Source: Frigoribacterium sp. PvP032 (GTDB lineage: Bacteria; Actinomycetota; Actinomycetes; Actinomycetales; Microbacteriaceae). Taken from it: a DNA stretch of 64,000 nt. Where the stretch lies: contig NZ_JAFIBM010000001.1 of assembly GCF_017833035.1 (NCBI RefSeq), positions 3,245,762 to 3,309,761 on the forward strand. Reading direction: 5' to 3'. The notes beneath the pieces were generated by a model. That model saw only the letters and a list, made by a program, of their open reading frames with translations, was not told where the DNA came from and searched no databases. Below are positions 1-64,000 of this stretch, piece after piece. Position 1 is the stretch's first letter. Every line of letters starts with the position of its first letter. The translations under genes were made by a program, and so were the position numbers.

Positions 1-268
1 GGCGGTCCTTCTGCTCACGCCAGGTCGGGTGGTAGATGTACTGGCGACGCCCTGCACCGTCGACGCCCGTGGCCTGGATGTGGCCGTTGGCGTAGGGAGC
101 GATCCAGACGTCGGTCCAGGCGGGCGGGATGCCGAGGTGATCGCACCGCTCGCGGAGCTCAGGGTCGGTGACCGTGACGCCGTCGGCGTCCCGGTACGAG
201 AAGCCCGCTCCGCTGCGGACGCGGGTGAGGCCCGGCGAGCTCGAGTTGGTCCTGCGGAGGCGCGGCAT
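1..268 (-). CDS. DNA topoisomerase IB, N-terminal fragment (runs off left edge)
   Basis: The first 89 codons of a type IB (eukaryotic/poxvirus-like) DNA topoisomerase, which relaxes supercoils through a 3'-phosphotyrosine intermediate. The recognisable core is IPPAWTDVWIAPYANGHIQA followed by a TGVDGAGRRQYIYHPTWRE segment, the typical N-terminal DNA-binding region of bacterial TopIB. The catalytic domain and Tyr lie outside the window. The ATG at 268 is chosen because it precedes a basic MPRLRR start directly before the family homology. The gene lies downstream of the MT0933-type gene in the same direction, but a strong terminator at 335-366 separates them. Confidence 0.85.
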   Translation of the reverse strand, partial: MPRLRRTNSSSPGLTRVRSGAGFSYRDADGVTVTDPELRERCDHLGIPPAWTDVWIAPYANGHIQATGVDGAGRRQYIYHPTWREQKDR

Positions 269-334
269 CAGTCGATCGAACCACCGCGACCGGGCAGGTG
301 GTCGCACAGGGCAGGTGATCGGGCCGGGCACGAG

Positions 335-366
335 CGACGCCCCGCCCCTGAGGGGGCGGGGCGTCG
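335..366 (-). terminator. Intrinsic terminator of the MT0933-like gene
   Basis: A perfect 14-bp G/C-rich stem with a TGAG loop starts 13 bp after the stop codon of the upstream minus-strand gene. There is no T-run, as is usual in high-GC actinobacteria. It should insulate the topoisomerase gene from the upstream transcript. Confidence 0.8.
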
Positions 367-379
367 GGGAGGACCGGGG

Positions 380-592
380 CTACTGGTCGCCGACCTTCTT
401 GTCGGCCTGCTCCTTCGCCTGGGCGATCTTGTCGCTGTACTTGCCGCCGGTGGCCTTGTCGGCGGCGCCGGCGACGGCGTCGAGGATGCTGTCGCTGATC
501 CCCTCGGCCTTCTCGCTCTTGAGGGCGTCCTGGACCTTGCCGTCCTTCAGGAACTCCTGGGCCTTCTTGGTGATGTCGTCGAAGCCTGCCAT
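380..592 (-). CDS. MT0933-like (Rv0909-type) antitoxin family protein
   Basis: A 70-residue, Lys/Ala/Asp-rich, Cys-free protein predicted to be largely helical. The arrangement MAGFDDITKKAQEFL, then AAGAADKATGGKYSDKI, then a KxQADK tail is typical of the MT0933/Rv0909 'antitoxin' family, where the TGGKY(S/A)xxI box is the hallmark. In Mycobacterium tuberculosis the protein is paired with the toxin Rv0910. No partner toxin gene lies on either side here, so an antitoxin role is unsupported and a small stress or structural protein is equally possible. An AGGAGG site 6 nt before the ATG supports this start. A strong terminator follows at 335-366. Confidence 0.75.
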   Translation of the reverse strand: MAGFDDITKKAQEFLKDGKVQDALKSEKAEGISDSILDAVAGAADKATGGKYSDKIAQAKEQADKKVGDQ

Positions 593-686
593 GGTGCGCC
601 TCCTCTGGGCCGGCGTCTCCGGCTCGGGACCACTCTGCCTCGAACTGGCGATCGGCGCACCCCCTCTCGCGACCGCCGGACACGAC

Positions 687-722
687 GAGAGGGGCCGAGC
701 CCTTCCGGGCCCGACCCCTCTC
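687..722 (-). terminator. Terminator of the str operon (after tuf)
   Basis: An imperfect inverted repeat with an 8-bp GAGAGGGG/CCCCTCTC base and a GC-rich upper stem broken by mismatches. It lies 44 bp past the tuf stop codon, before the divergent small gene region. Confidence 0.7.
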
Positions 723-765
723 GGGTGTTCAGGTGGTGCTGGTGCTGGTGTGGCTAGAGCTGGTG

Positions 766-1959
766 CTACTTGATGATCTTGACGACCGTGCCGGCACCGA
801 CCGTGCGGCCACCCTCACGGATGGCGAAGCGCAGGCCCTCTTCCATGGCGATGGGCTGGATCAGCTGAACGGTGATCTCAGTCGTGTCGCCGGGCATGAC
901 CATCTCGGTGCCCTCGGGCAGCGTGATGACACCCGTGACGTCGGTGGTGCGGAAGTAGAACTGCGGGCGGTAGTTCGCGTAGAACGGGTTGTGACGGCCG
1001 CCCTCGTCCTTCGAGAGGATGTAGACGTTCGCCTCGAACTCGGTGTGGGGCGTGATCGAGCCGGGCTTGACCACGACCTGGCCGCGCTCGACGTCCTCGC
1101 GCTTGGTGCCACGGAGGAGGAGTCCGACGTTCTCACCGGCGCGCGCGTCGTCGAGGGTCTTGCGGAACATCTCGATGGCGGTGACGGTCGTCTTGGACGA
1201 CTTCTCCTTGATGCCGACGATCTCGACCTCGTCGTTCGGCTTCAGGATGCCGCGCTCGACACGACCGGTGATGACGGTTCCACGACCGGTGATCGTGAAG
1301 ACGTCCTCGACGGGCATGAGGAAGGGCTGGTCCGTGGCACGGACGGGCTCGGGGACGTTCTCGTCGACCTGGTCCATCAGGTCGGCGACCGTGGCGGCCC
1401 ACTTCTCGTCGCCCTCAAGGGCCTTGAGAGCGGAGACCTGCACGACGGGGGCGTTGTCGCCGTCGAAGTCCTGGCTGGAGAGGAGCTCGCGCACCTCGAT
1501 CTCGACGAGCTCGAGGATCTCCTCGTCGTCGACCATGTCGGACTTGTTCAGGGCCACGACGATGTAGGGCACGCCGACCTGGCGGGCGAGCAGGACGTGC
1601 TCACGCGTCTGGGGCATCGGGCCGTCGGTGGCGGCGACCACGAGGATCGCGCCGTCCATCTGAGCCGCGCCGGTGATCATGTTCTTGATGTAGTCGGCGT
1701 GACCGGGAGCGTCGACGTGAGCGTAGTGACGCTTCTCCGTCTGGTACTCGACGTGCGAGATGTTGATCGTGATGCCGCGCTGCTTCTCTTCGGGCGCGTT
1801 GTCGATCTGGTCGAAGGCCGACGCCTCGTTGAGGGTCGGGTACTTGTCGTGCAGGACCTTGGTGATCGCCGCGGTGAGCGTGGTCTTGCCGTGGTCGACG
1901 TGACCGATGGTTCCGATGTTGACGTGCGGCTTGGTCCGCTCGAACTTGGCCTTAGCCAC
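766..1959 (-). CDS. tuf: Translation elongation factor EF-Tu
   Basis: A 397-residue EF-Tu, full length for the family. It is the GTPase that delivers aminoacyl-tRNA to the ribosomal A site. Visible motifs are the P-loop [11 protein letters not shown] near residues 19-29, DAPGHADY (G3), NKSD (G4) and a SALK-type G5, followed by the two beta-barrel domains ending [14 protein letters not shown]. It is the last gene of rpsL-rpsG-fusA-tuf, 126 bp after fusA. That spacer holds a hairpin (1999-2019) that could mark a processing or attenuation site and allow separate tuf expression. A GAGGA Shine-Dalgarno sequence precedes the ATG. Confidence 0.98.
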
Positions 1960-1998
1960 TGTGGGTCCTCCTCAGGACTCGGTTGCAGTGGGGCCGGG

Positions 1999-2019
1999 GG
2001 CCGGGTCGATGACCCGGCC
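1999..2019. other. Hairpin in the fusA-tuf spacer
   Basis: A perfect 9-bp inverted repeat (GGCCGGGTC/GACCCGGCC, 3-nt loop) lies 40 bp upstream of tuf. It has no T-run. In str operons such spacers often carry a tuf promoter, an mRNA processing site or a partial terminator. The sequence does not decide between these. Confidence 0.5.
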
Positions 2020-2085
2020 TACCGGACACTGCGGATTGGTGTGTGTACATGTTACGCGGTCGAGGAACGGCCGCGAGATTCGGGA

Positions 2086-4200
2086 CTATTCGCCCTTGTT
2101 CTTCTGGATGATCTCCTCGGCGACCGCCGAGGGGACTTCCTGGTACGACTCGAACGTCATCGAGTAGACGGCACGACCCGAGGTCTTCGACCGCAGGTCG
2201 CCGACGTAGCCGAACATCTCCGACAGCGGCACGCTGGCCCGAACGACCTTCACACCACTGGCGTCTTCCATCGACGAGATCTGCCCGCGTCGCGAGCTGA
2301 GGTCGCCGATGACGTCGCCCATGTACTCCTCGGGCGTACGCACCTCGACCGCCATGAGCGGCTCGAGGAGAACGGGCTGGGCCTTGCGAGCCGCCTCTTT
2401 GTAGGCGATCGACCCAGCGATCTTGAAGGCCATCTCCGACGAGTCGACGTCGTGCGCCGCACCGTCGAGGAGCAGTGCCCGGACGCCCACGGTCGGGTAG
2501 CCCGCGAGGACTCCGACCTGCATGGCGTCCTGGATGCCGGCGTCGACCGAGGGGATGTACTCCCGCGGGACGCGGCCACCGGTGACCTTGTTGACGAACT
2601 CGTAGGTCGACTCGGCCGTGACCTCGTAGGGCTCCAGGGCGATCTGGATCTTGGCGAACTGACCCGACCCACCGGTCTGCTTCTTGTGGGTGTAGTCGTA
2701 GCGCTCGATGCCCTTCTTGAGCGTCTCGCGGTAGGCCACCTGGGGCTTGCCGACGTTCGCCTCGACGTTGAACTCGCGCTTCATGCGGTCGACGAGGATG
2801 TCGAGGTGGAGCTCGCCCATGCCCTTGATGACCGTCTGGCCGGTCTCGACGTTGAGCTCGACGCGGAACGTCGGGTCCTCCTCGGCGAGCTTCTGGATGG
2901 CCAGCGAGAGCTTCTCCTGGTCGGCCTTCGTCTTGGGCTCGATGGCGACCTCGATGACGGGCTCGGGGAACGTCATCGACTCGAGCACGATCTGCTCGGA
3001 CGGGTCGCACAGCGTGTCACCGGTGGTGGTGAACTTCAGGCCGATGACCGCGTAGATGTGGCCGGCGGTGACGCTGTCGACCGGGTTCTCCTTGTTGGAG
3101 TGCATCTGGAAGATCTTGCCGATGCGCTCCTTCTTGTCCTTGGTCGAGTTGATGACCTGGGCACCCGACTCGATCGAGCCGGAGTACACGCGGACGTAGG
3201 TGAGGCGACCGAAGAAGGGGTGCACCGCGACCTTGAAGGCGAGGGCCGAGAACGGCTCCGTCGACTCGGGCTTGCGGATGATGACCTTCTCGGCGTCGCG
3301 GACGTCGTGGCCCTCCATGGGAGGCACGTCGAGCGGCGAGGGGAGGTAGTCGATGACCGCGTCGAGCATCGGCTGGACGCCGCGGTTCTTGAAGGCGGAG
3401 CCACAGAAGATCGGGTACAGCTCGCTGTTGACCGTCATCTTGCGGACGGCGCCCTTGATCTCGGCGATCGTCAGTTCTTCGCCGCCGAAGTACTTCTCGA
3501 GCAGCACGTCGTCCGACTCGGCGACCGTCTCGAGGAGCTTGGCGCGGTACTCCGCGGCCTTCTCCTTGAGGTCGTCCGGGATCTCCTCGATCTCGTACTT
3601 CGCACCCAGCTCGACGTCTCCCTTGGAGTCGCCGCGCCACGTCAGCGCACGCATCTCGACCAGGTCGACGACGCCCTCGAACGAGGACTCCGAACCGATC
3701 GGGAGCTGCATGACGAGGGGCTTGGCGCCCAGGCGGTTGATGATCGTGTCGACCGTGAAGTAGAAGTCGGCGCCGAGCTTGTCCATCTTGTTGACGAAGC
3801 AGATGCGGGGCACGTCGTACTTGTCGGCCTGACGCCAGACGGTCTCTGACTGGGGCTCGACGCCCTCCTTGCCGTCGAACACGGCGACCGCGCCGTCGAG
3901 CACGCGGAGCGAACGCTCGACCTCGACCGTGAAGTCGACGTGGCCGGGGGTGTCGATGATGTTGATCTGGTTCTTGTTCCAGAAGCACGTCGTCGCAGCG
4001 GACGTGATGGTGATGCCGCGCTCCTGCTCCTGCGCCATCCAGTCCATCGTGGCCGCACCGTCGTGGACCTCACCGATCTTGTGGGTGATGCCGGTGTAGT
4101 ACAGGATGCGCTCGGTCGTCGTCGTCTTGCCAGCATCGATGTGCGCCATGATGCCGATGTTGCGGACCTTGTTCAGGTCGGTGAGCACGTCCTGTGCCAC
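2086..4200 (-). CDS. fusA: Translation elongation factor EF-G
   Basis: A 704-residue EF-G, the translocase GTPase of the ribosome, also used with RRF in recycling. It opens [20 protein letters not shown] with P-loop [19 protein letters not shown], then DTPGHVDFT (G3) and FVNKMDK (G4). The C-terminal domains IV and V include [20 protein letters not shown] and [15 protein letters not shown]. The start is the GTG at 4200, preceded by GGAGG 5 nt upstream. The frame stays open to 4266, but that extension has no family homology and no better ribosome-binding site. It is separated from rpsG by an 84-bp spacer with a hairpin. Confidence 0.98.
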
Positions 4201-4240
4201 AGGTTCCTCCGAAGGGGTAGGTGGGGAAAGCGGGAGCCGA

Positions 4241-4277
4241 GGAGGCGCGGTGCACGTCGTGCGCACACCGCGCCTCC
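4241..4277. repeat. Hairpin built on the GGAGGCGCGG motif (rpsG-fusA spacer)
   Basis: A 12-bp perfect stem, GGAGGCGCGGTG/CACCGCGCCTCC, with a 13-nt loop lies just after the rpsG stop codon. The same stem sequence forms the terminator at 45137-45175. Inside an operon it may act as a partial terminator or an RNA-stability element. It is one of many copies of the decamer discussed in the findings. Confidence 0.7.
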
Positions 4278-4284
4278 GTGGCTG

Positions 4285-4755
4285 TTACCAGCGGTAGTGC
4301 GCGAAGGCCTTGTTCGCCTCGGCCATCTTGTGAGTGTCCTCACGGCGCTTGACAGCGGCGCCGAGGCCGTTGGAGGCGTCGAGGATCTCGTTCATGAGGC
4401 GCTCGGTCATCGTCTTCTCGCGACGAGCCTTGGCGTAGGTCGTGAGCCAGCGGAGCGCGAGCGTGTTCGCGCGGTGCGGCTTGACCTCGACGGGGACCTG
4501 GTAGGTCGAGCCGCCGACGCGGCGCGAACGCACCTCGAGGGTGGGGCGCACGTTGTCGAGCGCCTTCTTCAGCGTGACGACGGCATCCTGGTCGTTCTTG
4601 GCGGAGACGCCGGCGAGAGCACCGTAGACGATGCGCTCGGCGAGGCCCTTCTTGCCGTCGAGGAGGATCTTGTTGACGAGCTGGCTGACGATCGGCGCAC
4701 CGTAGACCGGGTCGGCGACGACGGGGCGCTTGGGCGCGGGTCCTTTACGAGGCAT
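4285..4755 (-). CDS. rpsG: 30S ribosomal protein S7
   Basis: 156 residues, the standard bacterial S7 length. It is the primary binder of the 3' domain of 16S rRNA and a translational regulator of the str operon in enterobacteria. The sequence begins [19 protein letters not shown] and ends with the conserved AFAHYRW tail after the KMAEANKAF helix. Its ATG shares one base with the rpsL stop codon (TAATG), so translation is probably coupled. Confidence 0.98.
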
Positions 4756-5129
4756 TACTTCTTGTCCTTCTTCGCACCGTAGAGGCTACGAGCCTGCTTG
4801 CGGTTCTTCACGGCCTGGGTGTCGAGGGCGCCACGGACGATCTTGTAGCGCACGCCGGGGAGGTCTTTCACACGACCGCCGCGCACGAGCACCATCGAGT
4901 GCTCCTGCAGGTTGTGGCCCTCGCCGGGGATGTAGGCGGTGACCTCGGTGCCGTTGGAGAGCTTCACACGGGCGACCTTGCGGAGCGCGGAGTTCGGCTT
5001 CTTGGGGGTGGTGGTGTACACGCGGGTGCACACGCCACGCTGCTGGGGGTTGGACCGCAGGGCGGGGGCCTTGGTCTTGACGACCTTCGGCGTGCGTCCC
5101 TTGCGGACCAGCTGCTGGATGGTTGGCAC
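4755..5129 (-). CDS. rpsL: 30S ribosomal protein S12
   Basis: 124 residues, exact S12 length. It is the decoding-centre protein that controls accuracy. The start is GTG at 5129 ([11 protein letters not shown]) with AAGGAG upstream. The open frame continues to 5405, but the promoter lies at 5377-5405, so that extension is leader. Streptomycin-sensitive residues are present: Lys in [12 protein letters not shown] and Lys in [12 protein letters not shown]. First gene of the str operon. The roughly 240-nt leader contains a small CCGACC/GGTCGG hairpin near 5196-5211 but no other recognised regulator. Confidence 0.98.
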
Positions 5130-5376
5130 TGGTTCTCCTTGGTTGCGCTCTGCTCTCGGCCGGTGCTGCGCCGTGCAGTGCTCTGCTCTGTCCGACCGGA
5201 TGGTCGGCGTCCTCGTCTCGTCGGGACCTGGCCCAGATGAGGCCCTGCCCCGCCCGGCGACCGCTGCGTGACGAACACGCTGAGCAGCTGGGGGACGGTG
5301 TGACCCTGCCCGTACCGGGTCGTCGACCGTGGTACGAGCGGGATTTTCGGGCGCGCGATGAAGCGCACACCGATAG

Positions 5377-5405
5377 AGCATAGCTTCGGCCAGGGGGTTA
5401 ATCAA
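5377..5405 (-). promoter_or_regulatory. Sigma-70-type promoter of the str operon
   Basis: On the minus strand, TTGATT (5405-5400), a 17-bp spacer, then TATGCT (5382-5377). This is a good match to the housekeeping consensus in a region otherwise very GC-rich. Transcription would start near 5370, giving a leader of about 240 nt before rpsL. Confidence 0.75.
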
Positions 5406-5463
5406 ATGTCTCCGGGCCGGGGCCGGACGCCCACGGCGAACGGCCGGGCGCCTCCTCGGCCCG

Positions 5464-6018
5464 TCAGCGGGCGGGCTCGGCCCGCGAGACCAGCAGCGTG
5501 CCGAGCACGACCAGCGCCGCGCAGACGACCGCGCCGAGCACGAAGGGCGAGAGCGCGTAGCGGGCGGCGAAGAGCACCAGCCAGACGGCCTCGCCGCGCA
5601 CCACCGCGTAGCCGACGCTCCCGACGAGCAGCATCACCACCCAGACGGCGGCGGCCGCGGAGACGACGGCGGGCCAGGGGCTCGGAGGCGCGGGTCGGGG
5701 ACCGGGGACGCCGCCGCCCTCGTCTCCGGGGCGCGGACCCCGACGGGCCGGGCGGGCGTCGGGCAGGGGCTGGGCGGGGAAGGTGCCGCGCACCTCCGGC
5801 GCTCCCCCCTCGCGGGCGTCCGCGAGCGCCGCGGAGCGCATCAGGGCGAGGAGGACGACGATCAGGGCGGCACCGCCCATGGCCGGGCCGAGGAAGGGGC
5901 CGGCGTCGGCCTCGGTGATGACGTCACGGTCGAGCAGCAGGCTCTCGAAGCCGGCCGTCGCCACGAGCAGGGCGCCGAAGAGGACGCTCGCCATCAGGGC
6001 GTAGACGGCACGGGTCAT
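5464..6018 (-). CDS. Hypothetical four-TM membrane protein
   Basis: 184 residues that I cannot assign to a characterised family. Four hydrophobic helices are visible: about residues 5-25, 46-62, 113-133 and 143-175 (the last may be two close helices). A hydrophilic, Pro/Arg/Gly-rich loop of about 45 residues sits between helices 2 and 3. It is transcribed in the same direction as the str operon and lies upstream of its promoter, and it follows the pil operon terminator. A conserved small membrane protein at this position is plausible for Microbacteriaceae, but that is from memory and unverified. Confidence 0.7.
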
Positions 6019-6081
6019 GAGCAGAGGCTACGCCGCGGGGTGGATCCTGAGGCGCCGATCGCCTCCCCCCGCGTCAGCTGT

Positions 6082-6140
6082 GCGGGCGACTTCGTCGTCG
6101 ACGGGCGTGCGCGTCAGCCCGTCGACGACGAACCCGCCCG
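6082..6140 (-). terminator. Terminator of the pilus operon
   Basis: A 16-bp perfect inverted repeat (6091-6106 with 6117-6132), extended by outer CGGGCG/CGCCCG pairing, lies about 35 bp after the pilO stop codon. It has no T-run. It separates the pil operon from the membrane-protein gene. Confidence 0.75.
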
Positions 6141-6173
6141 CCTGCCAGAGCACAGGAGGCGCGGGTCAGCTGG

Positions 6174-6959
6174 TCAGCGACCGCTGGCGGTCGTGTCCGT
6201 GCCCGCGTCGGTGCCCTCGGCCTGCGTCGGCGCCGTCGTGGTGGCGTCGCCGTCGGCGGGGGCGGTGTCGCCGTCCTGCATGACGAAGACGAGTCCGCCG
6301 ACCGTCCAGGTCTGCGCGCCCGCGGCCGCGGCCGCGCTGTCGGCGCCCTCGGCAGACTCGGTGCTCGAGATCGTGGTCACGAGGAACAGACGCGAGCCCT
6401 TCTGCAGGCGGTCGACGAAGTCGAGTGCCTGGTCGTACGAGCCCTGGATGTCGACCGTGACCGCGATGGTGGAGAAGTTGGCCGCGGTGACGGCGGGGTC
6501 GGTGAAGGTGGTGGGCGCGGTCGGCCCGGCCGCCGCTGCCGGGGCGGCAGCGTCAGCATCGGCGCCCTCCGTCGTCGCCGCGTCGGCCACGGGAGCGGCA
6601 GCCGACGCGGGCATCTCGTACGAGACGGCGTCAGCGGTGGTGAACGACGTGACCGGCACACCGGCAGCGTCGGCCATCTCGTCGAGCTGACGGATCAGCT
6701 CGGGCATGTCGGCAGCGTCCGGCACGGAGGCACGACGCGCGTCGCGATCGGCGGTCAGGGTCGAGAGCTGGTCGTTCTCGGCGACGAGCTGCGCGAGCGT
6801 GGCCCTGAGGCCCTCGTTCTGCGTCTCGATCGAGGTGCGCTGGTCGGCCGCGGCGGACGCTGCGGAGAGCTGGGGCTGCACGCCGAGCAGGAAGCCCAGC
6901 GCGAGCACGGCCACGCCGGTCAGCGCGGCGACGATCATCTTGAGGCGGTTGCGGTCCAC
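6174..6959 (-). CDS. pilO: Type IV pilus inner-membrane platform protein PilO-like
   Basis: 261 residues. A GTG start 4 nt after pilN is followed by a single N-terminal TM helix (about 7-26), an Ala/Gln-rich coiled-coil segment (LSAASAAADQRTSIETQNEG and on), then a ferredoxin-like periplasmic-type domain (around 150-220, NFSTIAVTVDIQGSYDQALD). That layout is characteristic of PilO. A low-complexity Ala/Thr/Asp insert lies at about 108-145, and the C-terminus is an acidic Thr/Ala-rich tail. PilO pairs with PilN to align the pilus machine. In this monoderm it would act at the membrane/cell-wall interface. Last gene of the pil operon. Confidence 0.8.
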   Translation of the reverse strand: MDRNRLKMIVAALTGVAVLALGFLLGVQPQLSAASAAADQRTSIETQNEGLRATLAQLVAENDQLSTLTADRDARRASVPDAADMPELIRQLDEMADAAGVPVTSFTTADAVSYEMPASAAAPVADAATTEGADADAAAPAAAAGPTAPTTFTDPAVTAANFSTIAVTVDIQGSYDQALDFVDRLQKGSRLFLVTTISSTESAEGADSAAAAAGAQTWTVGGLVFVMQDGDTAPADGDATTTAPTQAEGTDAGTDTTASGR

Positions 6960-6963
6960 GAGG

Positions 6964-7626
6964 TCACTCGCCTTCCTTCGGAGCGAAGCGGTTCGAGAAC
7001 GCGCGCTGGTCGATGTGCATGACGACGGTCGCCGCGTAGACGCCCTCCTCGAGGGCCACCGTCCCGGGGGTCGCGTCGGTGTACCCCGGCAGGGTGGTCA
7101 GGCCGTCCAGCCAGTCGGGGACGCTCGGGAGCGTCTCGCTCTGTGCCGTGAAGGTGACCGTGCCGATGCGGGTCCCCTGGAGGGGCGTCTCCGACTGCGT
7201 GTAGTCCGCGATCGGCGAGGCCTGGTCGATCGTGATCGTCGAGATGGTCACGCCGGCCGGGAGGGTCGCCTGGATCTGCGCCAGGTACGACGGCCAGGCG
7301 ATCTCGGTGGCGCCCGCGACGGCCTGGGCGGCCGTGAGCAACGTGATGTCCGTCTTGGTGTCGCGCACCTCGGTGTACTTGCCCTGCTCGAGCAGCAGCT
7401 GCTGCGTGTCGGACTGGGCGACCAGCAGCTCGTCCTGCGCCTCCATGGAGCGCAGCGTGGCACCGCCGACCGCGATGCCGGCGACGGCGGCGACGCCGAC
7501 GACGCCCATCCACGCCCGGCGGACGGCGACGCCGCTGCGGCGCTCCGCCCGGACCTCGGGGGGCAGCAGGTCGACGCGGGGCAGGCCCCCGACGACCGCC
7601 GTGGCGGTCTTCTTCGTGCGGCTCAT
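6964..7626 (-). CDS. pilN: Type IV pilus inner-membrane platform protein PilN-like
   Basis: 220 residues with a cytoplasmic N-terminus containing GGLPRVDLLPPEVRAER. This matches the (I/V)NLLPxE box through which PilN binds PilM. A TM helix (about 37-58), a coiled coil and a C-terminal domain with PxGVTISTITIDQ follow, as in the family. It overlaps pilM by 4 nt (ATGA) and precedes pilO by 4 nt, so pilM-pilN-pilO are translationally coupled. Confidence 0.85.
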   Translation of the reverse strand: MSRTKKTATAVVGGLPRVDLLPPEVRAERRSGVAVRRAWMGVVGVAAVAGIAVGGATLRSMEAQDELLVAQSDTQQLLLEQGKYTEVRDTKTDITLLTAAQAVAGATEIAWPSYLAQIQATLPAGVTISTITIDQASPIADYTQSETPLQGTRIGTVTFTAQSETLPSVPDWLDGLTTLPGYTDATPGTVALEEGVYAATVVMHIDQRAFSNRFAPKEGE

Positions 7627-8672
7627 GCGGCGCTCCCCAGTGCGAGCCCGAGGGCCACGGTCATGTCGGAGGCGCGCCCGCGGAGGGCCGCCTCGTCGAC
7701 GTTCTTGCCGAACGCGACGGTGGCGAACGGATCGGCGACGACCACGGGCAGGCGCGTCACCTCGGACAGGGCGTCGGGGAGACCCGGCAGCAGGGCGCCG
7801 CCCCCGGCGAGGACGATCTGCGAGATCGTCTCGGTCGAGCGGGTGTTGACGAAGTACTGGACGGTGTTGCGGAAGCTGCCGAGCAGCTCGTTGACCGACT
7901 CGAAGATCGCGGCCGACGAGGCCTGCTCCTCGGCGTTGGTGATCACGGTGCTGAGGCCTCGTTCGCGCTTGACGGCCACCGCCTCCTCGACCGAGATGCC
8001 CCGCTTGGCCATGATCGCCTGCGTGACGTCGTCGCCGCCCGAGGGGATGATGCGGACGAACTGGGGCACGCCGTCGGTCGCGACGATCACCGACGAGGTG
8101 CTGTGGCCGATCTCGATCAGGGCGACGGTGCCGGTGAGGCCGGGACGGTTGATCAGGAGGCGCGTGTTCGCGAACGGGATGAGGTCGACTCCCATGGTCG
8201 ACAGCCCGGCGAGCTTGCTGGCGCGCACGTTGCCGAGGACGGCGTCCTTGACGGCGGCGATGAGCAGGCCGTTGAGCACGGGGCCGTTCTCGCCCTCGCT
8301 CTCCTTGTAGGGGTAGAAGTCGAGCAGCGCGTCGGCGACCGGCACCGGCAGCATGTCCTGCACCTGGAACGGCAGCGACTCGCGGATCCGCTCGCGCGAC
8401 GCCTTCGCCACGGTCAGGTCACGGGCCAGCACGCGCTGGTTGCCCATGCCGAGCACGACGTTCTTGCTCTTGAAGCCGCCGGTGCTCCAGAGCTGCTTGA
8501 GGGCGCTGGCCACGGTCTGGGGCTCGAGCACTTCTCCGCGGCTGGCAGCGCCGTCGCTGAGGGCCATCTCGGAGAAGCGGACGACGGTGGGGCGCGGCTT
8601 GTCGACGTCGGCGACCTCGACCGCGCGGAGCGATCGGCTGCCGATGTCGATGCCGACGATGTTCTTCGTCAT
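7623..8672 (-). CDS. pilM: Type IV pilus assembly protein PilM (actin-like ATPase)
   Basis: 349 residues with the FtsA/MreB-like actin fold: phosphate-1 loop VGIDIGSRSLRAVEV near the N-terminus, phosphate-2 loop ALIEIGHSTSSVIV near 190, and the adenosine motif IVLAGGGALLPGL near 310. PilM is the cytoplasmic ring that binds PilN and links to the PilB/PilC motor. The start is ATG at 8672 (MTKNIVGIDIG). The frame is open further upstream, but those residues belong to the peptidase gene region read in another frame. It overlaps pilN by 4 nt. Confidence 0.92.
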   Translation of the reverse strand: MTKNIVGIDIGSRSLRAVEVADVDKPRPTVVRFSEMALSDGAASRGEVLEPQTVASALKQLWSTGGFKSKNVVLGMGNQRVLARDLTVAKASRERIRESLPFQVQDMLPVPVADALLDFYPYKESEGENGPVLNGLLIAAVKDAVLGNVRASKLAGLSTMGVDLIPFANTRLLINRPGLTGTVALIEIGHSTSSVIVATDGVPQFVRIIPSGGDDVTQAIMAKRGISVEEAVAVKRERGLSTVITNAEEQASSAAIFESVNELLGSFRNTVQYFVNTRSTETISQIVLAGGGALLPGLPDALSEVTRLPVVVADPFATVAFGKNVDEAALRGRASDMTVALGLALGSAA

Positions 8673-8703
8673 GGGGTGGTCTCTTTTCTGCGTGAGTTCG
8701 GGC

Positions 8704-9549
8704 TCACGCGAGGGTGAGGAGCTGGAGGTAGGAGGCGGCGACGATGCCGCCGACGAGCACGCCGGCCCAGGCGCCCGCGAGCATCCAGGGGCCGAAGGGG
8801 ATGCCGCCGGTGCGCTGGGCACGACGGGTGGCGAGCAGGACGATCGAGAACAGGCCGCCGAGCAAGAAAGCGGCGAAGGCGCCGACGACGAGCTCGCCCC
8901 AGCCCAGCCAGCCGAGCCAGAGGCCCAGCACGCCGGCGAGCTTGACGTCGCCGAGGCCCATGGCCCCCGGCTTGACGAGGGCGAGGGCCAGGTAGAAGAC
9001 GAACAGGGCGACCATGCCGACTACGCCGCGGAGCAGCGCGTCCCACTCCCCCGACAGGGCCGAGGAGGCGCCCAGCAGCACGAGGCCGACCGCGTACGAC
9101 GGCAGCACGATCGCGTCGGGCAGCCGGTGGTGCTCGACGTCGATGATGGCGAGCGCGACGCTCGCGCCGGCCAGCCAGAGGAACGCGACGAGCTCGAGCA
9201 GCGCCGCGACGAGCGGGGCGGCCTCGGTCGGGACGTCGCCGAGCGGCCAGATGCGGGCCGCCACGACCACGAAGAACAGGCCCGTGGCGAGCTCGACGAT
9301 CGGGTAGCGGGCCGAGATGGCCGTGCGGCAGCTGCGGCAGCGGCCGCGCAGGGCGAGCCAGCTGAGCACGGGCACGTTGTCCCTGGCCTTGATCGGCGTG
9401 TGGCAGCCGGGGCAGGCACTCGGCGGCGTCGAGATCGACATGCCGGCGGGCACGCGGTAGACGACCACGTTGAGGAACGAGCCGATCAGGATCCCGCCGA
9501 GGCCCGCGGCGAGCGCTGCGACCGACCAGGCGACGAAGGAGGCGGGCAT
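8704..9549 (-). CDS. pilD: Prepilin peptidase / N-methyltransferase
   Basis: 281 residues, a membrane aspartyl protease that cleaves after Gly in class III signal peptides and methylates the new N-terminus. It has an N-terminal TM helix with GSFLNVVVYRVP, two CxxC pairs (ACPGCH and RCRSC) forming the zinc/methylase domain, a conserved first catalytic Asp in AIIDVEHHRLPD and the second in GLGDVKL. It ends with several TM helices. The start ATG at 9549 overlaps the stop codon of the preceding gene (ATGA). It processes the pilins encoded just upstream (9.5-14 kb). Confidence 0.93.
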   Translation of the reverse strand: MPASFVAWSVAALAAGLGGILIGSFLNVVVYRVPAGMSISTPPSACPGCHTPIKARDNVPVLSWLALRGRCRSCRTAISARYPIVELATGLFFVVVAARIWPLGDVPTEAAPLVAALLELVAFLWLAGASVALAIIDVEHHRLPDAIVLPSYAVGLVLLGASSALSGEWDALLRGVVGMVALFVFYLALALVKPGAMGLGDVKLAGVLGLWLGWLGWGELVVGAFAAFLLGGLFSIVLLATRRAQRTGGIPFGPWMLAGAWAGVLVGGIVAASYLQLLTLA

Positions 9550-11336
9550 CAGCTGGTCCTCCCCGCGGACGTGAACGCGGCCTTGACCTCGGTCGTCGTC
9601 GTGACGCCGTACTGGGTCGTGACGGGGCTGATGAACTTGGGCGGCGAGAGGTACTTGAGGCGGGCGTCGTAGACGTAGTTCTTGACGTAGCCGTTGCTGC
9701 CGCTGCTCACGACGCCGCGGAACCGCTGCGCGAGGGCCCCGTTCAGGTTGAGCGTGCCCCGGCGGCCCCCTCGGTCGAAGTTCTGCACGAGCAGGCTGTG
9801 GTCGACGGAGATGATCGCGGCGTCGACCCGGCGCACGCTCGTCGCGGAGCCGGGCAGCACGGGGGTCCAGGTGGTCGTCGGGTTGAAGATCGTTCCGCCG
9901 ACCGTCTTCTTCATCGGGTTGTAGATCCAGGCCGTGCCGGCCGGGGAGAGCCCGAGGATGTCGGTGCTGGCGTTGTCGTACTTCACGTCGCCCGTGATGT
10001 ACATGTAGTTCTTCGAGGCGACCGTCATCTTGCCCGAGAAGGTCCCCTCGACGAAGACGTCGCCGCCGCGGGCGTCGTAGGCGCAGGCGCCGTCGCCGGT
10101 GACGTCCTCGGCGGGTGCCGTCTCGCCCGAGCGCGGGTAGCCGACGCCGTTGGCGTCGCACTTGCCCGCGGGCACCTGTGCCGTCGACGTGTAGTTCTTG
10201 TTGCTCGTGGCGCCGGGGACGTCCTGGACGTAGATCAGGTTGTTGTCGAGCACGGGGACGGTCGCGCCGCCCGCCGACTTGAGGTCGGAGATCTTGCCGC
10301 ACATGTCCGGGGTCTTGCCGTCGGTGTCGTTGTCGCCAGCGGTCTGGGTGAACTTCGTGAGGGGCGACTTGATGGTCATGAAGCCCGGCGTGGGTCCGAA
10401 GACGATCGAGGTGGGCCCCGTGTAGAGGCAGCCGGGCGAGAGGATCTCGGAGCCCAGGTCGTAGCGCGTCTCGCGCTTCTGGGTGAGGTTCGTGGCAGGC
10501 ATGCCGATGGACGACCGGAAGGTGGGCTGGGTGTCGCTGCCGGGGAAGTCCTGGCCGGTGCACAGCACGTCGTTCGAGTTGCGCTTGATGTAGTTGACCC
10601 CGTCGCGCAGGCCCGTGTTCGAGGTCGTGACCGTCTTGAGGAACTTGGCGTCGCAGATGCGGATGGCGTCGTTGGAGTGCACGTCCCCGTCGAGCACGTC
10701 GCCGCTGCCGAACGCGAGCTCGCCGCAGTCGTTCGTCTTGACGCGTCCCTGCGCCACGTACTTGCGGCAGGTGGCCGGGCTCGTGCCGACCTGCTCCGGG
10801 TCCCTGTCCTCGTAGTCGGTGAAGTACAGGTAGTCGATGAAGCCCTTCTGGCGCACGTCGGCGACGACGGAGCGGGTGACGGCCCCGACCTTGCCGGTCG
10901 AGCGGATGCGCATGGTGCCCGACGCGAGGTACGCACTGCTGTCGACCTCGTAGCGGTACGAGGCCGTGCCGCCGCTGCTGGGCACCTCGGCCCACGACCC
11001 GGCGGCCGTGCCGAGCTGGAAGGCAGGGTTGGCCGTCGTCGGCGCCACGAGGCCGGGGCTGGCCGCGCTGAAGGGCGCGTCCTTGTTGCCGTAGCGGTAG
11101 TAGTTCGTGTCGTTCGAGAGCCGCGCCTGGTAGTCCTCGACGCCGGCGTAGGCGGCGGACAGGGCCCCGGCCCAGTCCTGGTCGGTGTCCGCCTTCTTCA
11201 GCCCGCCGACCGCGACGGTCAGGGCGGTCGCGGCCAGCACCATGATGAGCATGCCGAAGATCAGCACGACGGCCATGGCCATGCCACGGTCGGCATCGTC
11301 ACGGCCGAGGCCGAGTCGTCTGCGGATGAGCTGCAC
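9549..11336 (-). CDS. PilX-like large minor pilin/pilus tip protein
   Basis: 595 residues. The N-terminus RGMAMAVVLIFGMLIMVLAA is a PilX-type hydrophobic helix preceded by a basic stretch, without a classical G-FTLxE cleavage box. The rest is a large Thr/Ser/Gly/Asn-rich exported region with several scattered Cys (for example ATCRKY, NDCGEL and GKCDANGVG) and a repetitive beta-rich C-terminal half (GDGACAYDARGGDVFVEGT). The size and position, next to two PulG-like minor pilins and upstream of the prepilin peptidase, suggest a pilus tip or adhesin-like component. It lies 12 nt after the upstream minor-pilin gene. A GPI-like or metal-binding role cannot be read from the sequence. Confidence 0.65.
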   Translation of the reverse strand: MQLIRRRLGLGRDDADRGMAMAVVLIFGMLIMVLAATALTVAVGGLKKADTDQDWAGALSAAYAGVEDYQARLSNDTNYYRYGNKDAPFSAASPGLVAPTTANPAFQLGTAAGSWAEVPSSGGTASYRYEVDSSAYLASGTMRIRSTGKVGAVTRSVVADVRQKGFIDYLYFTDYEDRDPEQVGTSPATCRKYVAQGRVKTNDCGELAFGSGDVLDGDVHSNDAIRICDAKFLKTVTTSNTGLRDGVNYIKRNSNDVLCTGQDFPGSDTQPTFRSSIGMPATNLTQKRETRYDLGSEILSPGCLYTGPTSIVFGPTPGFMTIKSPLTKFTQTAGDNDTDGKTPDMCGKISDLKSAGGATVPVLDNNLIYVQDVPGATSNKNYTSTAQVPAGKCDANGVGYPRSGETAPAEDVTGDGACAYDARGGDVFVEGTFSGKMTVASKNYMYITGDVKYDNASTDILGLSPAGTAWIYNPMKKTVGGTIFNPTTTWTPVLPGSATSVRRVDAAIISVDHSLLVQNFDRGGRRGTLNLNGALAQRFRGVVSSGSNGYVKNYVYDARLKYLSPPKFISPVTTQYGVTTTTEVKAAFTSAGRTS

Positions 11337-11348
11337 GGTGCGTCCTGT

Positions 11349-12017
11349 CTAGCGGGGGAGGTTGGGGGTGCCGATGGTGTTGACGAGGGTGACGCCGTTG
11401 TCGGCCGCGTTCGTGGTGCTCTTGATCGCCAGGGTCACCTGGACGAACGCGACGCGTCGCAGCTGGGCGTCGTCGAGACGACCGGTGGAGCCCGGCGTCA
11501 GGACCACCTTGTTCTTGTCGAGGTAGGCGAAGAGGGGCTTGGTGGCGGAAGCTGCCACGGGAGCCGTGAGCAGCCTCGTCGCGCTCGTGCCGGTGAACTG
11601 CCAGTAGGACGTGCCCAAGCGGACTGCCTGGGTGCGCACCTCGCGCAGCTTGCGACCGGCGTCGAGGTCGTAGGTGACCAACACGGGCTTCGTCTGGGTG
11701 TCGGCGAAGTTGACCGACGTCGACACCGTGAACATCTCGCTCGAGGCAGCCTGGAACGCTGGCCGGTCGGGGGCGCTCGGCTGCTGCTGGTCGACGGCGG
11801 AGCGGACGGTCTGCGCGAGGGCGTTCATGCCGTTCGACGACTCGCGCACGTTGACGTCGACCGTGCGTGCCGTGCTCGTGGCCCGTGTGAGCGAGAGGAC
11901 CGTGCCCGAGGTGACGGCGAGCACGATGCCGAGGATCATCATCGCGACGATCAGCTCTACCAGTGTGATCCCTTGGTCCCGACCCGCTGCCGCGAGGCGA
12001 CGCCGGAGGGCGGTCAC
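11349..12017 (-). CDS. PulG-like minor prepilin (PilW/PilJ-type)
   Basis: 222 residues. Class III signal: basic leader ALRRRLAAAGRDQ, then G|ITLVELIVAMMILGIVLAVTSG with Glu at +5, followed by a mature domain of about 190 residues rich in Thr/Ser/Ala without an obvious second domain. The start is GTG at 12017, overlapping the preceding stop codon as GTGA. It is one of three consecutive accessory pilins between the major pilin and the peptidase, and is expected to form part of the tip-located priming complex. Confidence 0.8.
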   Translation of the reverse strand: MTALRRRLAAAGRDQGITLVELIVAMMILGIVLAVTSGTVLSLTRATSTARTVDVNVRESSNGMNALAQTVRSAVDQQQPSAPDRPAFQAASSEMFTVSTSVNFADTQTKPVLVTYDLDAGRKLREVRTQAVRLGTSYWQFTGTSATRLLTAPVAASATKPLFAYLDKNKVVLTPGSTGRLDDAQLRRVAFVQVTLAIKSTTNAADNGVTLVNTIGTPNLPR

Positions 12018-13399
12018 GGTGCGCTCCGGGGGTCGACGGTGACGACGTTGCCGCCTCCCAGCAGGCCGAGGAGGGCCTCGACCAGGTTCGCCGAGCTGTA
12101 GTTGGCGTTCTCGTTGGAGCTGCTCGAGAGGCTCCACGTCCCCGGGGGAAGGGCGACCGACACCGTGTTGCTGTTCGCCGGGATCCGGAAGGTCAAGGTG
12201 GTCCCCAGGGCGCAGCCCGGGTCGCCGTTCGCCTGGGCCGTCGTGGCGGCCGTCGCCCGCACGAACAGGTCGCTGGTCCTGACCTTCACGGGCACGGTCA
12301 CGAGGTTGACGCTCACGTCGCGGGCGACGTTGTCGACCGTGTAGTCGGGAGCGACCGCGGGCCGCGCCTTGCCGGTGCGGCGATCCGTGGCGGTGGGCCA
12401 CTCCACCGGGTTCGGCGACTTGCAGGTGCCGCCCGCGGTCCCGGCCTTGGCGTAGGTGCCGCCGAAGACCTGGTAGCCGGACGACTGGGGGTAGAGGTAC
12501 TGGACGTCGGCCGGCGCCGTGACCACGGAGCGCGTGGAGGCGCTCACGAAGGTGACGGCCTGGTTCGACGCCCTGATGGCCGAGCCCGACGCCCAGGTGA
12601 GCTGGTACTGGTCGGCTCGCGCGTAGTCGAACTTCGCGTTCGTCGAGCTGCCGGAGCCGAGGGTGACCTGCTGGGACGGCGCCCGGTTCTGGTCAGGCGA
12701 CACCCAGACCTCGCCGTCGGCACGCGACAGCGTGACCGTGTAGGTGCCGGGGGCGACCTTGATGGCGAACGCGCAGCCGTTTCGATCGGTCGGCGCGGGG
12801 ACCGAGACGGCCTCGAGGGCCTTCGCCGTGTTCGGCGTGACGTCGGCCGCCGGTGTGACCGTGGCGGTGACGCCCTTGACGCCGGCGCCGGTCTGGTCGG
12901 TGACCGAGACGAGGATCGTGCCCGTCGTGGCGTCGTAGATCTTGCCGTCGGGCGAGAGCACGGTGTCCGCACGCACGGGCTGCGTGGTCGAGCGCATCCC
13001 CGACCAGGTGACGGTGACGTTCACCCGCTTGTAGAAGAGCGAGCCTGCGCCGGTCGCGCCGGTGAGGCACTGGCTGTCGACGCCGCCGGAGGTGACCCAG
13101 TTGACCTCGCGGACGACCGTGAAGTCGGTGCCGTTGATGCCGGGGTAGCTGGTGGTGGCGCCGTCGAGCAGGGTGGCGTTCGCCGCGCGGGCGAGGTCGA
13201 TCTCCTGTGCGGCGAGGTTGGCGGCGACCTCACGGCCGCGGTTGTCGCTGGCCATGGACAGCGAGAGCCCGACGGCCAGGATCGACCCGGTGGTGATGAG
13301 CGCGAAGACCAGGAGGGCGATGACGACCTCGATGATGCCGAGGCCGGAGTCGTCGCGGAGGGAGGCAGGACGCAGGCGCTGCGCGAGGGGCTGGAACAT
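12014..13399 (-). CDS. Large prepilin-like protein (PilV-type) with carboxypeptidase-regulatory-like repeats
   Basis: 461 residues. N-terminal class III signal: DDSG|LGIIEVVIALLVFALITTGS with Glu at +5. After a short pilin neck the protein continues with modules that look like carboxypeptidase-regulatory/CNA-B folds. For example, TGTILVSVTDQTGAGVKGVTATVTP is followed by GCAFAIKVAPGTYTVTLSRADGEVW, and a second set of beta strands ends VALPPGTWSLSSSS. Such a domain on a pilin head suggests a tip adhesin or spacer. It is several times longer than a normal minor pilin. It overlaps the next gene by GTGA. Confidence 0.75.
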   Translation of the reverse strand: MFQPLAQRLRPASLRDDSGLGIIEVVIALLVFALITTGSILAVGLSLSMASDNRGREVAANLAAQEIDLARAANATLLDGATTSYPGINGTDFTVVREVNWVTSGGVDSQCLTGATGAGSLFYKRVNVTVTWSGMRSTTQPVRADTVLSPDGKIYDATTGTILVSVTDQTGAGVKGVTATVTPAADVTPNTAKALEAVSVPAPTDRNGCAFAIKVAPGTYTVTLSRADGEVWVSPDQNRAPSQQVTLGSGSSTNAKFDYARADQYQLTWASGSAIRASNQAVTFVSASTRSVVTAPADVQYLYPQSSGYQVFGGTYAKAGTAGGTCKSPNPVEWPTATDRRTGKARPAVAPDYTVDNVARDVSVNLVTVPVKVRTSDLFVRATAATTAQANGDPGCALGTTLTFRIPANSNTVSVALPPGTWSLSSSSNENANYSSANLVEALLGLLGGGNVVTVDPRSAP

Positions 13400-13482
13400 G
13401 GTGGGTCACCTCCCGGTCGGGTTCGAGGGTGGGTCAGGAAGATGCGGCCGGAGCGAGGTCGAGCCCCGCTCCGGCCAGCCGA

Positions 13483-13956
13483 TCAGGATCCGGCGGTCTT
13501 GGTGAAGACACCCGCCGAGCAGGTTCCCTGTGCGGTCCCAGCTGCGTCCGTGGTACCGAAGGTCTTGCCTGTGGTGCTCGTCGTCTGGATGCAGAACTTG
13601 TCCTTCGTGGCGTTCAGCGTGTACGCCAGAGCCGTGGTGTTGTCACCCATGCTCGCGCCGGCGCTGACGAGATCCGAAGCGATGTCGGCCTGCTTGGTGG
13701 CCGAGAAGGCGGCCGGAAGGGTGCCAGTGCTCGACTGGACGCTGATGATGGCGGTCTTGACGTTCGTCGCGTCCGACTTGACGCCGCTGTCCTTGGCGTT
13801 GTTCGTCACGTTGAGGTACACGGGGATGGCGATCGCGGCGAGGATGCCGATGATGATGACGACGACGAGGAGCTCGATGAGCGTGAAGCCCTTGTCCTTG
13901 TCCTGAGCGAGGTTCTGGCGGCGGGCGGAGAGCTTGCCCATGAGTGCGAAGTACAT
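13483..13956 (-). CDS. Major type IV pilin
   Basis: 157 residues with a textbook class III signal, DKDKG|FTLIELLVVVIIIGILAAIAIPVYL, and Glu at +5. The globular domain of about 110 residues has two Cys (FCIQ and GTCSAG) that could form the D-loop disulphide. ATG at 13956 (MYFALMGKLSARR) is taken as the start. ATG at 13941 is a possible alternative and neither has a strong Shine-Dalgarno sequence. A 258-bp spacer with the pilC terminator precedes it, so it is probably transcribed separately and strongly. Polymerised by PilB/PilC after cleavage by the prepilin peptidase. Confidence 0.9.
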   Translation of the reverse strand: MYFALMGKLSARRQNLAQDKDKGFTLIELLVVVIIIGILAAIAIPVYLNVTNNAKDSGVKSDATNVKTAIISVQSSTGTLPAAFSATKQADIASDLVSAGASMGDNTTALAYTLNATKDKFCIQTTSTTGKTFGTTDAAGTAQGTCSAGVFTKTAGS

Positions 13957-14166
13957 GACTGGTCCGTTCGAGATCGGGTGCGGGAGAGGTGATCGGAGGC
14001 GGTCACGTCGTTCCCGCCGGAGATGACTCTCCCAGCCCTCGAGACCCACGAGAATCCCGCAGACGGGGGGTTTGTGCCCGCGACACGGCCCCAGTCCGGG
14101 TCCCCCCCGAACGGGCAGAACCCCTGTTCAGGGGTCATTGCGTAAGCAACAGGCGTCGCGCACAGC

Positions 14167-14195
14167 GGAGGGCCCGACCATCGGTCGGGCCCTCC
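14167..14195 (-). terminator. Terminator after pilC, upstream of the pilin gene
   Basis: A perfect 13-bp stem (GGAGGGCCCGACC/GGTCGGGCCCTCC, 3-nt loop) begins 20 bp after the pilC stop codon. It decouples pilB-pilT-pilC from the pilin gene. The remaining spacer (13957-14166) contains a CCCCTG/CAGGGG hairpin at 14121-14134 and ACGGA just before the pilin start. I could not identify a convincing promoter there. Confidence 0.8.
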
Positions 14196-14214
14196 GGGCA
14201 GAACGGTGTCGCGA

Positions 14215-15447
14215 CTACTTGATCAGCGCCGTGATCTGGAAGATCGGCAGGTACAGCGCGACGATCATGCCGCCGACGACGACGCCGAGGAAGGCGATCA
14301 GCAGCGGCTCGATCAGGGCCGTCAGCGACTCCGTGGTCGACTTGACCTCTTGGTCGTAGAAGTCCGCCACCTTCTCGAGCATCGTCTCGAGCGAGCCGGC
14401 GTCCTCGCCGACCGAGATCATCTGCGTGACCATCGGGGGGAAGACCCCGGACGCCGTCAGGGGCGCGGCGATGGACTCGCCCTGCCGCACCGACTCCGCG
14501 ACCTCGACCAGCGCCTCCTCGAGCACGTAGTTGCCCGAGACCTCGCCGACGATCCGCAGGGCGGTGAGGATGGGGACGCCGGCGCCGATCATGTTCGAGA
14601 AGTTGCGGGAGAACCGCGCGATCGCGATCTTGCGCAGCAGCTCGCCGAACACCGGCAGCTTCAGCTTGAGCGGGTCGAGCTTGGAGCGCACCTTGACGGA
14701 GTTCTTGTTCGTCTTCCACCAGATCGACCCGCCGATGCCGCCGACGATCAGGATCGGCAGCACGATCGGCATGGCCTGCGACGCGTAGACCAGCATCATC
14801 GTCGGCAGCGGCAGCTGCCCGCCGAGGTTCGTGAACATGTCCTGGAAGATGGGCACGATGAAGGTCAGCATGATGACGACCGCGAGCAGCGACATGACGA
14901 GCACGACGACCGGGTAGGTCATCGCCGACTTGATCGTCGACCGGAGCGCCACCTCCTTCTCGAAGTTGTCGGCCGTCGACTCGAGCGCCTTGTCGAGGAA
15001 CCCGCCGACCTCGCCGGCCCTGATCATGTTGATCATCAGGGGCGGGAAGTGCTTGTCGTGCTTGCCGACCGCGTCGGAGAACGAGACGCCGGTCTCGACG
15101 TCGTCGCGCACCTCCTGCATGACCTTCTGCAGCGTCTTGTTGTCGACCTGGTCGGCGAGGATCGTGAGGGTGCGCAGCAGCGACAGGCCGGACGCGATCA
15201 TGGTCGCCATCTGGCGCGACATGACCGCGATCTCCTTCATCTTGACGCCGCCGCCGCCGAGGCCGCCGATCGAGATCTCGCGCTGCAGGCCGGTGCCGTC
15301 GCTCGCCGCGGCGATCGAGATGGGCTGCACGCCCATGGTGCGCAGTCGGGTGACGACGGCGCCCTCGCTGGAGGCGTCGACCTTGCCCTTGACGACCTTG
15401 CCGGCCGAGTCGCGGCCCTTGTAGGCGTAGGCGGTGCTGGTGGCCAT
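14215..15447 (-). CDS. pilC: Type IV pilus inner-membrane platform protein PilC
   Basis: 410 residues, GspF/PilC family. It starts ATSTAYAYKGRDSAGKVVKG, as is standard for the N-terminal domain, followed by two repeated T2SSF helical domains (about 75-200 and 275-400), three TM helices and the conserved GEx(S/A)GxLxxxLEKVADFY box near 360. PilC is rotated by PilB and PilT to add or remove pilins. ATGA overlap with pilT. Confidence 0.95.
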   Translation of the reverse strand: MATSTAYAYKGRDSAGKVVKGKVDASSEGAVVTRLRTMGVQPISIAAASDGTGLQREISIGGLGGGGVKMKEIAVMSRQMATMIASGLSLLRTLTILADQVDNKTLQKVMQEVRDDVETGVSFSDAVGKHDKHFPPLMINMIRAGEVGGFLDKALESTADNFEKEVALRSTIKSAMTYPVVVLVMSLLAVVIMLTFIVPIFQDMFTNLGGQLPLPTMMLVYASQAMPIVLPILIVGGIGGSIWWKTNKNSVKVRSKLDPLKLKLPVFGELLRKIAIARFSRNFSNMIGAGVPILTALRIVGEVSGNYVLEEALVEVAESVRQGESIAAPLTASGVFPPMVTQMISVGEDAGSLETMLEKVADFYDQEVKSTTESLTALIEPLLIAFLGVVVGGMIVALYLPIFQITALIK

Positions 15448-17330
15448 CAGTTGCTCCCGATCGAGAAGGCGTCGCCGAAGTCGATGCCGGCGTCGAGGCC
15501 GACCGTCTCGGACTTGTTGATCACACGGGTGACGAGACGGTCGAAGCCCTCGGCGTCGTGCACCTTCTCCATCGCCGCCTTGTGCGTGACGGCCCCGGTG
15601 TTGACGAGGTCGGCCAGCTTCTGGTCCATCGTGTGCATGCCGAGGTCGCGCCCCGCCTGCATCGACGACGCGATCTGGTACGTCTTGCCCTCGCGCACGA
15701 GGTTGCCGATGGCCGGGGTCATCATCATGATCTCGGTCGCGACGACACGGCCCTTGCCGCCGGCCTTCGGCAGCAGCGTCTGGCAGACGACGCCCTGCAG
15801 CGTCGACGCGAGCTGGGTGCGCACCTGATCCTGCTGGTGCGGCGGGAACACGTCGATGACACGGTCGATCGTCTGCGCGGCGCTCTGCGTGTGCAGGGTC
15901 GCGAACACGAGGTGACCGGTCTCGGCGGCGGTCAGCGCGACCGAGATGGTCTCGAGGTCGCGGAGCTCGCCGATCAGGATGACGTCCGGGTCCTGGCGCA
16001 GCACGTGCTTCAGCGCGTTCGCGAAGCTGTGCGTGTCGTGGCCGACCTCGCGCTGGTTGACGATCGCCTTCTTGTGCTGGTGCATGAACTCGATCGGGTC
16101 CTCGACCGTCACGATGTGGTCGGCGCGCGTGCGGTTGACCAGGTCGATCAGGGCGGCGAGGGTCGTCGACTTGCCCGAGCCGGTGGGGCCCGTGACGAGC
16201 ACGAGGCCGCGGGGCAGCTTCGCGAAGCGACTGACGACCTCGGGCACGCCCAGGTCGGCGAGCTGCTTGATCTCGGTCGGGATGAGACGGAAGGCCGCGC
16301 CCATCACCCCGCGCTGCTGGTAGAAGTTCACGCGGAAGCGCGACTCGTCGGACAGCGAGTAGGCGAAGTCGAGCTCGAGGTGCTCGTCGAACTGCGCCTG
16401 CATGGTCGGGGTGAGCAGGCTGGTCAGGGCGGCGGAGACCGTCGGGGCGTCCCAGGGCTCACCGCCGGCGAGGGCCGGCTGCAGACCGCCGTCAACGCGG
16501 AGCGTGGGGGCCGCGTCGACCGTGACGTGCAGGTCGGAGGCACCCTGCAGCACGACCTCGCAGAGGGCCAAGATGAGCGCCGGGTGCGCGACCGTGCGGG
16601 CGTGCTCGTGCAGCTCGATGCCGGGTCGGGACTCGACCTGGTCGGTGGCGGGCGCCTCCTCGGCGGCGTGCTGGGCGCTGGACGGGGCGAACGACGGGAC
16701 GCGCAGCAGGCCGCCGTCGCCGAGCTGGGGCGAGGCGGGCGCCGGTGCGTGAGCCGGTGCAGGCGCGGGCGCTGCGGCCGCGGCGGTGGGGGCCGGCGCT
16801 GCGGCTGCGGCTGCGGGCAGGACGGGCGAGGTCGGTGCGGCCGACGAGATGTCGGGCGACGAGGGGGCCGAGGAGGCGGCGGCCGGGGCGTCGATGTCGA
16901 CCTCGTCCGCGAGGTACGCCGGCATGAAGGCCGCGCGACGACCCGTGCCGGGCTCGGGCTCGGCGACGGCGGGGCTCATCGGGGCGAACTGGGCGGCCGG
17001 GGTCTCGAACTCGTCGAAGCGGGGGTCGCTCCACGGGGTGCGCGCGGCCATGCCGCCGCCCTCGAGGGCGCTCGCGAGCCGTGCGGCGCGACGGCTCGTC
17101 GGCGCGGGGGTGGGGCTCCAGCCGAGCACCGCCTCCCCGCCTGCGTCGTCCATCGTGTAGACCGGGCCGCGGTCGTCCTCGTCGATGTGCGGCGCCAGGG
17201 TCGCGGGTGCCTTCGGCAGCTCCCACGAGTTCGCCGGGGTCTGCGTGCTCAGGTCGTTGCCGGGCGTGCCGGGGGTCCAGCCGTCGGCCGGGTCGACCTG
17301 GTCGGGGATCTCGAAGACGTTGTCGCTCAT
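15447..17330 (-). CDS. pilT: Pilus retraction ATPase PilT with long N-terminal extension
   Basis: 627 residues against about 345-370 for usual PilT. The C-terminal 370 residues are a typical PilT hexameric ATPase: Walker A TGPTGSGKSTTLAALID near residue 380, Asp box VEDPIEF, Walker B DPDVILIGELRD and His box ATLHTQSA, with an AIRNLIRE-like segment (AIGNLVREGKTYQI). The first roughly 240 residues are Ala/Pro/Glu-rich, low-complexity and probably disordered, with runs such as PAAAAAAPAPTAAAAAPAPA. The extension has normal codon use and continues from a single ATG. It could recruit the motor to a partner. Retraction implies twitching or DNA uptake. Confidence 0.92.
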   Translation of the reverse strand: MSDNVFEIPDQVDPADGWTPGTPGNDLSTQTPANSWELPKAPATLAPHIDEDDRGPVYTMDDAGGEAVLGWSPTPAPTSRRAARLASALEGGGMAARTPWSDPRFDEFETPAAQFAPMSPAVAEPEPGTGRRAAFMPAYLADEVDIDAPAAASSAPSSPDISSAAPTSPVLPAAAAAAPAPTAAAAAPAPAPAHAPAPASPQLGDGGLLRVPSFAPSSAQHAAEEAPATDQVESRPGIELHEHARTVAHPALILALCEVVLQGASDLHVTVDAAPTLRVDGGLQPALAGGEPWDAPTVSAALTSLLTPTMQAQFDEHLELDFAYSLSDESRFRVNFYQQRGVMGAAFRLIPTEIKQLADLGVPEVVSRFAKLPRGLVLVTGPTGSGKSTTLAALIDLVNRTRADHIVTVEDPIEFMHQHKKAIVNQREVGHDTHSFANALKHVLRQDPDVILIGELRDLETISVALTAAETGHLVFATLHTQSAAQTIDRVIDVFPPHQQDQVRTQLASTLQGVVCQTLLPKAGGKGRVVATEIMMMTPAIGNLVREGKTYQIASSMQAGRDLGMHTMDQKLADLVNTGAVTHKAAMEKVHDAEGFDRLVTRVINKSETVGLDAGIDFGDAFSIGSN

Positions 17331-17370
17331 GCGGGCGTTCCCTCGGGTGCGGTGCGGCGGGCGGTACGGA

Positions 17371-17430
17371 CGGGTGCGGTGCGGACAGGTGCGGTGCGGG
17401 CGGACGCGGTGCGGACGGGTGCGGTGCGGG
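17371..17430. repeat. Four tandem 15-bp repeats in the pilB-pilT spacer
   Basis: Four adjacent copies of the 15-mer CRGRYGCGGTGCGGR, with a degenerate fifth copy at 17357-17370, fill most of the 121-bp gap between the pilB stop and the pilT start. There is no open start codon in the repeats. Copy-number change would alter the spacer but not a reading frame. Confidence 0.85.
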
Positions 17431-17451
17431 AGCAGGTGCTGCGGCCCGCGC

Positions 17452-19125
17452 TCACGCGACGACCCGCAGGATCTCTTCGACGCTGGTCAGGCCGAGCTTC
17501 GCCTTCGCCCAGCCGTCGTGGCGGAGGCTGACCATGCCCTGCTCGGTGGCGACGCGGGCGATCTCGGCGCTCGACGCGCGGGAGACGGCGAGGCGCTCGA
17601 TCTCCTCGGAGACGCTCATCACCTCGTGCAGGGCGATACGGCCGCGGTAGCCGGTGTTCGAGCACTGCGCGCAGCCGACGGGCTGGTAGACGAGCGGCGC
17701 GGGCTCGTCGAGGCGCACCGGGAACCGCAGGTGCTCGAGCTGGCGCGGCGTGTACGAGGTCGGCGTCTTGCAGCGGTCGCAGAGGCGGCGCGCGAGACGC
17801 TGGGCGACGACGCAGTCGATGGCGCTGCCGACGAGGAACGGCTCGATGCCCATCTCGGTGAGGCGGGTGATGGCGCTCGGGGCGTCGTTCGTGTGCAGGG
17901 TGCTGAGCACGAGGTGGCCGGTCAGCGACGCCTCGATGGCGATCTGCGCCGTCTCGTGGTCGCGGATCTCGCCGAGCAGGACGACGTCGGGGTCGGACCG
18001 CAGGATGCTCCGCAGCGCGCCGGCGAAGGTGAGGCCCGCCTTCGGGTTGACCTGCACCTGGTTGATGCCGTCCATCCGGTACTCGACCGGGTCCTCGACG
18101 GTGATGACGTTGATCTCGGGACGCGCGACCGCGTTGAGCGTCGTGTAGAGCGTCGTCGACTTGCCCGAGCCGGTCGGGCCGGTGACGAGGATCATGCCGT
18201 AGGGCTTCGAGTACGACGCCGCGTAGACGTCGAAGTTGCGCTCGAGCAGGTTGAGGTCACGGAGGCTCATCGACGTGTTCGAGTTGTCGAGGATCCGCAT
18301 GACGACCTTCTCGCCCCACACCGTCGGCAGGGTCGCGACGCGCAGGTCGATCTGGCGGCCGCCGTGGCGCACCGACATGCGGCCGTCCTGCGGGCGACGG
18401 CGCTCGGCGATGTCGATCTCGCTCATGATCTTGAGGCGCGAGATCACGCCGTTCTGGATCGCCTTCGGCGCCGGCTGCATCTCGTGCAGCACCCCGTCGA
18501 TGCGGTAGCGGATGCGCACGTCGTGCTCGGCCGGCTCGATGTGGATGTCGGAGGCGTGGTCGGTGATGGCCTGGCTGACGAGCAGGTTGACGAAGCGCAC
18601 GATCGGCACGTCGTCGTCGGGGCCGGAGGAGGCGATGTCGGCCTGGGCGGACTCGACCGCACTGGTCTCCTCCTCGAGCGTCGAGGTCAGGTCGTTGAGC
18701 TCGTCGTCGGCACGGAGGTAGCGGTCGAGCGCGGCCTGCAGGTCGGCGCGGTCGGCGAGCACCGGCTCGACGCCGATGCGCAGCGCAGCGCGCACGTCGT
18801 CGATCGCGAAGACGTCGCCGGGGTCGGCCATCGCGAGCAGGAGGAGGCCGTCGCGCACCGCGATCGGCAAGACGCTGTGCCGGCGGCAGACGGCGGCGGG
18901 CACCATCGTCACGGCGGCGCGGTCGACGGGGTAGTCGACGAGCTCGACGAAGTCGACGCCGTTGGCCTGGGCCCTGGCGCGGGCGACCTGCGCGGGGGTC
19001 ACGGTGCCGGACTCGAGCAGCTCCCTGATGGACGCCTCCTCGTCGGCGCCCCGGCGCCCCACGCGGTCGAGGTGCTCCATGGGCAGCAGCCCGTGCAGGA
19101 TCAGGATCTCGGTCATCGAAGCCAC
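17452..19125 (-). CDS. pilB: Pilus extension ATPase PilB
   Basis: 557 residues. The N-terminal MshEN/GspE-N domain (1-150) is followed by the AAA ATPase core: Walker A TGPTGSGKSTT near residue 315, Asp box VEDPVEY, Walker B DPDVVLLGEIRD and His box LSTLHTNDA. The C-terminal tetracysteine zinc motif CDRC...CAQC is typical of PilB/GspE and absent from PilT. The start is chosen as GTG 19125 with AGGAG 8 nt upstream. The open frame extends to 19398 without homology. First gene of the pilB-pilT-pilC transcript. Confidence 0.93.
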   Translation of the reverse strand: MASMTEILILHGLLPMEHLDRVGRRGADEEASIRELLESGTVTPAQVARARAQANGVDFVELVDYPVDRAAVTMVPAAVCRRHSVLPIAVRDGLLLLAMADPGDVFAIDDVRAALRIGVEPVLADRADLQAALDRYLRADDELNDLTSTLEEETSAVESAQADIASSGPDDDVPIVRFVNLLVSQAITDHASDIHIEPAEHDVRIRYRIDGVLHEMQPAPKAIQNGVISRLKIMSEIDIAERRRPQDGRMSVRHGGRQIDLRVATLPTVWGEKVVMRILDNSNTSMSLRDLNLLERNFDVYAASYSKPYGMILVTGPTGSGKSTTLYTTLNAVARPEINVITVEDPVEYRMDGINQVQVNPKAGLTFAGALRSILRSDPDVVLLGEIRDHETAQIAIEASLTGHLVLSTLHTNDAPSAITRLTEMGIEPFLVGSAIDCVVAQRLARRLCDRCKTPTSYTPRQLEHLRFPVRLDEPAPLVYQPVGCAQCSNTGYRGRIALHEVMSVSEEIERLAVSRASSAEIARVATEQGMVSLRHDGWAKAKLGLTSVEEILRVVA

Positions 19126-19450
19126 GGGTGCATCTCCTCGGTACGCGCGCCCGGCATGTCGGGGTCCTGGCGGCAGGTCGTCGGGAGTCGTCCCGAGCAG
19201 TCGCCACGCTACGGCGAGGGCGCTCGCCCGACACGTCCCAGTGAGGGTGCCCCCCGTCTGCGTCACAGCCCCTCCGGCAGGGCCGAGGAGGCGCGGCGAC
19301 CGCCCCGGAAGGGGGTGGCCGTCGCCCAGAAGAGGGGGTGGCACGCCGTCGGACGCGACTGCTCTAGTGGACGACGGCGATCCTGGGCCCGACGACACGT
19401 CCGGCCCAGTTCCACGGATGGAACCCGCCGATCCCTAGGAGCCCCGCACG
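19126..19450. other. Divergent intergenic region, pilB / unknown gene
   Basis: 325 bp between divergently transcribed genes, so promoters of both should lie here. The sequence contains one AGGAGGCGCG decamer (19285-19294) and a CCGGAAGGGGG-rich stretch. I find no convincing -35/-10 pair on either strand and no open reading frame that looks coding. Confidence 0.5.
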
Positions 19451-20209
19451 ATGCACGGTCACGAGACGACGTTCGAGCCTGCCCGGACCGCGTCGGCGGC
19501 CCCGCAGGACCCCCCGACATCCGACGCCGGCAGCCCCGGGACCACCGGCATCACCCTGCCCGCGTTCGGCTGGACCGGCGTGGCCATCGCCCTCCACCGC
19601 CTCCAGCAGCAGCCGGCCGGGTCGATCGTGGTCGTCCACCAGGCAGGCCGGCCGCCGCTCGTCGTCGACGTCGAGTCGAACGCGTACTGGTGGGACGCCC
19701 CGCTGGCGACGTTCCCCGCCGAGCCCGTCGACGTCGAGGTCGTCGTCGAGGCCGCGGATCCCGCCGACCGGGCGACGCGCGCCCCGGGCGCCGACCTCGA
19801 CGAGCTCCTCTGGCTCATCGGGAACCACTCGTTCCCGGGCGAGCTCGCCTGGTGGCTGCAGCGTGACGACCGCTACCAGCTGGTGCGCTGGCCGAGCTTC
19901 ACCGCGCTGCCGCACACCCCCGAACAGCTGCGCATGACCGCGGTGCTCGTCGACGCCTCCCTGCCCGTCGTCGAGCTGGCGAGCGCCACAGGGTCGGACC
20001 CGGCCGAGGCCCGCCGCCTCGTCAACGCGTTCAGCCTGATGCGGCTGCTGCGCGCCGAGTCGCCCGAGCTCGCTGGCGCCGGCGCCGGCGCTGGTGCTGG
20101 TGCTGGTGCCGCCAGCTCGTCCGGCTCGGCTGCACCGGCCGTCGTGCCTGCGCCCCAGCGACGCCGCGCCGGCCTGTTCGCGCGGCTCCGCGACCTGCTC
20201 GGCCTCTGA
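19451..20209 (+). CDS. Unknown protein divergent to the pil operon
   Basis: 252 residues that I do not recognise. Residues 30-110 look like a compact alpha/beta domain (GITLPAFGWTGVAIALHRLQ then GSIVVVHQAGRPPLVVDVE). Residues 115-205 are helical with DELLWLIGNHSFPGELAWWL and a final PAEARRLVNAFSLMRLLRAE. This resembles the winged-helix tail of DUF4388/PatA-type regulators, in which a helix ends in a leucine-rich stretch. A Gly/Ala repeat linker and a short basic tail (QRRRAGLFARLRDLLGL) follow, the latter possibly amphipathic and membrane-targeting. AGGAG precedes the ATG by 9 nt. Its position divergent to pilB suggests a pilus-linked regulator or assembly factor. Confidence 0.6.
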   Translation: MHGHETTFEPARTASAAPQDPPTSDAGSPGTTGITLPAFGWTGVAIALHRLQQQPAGSIVVVHQAGRPPLVVDVESNAYWWDAPLATFPAEPVDVEVVVEAADPADRATRAPGADLDELLWLIGNHSFPGELAWWLQRDDRYQLVRWPSFTALPHTPEQLRMTAVLVDASLPVVELASATGSDPAEARRLVNAFSLMRLLRAESPELAGAGAGAGAGAGAASSSGSAAPAVVPAPQRRRAGLFARLRDLLGL

Positions 20210-20256
20210 CCGCGCGCAGACGATGCCGTCGGCTCTCGTAGCCGTACGGCGAGGGC

Positions 20257-20796
20257 CTAGTCGAGGAGGCGCTGGTACAGCACGTGCTCGCGCCACTCCC
20301 CCGCGATGCGGAGGTAGCCCGGCGCCGTGCCGTACTGCTCGAAGCCGGCGGAGGCGAGCACGGCCCGCGACCCCGCGTTGTGCGGCAGGGCGCTCGCCTC
20401 GAGGCGGTGCAGCCGGAGGTGGGCGGCCGCGAGGTCGACGACGACGGCCAGCGCTGCCTTCGCGAGGCCCTGTCCCGTGCGCTCACGGTCGACCCAGTAG
20501 CCGACGGCCGCTTTCTGCAGCGGGCCGCGGACGATCTGGTTGAGCGCGATCGTGCCGACCACGCCGTCGCCCTCCATCAGGTGGAACGGCTGTTGCTCGC
20601 CGGCGTCGGCCGAGCTGATGCGTGCCTTGAGCATCGCGAGCTGGCCGGCGGGCTCGAAGAACGACGGCGCGCGCTCGGGATCCCAGGGGGCGAGGTGCTC
20701 GCGGTTGCGCCGGTGCGCGTCGGCGAGGGCGGCGGCGTCGCCGACCCGCGCCTCCCGCAGGAGGACGGTGTCGGTCAGGGCCTGCTCGAACTGCAC
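20257..20796 (-). CDS. GNAT acetyltransferase, RimJ/RimL type
   Basis: 179 residues. The GNAT fold contains VGTIALNQIVRG (beta 4), VGYWVDRERTGQGLAKAALAV (acetyl-CoA loop, RTGQGLA as the RxxGxGxA equivalent) and LHRLEASALPHNAGSRAVLASAGF, typical of RimJ/RimL proteins that acetylate ribosomal-protein N-termini or small molecules. The start is GTG. It is convergent with the preceding plus-strand gene. The substrate is unknown. Confidence 0.85.
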   Translation of the reverse strand: MQFEQALTDTVLLREARVGDAAALADAHRRNREHLAPWDPERAPSFFEPAGQLAMLKARISSADAGEQQPFHLMEGDGVVGTIALNQIVRGPLQKAAVGYWVDRERTGQGLAKAALAVVVDLAAAHLRLHRLEASALPHNAGSRAVLASAGFEQYGTAPGYLRIAGEWREHVLYQRLLD

Positions 20797-20964
20797 GATC
20801 CGACCCTAGGGCGTGCCCGGGTCGGGTGCCGCGCGGCCGGTGCCGCAGGCGTCGTGGGACGTCGTGGGCGAGGGCCCACGCCCACGGCGTCCCTTCTCGC
20901 CTACGCCGTAGCATTGACAGGTCAGTTGTCCCGCCGCCCGCCGGCAGACCCGAGGAGACGCCCC

Positions 20965-21735
20965 GTGATCGAGATCTTCAGCCCCGCAGAGCTGGGCCGT
21001 GCCCGCGACTCCGGAGCGCTGGTCGGGCACATCCTGCACACCGTGTCGCAGCGCGTCGGGGTCGGCACGAACCTGCTCGAGATCGACGAGTGGACCCGCG
21101 AGATGATCGTGGAGGCGGGCGCAGAGTCCTGCTACGTCGACTACGCGCCGTCGTTCGGCCGTGGACCCTTCGGCCACTACATCTGCACCGCCGTCAACGA
21201 CGCCGTGCTGCACGGCCTCCCGCACGACTACGCCCTTCGCGACGGCGACCTGCTGACCCTCGACCTCGCCGTCGTGCTGAACGGCATCGCCGCCGACTCG
21301 GCCCTGAGCTTCGTCGTCGGCACCTCGCGCCCTGCGGGCAGCACCGAGCTGATCGAGACGACCGAACGCGCCCTGGCCGCCGCGATCGCCGCGGCCGTGC
21401 CCGGAACGAAGATGGGCGACGTCTCGTACGCCATCGGCTCGGTGCTGACCGAGGCGGGCTACCCCGTGAACGTGCAGTTCGGCGGCCACGGCATCGGCTC
21501 GACCATGCACCAGGACCCGCACGTCGCCAACATAGGCCGCCCCGGACGCGGCTACAAGCTGCGCCCCGGCCTGCTGCTCGCCCTCGAGCCCTGGGTGATG
21601 GCCGACACCGACGAGCTCGTCACGGACGACGACGGCTGGACCCTCCGCAGCGCGACCGGCTGCCTCACGGCGCACAGCGAGCACACCGTCGCGATCACCG
21701 ACGACGGCGCGGAGATCCTGACCGTCCGCGGCTGA
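20965..21735 (+). CDS. map: Type I methionine aminopeptidase
   Basis: 256 residues, pita-bread metalloprotease that removes initiator Met. The five metal ligands are visible: Asp in LTLDLAVVLNG and Asp in AADSALS, His in GGHGIGSTMH, Glu in LALEPW and Glu in AHSEHTVAI. The sequence is shorter at the N-terminus than MAPs with zinc-finger or SH3-linker extensions. The start is GTG with GAGGAG 7 nt upstream. The more usual ribosomal-cluster map gene is not in this window, so this may be a second copy. Confidence 0.92.
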   Translation: MIEIFSPAELGRARDSGALVGHILHTVSQRVGVGTNLLEIDEWTREMIVEAGAESCYVDYAPSFGRGPFGHYICTAVNDAVLHGLPHDYALRDGDLLTLDLAVVLNGIAADSALSFVVGTSRPAGSTELIETTERALAAAIAAAVPGTKMGDVSYAIGSVLTEAGYPVNVQFGGHGIGSTMHQDPHVANIGRPGRGYKLRPGLLLALEPWVMADTDELVTDDDGWTLRSATGCLTAHSEHTVAITDDGAEILTVRG

Positions 21736-21759
21736 CCCGGCGGGCGGCCTGCGGGCAGG

Positions 21760-22881
21760 TCAGTACTCGCGGAGGTAGGCGGCACGGCGGCCTGCGACCG
21801 TGAAGCCCGCATGCTCGTAGAGGCCGACAGCGCCCGTCGGGCTCGTCGAGTCGACGTCGAGCACGCAGAGCTCGAAGCCCTCGTCGGCCTGGCGGGCGAG
21901 GGCCGTCGCGAGCAACGACTGCGCGAGGTGCCGGCCGCGCCAGGCCCGCCGGACGCCGACGTAGTCGACGTGGGCGCTGCGGCCGCCGTGGGCCGGCCAC
22001 TGCTCGGGCTCGACGGTGGTCAGCACGAAGGCGACCACCTCCTCCTCGCCGTCGTCGCCCCCGGCGACCGCCACGAACGACAGGTCGGGACGGAACGTCG
22101 CCGCACCGACGAGCATCCGCCACACCTCGGGCGAGCTCGCCTGGCTGCCCCAGTGGTCGACGAACGCCTCGTTGCGGGCCAGCCGCGTCGCCTCCTCCCG
22201 GTCCGCCGAGTACTCCTCGAGCCTCACCGCGGGGTCGAGGGGCACAGGCTCGACCGGACGGGTCAGGTCGCGGCTCAAGGTGCTCCACCACCGGGCCGGG
22301 CCGAAGCCCTGGCGCTGCAGCAGGGCCGCGTGGCTCTCTGCCTCCTGCTCGACGCCCGCCGCGAGGACGGCCGGCAGGACGTCGTCCGAGACCGACAGGT
22401 GCTGCTCGCCGCGCAGCCGCTGCCACTCGACGAGGTCGCGTCCGAGACCGAGACCCCGCCTGCGCGGGTCGACGCCGCCGTCGACGGACACGCGCACGAC
22501 CGACTCCCGCACCGGCCAGAGGAAGCTGAGGCCCCAGGCCACCAGCTGCCCGTCCGGCTCCTCGGCGACGACCGAGTCGCGCTCGAGGTCGATGCCCGGC
22601 ATCTCGAGCAGCTGCCGCATCGACGACAGCGAGGTCACGTGCAGCGGGTGGTCGCGCGTCGCGACGCGACCGTCGAGCGCGTGCAGGGCACCGAGGTCGA
22701 CGAGGGTCGCCGGGCGCCAGCTCAGCCCGTCGCGGTCACGAGGGAGGGGCGCGTCCGGCCTCGGGACCCGGGCGCTGACGGGCTCGGCGACCGAGTCGAG
22801 CCGGACCCCTGCGGCGGCCTCGCCGCGCGCGACGGTGGGCTCGACGGGCACGGACGACTGCGTGTGCTGCTCGGTGCTCAT
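21760..22881 (-). CDS. Two-domain GNAT family N-acetyltransferase
   Basis: 373 residues with two GNAT modules. The first (about 55-185) includes DGGVDPRRRGLGLGRDLVEW. The second (about 215-373) includes VDYVGVRRAWRGRHLAQSLLATAL and VDSTSPTGAVGLYEHAGF. Tandem GNATs of this size include mycothiol synthase, but the MshD signature is not clear enough to assign it. It lies downstream of rpoC beyond a strong terminator and is convergent with map. Confidence 0.8.
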   Translation of the reverse strand: MSTEQHTQSSVPVEPTVARGEAAAGVRLDSVAEPVSARVPRPDAPLPRDRDGLSWRPATLVDLGALHALDGRVATRDHPLHVTSLSSMRQLLEMPGIDLERDSVVAEEPDGQLVAWGLSFLWPVRESVVRVSVDGGVDPRRRGLGLGRDLVEWQRLRGEQHLSVSDDVLPAVLAAGVEQEAESHAALLQRQGFGPARWWSTLSRDLTRPVEPVPLDPAVRLEEYSADREEATRLARNEAFVDHWGSQASSPEVWRMLVGAATFRPDLSFVAVAGGDDGEEEVVAFVLTTVEPEQWPAHGGRSAHVDYVGVRRAWRGRHLAQSLLATALARQADEGFELCVLDVDSTSPTGAVGLYEHAGFTVAGRRAAYLREY

Positions 22882-22978
22882 CGGTCCATACTGCCTGGTC
22901 TCGGAGGCGGGCCGCGAGCCGACCGGCCCGGCCCGCGCCTCCTCGTGGGTGCTCGGACCGACGGCGCCCTGACCGACG

Positions 22979-23025
22979 ACGACGGGCCCCGTCCCTCGCG
23001 TGGTGCGAGGGCCGGGGCCCGTCGT
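22979..23025 (-). terminator. rpoBC operon terminator
   Basis: A long inverted repeat of 12 to 14 bp plus an upper CCCTCGC/GCGAGGG stem lies 57 bp after the rpoC stop codon. It has no T-run. Confidence 0.85.
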
Positions 23026-23081
23026 GGTGCTGGTGACTCGGCCGACCGTCAGACCCGGGGGTCGTCAGGCCGGTCTCGTCG

Positions 23082-26963
<3,882 letters not shown>

Positions 26964-27012
26964 AATTCAGTCCCTTGTCAGATGTATCGACGTGTCGTTG
27001 TGGGAAGGGGGC

Positions 27013-30000
27013 TTAGATCTCGTCGACGTTCGACGACTCGAAGCGGGAGGAGATGTTGATGCCCAGCTCTTCGGCGGCACGGAAGACCTCGTCGTCCGTG
27101 TCGCGCAGGCTGACCGTCTGGCCGTCGGCCGAGAGGACCTCGACGTTCAGGCACAGCGACTGCATCTCCTTGATGAGGACCTTGAAGCTCTCGGGGATGC
27201 CGGGCTCCTGGATGTTCTCGCCCTTGACGATCGCCTCGTAGACCTTGACGCGGCCGAGGATGTCGTCGGACTTGATCGTCAGGAGCTCCTGCAGCGCGTA
27301 CGCAGCACCGTAGGCCTCGAGGGCCCACACCTCCATCTCGCCGAAGCGCTGTCCGCCGAACTGGGCCTTGCCGCCCAGGGGCTGCTGCGTGATCATCGAG
27401 TAGGGGCCCGTCGAGCGAGCGTGGATCTTGTCGTCGACGAGGTGGTGCAGCTTCAGGATGTACATGTACCCGACGGAGATCGGGTTCGGGAAGGGCTCTC
27501 CCGAACGACCGTCGAACAGCATCGTCTTGCCCGACGAGCCGATCAGGCGGTCGCCGTCACGCGTGGGCAGCGTCGAGTCGAGGAGACCCTCGATCTCGCG
27601 CTCGGCGGCGCCGTCGAACACCGGGGTGGCGACCTTCGTGCCGGGAGCCGCGCTGAGCGCCTCCGGCGGGAGGTTCTTGGCCCACTCCTGGATGCCCTCG
27701 ACGTTCCAGCCCTGCGCCGCGATCCACCCGAGGTGGATCTCGAGCACCTGGCCGAAGTTCATTCGACCGGGGACGCCCAGCGGGTTCAGGATGATGTCGA
27801 CCGGCGTGCCGTCCGCGAGGAACGGCATGTCCTCGACGGGCAGGATCGTCGAGATGACGCCCTTGTTGCCGTGACGACCGGCGAGCTTGTCGCCCGCGGT
27901 GATCTTGCGTCGCTGCGCGATGAACACCACGACGCGCTGGTTGACGCCGGAGCCGAGCTCGTCGTCGCCGTCCTGCGAGTCGAAGACCTTGACGCCGATG
28001 ACGGTTCCCTGCTCGCCGTGAGGCACCTTCAGGGACGTGTCGCGGACCTCGCGGCTCTTCTCGTTGAAGATGGCGCGCAGGAGGCGCTCCTCGGCCGACA
28101 GCTCGGTCTCGCCCTTGGGCGTGACCTTGCCGACGAGGATGTCGCCGGGGCGGACCTCGGCACCGATGCGGATGATGCCGCGGTCGTCGAGGTCAGCCAG
28201 CAGGTCGGGGCTGACGTTGGGGAGGTCACGGGTGATCTCCTCCTTGCCGAGCTTCGTGTCACGGGCGTCGACCTCGTACTCCTCGATGTGGATCGAGGAG
28301 AGGGTGTCGTCCTTCACGAGGTTCTGCGACAGGATCATCGCGTCCTCGTAGTTGTAGCCCTCCCACGGCATGAACGCGACGAGCAGGTTCTTGCCGAGCG
28401 CGAGCTCGCCGTTCTCGGTCGCGGGACCGTCGGCGATGACCTCGCCGACCTCGACGCGCTGACCGGCGTCGACGATCACGCGGTGGTTGTAGCTGGCGCC
28501 CTGGTTCGAGCGGTCGAACTTGCGCAGGTAGTAGTCCTGCGTGCCGCCCTCGTCGAGCTGGACCGTGACGACGTCGGCCGAGACCTCGGTGACGACACCC
28601 GCAGCGTCGGCGGTGACGACGTCGCCGGCGTCGATGGCCGTGTAGCCCTCCATGCCGGTGCCGACCAGGGGGCTCTCGCTGCGGACCAGCGGGACGGCCT
28701 GACGCTGCATGTTGGCGCCCATGAGGGCACGGTTCGCGTCGTCGTGCTCGAGGAACGGGATGAGCGAGGTCGCGACCGACACCATCTGGCGCGGCGAGAC
28801 GTCCATGTAGTCGACCTCGTCCTTGGCGACGAGCTCCACCTCGCCGCCCTTCTTGCGGACCAGCACCTTGTCGTCGACGAAGTTGAAGTCGTCGTCGAGC
28901 GGGGCGTTGGCCTGGGCGACGACGAACTCGTCCTCTTCCGAGGCGGTGAGGTAGTCGATCGTGGTGCTGACGTTTCCGCCGTTGACACGACGGTAGGGCG
29001 TCTCGATGAAGCCGAACGAGTTGATGCGGGCGAACGACGCGAGCGAGCCGATCAGGCCGATGTTCGGGCCTTCCGGGGTCTCGATCGGGCACATGCGGCC
29101 GTAGTGCGACGGGTGGACGTCGCGGACCTCGACGCCGGCGCGCTCGCGGCTCAGGCCACCGGGGCCGAGCGCGCTGAGGCGGCGCTTGTGCGTCAGGCCC
29201 GACAGCGGGTTGTTCTGGTCCATGAACTGCGACAGCTGCGAGGTGCCGAAGAACTCCTTGATCGCGGCGACGACGGGGCGCACGTTGATCAGGGTCTGCG
29301 GGGTGATCGCCTCGATGTCCTGCGTGGTCATGCGCTCGCGGACGACGCGCTCCATGCGGGACAGGCCGGTGCGGACCTGGTTCTGGATCAGCTCGCCGAC
29401 CGCGCGGATGCGACGGTTGCCGAAGTGGTCGATGTCGTCGACGTCGAGGCGCAGCTCGACGGCCTCGCCGTCGCGGGTGCCGTCGATCGTCTTCTGCTCG
29501 GCGTGCAGCGAGACCAGGTACTTGATCGTCGCGACGATGTCGTCGACGGTCAGGACCGAGTCGCCGAGGGGCGCGTCGATGCCGAGCTTGCGGTTGATCT
29601 TGTAGCGACCCACCTTGGCCAGGTCGTAGCGCTTCGGGTTGAAGTAGAAGTTGTCGAGGAGCGCACGCGCGGCCTCGGCGGCGACCTGCTCGCCGGGACG
29701 GAGCTTGCGGTAGATGTCCTTGAGGGCTTCTTCCTTCGTGAGGATGGCGTCCTTCTCGAGGGTGGCCTCGATGGACGCGAAGCCCTGGAACTTCTCCGTG
29801 ATCTCTTCGCTCGTGAGGCCGAGGGCCTTGAGGAAGACGGTGACGCTCTGCTTGCGCTTGCGGTCGATGCGGACGCCGACCTGGTCGCGCTTGTCGATCT
29901 CGAACTCGAGCCAGGCACCGCGGCTGGGGATGACGCGAGCCGAGTAGATGTCCTTGTCGGAGGTCTTGTCCGAGGCGCGCTCGAAGTAGACGCCGGGGCT

Positions 30001-30504
30001 GCGGACCAGCTGCGACACGACGACGCGCTCGGTGCCGTTGATGATGAACGTGCCGCGCTCGGTCATGAGGGGGAAGTCGCCCATGAAGACCGTCTGGGTC
30101 TTGATCTCACCGGTGAGGTGGTTCATGAACTCGGCGTTGACGTACAGAGGGGCGGCGTAGGTCTTGCCGCGCTCCTTGCACTCGTCGATGGAGTACTTGG
30201 GGTCTTCGAGCTCGGGAGCCGTGAAGCTGAGCTGCATGGTCTCGCCGAGGTCCTCGATCGGCGAGATCTCCTCGAAGATCTCCTCCAGGCCGGAGTGCAG
30301 CGCGAGGTCGGTGCGACCCTGCTCGGTCGCCTCGGCGAGGCGGGTCTTCCAGATGTCGTTGCCGACGAGCCAGTCGAAGCTCTCGGTCTGCAGCGCCAGG
30401 AGGTCGGGGACCGTCAGCGTGTCGGTGATCTTGGCGAACGAGAGGCGCGATGCGCCACGGCCGTTCTTGGGCGAGTTGGTGGATGCGGTGTTCGCAGCAG
30501 CCAA
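27013..30504 (-). CDS. rpoB: RNA polymerase beta subunit
   Basis: 1163 residues. Rifampicin-region residues are wild type ([12 protein letters not shown], then [20 protein letters not shown]), so a rifampicin-sensitive enzyme is predicted. The DNA/RNA binding loops [13 protein letters not shown] and the C-terminal [19 protein letters not shown] are intact. The start is TTG at 30504 ([20 protein letters not shown]) with GGAGG 8 nt upstream. An in-frame extension to 30753 lacks homology. The 350 bp upstream are shared with a divergent gene. I could not identify its own promoter with confidence. Confidence 0.98.
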
Positions 30505-30762
30505 GGAAGTTACCTCCGTGGACCCCGTCGGGTCATCACTGTCGGACAGTATGAGTGGGTGGTGAACGGCCCTCCCGGGAACCGTCGGCCGCGCGGCAGG
30601 GTCACTGGACCGTGCCGGAGGCCGAGACCGAGGACGCCCCCGCCGCGATATTCGGGGGACTGTCTCGGATGTGCGTCGTCGACCGAGATATGACGACGGG
30701 ACGCACGAGGGAGCGCAAAGGTCAATACTATGCAGCCGGGACACGCCTGGCAAGCCCTGTCG

Positions 30763-30791
30763 TTGACCTCGGGGCTGACCTCCGGTATAAC
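30763..30791 (+). promoter_or_regulatory. Sigma-70-type promoter of the spermidine-synthase-like gene
   Basis: TTGACC (30763-30768), 17-bp spacer, TATAAC (30786-30791). This is a strong match for housekeeping sigma. Start near 30798, about 55 nt before the ATG at 30854. Confidence 0.8.
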
Positions 30792-30853
30792 GCAGGCGGT
30801 GCCGCGGAATTCCGGCCGCGCCTCGTCGTCGGGAGGGGTGGGAGGATCAACGC

Positions 30854-31711
30854 ATGGCCGCACCCCACGACGACCCGCCCGCCGAGGTCTCGATCGGAGC
30901 GGGCCTCGCCCGCGTCGACGAGGACAGGCACCGGCCCGGCTCGTTCACCCTCGTCGTCGACGGCACCCCCCAGTCGCACGTCGACCTCGACGACCCGACG
31001 CACCTCGCCTTCGAGTACGTCCGCCGCATCGGCCACGCGATCGACCTGCTGCCGGAGGGGCCCCTCACGGCGCTGCACCTCGGCGGCGGCGCCCTCACGC
31101 TGCCCCGCTACGTCGAGGCGACGCGGCCCGGCTCGCGCCAGCAGGTGATCGAGCTCGAGGCCGACCTGATCGCGCTGGTGCGCGAGCGGCTGCCGTTCCC
31201 GAGGGGCGCCTCCATCAGGCTCCGCTACGGCGACGCCCGAGAGGTGATGGAGAAGCTGCCGGCCGGGCTGCGCGGCTCGGTCGACCTGCTCGTCGTCGAC
31301 GTCTTCGGCGGGTCGCGGATCCCCGCCCACGTGACGAGCCTCGAGTTCTACACGGCCGCCTCCTCGTTCCTGTCGCCCACCGGCATGCTGATCGTGAACT
31401 CGGCAGACGGGGCGGGTCTCGCCTTCGCCCGCGGGCAGGCGTCGACCTTGTCGACCGTCTTCGAGCACGTCGCCGCCGTCGCCGACCCCGCGACCCTGAA
31501 GGGCAGGAGGTTCGGCAACGTCGTGCTGATCGGCTCGCCCTCGCCGTTGCCCACCGACCGCATGCCGCGGCTCTACTCGTCGGACCCGCTGCCGGCCAAG
31601 GTCGTGCACGGGCGCGAGCTGCGCGACTTCGTCGCCGGGGCTCCGGTCGTCACGGACGCGACCGCCGTGCCGTCGCCGGAGCCGTCGCGGAGCGTGTTCG
31701 GGAGCCGCTGA
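30854..31711 (+). CDS. Spermidine-synthase-like methyltransferase-fold protein
   Basis: 285 residues with a Rossmann fold of the spermidine synthase superfamily: LTALHLGGGALTLPRYVEATRPG (motif I, GGGALTLP), QQVIELEADLIALVRERL (acidic loop), YGDAREVMEKLP, and VDLLVVDVFGGSRIPAHVTSLEFY (motif near the gatekeeping loop). No membrane domain is fused. Actinobacterial relatives are often annotated as fused MFS/spermidine synthase or SAM-dependent methyltransferase, and the classical polyamine-synthase Asp pair is not clear. GGAGG lies 8 nt before the ATG. Transcribed divergently from rpoB. Confidence 0.82.
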   Translation: MAAPHDDPPAEVSIGAGLARVDEDRHRPGSFTLVVDGTPQSHVDLDDPTHLAFEYVRRIGHAIDLLPEGPLTALHLGGGALTLPRYVEATRPGSRQQVIELEADLIALVRERLPFPRGASIRLRYGDAREVMEKLPAGLRGSVDLLVVDVFGGSRIPAHVTSLEFYTAASSFLSPTGMLIVNSADGAGLAFARGQASTLSTVFEHVAAVADPATLKGRRFGNVVLIGSPSPLPTDRMPRLYSSDPLPAKVVHGRELRDFVAGAPVVTDATAVPSPEPSRSVFGSR

Positions 31712-31825
31712 GTCGCTGCTCGCTGCTCGCCATCGCACCGGGTCCCGTGCAACGCACCGGTTCTAGACGCGGTGCAGTGCACGAGATGTGGTGCAGTGTC
31801 CCGGCGGGCGACCGGACAGCGGAGG

Positions 31826-32116
31826 CTACTGGTCGGCGCGGGAAGCGGGCGCCGGGGCTGGGGCTGGGGCTGGGGCTGGCGCTGGGGCGCCGAGGGCGGC
31901 ACGGAGGCGGGCCTCGGCGTCGGCGGCGGAGGTGGCCCCGGCGGCCTCGACGTTGGCCTCGGTCACGGCCTTCACGACCTCTTCGCGCTGGATCTTGACC
32001 CCGCGCGGGGCGTCGATGCCGATGCGCACGCCGTCGCCACGGGAGTCGAGCACGGTGATGACGATGTCGTCACCGATGAGGATCCGCTCCCCGACCTTGC
32101 GCGTCAACACCAGCAT
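31826..32116 (-). CDS. csrA: Carbon storage regulator CsrA with extended Ala/Pro tail
   Basis: 96 residues. Residues 1-60 are classic CsrA: MLVLTRKVGERILIGDDIVITV with Leu4 and Arg6 of the RNA-binding edge, and VKIQREEVVKAV with the equivalent of Arg44. The C-terminal tail includes an APAPAPAPAP run encoded by a degenerate 6-bp repeat and is longer than the usual family length of about 61-75 residues. CsrA represses translation by binding GGA in hairpin loops; FliW antagonises it in Gram-positives. Here csrA is last in the flhA-flhF-like block and fliW is not beside it. A hairpin (32121-32135) overlaps its Shine-Dalgarno region. Confidence 0.95.
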   Translation of the reverse strand: MLVLTRKVGERILIGDDIVITVLDSRGDGVRIGIDAPRGVKIQREEVVKAVTEANVEAAGATSAADAEARLRAALGAPAPAPAPAPAPAPASRADQ

Positions 32117-32120
32117 CCCC

Positions 32121-32135
32121 CCACCTTAAGGGTGG
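32121..32135 (-). promoter_or_regulatory. Hairpin overlapping the csrA ribosome-binding site
   Basis: On the mRNA, CCACC-CTTAA-GGTGG lies directly before the ATG, so the AAGGTGG(G) Shine-Dalgarno bases form the loop and 3' arm. It could limit csrA translation. The loop has no GGA, so a CsrA autoregulatory site is not evident. Confidence 0.45.
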
Positions 32136-32241
32136 AGCACCACGACGCGGACACCTAGTTGCCCCGGAACGCTGGTCGGGAGGGCTCGGAGCAGCAGATC
32201 GGGGCGACTCGTCCGCTTCCCGGGGCGGGCGGGCGGGCGGG

Positions 32242-33447
32242 CTAGGCGCGCCAGCCGACGGGGACGCCGAGCAGGTGCACGGTGCCGGGCGTGGAGGTGT
32301 CGTCCTCGCCGACGACGGCGACGGCCGCCACCGGCTGCACGGCACGGACGGCCTCGACCCAGCGGGCGGTGTCGTCGTGCTTGCGCCCGACGTCGACGGC
32401 GACCCAGATCTGGTCGGCCGCGATGGCCTCGAGGGCGGCGGGCGCGGCGGCGTCCCACGCGAGGGCGGTGACGACGGCCGAGTCCTCGTGCACGCCGGTC
32501 GCCCTGGCGAGGATCGCCCCGCGACGATCGGCGGCGTCGACCGAGCGCAGCCCGAACGACGTCGCCATCTGGGCGGCCACGCGGAACGCGTCGCCCGGAC
32601 GCCCGACGACGACCACGAGGTCGCCTGCCCCGCGCAGCACGGCAGGGGCGGGGCGGTCGCCCGCGTCGCCGGGGGCGAGCGCCGAGGGGGCAGCCGAGGA
32701 GGCGGCAGCCGCGGCGAGGAACGCGGCGGCGGTCGTCAGGGGGCCGGCGGGCGCCTCCTCGGCGTGGGGCACCTCGACGGCAGGGGCCTCGGGGGCGGCG
32801 ATGCCGTTGAAGGTGAAGTCGTCCATGATCTCGGCGAACGCGTCGGTGCGGGTCGAGAGGTCGGCGGCTGCCGCGGCGACCGCGGGCGAGGGGACGGCCG
32901 CGGACGACGCCGCACCCGCGGCCGAGGACGCGGCAGCCGCCGCACGCGCGGCACGGCGGGGGCTCGCGACCGGGAGCGGCTGCCCGGTCGAGGCCGCAGC
33001 AGCGGCCGAGGTAGCCGCGGCAGCGGCGGCAGCAGCGGACGCGGGCACGGCCCGCACGACCCGCGGGGCGGCAGCGTCGCGCCCGGCCAGCACGTCGTCG
33101 AACGGGTCGCGCTGCGCGACCCCGCCGCCCTGCACGCCGCCGCCGCCGCCCTGCGCGGCACCGCCGCCCTGCTCGAACCCGTCGGCGGCGTCCGCGTCGG
33201 CGAGCAGCGCCGCGATCCCGGCCCGCGAGGCCGGCGGCGTGATCGTGATGCGGGCCGTCGGCACGTCAGTGCGCGGGTCTGGCACCTCGACGGTGACCTC
33301 GTAGTGCTTGCGGGCGAAGACGCCCGCGACTCCCCCGACGGTCACCTTCTGGGCCGCGACGATGCGCGCCCCGGGGCCGTGCACGGCGCGGACCTCTGCC
33401 CGCAGCGCCTCGAGCGACTCGCCGCTCATCATCGTCCGCGTGGGCAC
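32242..33447 (-). CDS. FlhF-like protein lacking a P-loop (position-equivalent)
   Basis: 401 residues following flhA by 1 nt. Residues 8-60 (SGESLEALRAEVRAVHGPGA, then IVAAQKVTVGGVAGVFARKH) resemble the FlhF B/N region found in FlhF after flhA. The middle is Ala/Gly-rich (AAAAAATSAAAAA and a GGGAAQGGGG stretch) and low complexity. The C-terminal third, DLVVVVGRPGDAFRVAAQMATSFG, then IWVAVDVGRKHDDTARWVEAVRAVQP and HLLGVPVGW, follows the SRP-GTPase core order. Yet the P-loop Lys-Thr is missing (GRPGDAFR instead of GxTGxGKT). It is probably a GTP-independent FlhF homologue. The family assignment rests on position and weak similarity. Confidence 0.55.
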   Translation of the reverse strand: MPTRTMMSGESLEALRAEVRAVHGPGARIVAAQKVTVGGVAGVFARKHYEVTVEVPDPRTDVPTARITITPPASRAGIAALLADADAADGFEQGGGAAQGGGGGVQGGGVAQRDPFDDVLAGRDAAAPRVVRAVPASAAAAAAAATSAAAAASTGQPLPVASPRRAARAAAAASSAAGAASSAAVPSPAVAAAAADLSTRTDAFAEIMDDFTFNGIAAPEAPAVEVPHAEEAPAGPLTTAAAFLAAAAASSAAPSALAPGDAGDRPAPAVLRGAGDLVVVVGRPGDAFRVAAQMATSFGLRSVDAADRRGAILARATGVHEDSAVVTALAWDAAAPAALEAIAADQIWVAVDVGRKHDDTARWVEAVRAVQPVAAVAVVGEDDTSTPGTVHLLGVPVGWRA

Positions 33448-33448
33448 G

Positions 33449-35500
33449 TCAGATCGCCGTGATCGGGTCGGCGGCGCGCACGACGCCCACGGTCTCGATG
33501 GTCGAGCCGGCGGCGGTGGCCTCCTGGTACGACAGCACCGGCAGCCCGCCCTGCTGAGCGGAGACGAGGCGGTGGATGGCCGGGCGGAGCGCAGGGGCGC
33601 AGACGAGCACGGCGCTGAGGCCCTGGGCCTCGACGGATGCGACCGACTCGCGCAGCGAGCCGAGCACCTGCTCGACGCGGTGGCCGTCGAGCAGGATCTG
33701 GGTGCCCTGGTCGGACGGCCGCAGCCCCTCGAGCATCGACTGCTCGAGGCCGGGGTCGATCATGATGACGCGGAGCACGCCCTGGTCCAGGTGGCGCGCG
33801 GTCAGGGCCGGCCCCAGGGAGGCGCGGGCCGCCTCCACCAGGCCCTCGGGGTCGGTCGAGACCTTGGCACGGAGGGTCAGGCCCTCGCAGATGCGGCCGA
33901 GGTCGTTGATCGGGACGCGCTCGGCGAGCAGGCCCTGCAGCACGCGCTGCAGCTCGGCGAGCGAGAGCATGCCGGGCACGAGGTCGTCGATCGCCGAGGC
34001 GTTGACCTGCTTGAGGCCCTCGGTGAGCACCCGGACGTCCTCGCGGCTGAGCAGCCGGGCGGCGTTGTCGGCGATGATCGACGACAGGTGGGTGACGAGC
34101 ACCGAGACCCGGTCGATCACGGTCGCGCCGGTCATCTCGGCGCTGTGCCGCATCTCGGCGGGCACCCACTTGCCGGCGAGGCCGAAGACGGGCTCGACCG
34201 TGGCCGTGCCGGGCAGGCCGTCGAGCTGGTCGCCGAGGGCGAGCACCGAGCGGGCCGGGGCGACCCCGCGGCCGGCCTCGACGCCCGCGATGCGGATCGA
34301 GTAGGTGGAGGGCGGCAGGTCGACGCTGTCGCGGGTGCGCACCGGGGGCACGACGATCCCCATGTCGACGGCGATCTTGCGGCGCAGCGCCTTGACGCGG
34401 CCGAGCAGGTCGTCCGACGACCCGCTGACCATGTCGACGAGGTCGGGCGCCAGCAGGATCTCGAGCGCGTGCACGCGCATCTGCTCGAGCAGGTCCTCGG
34501 TCGTGTCGGTGGGGGCAGGAGGCGCGGCGAGGGCCTCGAGGGCCGCCTGCGCCTCCTCTGCCTTCGCCTTGGCCGCCAGGCGCTGCGAGATGACCAGCAG
34601 CCCGGTGCCGATCACGAGGAAGGGGACGATCGGCATGCCGGGGATGAACCCCATGCCGATCGCGGCGACGCCGGCGATCATGATCGCGATGCGCGACTGC
34701 GAGAGCTGCGTGGCCGCCTGCGACCCCATGTCGCTGTCGGCGCCGGAGCGCGTCACGATCATGCCGGTGCTGACCGCCATCAGCAGCGCCGGGATCTGCG
34801 TGACGAGGCCGTCGCCGATGGTGAGCAGGCCGTAGTGGTTCAGCGCCTCGCCGATCGCCATCCCGTTCTGGATCGCGCCGATCGCGACGCCGCCGACCAG
34901 GTTGATGACGATGATCAGGATGCCCGCGATCGCGTCGCCCTTGACGAACTTCGAGGCGCCGTCCATCGAGCCGTAGAAGTCGGCCTCGGCGCTGACGGCG
35001 GCGCGGCGCTCCTTGGCGACCTCGTCGGTGATCAGGCCCGCGTTCAGGTCGGCGTCGATCGCCATCTGCTTGCCGGGCATGGCGTCGAGGGTGAAGCGGG
35101 CGCCGACCTCGGCCACGCGCTCGGCGCCCTTCGTGACGACCACGAACTGGATGATCACGAGGATGCAGAAGATGACGGCGCCGATGATGATCGAGCCGCT
35201 GACCGCGACGTGCCCGAACGCGGCGATCACGTCGCCCGCGTAGCCCTCGCCGAGCACGAGGCGCGTCGACGCGACGTTGAGGCCGAGGCGGAACAGCGTC
35301 GCGACGAGCAGCAGCGACGGGAACACCGAGAAGTCGAGCGGCTTCTTCACGAACAACGTCGTGAGCAGGATCACCAGCGCCAGCAGGATGTTGAGGATGA
35401 TCAGCACGTCGAGCAGCGGCGCCGGCACGGGCACGACGAGCAGCAGCACGATCGCGACGACGCCGACCGGCACGGCGAGCTTGGGGAGTGTCTTCTTCAT
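33449..35500 (-). CDS. flhA: Flagellar export gate protein FlhA
   Basis: 683 residues. The N-terminal membrane half has 8 predicted TM helices and the FHIPEP signature variant around FLRFGLNVAS-like (LFRLGLNVASTRLVL). The cytoplasmic linker and C-terminal export domain (about 340-683) include VIDRVSVLVTHLSSIIADNAARLL. It forms a nonameric export gate and docks chaperone-substrate complexes. The start is ATG 35500 (MKKTLPKLAVPV), overlapping the flhB stop (ATGA). Confidence 0.97.
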   Translation of the reverse strand: MKKTLPKLAVPVGVVAIVLLLVVPVPAPLLDVLIILNILLALVILLTTLFVKKPLDFSVFPSLLLVATLFRLGLNVASTRLVLGEGYAGDVIAAFGHVAVSGSIIIGAVIFCILVIIQFVVVTKGAERVAEVGARFTLDAMPGKQMAIDADLNAGLITDEVAKERRAAVSAEADFYGSMDGASKFVKGDAIAGILIIVINLVGGVAIGAIQNGMAIGEALNHYGLLTIGDGLVTQIPALLMAVSTGMIVTRSGADSDMGSQAATQLSQSRIAIMIAGVAAIGMGFIPGMPIVPFLVIGTGLLVISQRLAAKAKAEEAQAALEALAAPPAPTDTTEDLLEQMRVHALEILLAPDLVDMVSGSSDDLLGRVKALRRKIAVDMGIVVPPVRTRDSVDLPPSTYSIRIAGVEAGRGVAPARSVLALGDQLDGLPGTATVEPVFGLAGKWVPAEMRHSAEMTGATVIDRVSVLVTHLSSIIADNAARLLSREDVRVLTEGLKQVNASAIDDLVPGMLSLAELQRVLQGLLAERVPINDLGRICEGLTLRAKVSTDPEGLVEAARASLGPALTARHLDQGVLRVIMIDPGLEQSMLEGLRPSDQGTQILLDGHRVEQVLGSLRESVASVEAQGLSAVLVCAPALRPAIHRLVSAQQGGLPVLSYQEATAAGSTIETVGVVRAADPITAI

Positions 35501-36765
35501 CAGGCGGTTCCTCCGGTGGCGGCGGGACGGGAGAGCAGGGGTGCCGGCGAGGCGGCGGCGGGGGCCGGGGCGGGGCCAGGCGGGGGAGGCGCGGTGCGGG
35601 CGGCGCGGATCGCGCGCGGCACCGCGTCGGGGGCCAGCGACTCGGGGGCGAGCACGCTCGACACCTCGTCGGCCGTGGTGGGCCGGGGGTTCGCGTGGGC
35701 ACGTCCGACGGCGGCTGTCGCGCCGCGCGCCTTCAGGGCCATCACGAAGGTGAGGACGCGGGCGACCGGCGTGTAGAGGTCGACGGGGATCTCCTCGCCG
35801 AGGCCGCACGAGGCGTGCAGCGCACGGGTCAGGGGCACATCGGCGACCATCGGCACGCCGTCGGCCTCGGCCTGCTCGCGGATCTTCGCGGCGACGGCGC
35901 CGGCGCCCTTCGCGACGACGCGGGGGGCGGCCTTGCCGGGCTCGTACTTGAGGGCGACGGCGTAGTCGGTCGGGTTGACCATCACCACGTCGGCGTCGAC
36001 GATGGCGCCCATCATGCGGTTGCGGCTCATCGCGAGCTGGCGCGAGCGGCGCTGCGACTTGACCAGCGGGTCGCCGTCGCTGCTCTTGTGCTCGTCGCGC
36101 ACCTCCTTCTTGGTCATGCGCGTCTTCTTGCGGTTGCGGCGCATGACGACGAACACGTCGGCCGCCGCCAGGAGGAGGCCGGCCACGATGGCGGCCTGCA
36201 GCAGCACCGTGGTGCCTGCCGCCGCCTCCTCGATGATCGCCGAGACGCTGAGGCCGCCGCCGCTCATCAGGACGGGCAGGAGCCCCTGAACGGCCATCCA
36301 CAGGACGAGGCCGACGACGGCGGTCTTGATCAGGGCCTTCGCGCCGTTCCAGAGGGCTTGGGTGCCGAAGGTGGTCTTGAGGCCGTTGAGCAGGTTGAAC
36401 TGCTCGTAGTTGCCGGTCATCCGCTTGACGTGCACGCCGCCCTGCACGACGGCGGTGGCGAGCACGGCCACGCCGACGACCGCGAGCATCGGGCCGATCG
36501 TGCCGGCCATCGAGCCCACGCCGCCGCCGAGCAGCTGCAGCACGGTGGTGTCGTCGGGGTGACGGATCACCTGGCCGATCGAGAAGAGCTGGTCGGTGCC
36601 GGCCTCGGCACCGCGCTGGATGGTGCTGGGGATCATCACGGCGGCCGCGCCGACGCCGACCCACGCGCTGAGGTCTTGTGAGCGCGAGAGCTGGCCCTTC
36701 GAGCGGACCTCCTTCATCCGCTTGTCAGTGGCTGCCTCGGTGCGCTCGCCGGCGTCGTCCGCCAT
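35500..36765 (-). CDS. flhB: Flagellar export specificity switch FlhB
   Basis: 421 residues with four TM helices (about 28-50, 75-105, 135-165, 175-205) and a cytoplasmic autocleavage domain. The cleavage motif reads NPTD, in VMVNPTDYAVALKYEP, rather than the usual NPTH. The C-terminus carries a 70-residue Pro/Ala tail (APPPPGPAPAPAAASPAPLL). It switches export from rod/hook to filament substrates together with FliK. The start is ATG 36765 (MADDAGERTEAATDKRMKE), 2 nt after the fliR stop codon. Confidence 0.96.
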   Translation of the reverse strand: MADDAGERTEAATDKRMKEVRSKGQLSRSQDLSAWVGVGAAAVMIPSTIQRGAEAGTDQLFSIGQVIRHPDDTTVLQLLGGGVGSMAGTIGPMLAVVGVAVLATAVVQGGVHVKRMTGNYEQFNLLNGLKTTFGTQALWNGAKALIKTAVVGLVLWMAVQGLLPVLMSGGGLSVSAIIEEAAAGTTVLLQAAIVAGLLLAAADVFVVMRRNRKKTRMTKKEVRDEHKSSDGDPLVKSQRRSRQLAMSRNRMMGAIVDADVVMVNPTDYAVALKYEPGKAAPRVVAKGAGAVAAKIREQAEADGVPMVADVPLTRALHASCGLGEEIPVDLYTPVARVLTFVMALKARGATAAVGRAHANPRPTTADEVSSVLAPESLAPDAVPRAIRAARTAPPPPGPAPAPAAASPAPLLSRPAATGGTA

Positions 36766-36767
36766 CG

Positions 36768-37520
36768 CTACCTCACCCCCAGGACCATGTCGGCCGCGTC
36801 GCCGGTGAGGCCCTGCACGACGCCGGGCAGGGCGAGGAACACGCCGCCGGCGAGCATCACGGTCATCAGGATCTTGAGCGGGAAGCCCATCGCGTAGGCG
36901 TTGAGGGCCGGCGCGACGCGGCTGAGCAGGCCGAGCCCGACGTCGGCGAGGAACAGCACGACGCAGAGCGGGCCGGCGATCTGCAACGTCGCGAGGAACA
37001 TCTGCGAGACGCCGTTCGTCATCAGCTCGACGGGACGCGAGAGGTCCATGCCGAGGCCGAGCGGGAACGCGTCGAACGAACGGGTCAGCCCGCCGATCAG
37101 CACCTGGTAGCCGCCGCTCGCGAACATCAGCGCGAGCGCCGTCATCTGGAACAGCCGCGTGAACTGCGCGCCGTTGATCATCGACTGCGGGTCGAAGGCC
37201 TGCGCCAGCGTGAAGCCGCCGAACAGGTCGATCAGGCTGCCCGCCGACTGGATCGCCGCGAACACGAGGAAGACGAGGAACCCCAGCACCGCGCCGACGA
37301 CCAGCTCGAGCACGAGCGCCAGCACGAAGCCGCCGGTGTCGAGCGACTCGTAGCCGGGCGCGACGCGCGGCGCCACGGCGAGCGCGAGGCCGACGCCGAG
37401 CATCGCCTTCACGCGGCCGGGGAACGCCCGGTACGAGAAAGGAGGCGCGATGACGATGAAGGCGGTCATGCGCACGGCGGCGAGCATGGTCGCCTCCAGC
37501 CAGCTGAGGTCGATCGACAC
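36768..37520 (-). CDS. fliR: Flagellar export protein FliR
   Basis: 250 residues with about six TM helices, including PPFSYRAFPGRVKAMLGVGLALAVAP near the N-terminus, as in FliR. It forms the export core with FliP and FliQ. GTG start 6 nt after fliQ. Confidence 0.95.
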   Translation of the reverse strand: MSIDLSWLEATMLAAVRMTAFIVIAPPFSYRAFPGRVKAMLGVGLALAVAPRVAPGYESLDTGGFVLALVLELVVGAVLGFLVFLVFAAIQSAGSLIDLFGGFTLAQAFDPQSMINGAQFTRLFQMTALALMFASGGYQVLIGGLTRSFDAFPLGLGMDLSRPVELMTNGVSQMFLATLQIAGPLCVVLFLADVGLGLLSRVAPALNAYAMGFPLKILMTVMLAGGVFLALPGVVQGLTGDAADMVLGVR

Positions 37521-37526
37521 GGCGGC

Positions 37527-37802
37527 CTAGCCCCCGCTCAGGAGCTGGGGGATGCGGTCGAAGACCATGGTCGTGAACGAGACCATCTCGCTGATCATCC
37601 AGTGGCCGCAGACGATCAGGGCGATCCCGACCGCGACGGCCTTGGGCACGAACGCGAGGGTCACCTCCTGGATCTGCGTGATCGACTGCAGCAGCGAGAT
37701 CGCGAAGCCGACGACGAGCGAGGTGATCAGCACGGGCGCGGCGAGCTTGCCCGTGATGAGCAGGGCCTGCATCGACAGGTCGAGGACGGCGTTGGAGTCC
37801 AT
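37527..37802 (-). CDS. fliQ: Flagellar export protein FliQ
   Basis: 91 residues with two TM helices and the conserved LLQSITQIQEVTLAFVPK loop. Full family length. ATGA overlap with fliP. Confidence 0.96.
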   Translation of the reverse strand: MDSNAVLDLSMQALLITGKLAAPVLITSLVVGFAISLLQSITQIQEVTLAFVPKAVAVGIALIVCGHWMISEMVSFTTMVFDRIPQLLSGG

Positions 37803-38923
37803 CAGGCACTCACCTGGTAGCTCTCGATGAGGCTCGTGATGATGAGCCCCCAGCCGTCGACGAGCACGAACAGCAGGATCTTGAACGGCAGCGAGATCAT
37901 CACCGGCGGCAGCATCATCATGCCCATCGACATCAGCGCGGCGCTGACGACGAGGTCGATGACGAGGAACGGGATGAAGATGACGAACCCGATGATGAAC
38001 GCGGCGCGGAGCTCGCTGATCATGAACGACGGGATCAGCGTCAGCATCGGCACGTCGGCCTGGCTGGCGGGGTTCGGCTGGTCGGCGGAGCGGGTCATCA
38101 GCGCGAGGTCCTCCTCGCGGGTGTGCGCCAGCATGAACTCGCGGAGCGGCGCGGCCCCGGCGTCGATCGCGCCCTGGAAGTCGAGCTGCCCGTTCAGGTA
38201 GGGCTGCACGGCGTCGTCGTTGATGTGCCCCAGGATCGGCGCCATGATGAACAGGCTCAGGAACAGGGCGAGGCCCGCGAGCACCTGGTTCGGCGGGATC
38301 GACGGCAGCGCGAGCGCGTTCCGCGTCATCGCGAGCACGACGAAGATCTTCGTGAACGACGTCATCATCAGCAGCAGGGCCGGCGCGACGCTGAGCAGCG
38401 TGATGCCGAGCAGGGTGACGATCGCCTGGCTGGGAGCTCCGTCGGGGCCGTTGATGTCGATGTTCAGGCCGCCGGTGCCCGTGCCGTCGGTGACGGTCTG
38501 GTCGGACTGCGTGAAGTCGGGGGTCTCGCCGGTGGTGGCGCCGGTGCTGCCGGTCGAGCCGTCGGTGGTGCCGGTGCTGCCGGTGCCGGTGCCGGGCTGC
38601 GCGGGGGCGGTCGGGGACGTGGGGGCGACGGGCGCGGCGGAGGCCTGCTGGCCGATCAGCATGACGAGCCCGGACGCGACGACCATCGCGAGCAGGGCGA
38701 CGACGACCGCGCGGGCGAGACGGGTGTCGGCGAAGCGGACGGGTGCGGCGCCGACGGCGGGGGCGCCGAGGCGGGCGTGCCGCAGCGGGGCGCCGCGGAG
38801 ACCGTCGCGCAGCGTCGGGCGGACGCGCTGCCGCAGGGCGGCGACGAAGACCGGGGCGAAGGAGGTGCGGGTCGCGCGGTGCGCGGCGGTGACGGTCGCG
38901 CGGTGCGCGGCGGTCCCGCTCAT
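37802..38923 (-). CDS. fliP: Flagellar export protein FliP
   Basis: 373 residues against about 245 for enterobacterial FliP. The C-terminal roughly 210 residues are the conserved core: LSVAPALLLMMTSFTKIFVV and FIPFLVIDLVVSAALMSMGM. The N-terminal part (1-155) is lineage-specific: a basic segment containing the repeated HRAT motif, a TM/signal helix near 74-93, then a Thr/Gly/Ser-rich linker (GTGTGSTGTTDGSTGSTG). The predicted signal-like helix would place the linker outside. Start ATG 38923, overlapping fliO. Confidence 0.95.
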   Translation of the reverse strand: MSGTAAHRATVTAAHRATRTSFAPVFVAALRQRVRPTLRDGLRGAPLRHARLGAPAVGAAPVRFADTRLARAVVVALLAMVVASGLVMLIGQQASAAPVAPTSPTAPAQPGTGTGSTGTTDGSTGSTGATTGETPDFTQSDQTVTDGTGTGGLNIDINGPDGAPSQAIVTLLGITLLSVAPALLLMMTSFTKIFVVLAMTRNALALPSIPPNQVLAGLALFLSLFIMAPILGHINDDAVQPYLNGQLDFQGAIDAGAAPLREFMLAHTREEDLALMTRSADQPNPASQADVPMLTLIPSFMISELRAAFIIGFVIFIPFLVIDLVVSAALMSMGMMMLPPVMISLPFKILLFVLVDGWGLIITSLIESYQVSA

Positions 38924-39627
38924 CCGGCTCGACCGGCGCGGACGGCGGCGGCCGCCTGCCGCCACGTCGCGGGCGCGAGGATCGACCCCTCGAGCGCCTC
39001 GGCCGAGCGGCCGCGGGCGCGCTCGCGCGGGTCGCGCGCGCCGCCGCTGCCGGCGCCGCCGCGCGTCGCCGCGCGACGCTCCGCCCCGCGCGGCCGCAGC
39101 AGCGGAGCAGCGATCGAGTTGCCCGAGAACGCTGCCTCGGCCGCGTCGAGGCGACCGATCGGGGCAACTCGTCCGGCGGCGAGGGAGGAGTCGGCGGCGA
39201 GGACCGCGTCGAAGCTCGGGGTCGCGGAGGGGGCCGGCGCGGGGGCGACCGACGCGAGGGGGACGATCGGGGTGACCCGCGCCTCCTGCGGGGCCGGCTC
39301 GCGCGCGACGACGGGAGACTGCAGTGCGGGGGCGGCACCGACGGGCTCGAGCGCGACGACGGCGGGCTGGGCGGCGGGCGCGTCGGCCGCGGCGAGCACG
39401 GTGATGCTCGCCTCGGTCACGCCGAGCACGAGGCGCTCGCCCTCGACGTCGACCACGACGACGCTGGCCTTGGCGCCGATGCCCTGACGGGCGACGATCG
39501 TGACGGGGGCCGAGGCGCGGCCGCCACGGAGACCGCCCTTCGCGAGGCGCTTCTGCAGCACCCACAGCAGGGCCAGCACGACGCCCAGCGAGAGGGCGAC
39601 GCGCAGCGCGACGAAGAGCGTGTCCAC
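38920..39627 (-). CDS. fliO: Flagellar biosynthesis protein FliO
   Basis: 235 residues. It has an N-terminal TM helix (about 6-24), the conserved FliO beta-rich segment ASAPVTIVARQGIGAKASVVVVD and a LVLGVTEASI motif. The remaining 150 residues are low-complexity Ala/Pro/Arg. FliO stabilises FliP oligomerisation. GTG start 2 nt after fliN. Confidence 0.85.
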   Translation of the reverse strand: MDTLFVALRVALSLGVVLALLWVLQKRLAKGGLRGGRASAPVTIVARQGIGAKASVVVVDVEGERLVLGVTEASITVLAAADAPAAQPAVVALEPVGAAPALQSPVVAREPAPQEARVTPIVPLASVAPAPAPSATPSFDAVLAADSSLAAGRVAPIGRLDAAEAAFSGNSIAAPLLRPRGAERRAATRGGAGSGGARDPRERARGRSAEALEGSILAPATWRQAAAAVRAGRAG

Positions 39628-39629
39628 GA

Positions 39630-40373
39630 TCAGGCGACGCCGTCGGCGACGTCGAGGATGCGGGTGATGCGGATCGCGTAGTCCTGGTCGACGACGACGA
39701 CCTCGCCGTGCGCGATCAGGCGGCCGTTGAGCAGCACGTCGGCAGGGGCGCCGGCCGAGCGGTCGAGCTCGACGACGGCGCCGGGCTCGAGGCCGAGCAC
39801 GTCGCGGACCGACATGCGGGTGCGGCCGATCTCGACGGTGAGGGCCATCTCGACGTTGTTGATGCGTCCGAGGTTGCCGGCGCCGAGCGGCGCGGCGGAG
39901 GCAGGGGCGGAGGAGGCGGACGAGCTCGACGAGACGAGGCCGACGGTGCCGTCCTCACGGAGGCGCACGGCGAACCAGCCGACCGTCTCGCCCGCGGCGG
40001 TGAGGTCGAACACGACGGTGGAGTGGTCGGCGAACAGCGCGTCGGCCGACTCGAGCCGGCTGTCGCCGAGCACTCCTGCGCCGAGCACCGAGGTCGCGGC
40101 CTCGAGGGCCGGGCGCAGCACGTCGACGACCGAGACGAGGGGCGAGTCGGTGCCCGCGGCGGCGGCGACCTGGTCCATGTCGGCGAGCAGCAGCGCGGTG
40201 TCGGCCGAGAGCGAGCCGACGAACGAGGTGACGACTGCCGAGGAGGCGGTGCTGCGGCGAGCCTGGGCGGTCGCGGCGTCGACGGGCACGGCCCGCAGCG
40301 GCACGGGCGTCGGCAGCTGCGCGACGAGCGCCTCCGCCGCGGCGGTGTGCAGGGTGATGGTCGTGCCGGTCAT
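39630..40373 (-). CDS. fliN: Flagellar switch protein FliN, with degenerate CheC/FliY-like N-terminal domain
   Basis: 247 residues. The C-terminal 90 residues are the SpoA/FliN domain (NNVEMALTVEIGRTRMSVRDVLGL then GAVVELDRSAGAPADVLLNG). The first 150 residues resemble the CheC-like part of FliY: VTSFVGSLSADTALLLADMD, then SVVDVLRPALEAATSVLGAG. The phosphatase signature Glu-x-x-Asn is replaced by Glu-Ala-Ala-Thr. In many bacteria FliN is just 100-140 residues. ATGA overlap with fliM. Confidence 0.9.
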   Translation of the reverse strand: MTGTTITLHTAAAEALVAQLPTPVPLRAVPVDAATAQARRSTASSAVVTSFVGSLSADTALLLADMDQVAAAAGTDSPLVSVVDVLRPALEAATSVLGAGVLGDSRLESADALFADHSTVVFDLTAAGETVGWFAVRLREDGTVGLVSSSSSASSAPASAAPLGAGNLGRINNVEMALTVEIGRTRMSVRDVLGLEPGAVVELDRSAGAPADVLLNGRLIAHGEVVVVDQDYAIRITRILDVADGVA

Positions 40374-41326
40374 GAGGTTCCTTCTTCGGCGCCCGTGAGG
40401 GAGGTGGAGACGACGATGCCCGCGAGGCGCGACCCGGCGGAGCCGACGGCGGCGCGGCCGACGACCTGGCCGTCGACCGTGATCGCCAGCGGGCGCGACT
40501 GCGGGTGCGGCAGGGGCAGCACGTCGCCGACGGCGAGGTCGAGCACGATGCTCGGCAGCACCGCGGCGGGGGCGAGGCGGAGCGCGACGTCCACGGGAAC
40601 CGACGCGAGCTGGCCGCCCAGCAGGCGACGCACCTCCGCCGGGTCGACCGCGGACTCGGACTCGCCGAGCTGGGGCAGCAGCACCTCGGCGGGGATCGCG
40701 ACGGTGCCGGCGGCGCTGCGCTCGCCGACCCGGATGTCGAACGAGGCGACGATCATGAGGTCGGACTTCTGCGCGGCCTGGGCGAACTGCGAGTTGTACT
40801 GGAAGCCGCCGACGACGATCTGGGCGACGAGCAGGTTGCCGAACGAGTAGCGGAGGTCGTCGAGGGCGTCCTCCATGAGACGCCGCACGAGGGCCTGCTC
40901 GATCGGGGTGAAGGTGCGCTCCCGCACGGTCGCCGGGCGGGTGCCGCCGAGCATGTGGCTGACCCAGCTGAGCGCCGCGGAGGTCGGGAACTGGATGACG
41001 GCCTTGGGCGTCGTGCCCTCGATGCCGCACAGCACCATCGCGGTCGTCGCCGGCAGCGAGGCGGCGAACTCGTCGTAGGTGAGCACCTGCAGCTGCTCGC
41101 AGGTCACCTGCGACAACACGCGCACCTTGGCGGTGAGCTGCGTGCCCCACTGGCGGGCGAAGGTCTCGAACGCGAGCTCGAGGGCCCGCGAGTGCTCACG
41201 GGGCAGCGTCGTCGGACGACGGAAGTCGTAGATCTCGACCTGCCTCGGCGGGCGCGGCGCAGCGACGGCCGTGGCCGGTGCGGGCGTGCCGGGGGGCAGG
41301 GTCTCGAGGAGCGTCACGACGGGCAC
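40370..41326 (-). CDS. fliM: Flagellar switch protein FliM
   Basis: 318 residues. The middle CheC-like domain (VCGIEG-like, then FPTSAALSWVSHMLGGTRPA) and C-terminal SpoA domain (DLAVGDVLPLPHPQSRPLAI) are clear. The N-terminus lacks the CheY-P binding sequence LSQxEIDALL; it reads MPVVTLLETLPPGTPAPATA. The GTG at 41326 is shown, but a FliA/WhiG-like -10 box ends on it, so initiation at the GTG at 41317 on a leaderless transcript is possible. It lies 37 nt after motB. CheY-P coupling is therefore uncertain. Confidence 0.93.
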   Translation of the reverse strand: MPVVTLLETLPPGTPAPATAVAAPRPPRQVEIYDFRRPTTLPREHSRALELAFETFARQWGTQLTAKVRVLSQVTCEQLQVLTYDEFAASLPATTAMVLCGIEGTTPKAVIQFPTSAALSWVSHMLGGTRPATVRERTFTPIEQALVRRLMEDALDDLRYSFGNLLVAQIVVGGFQYNSQFAQAAQKSDLMIVASFDIRVGERSAAGTVAIPAEVLLPQLGESESAVDPAEVRRLLGGQLASVPVDVALRLAPAAVLPSIVLDLAVGDVLPLPHPQSRPLAITVDGQVVGRAAVGSAGSRLAGIVVSTSLTGAEEGTS

Positions 41327-41354
41327 TCTCGGCCCGCGCCTCCTCGTCGTTAGG
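41326..41354 (-). promoter_or_regulatory. FliA/WhiG-like promoter before fliM
   Basis: CCTAACG at 41354-41348, 14-bp spacer, GCCGAGAG at 41333-41326. Matches the CCTWACG-N14/15-GCCGAKAG pattern at flgB, fliH and flbD. Its expected start would fall at about the second GTG of fliM (41317). It also contains an AGGAGGCGCG decamer in the spacer. Confidence 0.65.
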
Positions 41355-41363
41355 TGCCGGTCG

Positions 41364-42413
41364 TCAGTGGCCCCCGGACTGGGCCCCCTCGGCGTGCGCG
41401 TCCTCGGAGCCGTCGTCCGACTTCTCCTCGGTCTTCTTCTCGGTCTTCTCGGTCTTCTTCTCCGTGGTCGTCGTGGTCGCGGCGGCGTCCTCGACGGCGG
41501 GCGGGCTCTCGGCCGCGGCGTTCCTGCCGGCCGTCACCGCGCCTCCTGCGCCCTCGGCCGCCGCCTGCAGCTGGGGCAGCAGCGCGCTCACGTCGTCGGA
41601 CTGGTTCGACAGGACGACGATGTCGACCCGCCGGTTGGTCGCGAAGTCGGCCTCCGTGCCGCCCGTCGAGAGGGGGCGGGACGAGCCGAAGCCGACGGCC
41701 TGCGCGTGCTCGACCGGGAGGCCGCCGCGCTCGACCAGGTCACGCAGCACCTGCGTGGCACGGGCGGACGACAGCTCCCAGTTGGTGGCGTAGGGAGCGG
41801 TCGAGCTGCGCTGGTCGGCGTGGCCCTCGATGGAGACGTCGTGGCCGGCGCCGCGGAGGACGGGCGCGATGGCGTCCATCACCCGGCGCGCGGTGTCGCT
41901 GAGGTCGGCGCTGTTCGTGCCGAAGAACGTCTCAGAGCCGACCAGCCGCACCGTGAGGCCGCGCGCGTCGGTCGTGAACTGCACGTCGGCGGTGAGGCCG
42001 GAGCCGGCGAGGCCCGCGGCGATCGCCTCCTTGATGGCGGTGAGGTCGTCGAGCTCGGCCTGCGCCTGCGCGAGCTCCTCGGCGGTGCCGGCCGTGCCGC
42101 TCGCGGAGGCCTTGCTCATGTCGGTCTCGTCGCCGGTGGAGTAGCCCTGGCCCTCCGGCGTCACGTCGTTGACCGTGACGACGGTGCCCGACGCCGTGTC
42201 GACCTTGCCGACGTCGGTCTGGCCGAAGCCGGTCGCGAGCGAGTTGCGCAGGGCGATGTACTTGTCCTGGTCGACGCTCGACATCGCGAACAGCACGATG
42301 AACATGCACATGAGCACGGTGACCATGTCCATGTACGAGGCCAGCCAGCGCTCGTCGGGGTGCTCCTCCTCGGCGTGGCCCTTCTTCTTGCGGCCGCCGC
42401 GCGCGCCGCTCAC
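41364..42413 (-). CDS. motB: Flagellar stator protein MotB
   Basis: 349 residues. One TM helix (about 26-48) carries the proton-path Asp in LASYMDMVTVLM, followed by an OmpA-like peptidoglycan-binding domain (IEGHADQRSSTAPYATNWEL and NRRVDIVVL). The C-terminal tail of about 70 residues is Glu/Lys/Thr-rich (TEKKTEKTEKKTEEKS). Start GTG overlapping motA (GTGA). Confidence 0.96.
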   Translation of the reverse strand: MSGARGGRKKKGHAEEEHPDERWLASYMDMVTVLMCMFIVLFAMSSVDQDKYIALRNSLATGFGQTDVGKVDTASGTVVTVNDVTPEGQGYSTGDETDMSKASASGTAGTAEELAQAQAELDDLTAIKEAIAAGLAGSGLTADVQFTTDARGLTVRLVGSETFFGTNSADLSDTARRVMDAIAPVLRGAGHDVSIEGHADQRSSTAPYATNWELSSARATQVLRDLVERGGLPVEHAQAVGFGSSRPLSTGGTEADFATNRRVDIVVLSNQSDDVSALLPQLQAAAEGAGGAVTAGRNAAAESPPAVEDAAATTTTTEKKTEKTEKKTEEKSDDGSEDAHAEGAQSGGH

Positions 42414-43234
42414 GCTGCGAGGCCCTGGTCGTCGGCGCCGGCCCCCGCCTTGGCGCCCTTGCCTGCCTTGCCTGCGCCGGCCTCGAGCGAGTGCACGGGC
42501 ACCATGGCCTTGAGGCGCTCGCCCAGGAGGCGCGGCTGGCTCCCGGCCTGGACGGCCAGCACGCCCTCGATCAGCAGCGTCATGCGCGCCTCGTCGAGGT
42601 CGGCCAGCTTCTTCAGGCGACCGGCGAACGGCAGCCAGAGGAAGTTCGCGCTGAGCAGGCCCCAGAGGGTCGCCACGAACGCCGCCGCGATCAGCGGGCC
42701 GAGCTCGTCGGGCGAGGCGAGGTTCTCGAGCACGTGGGTCAGGCTGACCACCGTGCCGATGATGCCGACGGTCGGGGCGTAGCCGCCCAGGCTGTTGAAG
42801 AACTTGCTCGCCGTGCGGTCGGCGGCGAGACGCGACTCCATCTCGTCCTCGAGCAGGATCCGCAGCTCCTCGCCGTCGGTGCCGTCGGCGATGTTCTGCA
42901 GGGCGCCCTTCATGAAGGGGTCCTCGACCTTCTCGGCCTCCGCCTCGAGCGAGAGCAGGCCCTCGCTGCGCGCCTTCTCGGCGAGCGCCACGATGTCGTC
43001 GATGACCGACTGCGGCGGGATCACCTTGCCCGTGAAGGCGTGCGGGATCTTCTTGAAGCTCAGCATCGCGTCCTTGATCGTCGTGCCGGCGATGCCGACC
43101 GCGATCGTGGCGCCGAAGACGAGCAGCATCGGCGCGGGCAGCAACAGGCCCTCGACGTGGACGCCCTCGAGCTTGATCATCCCGAACAGCGCGCCGAACG
43201 CGAGCAGGATGCCGATGATCGTCGCCGGGTCCAT
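42410..43234 (-). CDS. motA: Flagellar stator protein MotA
   Basis: 274 residues with four TM helices. The conserved C-terminal half includes GGYAPTVGIIGTVVSLTHVLENL and WGLLSANFLWLPFAGRLKKL, and the cytoplasmic loop contains IPPQSVIDDIVALAEKARSEG. Ala/Gly/Lys-rich tail. It works with MotB to convert proton flow into torque. ATGA overlap with flbD. Confidence 0.96.
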   Translation of the reverse strand: MDPATIIGILLAFGALFGMIKLEGVHVEGLLLPAPMLLVFGATIAVGIAGTTIKDAMLSFKKIPHAFTGKVIPPQSVIDDIVALAEKARSEGLLSLEAEAEKVEDPFMKGALQNIADGTDGEELRILLEDEMESRLAADRTASKFFNSLGGYAPTVGIIGTVVSLTHVLENLASPDELGPLIAAAFVATLWGLLSANFLWLPFAGRLKKLADLDEARMTLLIEGVLAVQAGSQPRLLGERLKAMVPVHSLEAGAGKAGKGAKAGAGADDQGLAA

Positions 43235-43629
43235 CAGCGGGCTCCGGTCGGTGCGGGCGCGGGCGCGGTGGCGGTGGCGGTGGCGGTGCTGGCCGTGGGG
43301 GTCTGCTCGGCCGGGCGGAGGGCGCTGACGAGACCGCCGCCTCCTTCGCCGCGCGAGCCGCGGACGATGCCGAGCTGCGGGCCGGTCGACGTCCGGCTGC
43401 CGAGCGGCTGCGTCGCGGGGGCGACGAGGTCGGGCGCGTCGTAGGCCAGGGAGACGATGCGGGCGCGGTAGCGGGCGATCATCTCGATCACCACGGCCAT
43501 CGGCTCGGTGACGATGTACTTCGCCCCGTCAACCATGATCAGCGTCGTGTCGGGCGTCTCGTGGATGCGCTCGATCAGGTCTGGGTTGACAGCGAATCTG
43601 CTGTCGTTGAGTCGCGTGACGACGATCAT
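43234..43629 (-). CDS. flbD: Flagellar protein FlbD with C-terminal extension
   Basis: 131 residues. The first 65 match FlbD: MIVVTRLNDSRFAVNPDLIE and IVTEPMAVVIEMIARYR. A Pro/Ala/Thr-rich tail follows (TATATAPAPAPT). FlbD usually precedes motA in Gram-positive flagellar operons. A short protein of unknown mechanism. SD AGGAC lies 6 nt before the ATG. First gene of the third flagellar block, behind a FliA-like promoter at 43708-43736. Confidence 0.9.
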   Translation of the reverse strand: MIVVTRLNDSRFAVNPDLIERIHETPDTTLIMVDGAKYIVTEPMAVVIEMIARYRARIVSLAYDAPDLVAPATQPLGSRTSTGPQLGIVRGSRGEGGGGLVSALRPAEQTPTASTATATATAPAPAPTGAR

Positions 43630-43635
43630 CGGCCC

Positions 43636-43694
43636 GTCCTAGGTCTGTGTCTCCCGCCACCGTCCGTGGGGCGGGCGAGCTGCTCGTCCTGAGC
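43636..43694 (-). promoter_or_regulatory. flbD leader with GGA-loop hairpins
   Basis: In the mRNA, hairpin GCTC-AGGAC-GAGC (43694-43682) precedes a CCAC-GGACG-GTGG hairpin (43669-43657, extended by outer CCCG/CGGG). The Shine-Dalgarno AGGACGGG (43642-43634) also contains GGA. Three GGA sites, two in loops and one at the ribosome-binding site, fit the architecture of a CsrA target. Not proven. Confidence 0.55.
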
Positions 43695-43707
43695 TGCTCA
43701 GGGGTGA

Positions 43708-43736
43708 CTATCGGCAGGGGGCCGGGCGTCGTTAGG
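43708..43736 (-). promoter_or_regulatory. FliA/WhiG-like promoter of the flbD operon
   Basis: CCTAACG at 43736-43730, 14-bp spacer, GCCGATAG at 43715-43708. Expected start near 43700, giving a leader of about 70 nt. Confidence 0.75.
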
Positions 43737-43873
43737 TGCGGGTCGTGGTGCGGGTCGGGTGCCTCCGCGGGAGCGACAAGACGACGCGGAAGATCACGCC
43801 GTTTCGTCGCTTTCGCGTCGGGACCGACGGCCGCGGGAGGGGAGGACGCAGCGCAGGAGGCGGCAGGCGACAC

Positions 43874-44710
43874 ATGCGCGCAACAGCGGGCTGGCAAGAT
43901 GCTGCGGTGACCGACACCCCCGCGAACGACGGCACGCGCGACGCCACCCCTGTCGCCCGGCCCTCCTCCCCTGCTTCACCTGCCCCCGCCACCGGCTCGA
44001 CGCCCGTCTACTCGACTCCAGAGTCCACCGGGCCGGATGCCGCCCTGTCGCCCGACACGGCGACCCCGCTGGTCGACGACCCGGCCCTGACCGAGACCGC
44101 CGCGACCGTGGACGCCAACCGGCACAGCCTGGTCGAGAACGTGATGGGGGTGGTGACGGGAGTCTTCATCGCCTCCTTCGGGCTGTTCCTGCTCAAGGTG
44201 AGCGGGGCCGTCTCGGGCGGCACCGCCGGCATCGCGCTGCTGCTCGACTACGCCGGGCCGCTGTCGTTCGGGGCGTTGTTCATGCTGGTGAACGTGCCGT
44301 TCTTCGCTCTCGCGGTGTGGAAGAAGGGGCTCGCGTTCACGCTGCGGACCGTGCTGACCGTCGGCATGGTGTCGGCCATGTCGTACCTGCACCCGGCCGT
44401 GTTCCACATCGACGACATCGACCCGGTCTACGGCACGCTCGGCGGAAACCTGCTCGTCGGGGTGGGACTGCTGATCCTGTTCCGCCACGGGGCGAGCCTC
44501 GGGGGCATCAACATCCTCGCGCTCGTGCTGCAGGAGAAGCTCGGCTGGCGGGCCGGCTACGTGCAGATGGCCGTCGACGTCGTGATCATCCTGTTCTCGC
44601 TCACCGTCGTCTCGCCCTGGATCGTGCTGCTGTCGGCCGCGGGTGCCGTGGTGCTCAACCTCGTGCTCGCCCTCAACCACAAGCAGGGGCGATACCTCGG
44701 TCGCACGTGA
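43874..44710 (+). CDS. YitT family membrane protein
   Basis: 278 residues from ATG 43874. After a disordered Thr/Pro/Ala-rich N-terminus of about 70 residues, five or six TM helices (from VVTGVFIASFGLFLLKVSGAVSGGTAG on) match the DUF161 part of YitT. The C-terminal DUF2179 domain common in larger YitT proteins is absent. Function unknown. An in-frame GTG at 43907 is another possible start, and the choice is uncertain because neither has a good Shine-Dalgarno. Divergent from flbD and unrelated to the flagellar genes. Confidence 0.75.
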   Translation: MRATAGWQDAAVTDTPANDGTRDATPVARPSSPASPAPATGSTPVYSTPESTGPDAALSPDTATPLVDDPALTETAATVDANRHSLVENVMGVVTGVFIASFGLFLLKVSGAVSGGTAGIALLLDYAGPLSFGALFMLVNVPFFALAVWKKGLAFTLRTVLTVGMVSAMSYLHPAVFHIDDIDPVYGTLGGNLLVGVGLLILFRHGASLGGINILALVLQEKLGWRAGYVQMAVDVVIILFSLTVVSPWIVLLSAAGAVVLNLVLALNHKQGRYLGRT

Positions 44711-44832
44711 CCACTTCGGGGGTGATCTGGGGGTGAACCGCTCTCAGGTCGGACACAGACTCGAGAAAGTCTCTACCTTGGGCGTCGGGCCGACGACCGT
44801 CGAGGCCACCCCGCTCTAGAGGAGTCACGACC

Positions 44833-45117
44833 ATGACCTACGACCAGAACACCCCCGCCACCACGGCCCCCGGCGCATCGGCCAAGTTCAACACGCTCGC
44901 CATCGTCGGCTTCGTGCTCGCGTTCGTCGTCAACATCGCCGGCGTCGTCGTCAGCTTCATCGCCCTGTCGCAGATCAAGAAGACCGGCGAGCGTGGCCGC
45001 GGCCTCGCCATCGCCGGCATCATCATCGGTCTGCTGTCGATCGTCTTCGGCATCGTCTACATCACGGTGCTGCTGCCCATGATCATGGAGCAGGTCGGCA
45101 ACGTCCCCACTTACTGA
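44833..45117 (+). CDS. DUF4190 family small membrane protein
   Basis: 94 residues with two TM helices (about 25-45 and 58-82) joined by ALSQIKKTGERGRGLAIAG, the typical DUF4190 signature. Function unknown. GAGGAG is 8 nt before the ATG. A strong terminator follows at 45137-45175. Confidence 0.88.
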   Translation: MTYDQNTPATTAPGASAKFNTLAIVGFVLAFVVNIAGVVVSFIALSQIKKTGERGRGLAIAGIIIGLLSIVFGIVYITVLLPMIMEQVGNVPTY

Positions 45118-45136
45118 TCTCTGCGAGACCGCCTGC

Positions 45137-45175
45137 AGGAGGCGCGGTGCCCGTTCGACGGGCACCGCGCCTCCT
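45137..45175. terminator. Terminator with AGGAGGCGCGG stem
   Basis: A perfect 17-bp stem (beginning AGGAGGCGCGGTGCCCG) with loop TTCGA lies 19 bp after the DUF4190 stop codon. It shares the decamer stem seen at 4241-4277 and 46979-47024. It may also act for the minus-strand small gene at 45194-45301. Confidence 0.9.
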
Positions 45176-45193
45176 TCGTGTCGGAGGGTGTCG

Positions 45194-45301
45194 TCAGGCG
45201 GCGGAGGCGGAGGCGCGGGTGCGGGCCCGGCGGCTCCACAGCTCTCCGATGATGATCAGGACGGCCGCGACGCCGCGGGCGCTGGTGGTGACGATGGTCA
45301 T
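45194..45301 (-). CDS. Possible 35-residue membrane protein
   Basis: A minus-strand frame of 35 codons, with AGGAG 7 nt before the ATG. It begins TIVTTSARGVAAVLIIIGEL and ends in an Arg/Ala-rich stretch, giving one short hydrophobic helix followed by a positive tail. It is too short for confident gene calling. Support comes from its ribosome-binding site and from lying just before the AGGAGGCGCGG terminator. Confidence 0.4.
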   Translation of the reverse strand: MTIVTTSARGVAAVLIIIGELWSRRARTRASASAA

Positions 45302-45423
45302 GGTGGGGCTCCTGTCCTGTGCGCGACGGTCACGGCCGAGGTCACGGCCGACATGATCGACGCGTGCGTTGCGACGACGCTACGGGCGACGTTCCACGGA
45401 CACCTCCGCCACGCGAACGAGAT

Positions 45424-46701
45424 CTACGGCGGCCAGGCCGTCCAGAGGAGGACGATCGCGACGACCTGGAGCGCGAGGCCGGTGACGATCGTGACGACCA
45501 CGCGCCTCCTCGTGGCCGACAGCTGCGGGTCGCCCAGCAGCGGTGCGAGCGGCATCAGCATCCGGAAGCTCGACTGCTGCGGCAGGAACACCGCGACGAG
45601 GTAGGCGACGTACCCGATCGCGTAGGTCTGCAGCTCGAGGCCGAGACGCTGCGACCGACGGACCAGCCCGAGCACGACCGCCGCGAGCAGCAGCACCACG
45701 GCCACGACCCCGAGCCAGCCGGCCATCGCCTCGCCGAAGCGGAACCACGGCGTGAAGGGGACGAAGCCGTCCGATCCGATGTAGTCACGCCACCACGACG
45801 ACTCCGTCGCGAAGTAGCCGTCGCGCTCGCCGGTGACCGCGGCCACGACGACCGGCCACGCGAAGCCCGCCGCCGTGACGATCAGCCCTGCCGCCCAGAT
45901 GCGGACGTGCTCGGCGAGGGGCGTGGGGGCGAGCTCGGGGTCGTCCTCGTTCTCCGCCCGGCGTCGGGCTCGGCGGCTCCGCACCAGACGCACCAGCCAG
46001 GTCAGGCCCAGCGCGGCCGAGAGTGCCAGCCCGCCCGGGTGCGCGAACGACGCGAGCACGCCGAGCACCGCGAACCAGGCCCACCGCCGCGCCGTCATCG
46101 CGAGCAGCGCGCCGAACATCAGCAGCAGGAACAGCGACTCCGCGTAGGGCACCTGCAGCATGAACGACATCGGCGCGACGCAGAAGAAGACCGCACCCCA
46201 GAAGGAGGCGCGGGCACCGAACCGCGTCAGCATCAGCCGGTGGAGCACCAGCGTCGCACCGGCTCCCGCCAGCACCGCCACGACGATCGCCGCGATCAGC
46301 CAGTCGCCGCCGACCACCGGCCGCACGACCCGCACCAGCGCCGGGAAGAGCGGCATGAACGCCCACGCGTTCTTGACGACCTGGCCGTCGTCGTTCCGCG
46401 GCAGCTCGGCGGGGTAGCCCTGCTCGGAGATCTCGCGGTAGAAGACGGCGTCCCACGACGAGAGGTAGCCCGCGAAGCCCGGGCCTCCGTCGTGCTGTGC
46501 CCAGGTCGCAGTCGCCGTGAGCGAGTGGACGGCAGCGAGGAACAGCGTCGTGACGAGGCGCGAGGCGGCGTACACGCCGAGGAGGACGAACGTCGTCGCG
46601 AGGCCGGGTCGCAGGCGGGGCCGGGGCCGGTCGGGGGTGCCAGTTCGCGGGGCGGACGGCTCCGGGCGCGTGCTGCGCCGCGCCTCCGTCCCCGTCGTCA
46701 T
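45424..46701 (-). CDS. PIG-V-like mannosyltransferase family membrane protein
   Basis: 425 residues with about ten TM helices. The first extracytoplasmic loop has YLSSWDAVFYREISEQGYP, with the acidic residue of GT-C glycosyltransferases. The pattern AFMPLFPALVRVV after it and the VPYAESLFLLL box are typical of the actinobacterial PIG-V-like mannosyltransferase family. Donor is probably polyprenyl-phospho-mannose, but substrate is unknown. Start ATG 46701 without a clear Shine-Dalgarno sequence. Confidence 0.82.
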   Translation of the reverse strand: MTTGTEARRSTRPEPSAPRTGTPDRPRPRLRPGLATTFVLLGVYAASRLVTTLFLAAVHSLTATATWAQHDGGPGFAGYLSSWDAVFYREISEQGYPAELPRNDDGQVVKNAWAFMPLFPALVRVVRPVVGGDWLIAAIVVAVLAGAGATLVLHRLMLTRFGARASFWGAVFFCVAPMSFMLQVPYAESLFLLLMFGALLAMTARRWAWFAVLGVLASFAHPGGLALSAALGLTWLVRLVRSRRARRRAENEDDPELAPTPLAEHVRIWAAGLIVTAAGFAWPVVVAAVTGERDGYFATESSWWRDYIGSDGFVPFTPWFRFGEAMAGWLGVVAVVLLLAAVVLGLVRRSQRLGLELQTYAIGYVAYLVAVFLPQQSSFRMLMPLAPLLGDPQLSATRRRVVVTIVTGLALQVVAIVLLWTAWPP

Positions 46702-46978
46702 CGATCTTGTCTACCCGGCAGGCGCTGGGAGGGCGGGCCGCCGTACCCCGCGCCCCCGCGCCCCGCACTCGGAGGTGCGGGCGACCCGCCGACATCGGAG
46801 TGGACACGTGCGGGTGCGGCTGGGCGTGGAGGTGCGCGCCCGCCACGGAGACCGGCCCCAGCTGGACCCTCGGGACCCGCGCAGGCCCGCGGGCGCGCGC
46901 GAGGGTGCGCGCGGGTTCGTGGGGTGCGGGCGCGGGCGGGCGGGCACGCGCGTGCGGCGGCAGGTGCGAGACGAGACC
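46702..46978. other. G/C-rich spacer upstream of the mannosyltransferase gene
   Basis: 277 bp with simple G/C-rich runs (GCGGGCGCGGGCGGGCGGGC near 46927-46946). I see no coding frame on either strand and no convincing promoter. It holds the upstream region of the mannosyltransferase gene on the minus strand and the downstream region of flgE. Confidence 0.5.
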
Positions 46979-47024
46979 GCAGGAGGCGCGGGCCGGTCTC
47001 GAGGACCGGGCCCGCGCCTCCTGC
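46979..47024 (-). terminator. Terminator of the fliH-flgE operon
   Basis: A 20-bp stem interrupted by one bulged G (GCAGGAGGCGCGGG...CCCGCGCCTCCTGC outer part, CCGGTC/GACCGG inner) with a TCGAG loop, 23 bp after the flgE stop codon. Its stem uses the AGGAGGCGCG decamer. Confidence 0.85.
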
Positions 47025-47047
47025 GCTGCGGCTGCAGCAGCGAGCGG

Positions 47048-48220
47048 CTAGCGCTTCAGGTTGGTGAGCTCCTGGAGGACCTCGTCCGAGGTGGTGATGA
47101 TGCGGGCGTTCGCCTGGAAGCCGCGCTGGGCGACGATGAGGTTCGTGAACTCCTGCGAGAGGTCGACGTTGCTCATCTCGAGCGTGCCGCTCGAGAGCGA
47201 GCCGACTCCGGGCGAGCCGGGGACGCCGAGCGCCGCGTTGCCCGAGTTCGCCGTGGCGCGGTAGCCCGACGAGCCGGACTTCTCGAGGCCGCCCGGGTTG
47301 GCGAAGGTCGCCAGCGCGATCCGGCCGACGGCGAGCGACTCGCCGTTGCTGAACTGCCCGACGAGGGTGCCGTCCTTCGAGAGGCTGAAGCCCTTGAGCG
47401 TGCCGGCCTCGCGACCGTTCTGGTCGGTGACGGCGACGGTGTTCAGCGCCGCGAAGCCGGTGATCTTCGACAGGTCGACGGCGATGCCGCCGACGGTCAG
47501 CGAGCCGGCGCCGTTCTGGGCACCGTCGGTGAAGGTGAGGGCGGTGCTGCCGGGAGCCCCGACGCCGTCGGTGCCGGTGACGTTCCAGCCGCCCGCGGTG
47601 CGCGTGAACGACAGCGTCAGCGTGCGCTCGGTGCCGAACGCGTCGTAGACCTTCGAGTCGCGCGTCAGGGTCTCGCCGACCGCGGTCTCGGACGGCAGGT
47701 TGCCGGCGACGTTCGCCCCGGTCGTGGCGGTGGCCGGTGCCGCGCCGTTCAGGGGCAGCATGATGTCGCCCACCGCGCCTCCGTCGTTGACGACGCCGTT
47801 CGTGGCGGAGTAGCCCTGCACGATCTTGCCGTCGGCCGAGACGAGGCGGCCGTCGGCGTCGAAGTCGAACGCGCCCGCACGCGTGTAGACGGTGTCGTTG
47901 CCGAGGCGCGTCACGAAGAAGCCGTCGCCCGAGATCATCAGGTCGGTCGCCTTGCCGGTCGCCTGCGCCGAGCCCTGGGCGAAGTTCGTCGAGATGCCCG
48001 CGACCTGCACGCCGAGGCCGACCTGCGCGGGGTTCGTGCCGCCGATGCCGGTCTGCGGGCCTCCGGCGCCCTGGGTCATCTGCGACAGGGTGTCCTGGAA
48101 CTGCGTGGTCGACGACTTGAAGCCGGCGGTGTTGACGTTGGCGATGTTGTTGCCGGTGACGTCGAGCATGGTCTGGTGCGACCGGAGACCGGAGATGCCG
48201 GAGTAGAGGGAGCGGAGCAT
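47048..48220 (-). CDS. flgE: Flagellar hook protein FlgE
   Basis: 390 residues. N-terminal rod/hook signature LRSLYSGISGLRSHQTMLDV and GNNIANVNTAGFKSS. C-terminal NVDLSQEFTNLIVAQRGFQANARIITTSDEVLQEL is the conserved hook/rod helix. The D1/D2 region is Gly/Ala/Thr-rich, as usual. The gene follows flgD with a 103-bp spacer that contains two GGA-loop hairpins. It builds the hook, exported before FliK-dependent switching. Confidence 0.95.
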   Translation of the reverse strand: MLRSLYSGISGLRSHQTMLDVTGNNIANVNTAGFKSSTTQFQDTLSQMTQGAGGPQTGIGGTNPAQVGLGVQVAGISTNFAQGSAQATGKATDLMISGDGFFVTRLGNDTVYTRAGAFDFDADGRLVSADGKIVQGYSATNGVVNDGGAVGDIMLPLNGAAPATATTGANVAGNLPSETAVGETLTRDSKVYDAFGTERTLTLSFTRTAGGWNVTGTDGVGAPGSTALTFTDGAQNGAGSLTVGGIAVDLSKITGFAALNTVAVTDQNGREAGTLKGFSLSKDGTLVGQFSNGESLAVGRIALATFANPGGLEKSGSSGYRATANSGNAALGVPGSPGVGSLSSGTLEMSNVDLSQEFTNLIVAQRGFQANARIITTSDEVLQELTNLKR

Positions 48221-48250
48221 GGGAGCTGCCTTTCGGACGGAGCTGAGGAG

Positions 48251-48286
48251 GCGCGTCCTGCGCGGAGAGACCGGTCGCGTCCTGCG
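48251..48286 (-). promoter_or_regulatory. flgE leader: two GCAGGACGCG hairpins
   Basis: In the mRNA, CGC-AGGAC-GCG (48286-48276) and GCGC-AGGAC-GCGC (48263-48251) lie in the flgD-flgE spacer, 12 nt apart and 30 nt before the start codon. Both put AGGA in a loop, as in CsrA-binding sites. No FliA-like promoter is seen here, so they would act on the operon mRNA. Confidence 0.5.
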
Positions 48287-48323
48287 TCCGGGGCGGTGCT
48301 GAGAAGTGCGGGGGGGCGAGTCG

Positions 48324-48764
48324 CTAGGCCTTGGGCGTCGCGGTGATGCCGGAGATGAGATCCAACGCGACCTCCTTCCCGCCGACGGTGACCTTGGGCA
48401 CGGACTCGGCGAACGAGACGCTCGTCGCGGTGCCGGTGACGGCCTTGCCGTCGGGGCCCGTGTAGCTGACCTCGCGACCGACCAGGGCCGACGCCGAGGT
48501 GCGCATCTGCAGCGAGAAGCCCTCGTTCGCGGTCGTCGTCTGGTTGGTGATCTGCTCCATCATCGCGAGCTGCGTGGTCTGCGCCATCATCGCGTTGGTG
48601 TCCATCGGCGACGACGGGTCCTGGTTCTTCAGCTGCGTGACCAGCAGGTTCATGAACATCTCGCCGTCCATGGCGGTCTTCGTCGTGCGCGCCGACGACG
48701 ACTGCTGGGCGGCGGCCATCACGGTCGGGTCGACGGTTCCGGAGATCTGGTCGATCGAGGGCAT
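48324..48764 (-). CDS. flgD: Flagellar hook-assembly scaffold FlgD
   Basis: 146 residues, short compared with about 220-230 in enterobacteria because the C-terminal Tudor/FnIII part is reduced. The conserved N-terminus ARTTKTAMDGEMFMNLLVTQ followed by LKNQDPSSPMDTNAMMAQTTQLAMMEQ is clear. Start ATG 48764 with AGGAAG upstream. Confidence 0.92.
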   Translation of the reverse strand: MPSIDQISGTVDPTVMAAAQQSSSARTTKTAMDGEMFMNLLVTQLKNQDPSSPMDTNAMMAQTTQLAMMEQITNQTTTANEGFSLQMRTSASALVGREVSYTGPDGKAVTGTATSVSFAESVPKVTVGGKEVALDLISGITATPKA

Positions 48765-48840
48765 CTGCTGTGTCTTCCTGTGGAGGGGAGGTGCGGTGAG
48801 AGCTGTGGAGGGGTGGTATCGCTGGCGGCGGGCCGTGCCG

Positions 48841-50556
48841 CTAGGCCAGCACGTCGATCGAGACGGTCGGCGACGAGGAGGAGGAGCGGTGCAGCCCGCC
48901 CGCTCCGGCGGCGGCCGCGAGGGCGCCGGCTCGGAGGCGATCGGGGTCGGGGTCGTCGCGACGGGCACCGTCCCCGCGGTCGCGCGACCCGGCGGTCTGC
49001 GAGGCGTCGCGCTGTGCGGAACCGTCGCGCGCCTCCTGCTGTGACTGCTGCGCCGCGCGCTGGTCGAGCAGCCGCTGCTGGTCGGCACGGTCGTCGGACG
49101 GCTGGTTCTGGCTCGAGAGATCGACGCTCGCCTGCAGCCCGGCTCCCCCGAGGTCGCGGCGGAGGTCGGGCAGGATCGCCCGCACCGCCTCACGTCCGGC
49201 GTCGGTCGGGGCGAACATCTCGACGTGCATGCCGTGGGCTCCGACGTGGGCCCTGACCGTGACCGGGCCGAGCGCCTCGGGGCTCACCGTGACGGTGACG
49301 ACGTGCGTGCCGGCACCGGCGGCCGCGAGCGAGAAGAGGGGGCGCGCGAGCTGCTGCCCGAGGGGCGCCGGAGCCGCAGGAGGTGCGGCGGCAGCCGTGG
49401 GGGCCGCCGCCGCTGTCGGAGCGGCCGGGCCGAGCGGCGCGACGACCGGCGGGGCGACGGGCAGGGCAGCGGTCGAGGTGCTGGTGGTGGCGCTCGTGGT
49501 GGTCGTGGTGGTCGTCGCGACGCCCGCGTCGGCGACGAGGGCGCGGTCGGCGGCGGTCGGCGAGGAGGCGGTCGCGAAGGCCGCCGGGACAGCTGTCGGG
49601 CGTGCGGACTCCGTCGCGGGCGCCGCCTGCGGCAGCTGTCCCGGTGTGGTCGTCGAGGACGCCGCGAGGACACCGGGCGTCGTGGGCGACGTGGACGACC
49701 CGGAGGTCTGCGGCCAGCCGCCGGTCGCCGCACCGGGCGAGCTGACCACGCCGGTCGCGGCCACGTCCGAGGCGGCGGCCGGGGTCGACGTCGCGGTCGC
49801 GGCCGACGTCGCGGATGCCGTCATGTCGACCAGGCCTGCGGGCTCGTCACGACCCTGACCCTGCGAGGGCTCGACGGTCGGCGTGTCGAGGAGGGTCGCG
49901 CCCAGGGCTGATCCGTCACGAGACGGATCCGCGACCGATGCGGCCTGCGCGAGGGCCGCCTCCTGCGGGGACTTGCCCTGCGTCGGGACGGGCGTGCCCG
50001 GAGCGACTGATCCGTCACGAGACGGATCGATGCTCAGGGCGGCCGGGTCGAGGGCTGATCCGTCACGAGACGGATCAGGGGTCAGCGCCGGATCGAGGGT
50101 CAGCGCCGGGAGCGAGGCCTGGTCGGCGATCGCGGGGAGCGGAGGGGTCGCTGATCCGTCAGCGGACGGATCAGCCCCAGGAGGGACAGCGACCGAGGAG
50201 GGAGAGGCGCCGAGCCCGGCGGCGAGCGCCGCCTGGAGGGACGTCGCCCCCTTCGGGGACGCTGCCTGTTGAGGGTGCTCGGCGACACGATCCTGGGCCC
50301 CGCGCTCCTGGGGTCCCGCAGCAGCGACCGGGCCCCCGGCGACGGCCGGTGCTGCACCGGAGGCCGGGGTCGAGGTCGGCGACGGGTCGCGCGGGGCGAT
50401 GGACGACATCGCCTCGCCGAAGCCCGCGGCGGAGTGACCGACCGACGAGCGCCCCGCGGGCGGCCGCCCGACCGGCGAACGATCGGGCCCCGAGGAGGCG
50501 TCAGCCCGGCCGGCAGGACCGGGGACGACGAACGGCAGGGTGCGGAGGACGCTCAT
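48841..50556 (-). CDS. fliK: Flagellar hook-length control protein FliK
   Basis: 571 residues. The C-terminal FliK core is recognisable: THVVTVTVSPEALGPVTVRAH then VHVEM-like AHGMHVEMFAPTDAGREAVR. The N-terminal 370 residues are a low-complexity Ser/Thr/Ala/Pro ruler region. Four repeats of DPS(R/A)DGS encoded by near-identical palindromes are inserted there (see the repeat feature). The hook length is set by the ruler region. The start overlaps the NlpC/P60 stop codon (ATGA). Confidence 0.92.
   Translation of the reverse strand: MSVLRTLPFVVPGPAGRADASSGPDRSPVGRPPAGRSSVGHSAAGFGEAMSSIAPRDPSPTSTPASGAAPAVAGGPVAAAGPQERGAQDRVAEHPQQAASPKGATSLQAALAAGLGASPSSVAVPPGADPSADGSATPPLPAIADQASLPALTLDPALTPDPSRDGSALDPAALSIDPSRDGSVAPGTPVPTQGKSPQEAALAQAASVADPSRDGSALGATLLDTPTVEPSQGQGRDEPAGLVDMTASATSAATATSTPAAASDVAATGVVSSPGAATGGWPQTSGSSTSPTTPGVLAASSTTTPGQLPQAAPATESARPTAVPAAFATASSPTAADRALVADAGVATTTTTTTSATTSTSTAALPVAPPVVAPLGPAAPTAAAAPTAAAAPPAAPAPLGQQLARPLFSLAAAGAGTHVVTVTVSPEALGPVTVRAHVGAHGMHVEMFAPTDAGREAVRAILPDLRRDLGGAGLQASVDLSSQNQPSDDRADQQRLLDQRAAQQSQQEARDGSAQRDASQTAGSRDRGDGARRDDPDPDRLRAGALAAAAGAGGLHRSSSSSPTVSIDVLA
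49910..50172. repeat. Four palindromic repeats inside fliK
   Basis: GATCCGTCACGAGACGGATC at 49910-49929, 50009-50028 and 50057-50076, and GATCCGTCAGCGGACGGATC at 50153-50172. Each is an 8-bp inverted repeat with a 4-nt loop. Read in frame, they encode DPSRDGS (three) or DPSADGS (one). Their codons (GAT, TCT, CGT, GGA and TCA) are AT-ending, in contrast to the G/C-ending codons of the surrounding gene. Confidence 0.95.
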
Positions 50557-51356
50557 CAGGCGGCCCCTCCGCTCATCATGCGCTGGAGCGCGGCGGTCAT
50601 CAGGTCGGTGGAGCCGGACCCGCCGGCGGCACCGGCGCCGGCGCCGGCGCCGGTGCCGGTCACGCCGAGCGACGACGCCAGCGAGGCCAGCGAGGTCGCC
50701 GAGGCGGACGCGGCAGCGGCGCTCCCGGTCGCGGGCACGACGCGGCGGATGGTCGCGAGGTCGGAGTCCTTGTACCAGTTGTCGACGATCTGGACGTCCT
50801 TGCCGGGACGGGGCGCGTGCAGCACCTTGCCGTCGCCGATGTAGATCACGATGTGCCCCTCGCCCTTGGCGACGAGCAGGTCGCCCGGCTTCGCCTCGGC
50901 GAGCGACGGCACCTCGGCGCCCATCCGGGCCTGGTCGGGGACGACGCGCGGCATCGAGACGCCGAGCTCCTTGAACACGGTCTGCACGAGGCCCGAGCAG
51001 TCCATGCCGCTCGCGCTCTCGCCGCCGAAGACGTAGGGCACGCCGAGGTACTTCCTCGCGCCGCTGACGACGTCGGCGCCGGTCGCGCCGCTGCCGGTCG
51101 CGACGGAGCCCTTGACGGCCGCCACGGAGGGGGTCGTCGCGAGGCCGCCCGCGGCATCTGCGGCGGAGGTCGCGCCTGCGCCGGTCGTGCTGGCGAGGGC
51201 GTCCGCGAAGGCGCCGGCCGAGGTCGCAGAGGTGCCCGACCCCGCGGAGGCGGCGGCCGCCGTGCCGAGCAGGGACGACGCGCGCCCGCTCCGCAGCTGG
51301 TCGATCTGCGTCCTGATGTCGTCGATCCGGGACAGGACCTCGCTCACGGGGCTCAC
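50556..51356 (-). CDS. NlpC/P60 cell-wall hydrolase in the flagellar operon
   Basis: 266 residues. The C40 peptidase domain lies at about 95-200: GADVVSGARKYLGVPYVFGG with catalytic Cys in MDCSGLVQTVF near 119 and His in GEGHIVIYIG near 165. The N-terminus is a short coiled coil with Ser/Ala/Gly-rich linker, and the C-terminus ends in a MMSGGAA tail after a GAGAGAGAAGGSG run. No signal peptide is seen, so it may be exported by the flagellar system. Position between fliJ and fliK suggests a functional stand-in for FlgJ. GTG start overlaps fliJ as GTGA. Confidence 0.82.
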   Translation of the reverse strand: MSPVSEVLSRIDDIRTQIDQLRSGRASSLLGTAAAASAGSGTSATSAGAFADALASTTGAGATSAADAAGGLATTPSVAAVKGSVATGSGATGADVVSGARKYLGVPYVFGGESASGMDCSGLVQTVFKELGVSMPRVVPDQARMGAEVPSLAEAKPGDLLVAKGEGHIVIYIGDGKVLHAPRPGKDVQIVDNWYKDSDLATIRRVVPATGSAAAASASATSLASLASSLGVTGTGAGAGAGAAGGSGSTDLMTAALQRMMSGGAA

Positions 51357-51871
51357 TGTGCGCCTCCTGGCGTCGGGGTCGGGGTCGGGGTGCCCGCGGG
51401 CCGGGCAGCATCGGCGGCAGCAGCAGCAGCAGTCGAGGAGGCGGCGGCCTCGGCCTCGCGCACCCGCCACGACTGGCCGGCGATCTCGTCGAGGGCGGCC
51501 TGCTCGGTGCGGAGGTCCTCGGCGGCGGCCTCGACCGCGTGCGCGGCCTCGAGCTTCTCGAGGCCGATGGCGGCACGGCGCGCGGCCTGGAACTCGGCCT
51601 GCGCCTCGTCGGCCTCGGCACGGCGACGGGCCGTGACCGCGTCGAGCTCGGCGAGCATGCCCCGGCTCGAGGCGCGGGAGGCGGCGATCGCGCTGAGCAT
51701 GGCGGCGTCCGTCACCTGGGCGGGCCCGTCGTCGAGGGTGCGCTTGGCGGCGAGGCGGCGGTCAGCCGCGTCGCGGAGCCGGTCGTTCGCCTCGGCGAGG
51801 CGTCCGGCGGCCTGGTCCTGCTGGGCGTGCCGCAGCCGCAGCAGCCCGAGGAGGGAGAACGTGCGGGCCAT
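51353..51871 (-). CDS. fliJ: Flagellar export protein FliJ
   Basis: 172 residues, highly charged and predicted coiled coil, as is usual for FliJ. Assigned mainly by position directly after fliI and by the MARTFSLLGLLRLRHAQQDQ start. A Pro/Thr tail is present. It regulates the ATPase FliI and the export gate. ATGA overlap with fliI. Confidence 0.8.
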   Translation of the reverse strand: MARTFSLLGLLRLRHAQQDQAAGRLAEANDRLRDAADRRLAAKRTLDDGPAQVTDAAMLSAIAASRASSRGMLAELDAVTARRRAEADEAQAEFQAARRAAIGLEKLEAAHAVEAAAEDLRTEQAALDEIAGQSWRVREAEAAASSTAAAAAADAARPAGTPTPTPTPGGAQ

Positions 51872-53208
51872 CAGGCACCCCCGAGTCGGGCGGTCAGCTG
51901 GGCGAGCCCGGCCCACGAGGCGGCGGTGTCGGCGCGCTCGTCCATGCTCTGCTGGAGGAACGCGTCGATCGCGCCCTGGTGGTCGACGGCCGCGTCGACG
52001 AGCGGGTTCGTGCCTCGCTGGTACGCGCCGACGTCGAGCAGGTCCTGCGCGGCACGGCGCGCGGCCATCACCTTGCGGAGGCTCGTCGCGGCGGCGCGCT
52101 GCTCGGCGGTGGTCACCTTCGAGGCGACGCGTGAGACGGAGCCGAGCGCGTCGACCGACGGGAAGTGCCCGGTCACGGCCAGCTTGCGGTCGAGCACGAC
52201 GTGGCCGTCGAGGATGCTGCGGGCCGCGTCGGCGACGGGCTCGTTGTGGTCGTCGCCGTCGACGAGCACCGTGTAGAGACCGGTGACGGAGCCGACGCGG
52301 TCGGTCCCGGCGCGCTCGAGCAGCTCGGCGAGCACCGAGAACGTCGACGGCGGGTAGCCACGGGTCGCCGGCGGCTCGCCGACCGACAGCCCGATCTCGC
52401 GCTGCGCCATGGCGACGCGGGTCAGGGAGTCCATCATCAGGACGACGTCGGCGCCCTGGTCGCGGAACGACTCCGCGATCCGGGTCGCGACGAACGCGGC
52501 CCTGAGGCGCATCAGCGCCGGCTCGTCGCTGGTCGACACCACGACGACGGAGCGGGCGAGCCCCTCGGGACCGAGGTCGTCCTCGAGGAACTCGCGCACC
52601 TCCCTGCCTCGCTCGCCGACGAGCGCGATGACGCTGACCTGCGCGTCGGTGCCGCGCGCGATCATTGACAGCAGCGACGACTTGCCGACGCCCGATCCGG
52701 CGAACAGGCCGACGCGCTGCCCGCGCCCGACCGTCGTGAGCGTGTCGAGCACGCGGACGCCGAGCTGCAGCGGGGTGTCGATCCGCGCACGGTGCATCGC
52801 CGAGGGGGTCTCGTGGTGCAGCGGGACGAGGTCGACGGCGGCGCCGTCGTGACCGCGGAGGGGGCCCCCGCCGTCGATCGGGCGCCCGAGGCCGTCGAGC
52901 ACCCGACCGAAGAGGCCGGTGCCGGTGGGGACGAGGAGGGGGCGGCCGGTCGAGCGCGCCGGCGTGCCGGCCGTCACGCCCGTGAGGCGGCCGAGGGGCA
53001 TGCAGCGGAGGCCGTCGGGGGTGGTCGCGACGACCTCGGCGAGGGCGGAGGTGGTGGCGCCGATCTCGAGCACGTCGCCGACCGCGGCGTCGAGGCCGCG
53101 CACGGTGATGCCGAGCCCGACGGCGCTGACGACGCTGCCGACACGCTGCGGGCGTGCGGCGACGCGTGCGGCGGCCAGCCGGGTCTCGACGGGGGCGGTC
53201 GGGGTCAC
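51871..53208 (-). CDS. fliI: Flagellum-specific ATPase FliI
   Basis: 445 residues, F1-type ATPase. Walker A GLFAGSGVGKSSLLSMIARG near residue 168, Walker B DVVLMMDSLTRVAMAQREIG, and the ATPase beta signature PPSTFSVLAELLERAG. It powers substrate release at the export gate. GTG start 53208 overlaps fliH by 4 nt (GTGA). Confidence 0.97.
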   Translation of the reverse strand: MTPTAPVETRLAAARVAARPQRVGSVVSAVGLGITVRGLDAAVGDVLEIGATTSALAEVVATTPDGLRCMPLGRLTGVTAGTPARSTGRPLLVPTGTGLFGRVLDGLGRPIDGGGPLRGHDGAAVDLVPLHHETPSAMHRARIDTPLQLGVRVLDTLTTVGRGQRVGLFAGSGVGKSSLLSMIARGTDAQVSVIALVGERGREVREFLEDDLGPEGLARSVVVVSTSDEPALMRLRAAFVATRIAESFRDQGADVVLMMDSLTRVAMAQREIGLSVGEPPATRGYPPSTFSVLAELLERAGTDRVGSVTGLYTVLVDGDDHNEPVADAARSILDGHVVLDRKLAVTGHFPSVDALGSVSRVASKVTTAEQRAAATSLRKVMAARRAAQDLLDVGAYQRGTNPLVDAAVDHQGAIDAFLQQSMDERADTAASWAGLAQLTARLGGA

Positions 53209-54017
53209 GAGGCCCCCAGCAGAGCGGTGCGGGCACGGTCGAGAGCCGTGACGAGACGGGCGTCGACGAGGCCGTCGGGCAGGTCGACCTCGGCGTCTCC
53301 GCGGGCGAGCCGGGCGTCGGCGACGAGCGGCACCGAGGAGGCGGCGGCCGCGTCCCCGAGGGCGGCCAGGTCGGCCGGGTGCAGGCGCACGCCGACGACC
53401 AGCGTGCGGTCGAGCCCGTCGAGGGCTCGGGCGACGGCGGCGCGGGCGGTGCGGCCCTCGCGCGGGCCGGCGGGGTGGGCGGCGGCGGGCCGGGCCGGCG
53501 CGGGCTGCTCGTGGGCAGGCTCTGACGCCGCGACCTCGTAGCCGACCACGGCCGAGGCGAGGTCGAGCGCGGTCTGGACGAGCACCTCCTCGGACTCGGC
53601 GAGCACCGGCGCGACCCGCTGCCGCAGCGCCTCGGCTGCGGCGTCGAGAGCGCCGAAGGAGGCGGCCAGCGAGCGCTCGAGACGCGTCGTGGCCTCGGCG
53701 TGCTCGGCCTCCATCGCGACGCGGCGGGCGGCGAGGTCGGCCTCGGCGGCACGCAGGCCCGCGGCGTAGCCGGCCGCGTGACCGCGAGCCTCGGCTCGTG
53801 CTGCGCGCGCGGCGGCGTCGGGGTCGGCGTGGGGAGAGAGATAAGCGGAGGGGAGACCGGCGCCGCGGGTGCCGAAGGTGCCGGCGTGACCGGAGTCGAG
53901 TGCGTGGGCGGTCGTGGTCGACCCGGACCGCGCCTCCGTGAGCGAGGGGTAGACGACGCGCGAGAACGACTCCGGGGCGGAGATCGTCTCCGGGGCGGAG
54001 ATCGCGGGATCGAGCAT
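53205..54017 (-). CDS. fliH: Flagellar export protein FliH
   Basis: 270 residues from ATG 54017. The middle has GLRAAEADLAARRVAMEAEHAEATTRLERS (coiled coil with the GxxxG-type repeats seen in FliH), and the C-terminal half has VQTALDLASAVVGYE and VLVGVRLHPADLAAL, matching the FliH/YscL family. Open frame to 54413 covers the promoter and neighbouring gene and is not coding. Leader of about 70 nt with two GGA hairpins. Confidence 0.85.
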   Translation of the reverse strand: MLDPAISAPETISAPESFSRVVYPSLTEARSGSTTTAHALDSGHAGTFGTRGAGLPSAYLSPHADPDAAARAARAEARGHAAGYAAGLRAAEADLAARRVAMEAEHAEATTRLERSLAASFGALDAAAEALRQRVAPVLAESEEVLVQTALDLASAVVGYEVAASEPAHEQPAPARPAAAHPAGPREGRTARAAVARALDGLDRTLVVGVRLHPADLAALGDAAAASSVPLVADARLARGDAEVDLPDGLVDARLVTALDRARTALLGAS

Positions 54018-54050
54018 CGACGGGCCGTTCAGACGGGGGGAGGGCTGTGC

Positions 54051-54089
54051 GGCCGATCCGTGGCCAGGGGTCGAGCGATCCGTGCTCGA
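54051..54089 (-). promoter_or_regulatory. fliH leader: two ACGGATC-loop hairpins
   Basis: In the mRNA, TCGAGC-ACGGATC-GCTCGA (54089-54071) and GGCC-ACGGATC-GGCC (54065-54051). The first is right at the expected 5' end. The same pair lies in the flgB leader. Each loop displays ACGGA, a match to the CsrA core ANGGA. Confidence 0.6.
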
Positions 54090-54095
54090 GTGCGA

Positions 54096-54125
54096 CTCTC
54101 GGCACGGATCGGGGGGCGCGTAAGG
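54096..54125 (-). promoter_or_regulatory. FliA/WhiG-like promoter of the fliH operon
   Basis: CCTTACG at 54125-54119, 15-bp spacer, GCCGAGAG at 54103-54096. Expected start near 54089. Confidence 0.7.
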
Positions 54126-54177
54126 CGTTGCCCCGAACGGGGGCAGGGCGCGCGGTGCGGAGCGCGTCTCGGGATCG

Positions 54178-54210
54178 ATTGGAAAGTACTTGCTTAATTG
54201 GAAAGTACTT
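54178..54210 (+). promoter_or_regulatory. Twin AAGTACTT operator upstream of the regulator pair
   Basis: Two direct copies of ATTGGAAAGTACTT at 54178-54191 and 54197-54210, 19 bp apart. Each contains the palindrome AAGTACTT. The AT-rich pair lies 37 bp before the first gene of the membrane-protein/winged-helix operon, and the second copy reads GGAAAGTACTTCC. A likely autoregulatory operator or a promoter/operator overlap. Confidence 0.7.
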
Positions 54211-54246
54211 CCTAGGGTGGGAGCACATCGACGAGAGGACGAGACC

Positions 54247-54690
54247 ATGACCGACCAGACCAGGCTCCCCACGCCGGACGAGGCCCGACGGCTGCTGGCC
54301 GAGGCCGACTCGACCGGGCGCCACGCCACCGCTCGGGCTGGCTGGCCGGGAGTCGCCGTGCTGCTGTCGCTCGGCTCCGTGCTCTCGCTCGGCACGCTCG
54401 CCCTCGGGCTCACGACGGGGACGAACTACTTCGTGGCGATGATCGCGCTGTTGGTCTGGATCGGGGTCGTGGTGGTGTTCCAGCTCGCGTTCCTCAGGTC
54501 GCACCGGATCGGGTTCGGCCGCCGCTGGGGCCTCTACCTCGGGGTGATCTTCGCGATCTACGTCGTGGCGATGGTCGTCGTCGGCTCGTCCCAGGGCCAG
54601 GACGTCGTCGGCACCTGCGTCCTGGCCGCCGCGCTGATGGTCGTCTCCGTCGCCGCGGCGACGCACGAGGCCCGGCAGGCGGAGCGATGA
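54247..54690 (+). CDS. Membrane protein co-transcribed with a regulator
   Basis: 147 residues with four TM helices (about 35-55, 60-80, 97-115 and 120-138). The N-terminal 30 residues are cytoplasmic-type (TPDEARRLLAEADSTGRHA). Such small membrane proteins paired with a winged-helix regulator are common in actinobacteria, but the function is not known. The start ATG is preceded by AGAGGA, and the gene overlaps the next by 4 nt (ATGA). Confidence 0.75.
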   Translation: MTDQTRLPTPDEARRLLAEADSTGRHATARAGWPGVAVLLSLGSVLSLGTLALGLTTGTNYFVAMIALLVWIGVVVVFQLAFLRSHRIGFGRRWGLYLGVIFAIYVVAMVVVGSSQGQDVVGTCVLAAALMVVSVAAATHEARQAER

Positions 54691-55079
54691 GCGGCGACGG
54701 TGCGGGGTCGGGCCCGGGCCCGGGCCCGGGCCCGGGCTCGGGGTCGGGGAGCGTCGCCGGTGCGGGGGGCGACGGCACGTCCCGCGGTCCGCACCCGCGC
54801 CTCCGGCTGTCGGAGACCCTGCACCAGCCGGTGCGGTTCTCGATGGTGGCGGCGCTCGCGGCGGCCGACCAGCTCGACTTCAAGGACCTGCGCGACGCCG
54901 TCCAGGTGACCGACTCCGCGCTGAGCAAGCAGATCAGCACGCTCGAGGTCGCGGGGTTCGTGAAGGTGTCGAAGGGATTCGTCGGCAAGCGGCCGCGTAC
55001 CTCGCTCAAGCTGACGCCGGAGGGGCGAGCCGCCTGGACCGCGCACCTCGCCGTGCTGCGCGAGATCGCCGCCGGCTAG
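54687..55079 (+). CDS. Winged-helix transcriptional regulator
   Basis: 130 residues. The C-terminal 90 residues are a winged-helix DNA-binding domain of the PF13601 (MarR/ArsR-like) type: LHQPVRFSMVAALAAADQLD, FKDLRDAVQVTDSALSKQIS (recognition helix) and SLKLTPEGRAAWTAHLA. An N-terminal Gly/Pro/Ser low-complexity tail (SGPGPGPGPGSGSG) is encoded by a CGGGCC repeat. Probably a repressor of its own operon via the AAGTACTT sites. Confidence 0.85.
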   Translation: MSGDGAGSGPGPGPGPGSGSGSVAGAGGDGTSRGPHPRLRLSETLHQPVRFSMVAALAAADQLDFKDLRDAVQVTDSALSKQISTLEVAGFVKVSKGFVGKRPRTSLKLTPEGRAAWTAHLAVLREIAAG

Positions 55080-55120
55080 GACCGCGGCTGGCGTCGCTCC
55101 TCGCGTCGCCTCGCCTCGCG

Positions 55121-55195
55121 CCGCCATCCGCCTGCGCCTGCCGCCATCCGCCTGCGCCTGCCGCCTGCCGCCTGCCGCCTGCCGCCTGCCGCCTG
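55121..55195. repeat. Tandem repeat (20-bp duplication plus 7-bp units)
   Basis: CCGCCATCCGCCTGCGCCTG is duplicated exactly at 55121-55140 and 55141-55160, followed by five copies of CCGCCTG at 55161-55195. It lies between the convergent regulator gene and fliG. Confidence 0.95.
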
Positions 55196-55256
55196 CAAAG
55201 CGAGACACATCCTGCCCAGACCGGCCGCGCCTCCTGGGCTCGATGTCCATCGCACC

Positions 55257-55288
55257 CCGGATCACTCTCAAATTTGAGAGTGATCCGG
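55257..55288. promoter_or_regulatory. 32-bp perfect palindrome
   Basis: Perfect inverted repeat centred on AAATTT, with half-site ATCACTCTC flanked by CCGG. Perfect symmetry suggests a dimeric operator or a remnant of a transposable element end. A degraded copy of its left half lies at 55621-55639 in direct orientation. Confidence 0.9.
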
Positions 55289-55639
55289 TCGCGAGCCCAG
55301 GAGGAGCGGTCCGAGCAGCGCGGGACCCCACAGAACCCGACAGAACGAGCCCGGAACGCGCTCTAGTATCCGGATATCCCCGTATTGCAGCCTCACCGGT
55401 CGGCATTTCCCGACCTGAGCGAAGGAGGCGCGGGCGGCGCAGCGAACGACGCCACAGAACCCGACAGAACAAGCCCGGAACGCGCTCTCGCACCTGGACA
55501 TCCCCGTATTGCGGCCTCACCGGTCGGCATTTGCCGACCGGGCAGTCGCCGTCGCAGTCGCAGAGCGAGACAGATCTGCTCCTGCGAGGGCACGGGACCG
55601 GGCAGGGCTGGGCGCTCGCAGCCGGATCACTCTCGGATT
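55270..55639. mobile_element. Possible MITE-like noncoding element
   Basis: 370-bp segment whose ends are inverted repeats of 19 bp (AAATTTGAGAGTGATCCGG at the left; AAATCCGAGAGTGATCCGG, as its reverse complement, at the right), 17 of 19 identical. Weaker similarity continues inward (GCGAGC and CCAG). No coding frame or transposase is inside, and I could not find a clear target duplication. The left end overlaps the 32-bp palindrome, so coincidence or two palindromes is an alternative. Confidence 0.35.
55328..55539. repeat. Two 88-bp direct repeats near fliG
   Basis: Copy A 55328-55415 and copy B 55452-55539, about 92% alike. Each starts CCACAGAACCCGACAGAAC and ends with a small hairpin (GGTCGG...CCGACC). 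Between them is an AGGAGGCGCG decamer. Both lie in the convergent spacer and have no coding capacity. Confidence 0.9.
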
Positions 55640-55669
55640 TCGAGGTGAGCAGCGGCACGGTTGCGCGGG

Positions 55670-56752
55670 CTACTCGACGAGGGCGTCCTCGTCGGCGCGG
55701 TGGATCGTTATGGTGCCGAGCGCCTCGAGCTCGCGGATGGCTCGCACGACCTCGGCCCGCGCCTCCTCGACCTGCGACTTGCGGACGGGCCCCATCGACT
55801 GCAGCTCGTCGTCGAGCAGCTCGCGGTTGCGCTCCGAGACGTTGCCGCGGATGACCTCGGTGACGGCGGCGAGCGCCCCCTTCATCGCGGTCGCGAGCAC
55901 GGCGGCGTCGATCCCGCGCAGCACCTGCTGGATGTCACGCGACTCGAGCTTGACGATGTCCTCGAAGGTGAGCATCCGCGAGCGGACCTCCTCGGCGAGC
56001 TCGGGGTCGCGCTCGTCCAGGCCGTCGAGCAGGGCGCGCTCGGTGGCGCTGTCGCTGCGGTTGATGATCTCGACGAGCGGCTGGATGCCGCCCACGACCT
56101 CGACCTGTTCGCGCGGGGCGACGACGGCACCAGCGCGCACCTTGAGGGTGGTCGCGACGATGCCGACGGCCTCGGGGGTCGCGGTGCCCATCGTGGCGAT
56201 GGCCTGGGCGACGTCGGTGCGGGCGGCGACGTCGAGACCGGCGAGCACGGCCGAGGCCTGCTGCGGCCGCAGGTGCGCGAGCACGAGGGCGATGGTCTGC
56301 GGCAGCTCGCCGTCGAGCAGGGTGATGACCTGGCCGGGGTCGGCCTCGTCGAGGAACTCGAAGCTCTTGCCCATCGCGTTCGAGGCGAGGCGCTCCATGA
56401 CGCCCGCGGCGCGCTCCGAGCCGAACGACGCCTCGAGCAGGCCGACGGCGACGTCGTGCCCGCCGCGGCGCTGGTAGCGGCCCGAGCGGGTCAGGTCGTG
56501 GAACTCGGCAATGGCCGACTCGGCCACCGCAGGGTCGACGCGGCGCAGCTTGACGATCTCGGCCGTGATCTCCTCGGCCTCCTCCTCGCTGAACTGCTTC
56601 ATGACGACGGCGGCGTGCGCCTGCTCCATCTGCATGAGGATGACCGCGACCTTCTGCGGCCCCGTCAGCGCCGGGCGCGCGACAGGTGCACCGAACGCGG
56701 CAGGCACGCCGAACGCCTGCGTCGGGGTCAGGTCGGCCGCGGTCGCGCTCAC
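55670..56752 (-). CDS. fliG: Flagellar motor switch protein FliG
   Basis: 360 residues. N-terminal GPQKVAVILMQMEQAHAAVV, middle AHLRPQQASAVLAGL and the C-terminal torque helix RMLTFEDIVKLESRDIQQVLRGID are typical. The two Asp that face MotA in enteric FliG (VDDR) are Glu-Ser (LESR). It couples to FliF and FliM. GTG start overlaps fliF (GTGA). Last gene of the flgB block; the convergent spacer beyond it holds the repeats. Confidence 0.96.
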   Translation of the reverse strand: MSATAADLTPTQAFGVPAAFGAPVARPALTGPQKVAVILMQMEQAHAAVVMKQFSEEEAEEITAEIVKLRRVDPAVAESAIAEFHDLTRSGRYQRRGGHDVAVGLLEASFGSERAAGVMERLASNAMGKSFEFLDEADPGQVITLLDGELPQTIALVLAHLRPQQASAVLAGLDVAARTDVAQAIATMGTATPEAVGIVATTLKVRAGAVVAPREQVEVVGGIQPLVEIINRSDSATERALLDGLDERDPELAEEVRSRMLTFEDIVKLESRDIQQVLRGIDAAVLATAMKGALAAVTEVIRGNVSERNRELLDDELQSMGPVRKSQVEEARAEVVRAIRELEALGTITIHRADEDALVE

Positions 56753-58443
56753 GACTGGACCCGCTCGTCCATCAGGCCGCGCAGCAGCTCGGCGGTCTTC
56801 TCCGGGTCGCGCTCGGCGAGAGCGTCGATCTCGGCGCGGCGGCGCTCGGCCGACACGTACTCGGGCGAGGGCTCGGGGGCGGCGACGGGCAGGGCCACGG
56901 TGGCGGCCTCGTCGGCGAGCAGCTGACGGCGGGAGGCGGCGCCCGCGTCGTCGAGGTCGAGCCGCATGGTCGCGTCCCAGGTCTGGGCCGGGTTGCCGGC
57001 CGAGAGCTCGCCGAGGTCGACGTCCTCCCGGTCGTGGCGCTTGTTCTTCTTCGCGAACACGATCAGCCCGACGATCAGGGCGATCACGATCAGCGCGGCG
57101 ATCCCGACGGTGCGGATGGTGCCCCACATCGCCTCGGAGGCGGCAGCCGCGTCGGCTGCGGCGAGCGCCGCCTTCGCGGCGTCGGCACCCTCGGTGTCGA
57201 AGTCGACCAGCGCGACCTCGACGGCGTCGCCGCGCGCCGCGTCGATCCCCGCGGCGTTCCGCACGAGGTCGTTGATGCTCTGCATGTTCACGCCGGAGGC
57301 CGCGTTCGCGTCCAGCGCGACCGACACGGTCTGCCGGCTGACGCCTCCTGCGGGCACGCTCATGGTCTCGGTGACCTTGTCGACCGCGTTGTTCTTGGTG
57401 GCGGACTCGTTGACGTAGCCGTCGTCGCCGGTCGCCGTCGGCGTGCCGGCCGCGGCCGCGCCCGTGCCGGTGCCGTTCGGCACGGCGATGTTGTCGGGGC
57501 CGAGCACGCCGGTCGAGCCGGCGCCGCCTGCTCCCGCGGAGCCCGCGCCGTACTGCTCTGTCGTGCTCGACTCGTTCAGGGCGATCGGGCCGCTGGTGGG
57601 CTGCGCGAACGACTCGGTGACCTTCGTGCCCGAGCTCTGGTCGAGGTCGGCGGCGACGATCACGGACGACTTGCCGGGGCCGACGACCTTGTCGAGCATC
57701 GTCTGCACGGCGGTCTGGACCTTCGACTCGTAGTCGCTGACCTGGTCGCCGGCGCCGCCGACGGCTCCGGTGCCGACCTGCGAGAGCACGGCGCCGGTCG
57801 AGTCGGTGACGGCGACGTCGGTCGTTGCCATGCCCTCGACGGAGGCGCTGGTCAGGTTCACGATGGCCTGCACCTGCTTGCTGGTGAGGGTCGCGCCGCC
57901 CTGCGTCTCGACGAACACGGACGCGGTGGGGTCCTCCTGCTCGGCGACGAAGACGGACTCCTCGGGGATCGCGAGCTGCACGCTGGCGGTCTTCACGCCG
58001 TCCATCGCCGAGATGGTCTTGGCCAGCTCTCCCTCGATGGCGCGCTTGTAGGTGACGTCCTGCTGGAACTCGGACGAGGTGACGCCCATCGTGTCGAGCA
58101 GCGAGTAGCCGCCCTGGCCGCTGGTCGAGGGCAGGCCGGCTGCGGCTGCGGTGAGGCGCTCCTGGTAGACGTGCTCCTCGGGCACGAGGATCGTGCCGCC
58201 GCCCGCGGTCAGCTCGTAGGGCACCCCGTCGGCCTTGAGCTGCTCGACGATGGCGCTCGCGTCGGCGGGCTCGATGCCGCTGAACAGCGGCGACCAGCTC
58301 GGCTTCGTCAGCCAGCTCACGAGGGCGACCGTGCCGAGCACGAGCGCGGCGATCAAGATGACCGCGATGGTCTTCTGGGCGACGGAGAAGCCGCCCATGG
58401 TCGCCCGCATCCGGGCGAGGGAGTTCTGCACTGCGGTCGGCAT
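56749..58443 (-). CDS. fliF: Flagellar MS-ring protein FliF
   Basis: 564 residues. TM helices at about 24-45 and 441-463 flank the ring-building domains (PLFSGIEPADASAIVEQLKA, EGELAKTISAMDGVKTASVQLAIP, then SVSVALDANAA-like). The cytoplasmic C-terminus, ending with RDPEKTAELLRGLMDERVQS, is the FliG-binding motif. It is the base of the MS ring. Start ATG 58443, overlapping fliE. Confidence 0.96.
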   Translation of the reverse strand: MPTAVQNSLARMRATMGGFSVAQKTIAVILIAALVLGTVALVSWLTKPSWSPLFSGIEPADASAIVEQLKADGVPYELTAGGGTILVPEEHVYQERLTAAAAGLPSTSGQGGYSLLDTMGVTSSEFQQDVTYKRAIEGELAKTISAMDGVKTASVQLAIPEESVFVAEQEDPTASVFVETQGGATLTSKQVQAIVNLTSASVEGMATTDVAVTDSTGAVLSQVGTGAVGGAGDQVSDYESKVQTAVQTMLDKVVGPGKSSVIVAADLDQSSGTKVTESFAQPTSGPIALNESSTTEQYGAGSAGAGGAGSTGVLGPDNIAVPNGTGTGAAAAGTPTATGDDGYVNESATKNNAVDKVTETMSVPAGGVSRQTVSVALDANAASGVNMQSINDLVRNAAGIDAARGDAVEVALVDFDTEGADAAKAALAAADAAAASEAMWGTIRTVGIAALIVIALIVGLIVFAKKNKRHDREDVDLGELSAGNPAQTWDATMRLDLDDAGAASRRQLLADEAATVALPVAAPEPSPEYVSAERRRAEIDALAERDPEKTAELLRGLMDERVQS

Positions 58444-58808
58444 CAGGCCTGCATCCTCATGATCTCGGTGAAGGCGTCGACGCCCTTGTTGCGGACGGCG
58501 GCGACGAGCTCGAGCGTCACCTGGGCACGGGTGGCCGCGATGGTCGCGTCGTGGATGTCGGTCAGGTCGCCGGTGACGGCCTTCACGGCGAGCGTCTTGG
58601 ACTGGCTCTGCAGCTGCTGCAGGCCCTCGACCGCGCCGACCATGCTCGACCCGAAGGCGGCACCGGAGGCGCTGGCGGCGCCGGTCGTGCCGGTGACGGA
58701 GGAGGCGCCTCCTGCGTTCCCGACCGCACCGCCCTGCAGCAGCGCGGACACGTCCGCGTAGCCCGACGGCGCCACCGCGCCGACGGCGGGGATCCCCCCG
58801 ACCGGCAT
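58443..58808 (-). CDS. fliE: Flagellar hook-basal body protein FliE
   Basis: 121 residues. The C-terminal half, GDLTDIHDATIAATRAQVTLELVAAVRNKGVDAFTEIMRMQ, is the FliE signature. N-terminal Gly/Ala-rich region. It is the adaptor between the MS ring and the rod. ATGA overlaps on both sides. Confidence 0.93.
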   Translation of the reverse strand: MPVGGIPAVGAVAPSGYADVSALLQGGAVGNAGGASSVTGTTGAASASGAAFGSSMVGAVEGLQQLQSQSKTLAVKAVTGDLTDIHDATIAATRAQVTLELVAAVRNKGVDAFTEIMRMQA

Positions 58809-59203
58809 CAGCCGCGGCCGATCTGGAGAGCGGCCTCGTAGGCGGTCTTGGCACGGTCCACCACGGCGGCGTTCGCCTGGTAGCCGCGCTGGGCCATGAT
58901 CAGGTCGGCCATCTGGGCTCCCAGGTCGATGTCGGGCATGCGCACGTATCCCTCGGCGTCGGCGAGCGGGTGGTCTGGCAGGTAGGTGACGCGGCCGGCC
59001 TCGCTGCCGTAGCGGTCGGCCTTGACGAAGACGCCGCTGGTGCCGGCGCCCTCCTGGACCTCGACGTAGCGGGCCTGGAACGCGGTGTCGTCCATCGACT
59101 TGACCGTGTCGACGTTGGCGATGTTGTCGGAGACGGCGTCGAGCCACTTGCGGTGCACGGTCAGGCCGGTGCTCGCGATGCCGATCGCGTCGAAGGCCGT
59201 CAT
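58808..59203 (-). CDS. flgC: Flagellar rod protein FlgC
   Basis: 131 residues. FDAIGIASTGLTVHRKWLDA and DNIANVDT at the N-terminus and VRMPDIDLGAQMADLIMAQRGYQANA at the C-terminus are the rod-protein signature. Confidence 0.95.
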   Translation of the reverse strand: MTAFDAIGIASTGLTVHRKWLDAVSDNIANVDTVKSMDDTAFQARYVEVQEGAGTSGVFVKADRYGSEAGRVTYLPDHPLADAEGYVRMPDIDLGAQMADLIMAQRGYQANAAVVDRAKTAYEAALQIGRG

Positions 59204-59562
59204 CAGCCCATCCTGAACGCGGCGCGGACGCTGGTCAGCTCGCCGTTCATCGCCTGCGTGGCGAACTGGTAGCGGAGCACCGTGTCGATGTTCGACAGCG
59301 TCTCCGTGTCGAGGTTGACGTTGTTGCCGTCGAGCCGCGTCGGCTCGAGCGAGCGCTGCGTGGTCGCCTGCACCTGGCCGGCCCCCTGCACGCCGCCGCC
59401 CTGGGCGACCGACCGGCCGAGCGCCTCCTCGAACTGCACGCGCTTGGCCTGGTAGCCGGGCGTGTTCACGTTCGAGATGTTGGCGGCGATGGTCTTCTGG
59501 CGCAGCGAGAGGCCGTCGAGGGCGCTCTGCAGCGCCGCCTGGGTCACGGATTCGATCGGCAT
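59203..59562 (-). CDS. flgB: Flagellar rod protein FlgB
   Basis: 119 residues. LSLRQKTIAANISNVNTPGYQAK and NNVNLDTETLSNIDTVLRYQFAT are typical of the proximal rod protein. First gene of the flgB-flgC-fliE-fliF-fliG block. Start ATG 59562; a GGACGGG precedes it. Leader contains GGA hairpins and the promoter is at 59641-59669. Confidence 0.95.
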   Translation of the reverse strand: MPIESVTQAALQSALDGLSLRQKTIAANISNVNTPGYQAKRVQFEEALGRSVAQGGGVQGAGQVQATTQRSLEPTRLDGNNVNLDTETLSNIDTVLRYQFATQAMNGELTSVRAAFRMG

Positions 59563-59594
59563 TGGTGCCCGTCCGGGGTGTGGTGTGGTCTGGG

Positions 59595-59632
59595 GGCCGA
59601 TCCGTGGCCGAGGGGTCGAGCGATCCGTGCTC
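59595..59632 (-). promoter_or_regulatory. flgB leader: two ACGGATC-loop hairpins
   Basis: GAGC-ACGGATC-GCTC (59632-59618) and GGCC-ACGGATC-GGCC (59609-59595). They match the fliH leader in sequence and spacing (7-8 nt between cores). A third GGA (CCC-GGAC-GGG) lies about 10 nt before the start codon. Candidate CsrA binding sites. Confidence 0.6.
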
Positions 59633-59640
59633 AGGGCGCT

Positions 59641-59669
59641 CTATCGGCGCGGGTCGGGGGTGCGTAAGG
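59641..59669 (-). promoter_or_regulatory. FliA/WhiG-like promoter of the flgB operon
   Basis: CCTTACG at 59669-59663, 14-bp spacer, GCCGATAG at 59648-59641. Expected start near 59633, 71 nt before the flgB ATG. Confidence 0.75.
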
Positions 59670-59743
59670 CCGCGCGGGCCGCGTGCCCCCGGAGTGGGGG
59701 CGCGTGCGGTGCGCGTGCGGGGCGGGCGGACGAGACTGGGGGC

Positions 59744-60334
59744 ATGACCAAGACGATCGGCATCTTCCTGTTCGACCAGTACGAGGAGCTCGACGCGATC
59801 GGCCCGTGGGAGGTGCTCTCGTACTGGACGAAGGGGCACCCCGGCGACGGCTGGGAGGTGATCACGTTCGGCGACGCTCCCGGGCCGGTCACCGCCGCGA
59901 AGGGCCTGCGCGTGCTGCCCGACACCACGATCGACGAGCTGCCGCAGCTCGACGTGCTGATCTACCCCGGCGGCAAGGGCACCCGTGCCCACCTCGACGA
60001 CGAGGAGCGGCTCGAGTGGGTGCGACAGCAGGCCGAGACCGTGCCGCTGATGACGAGCGTCTGCACCGGCGCCCTCGTCTATGCCGCCGCGGGCCTGCTC
60101 ACCGGCCGGGCCGCCACGACGCACTGGGGGTCGACCGTGCTGCTCGGCAGCCTCGACCCGACGATCGACGTGCGCGAGGACGAGCGCTTCGTCGACGACG
60201 GCGACGTGATCACCTCGGCGGGGGTCTCGGCCGGGATCGACATGGCGCTGCACCTCGTCATGCGTCTGGGAGGTGCGGCGCGAGCCAAGCAGGTCCGTCT
60301 CGGCATCGAGTACGTCCCGCAGCCGCCCGTCTGA
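59744..60334 (+). CDS. DJ-1/PfpI family protein
   Basis: 196 residues. DJ-1/PfpI fold with nucleophile Cys in SVCTGALVYAAAGLL, and a nearby Glu in FDQYEELDAIGPWEVL. The LIYPGGKG segment is the strand before the elbow. Related to isonitrile hydratase/ThiJ proteins; the reaction is unknown. Divergent from flgB and convergent with the two-component genes. Confidence 0.85.
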   Translation: MTKTIGIFLFDQYEELDAIGPWEVLSYWTKGHPGDGWEVITFGDAPGPVTAAKGLRVLPDTTIDELPQLDVLIYPGGKGTRAHLDDEERLEWVRQQAETVPLMTSVCTGALVYAAAGLLTGRAATTHWGSTVLLGSLDPTIDVREDERFVDDGDVITSAGVSAGIDMALHLVMRLGGAARAKQVRLGIEYVPQPPV

Positions 60335-60339
60335 CCTCG

Positions 60340-60396
60340 CGAGTTGCCAGTCGGCGGGGTCTCGCACGACTCAGAGGCCCGCGAAGTGGCAACTCG
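60340..60396. terminator. Possible bidirectional terminator
   Basis: 10-bp inverted repeat CGAGTTGCCA/TGGCAACTCG spans a 37-nt loop between the convergent DJ-1 and response-regulator genes. Loop is long, so strength is uncertain. Confidence 0.55.
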
Positions 60397-60400
60397 GGGG

Positions 60401-61117
60401 TCAGCGGCGCTGGTAGCGGTGCTCGGGGCGGCCGGTCGCGCCGTAGCGCAGCTGCATCGCGAGCTGCCCGTCCGCGCTGAGCTGTGCCAGGTAGCGCTGC
60501 GCGGTCGCGCGGCTGACGCCGACCTGGTCGGCCACCTCCGAGGCCGAGACCTCTGCCGAGGAGGCGACCACCGCCTCCAGCACGGCCTGCTCGGTCGCCG
60601 AGCGCGAGCGGGAGGAGGCGCGCGCATCTCCCGAGTGGAGGATGCGCTGGGCACGCTCCACCGCCTCCTGGTCGGTGCCGCCGTCGAGCACGTGCCGGAA
60701 CCGCAGCCAGGAACGCAGCCGGTCGACGAGCAGCTCGGCGGCGAACGGCTTGATCAGGTAGGCGAGGGCTCCGCGGCGGAGGGCCGTGCGGATCGTCTCG
60801 CCGTCGGACGCCGCGCTGAGCACGAACGCGTCGACGTCGAGCTCGCGGAGCAGGTCGAGCCCGCGGCCGTCGGGCAGGTACAGGTCGAGCAGCACGAGGT
60901 CGACGTGCTCACGGGCGACCACCCGGCGGGCCTCGGCGACCGTGCCGACCGGCGGCAGCGCCCGGAGCTCGGGCTGCGCGTCGACCTGGGCGCGGTGCAC
61001 GTCGGCCACGAAGAAGTCGTCGTCGACGACGAGCACGGTCAGCGGCGCGGGCGCGGCGGCGGGTACGGGTGCGGGGATGGGTACGGGTGCGGGGATGGGT
61101 GCGGGGGCGTCGGTCAC
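60401..61117 (-). CDS. CitB/DctR-type response regulator
   Basis: 238 residues. Receiver domain from LTVLVVDDDFFVADVHRAQV with phosphoacceptor Asp near residue 76 (LVLLDLYLPDG) and Lys in AYLIKPFAAEL. The C-terminal HTH is of the CitB type (EVADQVGVSRATAQRYLAQL). An N-terminal Pro/Ala/Ile repeat (PAPIPAPVPIPAPVPAAAPA) of about 25 residues is encoded by a TACGGGTGCGGGGATGG-type repeat. Start GTG overlaps the kinase gene (GTGA). Confidence 0.9.
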   Translation of the reverse strand: MTDAPAPIPAPVPIPAPVPAAAPAPLTVLVVDDDFFVADVHRAQVDAQPELRALPPVGTVAEARRVVAREHVDLVLLDLYLPDGRGLDLLRELDVDAFVLSAASDGETIRTALRRGALAYLIKPFAAELLVDRLRSWLRFRHVLDGGTDQEAVERAQRILHSGDARASSRSRSATEQAVLEAVVASSAEVSASEVADQVGVSRATAQRYLAQLSADGQLAMQLRYGATGRPEHRYQRR

Positions 61118-62949
61118 GGGGTGCTCCTCGGGATCGGGGTAGGGTCGAGGTCGCTGGCAGGGTCGGTGCCGACCGGGTCGACCGCGCCGACGAGGCGGGC
61201 GCAGAACACGGCGCCGTGCCCGTCGCCCCGGGGCGACGCGAGCCAGACGTCGCCGCCGGCGCGGCGCGCGATCTCGCGCGAGAGCGGCAGCCCGAAGCCG
61301 AGCCCGTGCACGCGGTCGGGATCGAGGTCGAGGTCCCGGTCGGCGTCGGCGCACGGCCCGGGGTCGCGGGCGGCCTCGGCGTCCGCCCGTCGCTCGAACA
61401 CGGCGTGCTCGTCGTCGACCCCGCGGCCGGAGTCCATCACCGAGAGGTGCAGGTCGCGTCCGTCGTCGAACACCTCGACCTCGACCCAGGCCGGGGAGGC
61501 GCCGCCCGCGACCGCTGCGCGCACCGCGTTGTCGACGAGGTTGCCGAGCACGGTCGTCACGTCTCCGGGCTCGACCACGGAGCCCGACACGAGCGTCTCG
61601 GGGCCGAGCTGCAGCAGGACCCCCTTCTCTGCCGCCTCCACCCCCTTCGCGCCGAGGAACGCCTGCAGGTGCGGCTCCGTCAGCCGGTCGGCGTGCTTCA
61701 CGGGGTAGCGCAGCGGCCCGTGCTCGAGCACGTCGGCGAGGTACTGCTTCGCCTGGTCGACCCGCCCGATCTCGAGCAGCCCGCTGACCGCGTGCAGCCG
61801 GTTGGCGAACTCGTGCCGCTGCGCGCGCAGCGCCGTCGTCATCGCGCCCACCGCGTCGAGCCGGCGGGTGAGGGCCTCGACGGCGGTGCGGTCGCGCAGC
61901 ACGGCGACGCGGCCGAGGTCGACCCCCTCGCGGCGCACCGGCCGCACGTCGACGAACAGCACGTGCGGCCCGACGACCAGCGTCGTCGAGTCGGGGCGGG
62001 CAGGGCCGCGGCCGAGCAGCGCGACGAGCGGCTCCGGCAGGTCGAGCTCGCCGAGGAGGCGCCCCACGGCCCCGTCGCCGAGCCCGAGCAGCTGCGCCGC
62101 CTGCTCGTTGCACACGCTCACGCGCCCGTCGCGCGCGACCGCGAGCACCCCCTCCCCGACCCCGGCCAGGACGGCCTCCTGGTTCTGGACGAGCGACGCG
62201 AGGTCGTCGGGCTGCAGCCCGAGCGTGAGCCGGTCGAGACGCCGCCGGATCAGCACGGACGCGACGACGCCGAGCCCGAGCGCGAGCACGGCGACGGCCG
62301 CCACCGGCAGGCTGTCGCGGAGCAGCGTGTCGTAGACCCTGGCCGGGGCGTAGCCGACGCTGACCTCCCCGACGACCGCGGCCCGGTCGCCTGCAGCAGC
62401 ATCGGCCTCGTAGATCGGCACCTTCGCGCGGGCGGAGTCGCCGAGGGTGCCGCGCTCCCACGAGACGGTCTCCTCGCCGCGGAGGGCCGCGTCGGGGCTC
62501 GTGCTGACGACCTCGCCGATGCGGTCGGGGTCGGGGTGCGCGAGGCGGACCCCGCGGTCGTCGGTGACGACGACGAAGAGCGCCCCGGTGCGCTGCTGCG
62601 CCGCGACGGCCGTCCGCTGCAGGTCGCCCCCGGCCAGCACCTCCTCGTCCAGGGCGGTGCCGTCCACGCTCAGCCGGGCGACCTCGGTGCGGACGTCGAC
62701 GTCGCTCGCGACGCTCTGCGCCACGGCGAGCGCCGTCGACTCGGCCTCGCGCTCGAGGCGCTGCACGGCGATGCCGACGAAGACGGCGCTGGTGAGCAGG
62801 ACGATCGCGGTCACGACGGCGAGCTGCAGCAACAGCACCTGCGTCGCGAACCGGGTGCGCCGGCGGGGACGCGGCGCGGGTGCGGTCACCGCCGGCCTCG
62901 CGGTCGCGCGCGTCGCGGCGGGCACCGCCCGTGAGCTGTCGTCGGTCAC
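61114..62949 (-). CDS. CitA/DcuS-type sensor histidine kinase
   Basis: 611 residues. TM helices at about 38-60 and 205-225 flank a sensor domain with the DcuS/CitA pattern. A PAS domain (VLAGVGEGVLAVARDGRVSV) and phospho-acceptor His in RHEFANRLHAVSGLLEIG near residue 378 lead to an HATPase core (NLVDNAVRAA and LGFGLPLSREIARRAGG). The N-terminal 30 residues are Arg/Pro-rich. Start GTG 62949. Probably senses citrate or a related carboxylate, as the next gene is a citrate transporter. Confidence 0.9.
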   Translation of the reverse strand: MTDDSSRAVPAATRATARPAVTAPAPRPRRRTRFATQVLLLQLAVVTAIVLLTSAVFVGIAVQRLEREAESTALAVAQSVASDVDVRTEVARLSVDGTALDEEVLAGGDLQRTAVAAQQRTGALFVVVTDDRGVRLAHPDPDRIGEVVSTSPDAALRGEETVSWERGTLGDSARAKVPIYEADAAAGDRAAVVGEVSVGYAPARVYDTLLRDSLPVAAVAVLALGLGVVASVLIRRRLDRLTLGLQPDDLASLVQNQEAVLAGVGEGVLAVARDGRVSVCNEQAAQLLGLGDGAVGRLLGELDLPEPLVALLGRGPARPDSTTLVVGPHVLFVDVRPVRREGVDLGRVAVLRDRTAVEALTRRLDAVGAMTTALRAQRHEFANRLHAVSGLLEIGRVDQAKQYLADVLEHGPLRYPVKHADRLTEPHLQAFLGAKGVEAAEKGVLLQLGPETLVSGSVVEPGDVTTVLGNLVDNAVRAAVAGGASPAWVEVEVFDDGRDLHLSVMDSGRGVDDEHAVFERRADAEAARDPGPCADADRDLDLDPDRVHGLGFGLPLSREIARRAGGDVWLASPRGDGHGAVFCARLVGAVDPVGTDPASDLDPTPIPRSTP

Positions 62950-63110
62950 GTCCGCCAGCGTAGGCGGCGATCGAGGAGGCGCGTGAGCAGAACGCGCAGA
63001 ACGCGGCCAACGTGCGGAACGGCCCCAACGCGCAGAAGCAGGACGCGCCTCCTCGTGCCCGGCTAGCGTGCCCGGACGCGCCACCGCGCCCGACGGACGA
63101 AGGAGTCCTG

Positions 63111-64000
63111 ATGCTCGTTGTACTCGGCTATCTGATGGTCCTCACCTTCATGGTGCTGATCATGACCAAGCGGCTCTCGCCGATGCTCGCCCTGATCATG
63201 GTGCCGACGATCTTCGGCCTCTTCGCCGGCGCGGGGCTCGGCATCGGCGACATGGTGATCGAGGCGATCGGCGACCTGGCCCCCACGGCCGCGCTGCTCA
63301 TGTTCGCGATCATGTACTTCGGGCTGATGATCGACGTCGGGCTGTTCGACCCGCTGGTGCGGCTGATCCTGCGGGTGACCGGCAACGACCCGGCGAAGGT
63401 CGTGCTCGGCACGGCGCTGCTCGCCGGGGCCGTCTCGCTCGACGGCGACGGCTCGACGACGTTCATCGTGACGACGGCGGCCATGCTGCCCATCTACCTG
63501 AAGCTCGGCATGAGCCCGGTGGTGCTGACCTGCGTCGCCGGCCTCGCGAACGGCACGCTGAACATCGTGCCGTGGGGCGGCCCCACCGTGCGCGCCGCCG
63601 CCGCCCTCGGCGTGCAGCCGAGCGAGATCTTCGTGCCGCTCGTGCCGTCGCTCATCGCGGGCCTCGTGCTCGTGTTCGTGTTCTCGTGGCTGCTGGGGCT
63701 GAGCGAGCGTCGACGCCTCGGGACGCTCGAGCTCGGCGGGTCGAAGCTGGCCGCTGCGGCGTCGGCGATGTCGCCCCTCTCGCAGGAGCTCGCGACCGCC
63801 TCGCGCGGCGGCGGGACCGGCACGCCCGGCGTCGGCGTCTCGATGTTCACCAGCCCGACCGTCGCCCTCGGCGTGCGCGGCGGGCGGGCCGACGGCTCGC
63901 GGGCCGACGGGCCCGGCGAGCGCGCGGTCGACAACCCCGGCGGCAGCGCGAACGGCTCCCTCGGCGGCGGCGTCACGATGGCCGACACGATGCTCGACCC
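63111..64000 (+). CDS. CitMHS family citrate transporter, N-terminal part (runs off right edge)
   Basis: 297 codons visible, no stop codon in frame. About six TM helices and the conserved LLAGAVSLDGDGSTTFIVTTAAMLPIYLKL, then NIVPWGGPTVRAAAAL, are the CitMHS/CitM signature for metal-citrate/proton symport. A hydrophilic loop with Gly/Ser/Thr-rich sequence follows near 220-290. AAGGAG lies 5 nt before the ATG. Divergent from the CitA/CitB-type genes, which likely regulate it. Confidence 0.9.
   Translation, partial: MLVVLGYLMVLTFMVLIMTKRLSPMLALIMVPTIFGLFAGAGLGIGDMVIEAIGDLAPTAALLMFAIMYFGLMIDVGLFDPLVRLILRVTGNDPAKVVLGTALLAGAVSLDGDGSTTFIVTTAAMLPIYLKLGMSPVVLTCVAGLANGTLNIVPWGGPTVRAAAALGVQPSEIFVPLVPSLIAGLVLVFVFSWLLGLSERRRLGTLELGGSKLAAAASAMSPLSQELATASRGGGTGTPGVGVSMFTSPTVALGVRGGRADGSRADGPGERAVDNPGGSANGSLGGGVTMADTMLD

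Follow-up and report, generated by a model that had tools for sequence, protein, structure and literature searches.

The flagellar locus of this Frigoribacterium-like genome raises the question of whether CsrA acts on several flagellar leaders besides that of flagellin. The earlier note had proposed a CsrA regulon of four leaders (flgB, fliH, flbD and flgE) from GGA-loop hairpins, with csrA at the end of the same locus. All the sequences that it names are present, on the minus strand. The window, that is, the whole 64,000-nt stretch analysed, does contain a csrA gene (31826-32116, minus strand; PF02599, E 5.9e-24), the sole match in the genome, whose product matches solved CsrA-family chains. 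As had been stated, it closes the flagellar block that runs from flbD to csrA, although it lies outside the segment described at the time. fliW is also found in the genome. The presence of csrA and fliW together is a mark of the Hag-FliW-CsrA loop, and its second mark, a GGA site overlapping the flagellin Shine-Dalgarno sequence, is likewise found here.

No Rfam family matched within the window at gathering score. A strict scan for GGA-loop hairpins (stem of at least 4) gave 55 sites on both strands of 101,947 bp of the organism's own DNA, and at this background two strict hairpins in one 75-nt leader are very unlikely to arise by chance. The 7-mer ACGGATC was rejected as a marker, as its 17 copies in the window (15.2 expected) represent no enrichment; eight of the 17 lie in the coding repeats of fliK.

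Upstream of flgB (59203-59562, minus strand; PF00460) there is a 44-nt element (59592-59635, minus strand) of the form GAGC(AYGGAYN)GCTC, 6-12 nt, GGCC(AYGGAYN)GGCC, which is kept in relatives. In the window, hairpin 1 is GAGC(ACGGATC)GCTC (59618-59632) and hairpin 2 is GGCC(ACGGATC)GGCC (59595-59609), both recognised by reading of the sequence and by the strict scan. A second copy (54048-54090, minus strand) stands in the leader of fliH (53205-54017, likely ATG at 54017; PF02108 on 53205-54020), with its hairpins at 54073-54087 and 54051-54065. The two hairpin pairs had been reported correctly; the spacing ascribed to them as identical is nearly so, the hairpins being 8 nt apart at flgB and 7 nt at fliH. 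Model R1 ranks these elements first and second in the genome (59.2 and 56.0 bits), and its third match, of 26 bits, contains no GGA loop. The fliH copy is found in the window, in two other Frigoribacterium and in one Microbacterium (L003, L004 and L080).

The flgB element directly follows a sigma-28-like promoter (CTTACG...GCCGATAG, 59641-59668, minus strand), at the presumed 5′ end of the mRNA, which is placed from these promoter-like boxes. The distance from the C of the CGAT-like box to the start of hairpin 1 is 13-17 nt in 70 of 71 flgB loci and 6 nt in the remaining one. Searched in its own genome, the promoter pattern gives seven sites, six of them at flagellar genes, and the reversed control gives none. 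Further sites on the minus strand stand ahead of fliH (54096-54124), flbD (43708-43735) and fliM (41326-41353), the last without a GGA hairpin. The fliH promoter also contains an inverted ACGGATC.

The flgB element recurs in 71 of the 79 loci that were fetched, for the most part from Micrococcales, and six of the eight loci without it contain no flgB. In 100-nt upstream sets that include the window, at least one strict site is found in 72 of 73 flgB sequences and at least two in 67 of 73, and no shuffled sequence had two or more in any of 20 rounds. Control upstream sets gave 0/73 for flgC, 0/36 for fliI, 0/19 for flgD and 1/44 for motA. The occurrence of the hairpins at flgB and fliH is far above chance. 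The loop AYGGAY(N), mostly 7 nt long at flgB, is near-constant in both hairpins, and the stems differ (GAGC/GCTC vs GGCC/GGCC); GGA and the A two positions before it are kept in nearly all sequences, and the other loop positions drift. The two GGA are 21-27 nt apart in the 71 sequences (23 nt in 35 of them), within the range of 10-63 nt, with an optimum above 18, that is given for CsrA bridging (PMC7652899). The hag hairpin and its Shine-Dalgarno GGA form a pair of the same kind. The element is absent in Mobiluncus (L078) and in L082, both with csrA, and one of five further genomes of the order (L188) has a flgB leader without a site.

The note had suggested conservation of the stems as a check. 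At flgB both stems and loops are kept, so strictly that little covariation is left: in Micrococcales the core-stem score is 0.065 vs 0.056, with 45 of 500 shuffles as high, and it is weak because the core stems hardly vary. Outer-stem covariation was discarded as evidence, as position 1 is not above shuffles and positions 2 and 5 are only somewhat above; the stem-adjacent base is paired in 45 of 71 sequences, not above shuffles. Since the stems hardly vary, the RNA reading at flgB in Micrococcales rests on the two-hairpin design, on differing stems in distant lineages and on hag. Outside the order, at least one site was found in 13 of 45 flgB leaders (including L210, which was added because model R1 matched it) and at least two in 7 of 45, against a mean of 1.5 and a maximum of 5 leaders with at least one site after shuffling; the other 32 have none. 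In these leaders the stems vary and the loop stays, as in CCGGCTCC(ACGGATC)GGAGCCGG, CGTCCC(ACGGAC)GGGACG and GCCG(ACGGAC)CGGC. Model R1, which is tuned to Micrococcales stems, matched 7 of 396 genomes of the phylum; two distant matches (L211 and L212) were taken as chance, there being no flagellar gene behind them.

The hag leader, which lies outside the window, combines an AYGGAY-loop hairpin with a GGA-bearing Shine-Dalgarno site, and in the organism's own genome it ends in CACGGAAGAGGAAACACC ahead of the start codon. A strict site occurs in 46 of 49 hag leaders, and GGA lies at −20 to −4 in all 48 of the relatives' leaders. Stem covariation is strong, with a score of 0.344 against 0.122 for shuffled alignments and at most 0.099 when slid. 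The hag leader is the best candidate CsrA target, and the case for it is stronger than that at flgB and fliH.

The remaining two leaders are different. At flbD the features of the note are all present on the minus strand: GCTC(AGGAC)GAGC (43682-43694), from the strict scan, CCACGGACGGTGG (CCAC-GGACG-GTGG, 43657-43669) and a GGA-bearing Shine-Dalgarno sequence, CCTAGGACGGG (43633-43643). A CsrA site has the form of a short hairpin with GGA in its loop, typically as ANGGAN; this form is found at flgB, fliH, hag and one flbD hairpin of the window. The two AGGAC hairpins that had been noted in the flgD-flgE spacer (48251-48286, minus strand) are also there, CGC-AGGAC-GCG at 48276-48286 and GCGC-AGGAC-GCGC at 48251-48263. 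It is likely that these, and possibly the window's short flbD hairpins, arose by chance in a genome rich in G+C. Any site is seen in only 4 of 69 flgE upstream sequences, window included, the minimum-energy fold of the spacer contains neither GGA hairpin, and the background of strict sites noted above is consistent with such an origin. Against it, L003, the only relative that shares the site, keeps both hairpin sequences, and 14 of the 47 flbD sequences, the window's among them, contain a strict hairpin, with differing stems, where shuffling gives a mean of 0.8. Promoter patterns upstream of flgE were seen in 8 of 68 sequences (5.4 shuffled) and 0 of 68 (1.9 shuffled). The flgE hairpins are probably incidental, and flbD is a weaker, lineage-restricted, possible target. 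The proposed regulon of four leaders is supported for flgB and fliH by conserved tandem GGA hairpins and by csrA and fliW in the genome, partly for flbD, and not for flgE. As far as sequence goes, it is better put as flgB, fliH and hag, with flbD possible and flgE unlikely. It is highly probable that these three leaders are CsrA targets, whichever the direction of regulation.

Fold energy was rejected as evidence, as the flgB, fliH and flgE leaders fold with no greater stability than their shuffled versions (z +1.01 for flgB folded alone); the minimum-energy fold of the fliH leader lacks hairpin 2. The isolated 44-nt flgB element is predicted to form both hairpins in 64 of 70 sequences. In whole leaders both appear in the minimum-energy fold of 24 of 69, and in none of 69 when 25 nt of coding sequence are added. 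Codons 4-6 of flgB, GAA TCC GTG (59545-59553), match the complement of the hairpin loops, and the predicted pairing of loops with early codons exceeds the mean of synonymous controls in 53 of 71 sequences. Codon use in the conserved GAW-TCC-GTG is biased: TCC makes up 55 of 72 cases there and 180 of 550 further into the gene, and GTG 56 of 72 and 186 of 529, with p-values that ignore the relatedness of the sequences. However, a lean towards TCC is also seen at the beginning of five other flagellar genes (139 of 295 cases, mostly flgE), where GTG is used in 27 of 129. Pairing does not explain GAT for Asp in 34 of 45 flgB, and no covariation was seen between flgB early codons and loops. When the hairpins are held, predicted accessibility of the flgB start rises from 0.28 to 0.41 in 70 sequences (changes above 0.2: 24 up, 3 down), and that of the Shine-Dalgarno sequence only from 0.36 to 0.40. 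These predictions give a hint of leader-coding pairing at flgB.

From these data we infer CsrA binding, bridging, its sign and control by FliW as follows. A sigma-28-type polymerase would start transcription just ahead of hairpin 1, and the element would sit at the 5′ end of the mRNA of the flgB operon (early basal-body genes), with a copy at fliH where the operon is split. One CsrA dimer could bridge the 21-27 nt between the two GGA loops. At flgB it would hold the 5′ hairpins closed, so that the 5′ end is shielded and the loops stay off the codons just after the start. At hag the same CsrA would mask both the hairpin and the Shine-Dalgarno site and in this way repress flagellin, with FliW as its antagonist. 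The sign at flgB leans to activation, opposite to hag, because of the hairpin placement and the predicted leader-coding pairing; positive action has about an even chance of being right and is somewhat likelier than repression.

Repression of the operon by bound CsrA, through translation block, decay or premature termination, is nevertheless a serious, if lesser, possibility. CsrA repression is described as prevalent in the review (PMC7652899), the flbD Shine-Dalgarno sequence of the window has a GGA, and a third GGA lies at −20 to −4 in 37 of 70 flgB leaders. The window's own is among them: CCCGGACGGG (59568-59577, minus strand), at the Shine-Dalgarno position with a 3-bp stem, is a possible third site. 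However, the flgB hairpins lie upstream, the second GGA being 32-66 nt (median 40) ahead of the predicted start codon. Near the Shine-Dalgarno sequence, 33 of the 70 leaders are without a GGA, whereas every hag leader of the relatives has one there.

Two further readings dispense with CsrA. The repeats may be a DNA operator for a transcription factor just past the promoter, with another half-site in the inverted GAWTCCGTG of the first codons. Near-invariant stems and promoter distance at flgB would fit such an operator, as would these codons, a conserved inverted copy of CACGGAW, and the inverted copy within the fliH promoter. It is nonetheless improbable. What the two hairpins have in common is the loop, which is no palindrome, while the palindromic arms change from one hairpin to the other and from one distant lineage to another. 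In addition, flgB, fliH, flbD and hag all have the hairpin GGA on the sense strand, and the hag stems covary. Slightly more doubtful still is a CsrA-independent RNA structure serving 5′-end stability or a leader-coding switch; the start of the element at the presumed +1 and the loop-codon pairing speak for it, whereas the retention of GGA with its A while other loop positions drift, the same loop in hag next to a Shine-Dalgarno GGA, and the tracking of flagella by csrA in the organism's class speak against it. In that class or nearer, the same seven genomes have both FlgB and CsrA. More widely, 59 of 63 FlgB genomes have a csrA match, which makes csrA presence uninformative as a test of element presence; the other four are assemblies of 70-220 contigs, and their leaders are also free of sites.

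CsrA targeting, the preferred reading, has parallels in known systems. In Bacillus subtilis the Hag-FliW-CsrA loop is described with a hag leader that likewise carries a pair of GGA sites, one of them within the Shine-Dalgarno sequence (PMC7652899); the genome studied here is alike in having csrA and fliW, and differs in that GGA hairpins also precede the early basal-body genes flgB and fliH. In the E. coli flhDC leader, CsrA is reported to shield the 5′ end against RNase E (PMC7652899). Like that leader, flgB has a pair of CsrA-type sites close to the presumed mRNA 5′ end of an early flagellar operon and apart from the Shine-Dalgarno sequence, although gene and phylum are different and 5′ protection is here only proposed. 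In the account of Campylobacter jejuni (PMC4894983), two ANGGA stem-loops are described in the flaA leader and CsrA is reported to bind many flagellar leaders other than that of flagellin, a candidate likeness to the present case; flgB itself is hardly enriched with CsrA there (1.6x, 1.6x, 0.7x and 0.9x), and csrA deletion is reported to leave FlaG, FlaB and FlgI levels without substantial change. The Kineococcus genome paper (PMC2587704) describes csrA in a flagellar island, as here, and a flagellin Shine-Dalgarno region that matches the B. subtilis site, and proposes CsrA control of flagellin for Actinobacteria; as set out there, the proposal covers flagellin only, with no flgB element. A literature search found no experimental CsrA target study in this phylum.

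If the reading is true, CsrA-FliW extends from flagellin homeostasis to early flagellar genes. The conservation of a CsrA-type element at the flgB operon throughout the order, in genomes that also have the classical flagellin target, offers a specific and cheap test. Quite tentatively, and against the balance of likelihood, CsrA-FliW could be an early/late switch in flagellated Micrococcales, in which free CsrA would turn the basal-body operon on and keep flagellin off. One promoter type would serve early and late genes, and flgM, looked for in the organism's own genome, was not found. Once the hook is done and flagellin is exported, FliW would take CsrA, turning flagellin on and the basal-body operon off. 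A single protein might thereby time the flagellum both early, at its base, and late, at its filament.

The window (G000:C1:3245762-3309761) belongs to a single-contig genome of 3.33 Mb, and its FliI shares 91% identity with the Frigoribacterium endophyticum protein over the best segment. Its flagellar genes form minus-strand blocks, Pfam-supported where tested: flgB-flgC-fliE-fliF-fliG (59562 to 55670), fliH-fliI-(fliJ position)-NlpC/P60 gene-(fliK position)-flgD-flgE (54017 to 47048), and flbD-motA-motB-fliM-fliN-like-fliO-fliP-fliQ-fliR-flhB-flhA-(flhF position)-csrA (43629 to 31826). The names fliJ, fliK, and flhF derive from gene position alone, and the gene at the flhF position, before csrA, has no Pfam match. 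Between fliG and fliH, two ORFs lie on the plus strand (54190-55079): one matches no Pfam family and the other encodes a winged-helix protein (PF13601). Beyond the window, the same genome encodes flagellin (hag), FliW, and a sigma-70-family protein, all by Pfam, along with flgN-, flgK-, and flgL-like genes (judged by eye). FlgM (PF04316) was not found in this genome, in agreement with PMC2587704; a divergent anti-sigma factor may be present.

An earlier note proposed CsrA control of the flgB, fliH, flbD, and flgE leaders, and all sequences it named are present when the window is re-read. In the flgB and fliH leaders, an element of two tandem GGA-loop hairpins comes directly after a CTWACG...GCCGAKAG box, which we take to be of sigma-28 type. 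This box has 7 matches in the genome (the flgN, fliM, flbD, fliH, flgB, and hag upstream regions and one other place) and its reversed pattern has none. In relatives, a looser box is found upstream of flgB in 63/72 sequences, of flbD in 41/46, and of hag in 39/48; letter-shuffled sequences gave, on average, 6.0, 3.5, and 2.4, respectively. Upstream of flgC (5/73) and flgE (8/68) it stays at background level. An inverted ACGGATC copy lies within the fliH promoter spacer (54104-54110, plus strand).

The FliI search yielded 80 loci with named records, and flgB was located by tblastn in 74 of them. Both hairpins were recognized by motif in 71 of the 73 loci whose flgB start was located, L078 (Mobiluncus) and L082 being those where they were not. 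Strict sites (stem of at least 4 bp) number at least one in 72/73 flgB upstream regions and at least two in 67/73 (L063 omitted, window included), as compared to at most 4 and 0 in 20 shuffling rounds; the linker measures 6-12 nt. R1, a model of the element built from 58 flgB leaders, gave 77 matches at E<=0.01 over 79 loci. Position and the genes read place 71 at flgB, 3 at fliH (L003, L004, and L080), one at a fliP-like start in Microbacterium galbinum (L076, 18731-18774), one ahead of a family 2 glycosyltransferase gene (PF00535) adjoining a Cellulomonas flagellar cluster (L049, 2246-2289), and a weak opposite-strand one in L047 (20.8 bits). Given the fliH and fliP-like matches, the element is able to accompany flagellar operons other than flgB. 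In the genome under study, R1 scores above 27 bits at flgB and fliH only, and a MAG labelled Frigoribacterium (L032) has the flgB copy only. The flagellar clusters of L063 (titled Vibrio cholerae) and L062 (titled Acidobacteria MAG) are actinobacteria-like, and these labels look wrong or contaminated.

The stems expected to persist in relatives are indeed kept at flgB, but their core pairs show almost no variation within Micrococcales, so that covariation there cannot decide whether the element acts as RNA. Three sequence observations favour such a role. Hairpins 1 and 2 have the loop AYGGAY in common and not the stem. In flgB leaders of distant lineages, GGA loops can sit on different stems with pairing kept, at least one site occurring in 13/45 (one of which entered the set owing to its R1 match) and two in 7/45; shuffled leaders with at least one site averaged 1.5, with a maximum of 5. 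This survey covered 50 of 62 other FlgB genomes, including 5 of the same order, 4 of which have a site. Finally, a strict site is found in 46/49 hag leaders (two from one genome; 2/50 loci gave no flagellin start), and among 44 distinct aligned hairpins both-sided change occurs at 6/8 pairs. With a score of 0.344, covariation at hag is higher than in any of the 500 shuffles or any slid version; of four leaders set aside for want of a fitting hairpin, two were readmitted by their letters. The strongest predicted target is the flagellin leader, beyond the window, where TGTCAGCCC(ACGGAC)GGGCTGACG is accompanied by a GGA-bearing Shine-Dalgarno sequence (locus L083, 6117-6206, complement).

At flbD, a strict site occurs in 14/47 leaders, counting the window. 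These come from Cellulomonas, Actinotalea, Sanguibacter, and Flavimobilis records, from a few Microbacteriaceae, and from one MAG of unassigned placement. The stems vary (e.g., GGGTTC/GGACCC, CGACCC/GGGTCG, and GGCTCC/GGAGCC). Strict sites are absent from every Arthrobacter (14), Cryobacterium (9), and Sinomonas (1) leader of the set and from L004. The flgE spacer hairpins are probably incidental, with strict sites in 4/69 upstream sequences, the window's being common to L003, and promoter patterns near background. A further possible CsrA-type site is the hairpin GTTCC(ACGGAT)GGAAC (19409-19424, plus strand), shortly upstream of an ORF without Pfam match (19451-20209). Of the window's 17 ACGGATC matches, 8 belong to four inverted repeats of the form GATCCGTC-N-GACGGATC at 49905-50174 (minus strand), within what is presumed to be fliK coding sequence.

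CsrA control of flagellin has been proposed in the Kineococcus genome paper (PMC2587704). The text consulted of an actinobacterial flagella paper only lists CsrA and FliW as proteins searched for (PMC10746217). PMC4894983 deals with CsrA-FliW targets in Campylobacter jejuni. The open-access literature searched gave no report of the flgB element, and open-access searches returned no papers on CsrA in Micrococcales or in Curtobacterium flagella, or on CsrA/GGA in actinobacterial flagellar 5′ UTRs.

At flgB, the two GGAs are 21-27 nt apart, a distance at which one CsrA dimer could span both loops; according to a review, bridging works over 10-63 nt, with an optimum beyond 18 nt (PMC7652899). Hairpin 1 starts close to the presumed +1 of the mRNA, and the GGA of hairpin 2 lies 32-66 nt upstream of the predicted start codon. 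In this layout flgB is closer to the flhDC leader, whose 5′ end CsrA protects, than to the hag leader, where CsrA covers the Shine-Dalgarno site. In predicted folding, the median cost of holding both hairpins rises from 1.1 to 7.4 kcal/mol once 25 nt of flgB coding sequence is added. The CACGGAU of the loop is able to form pairs with AUCCGUG, which lies in codons 4-6 of flgB in the window and in codons 3-5 in most relatives. Codon usage at this place (59545-59553 in the window) and at its counterparts in relatives is unusual: GAW-TCC-GTG repeats the hairpin loops in inverted orientation. This bias is in line with leader-coding pairing, but is weakened by controls. Judged from sequence, CsrA probably binds the flgB, fliH, and hag leaders, and for its effect at flgB we lean, and no more than lean, toward activation.
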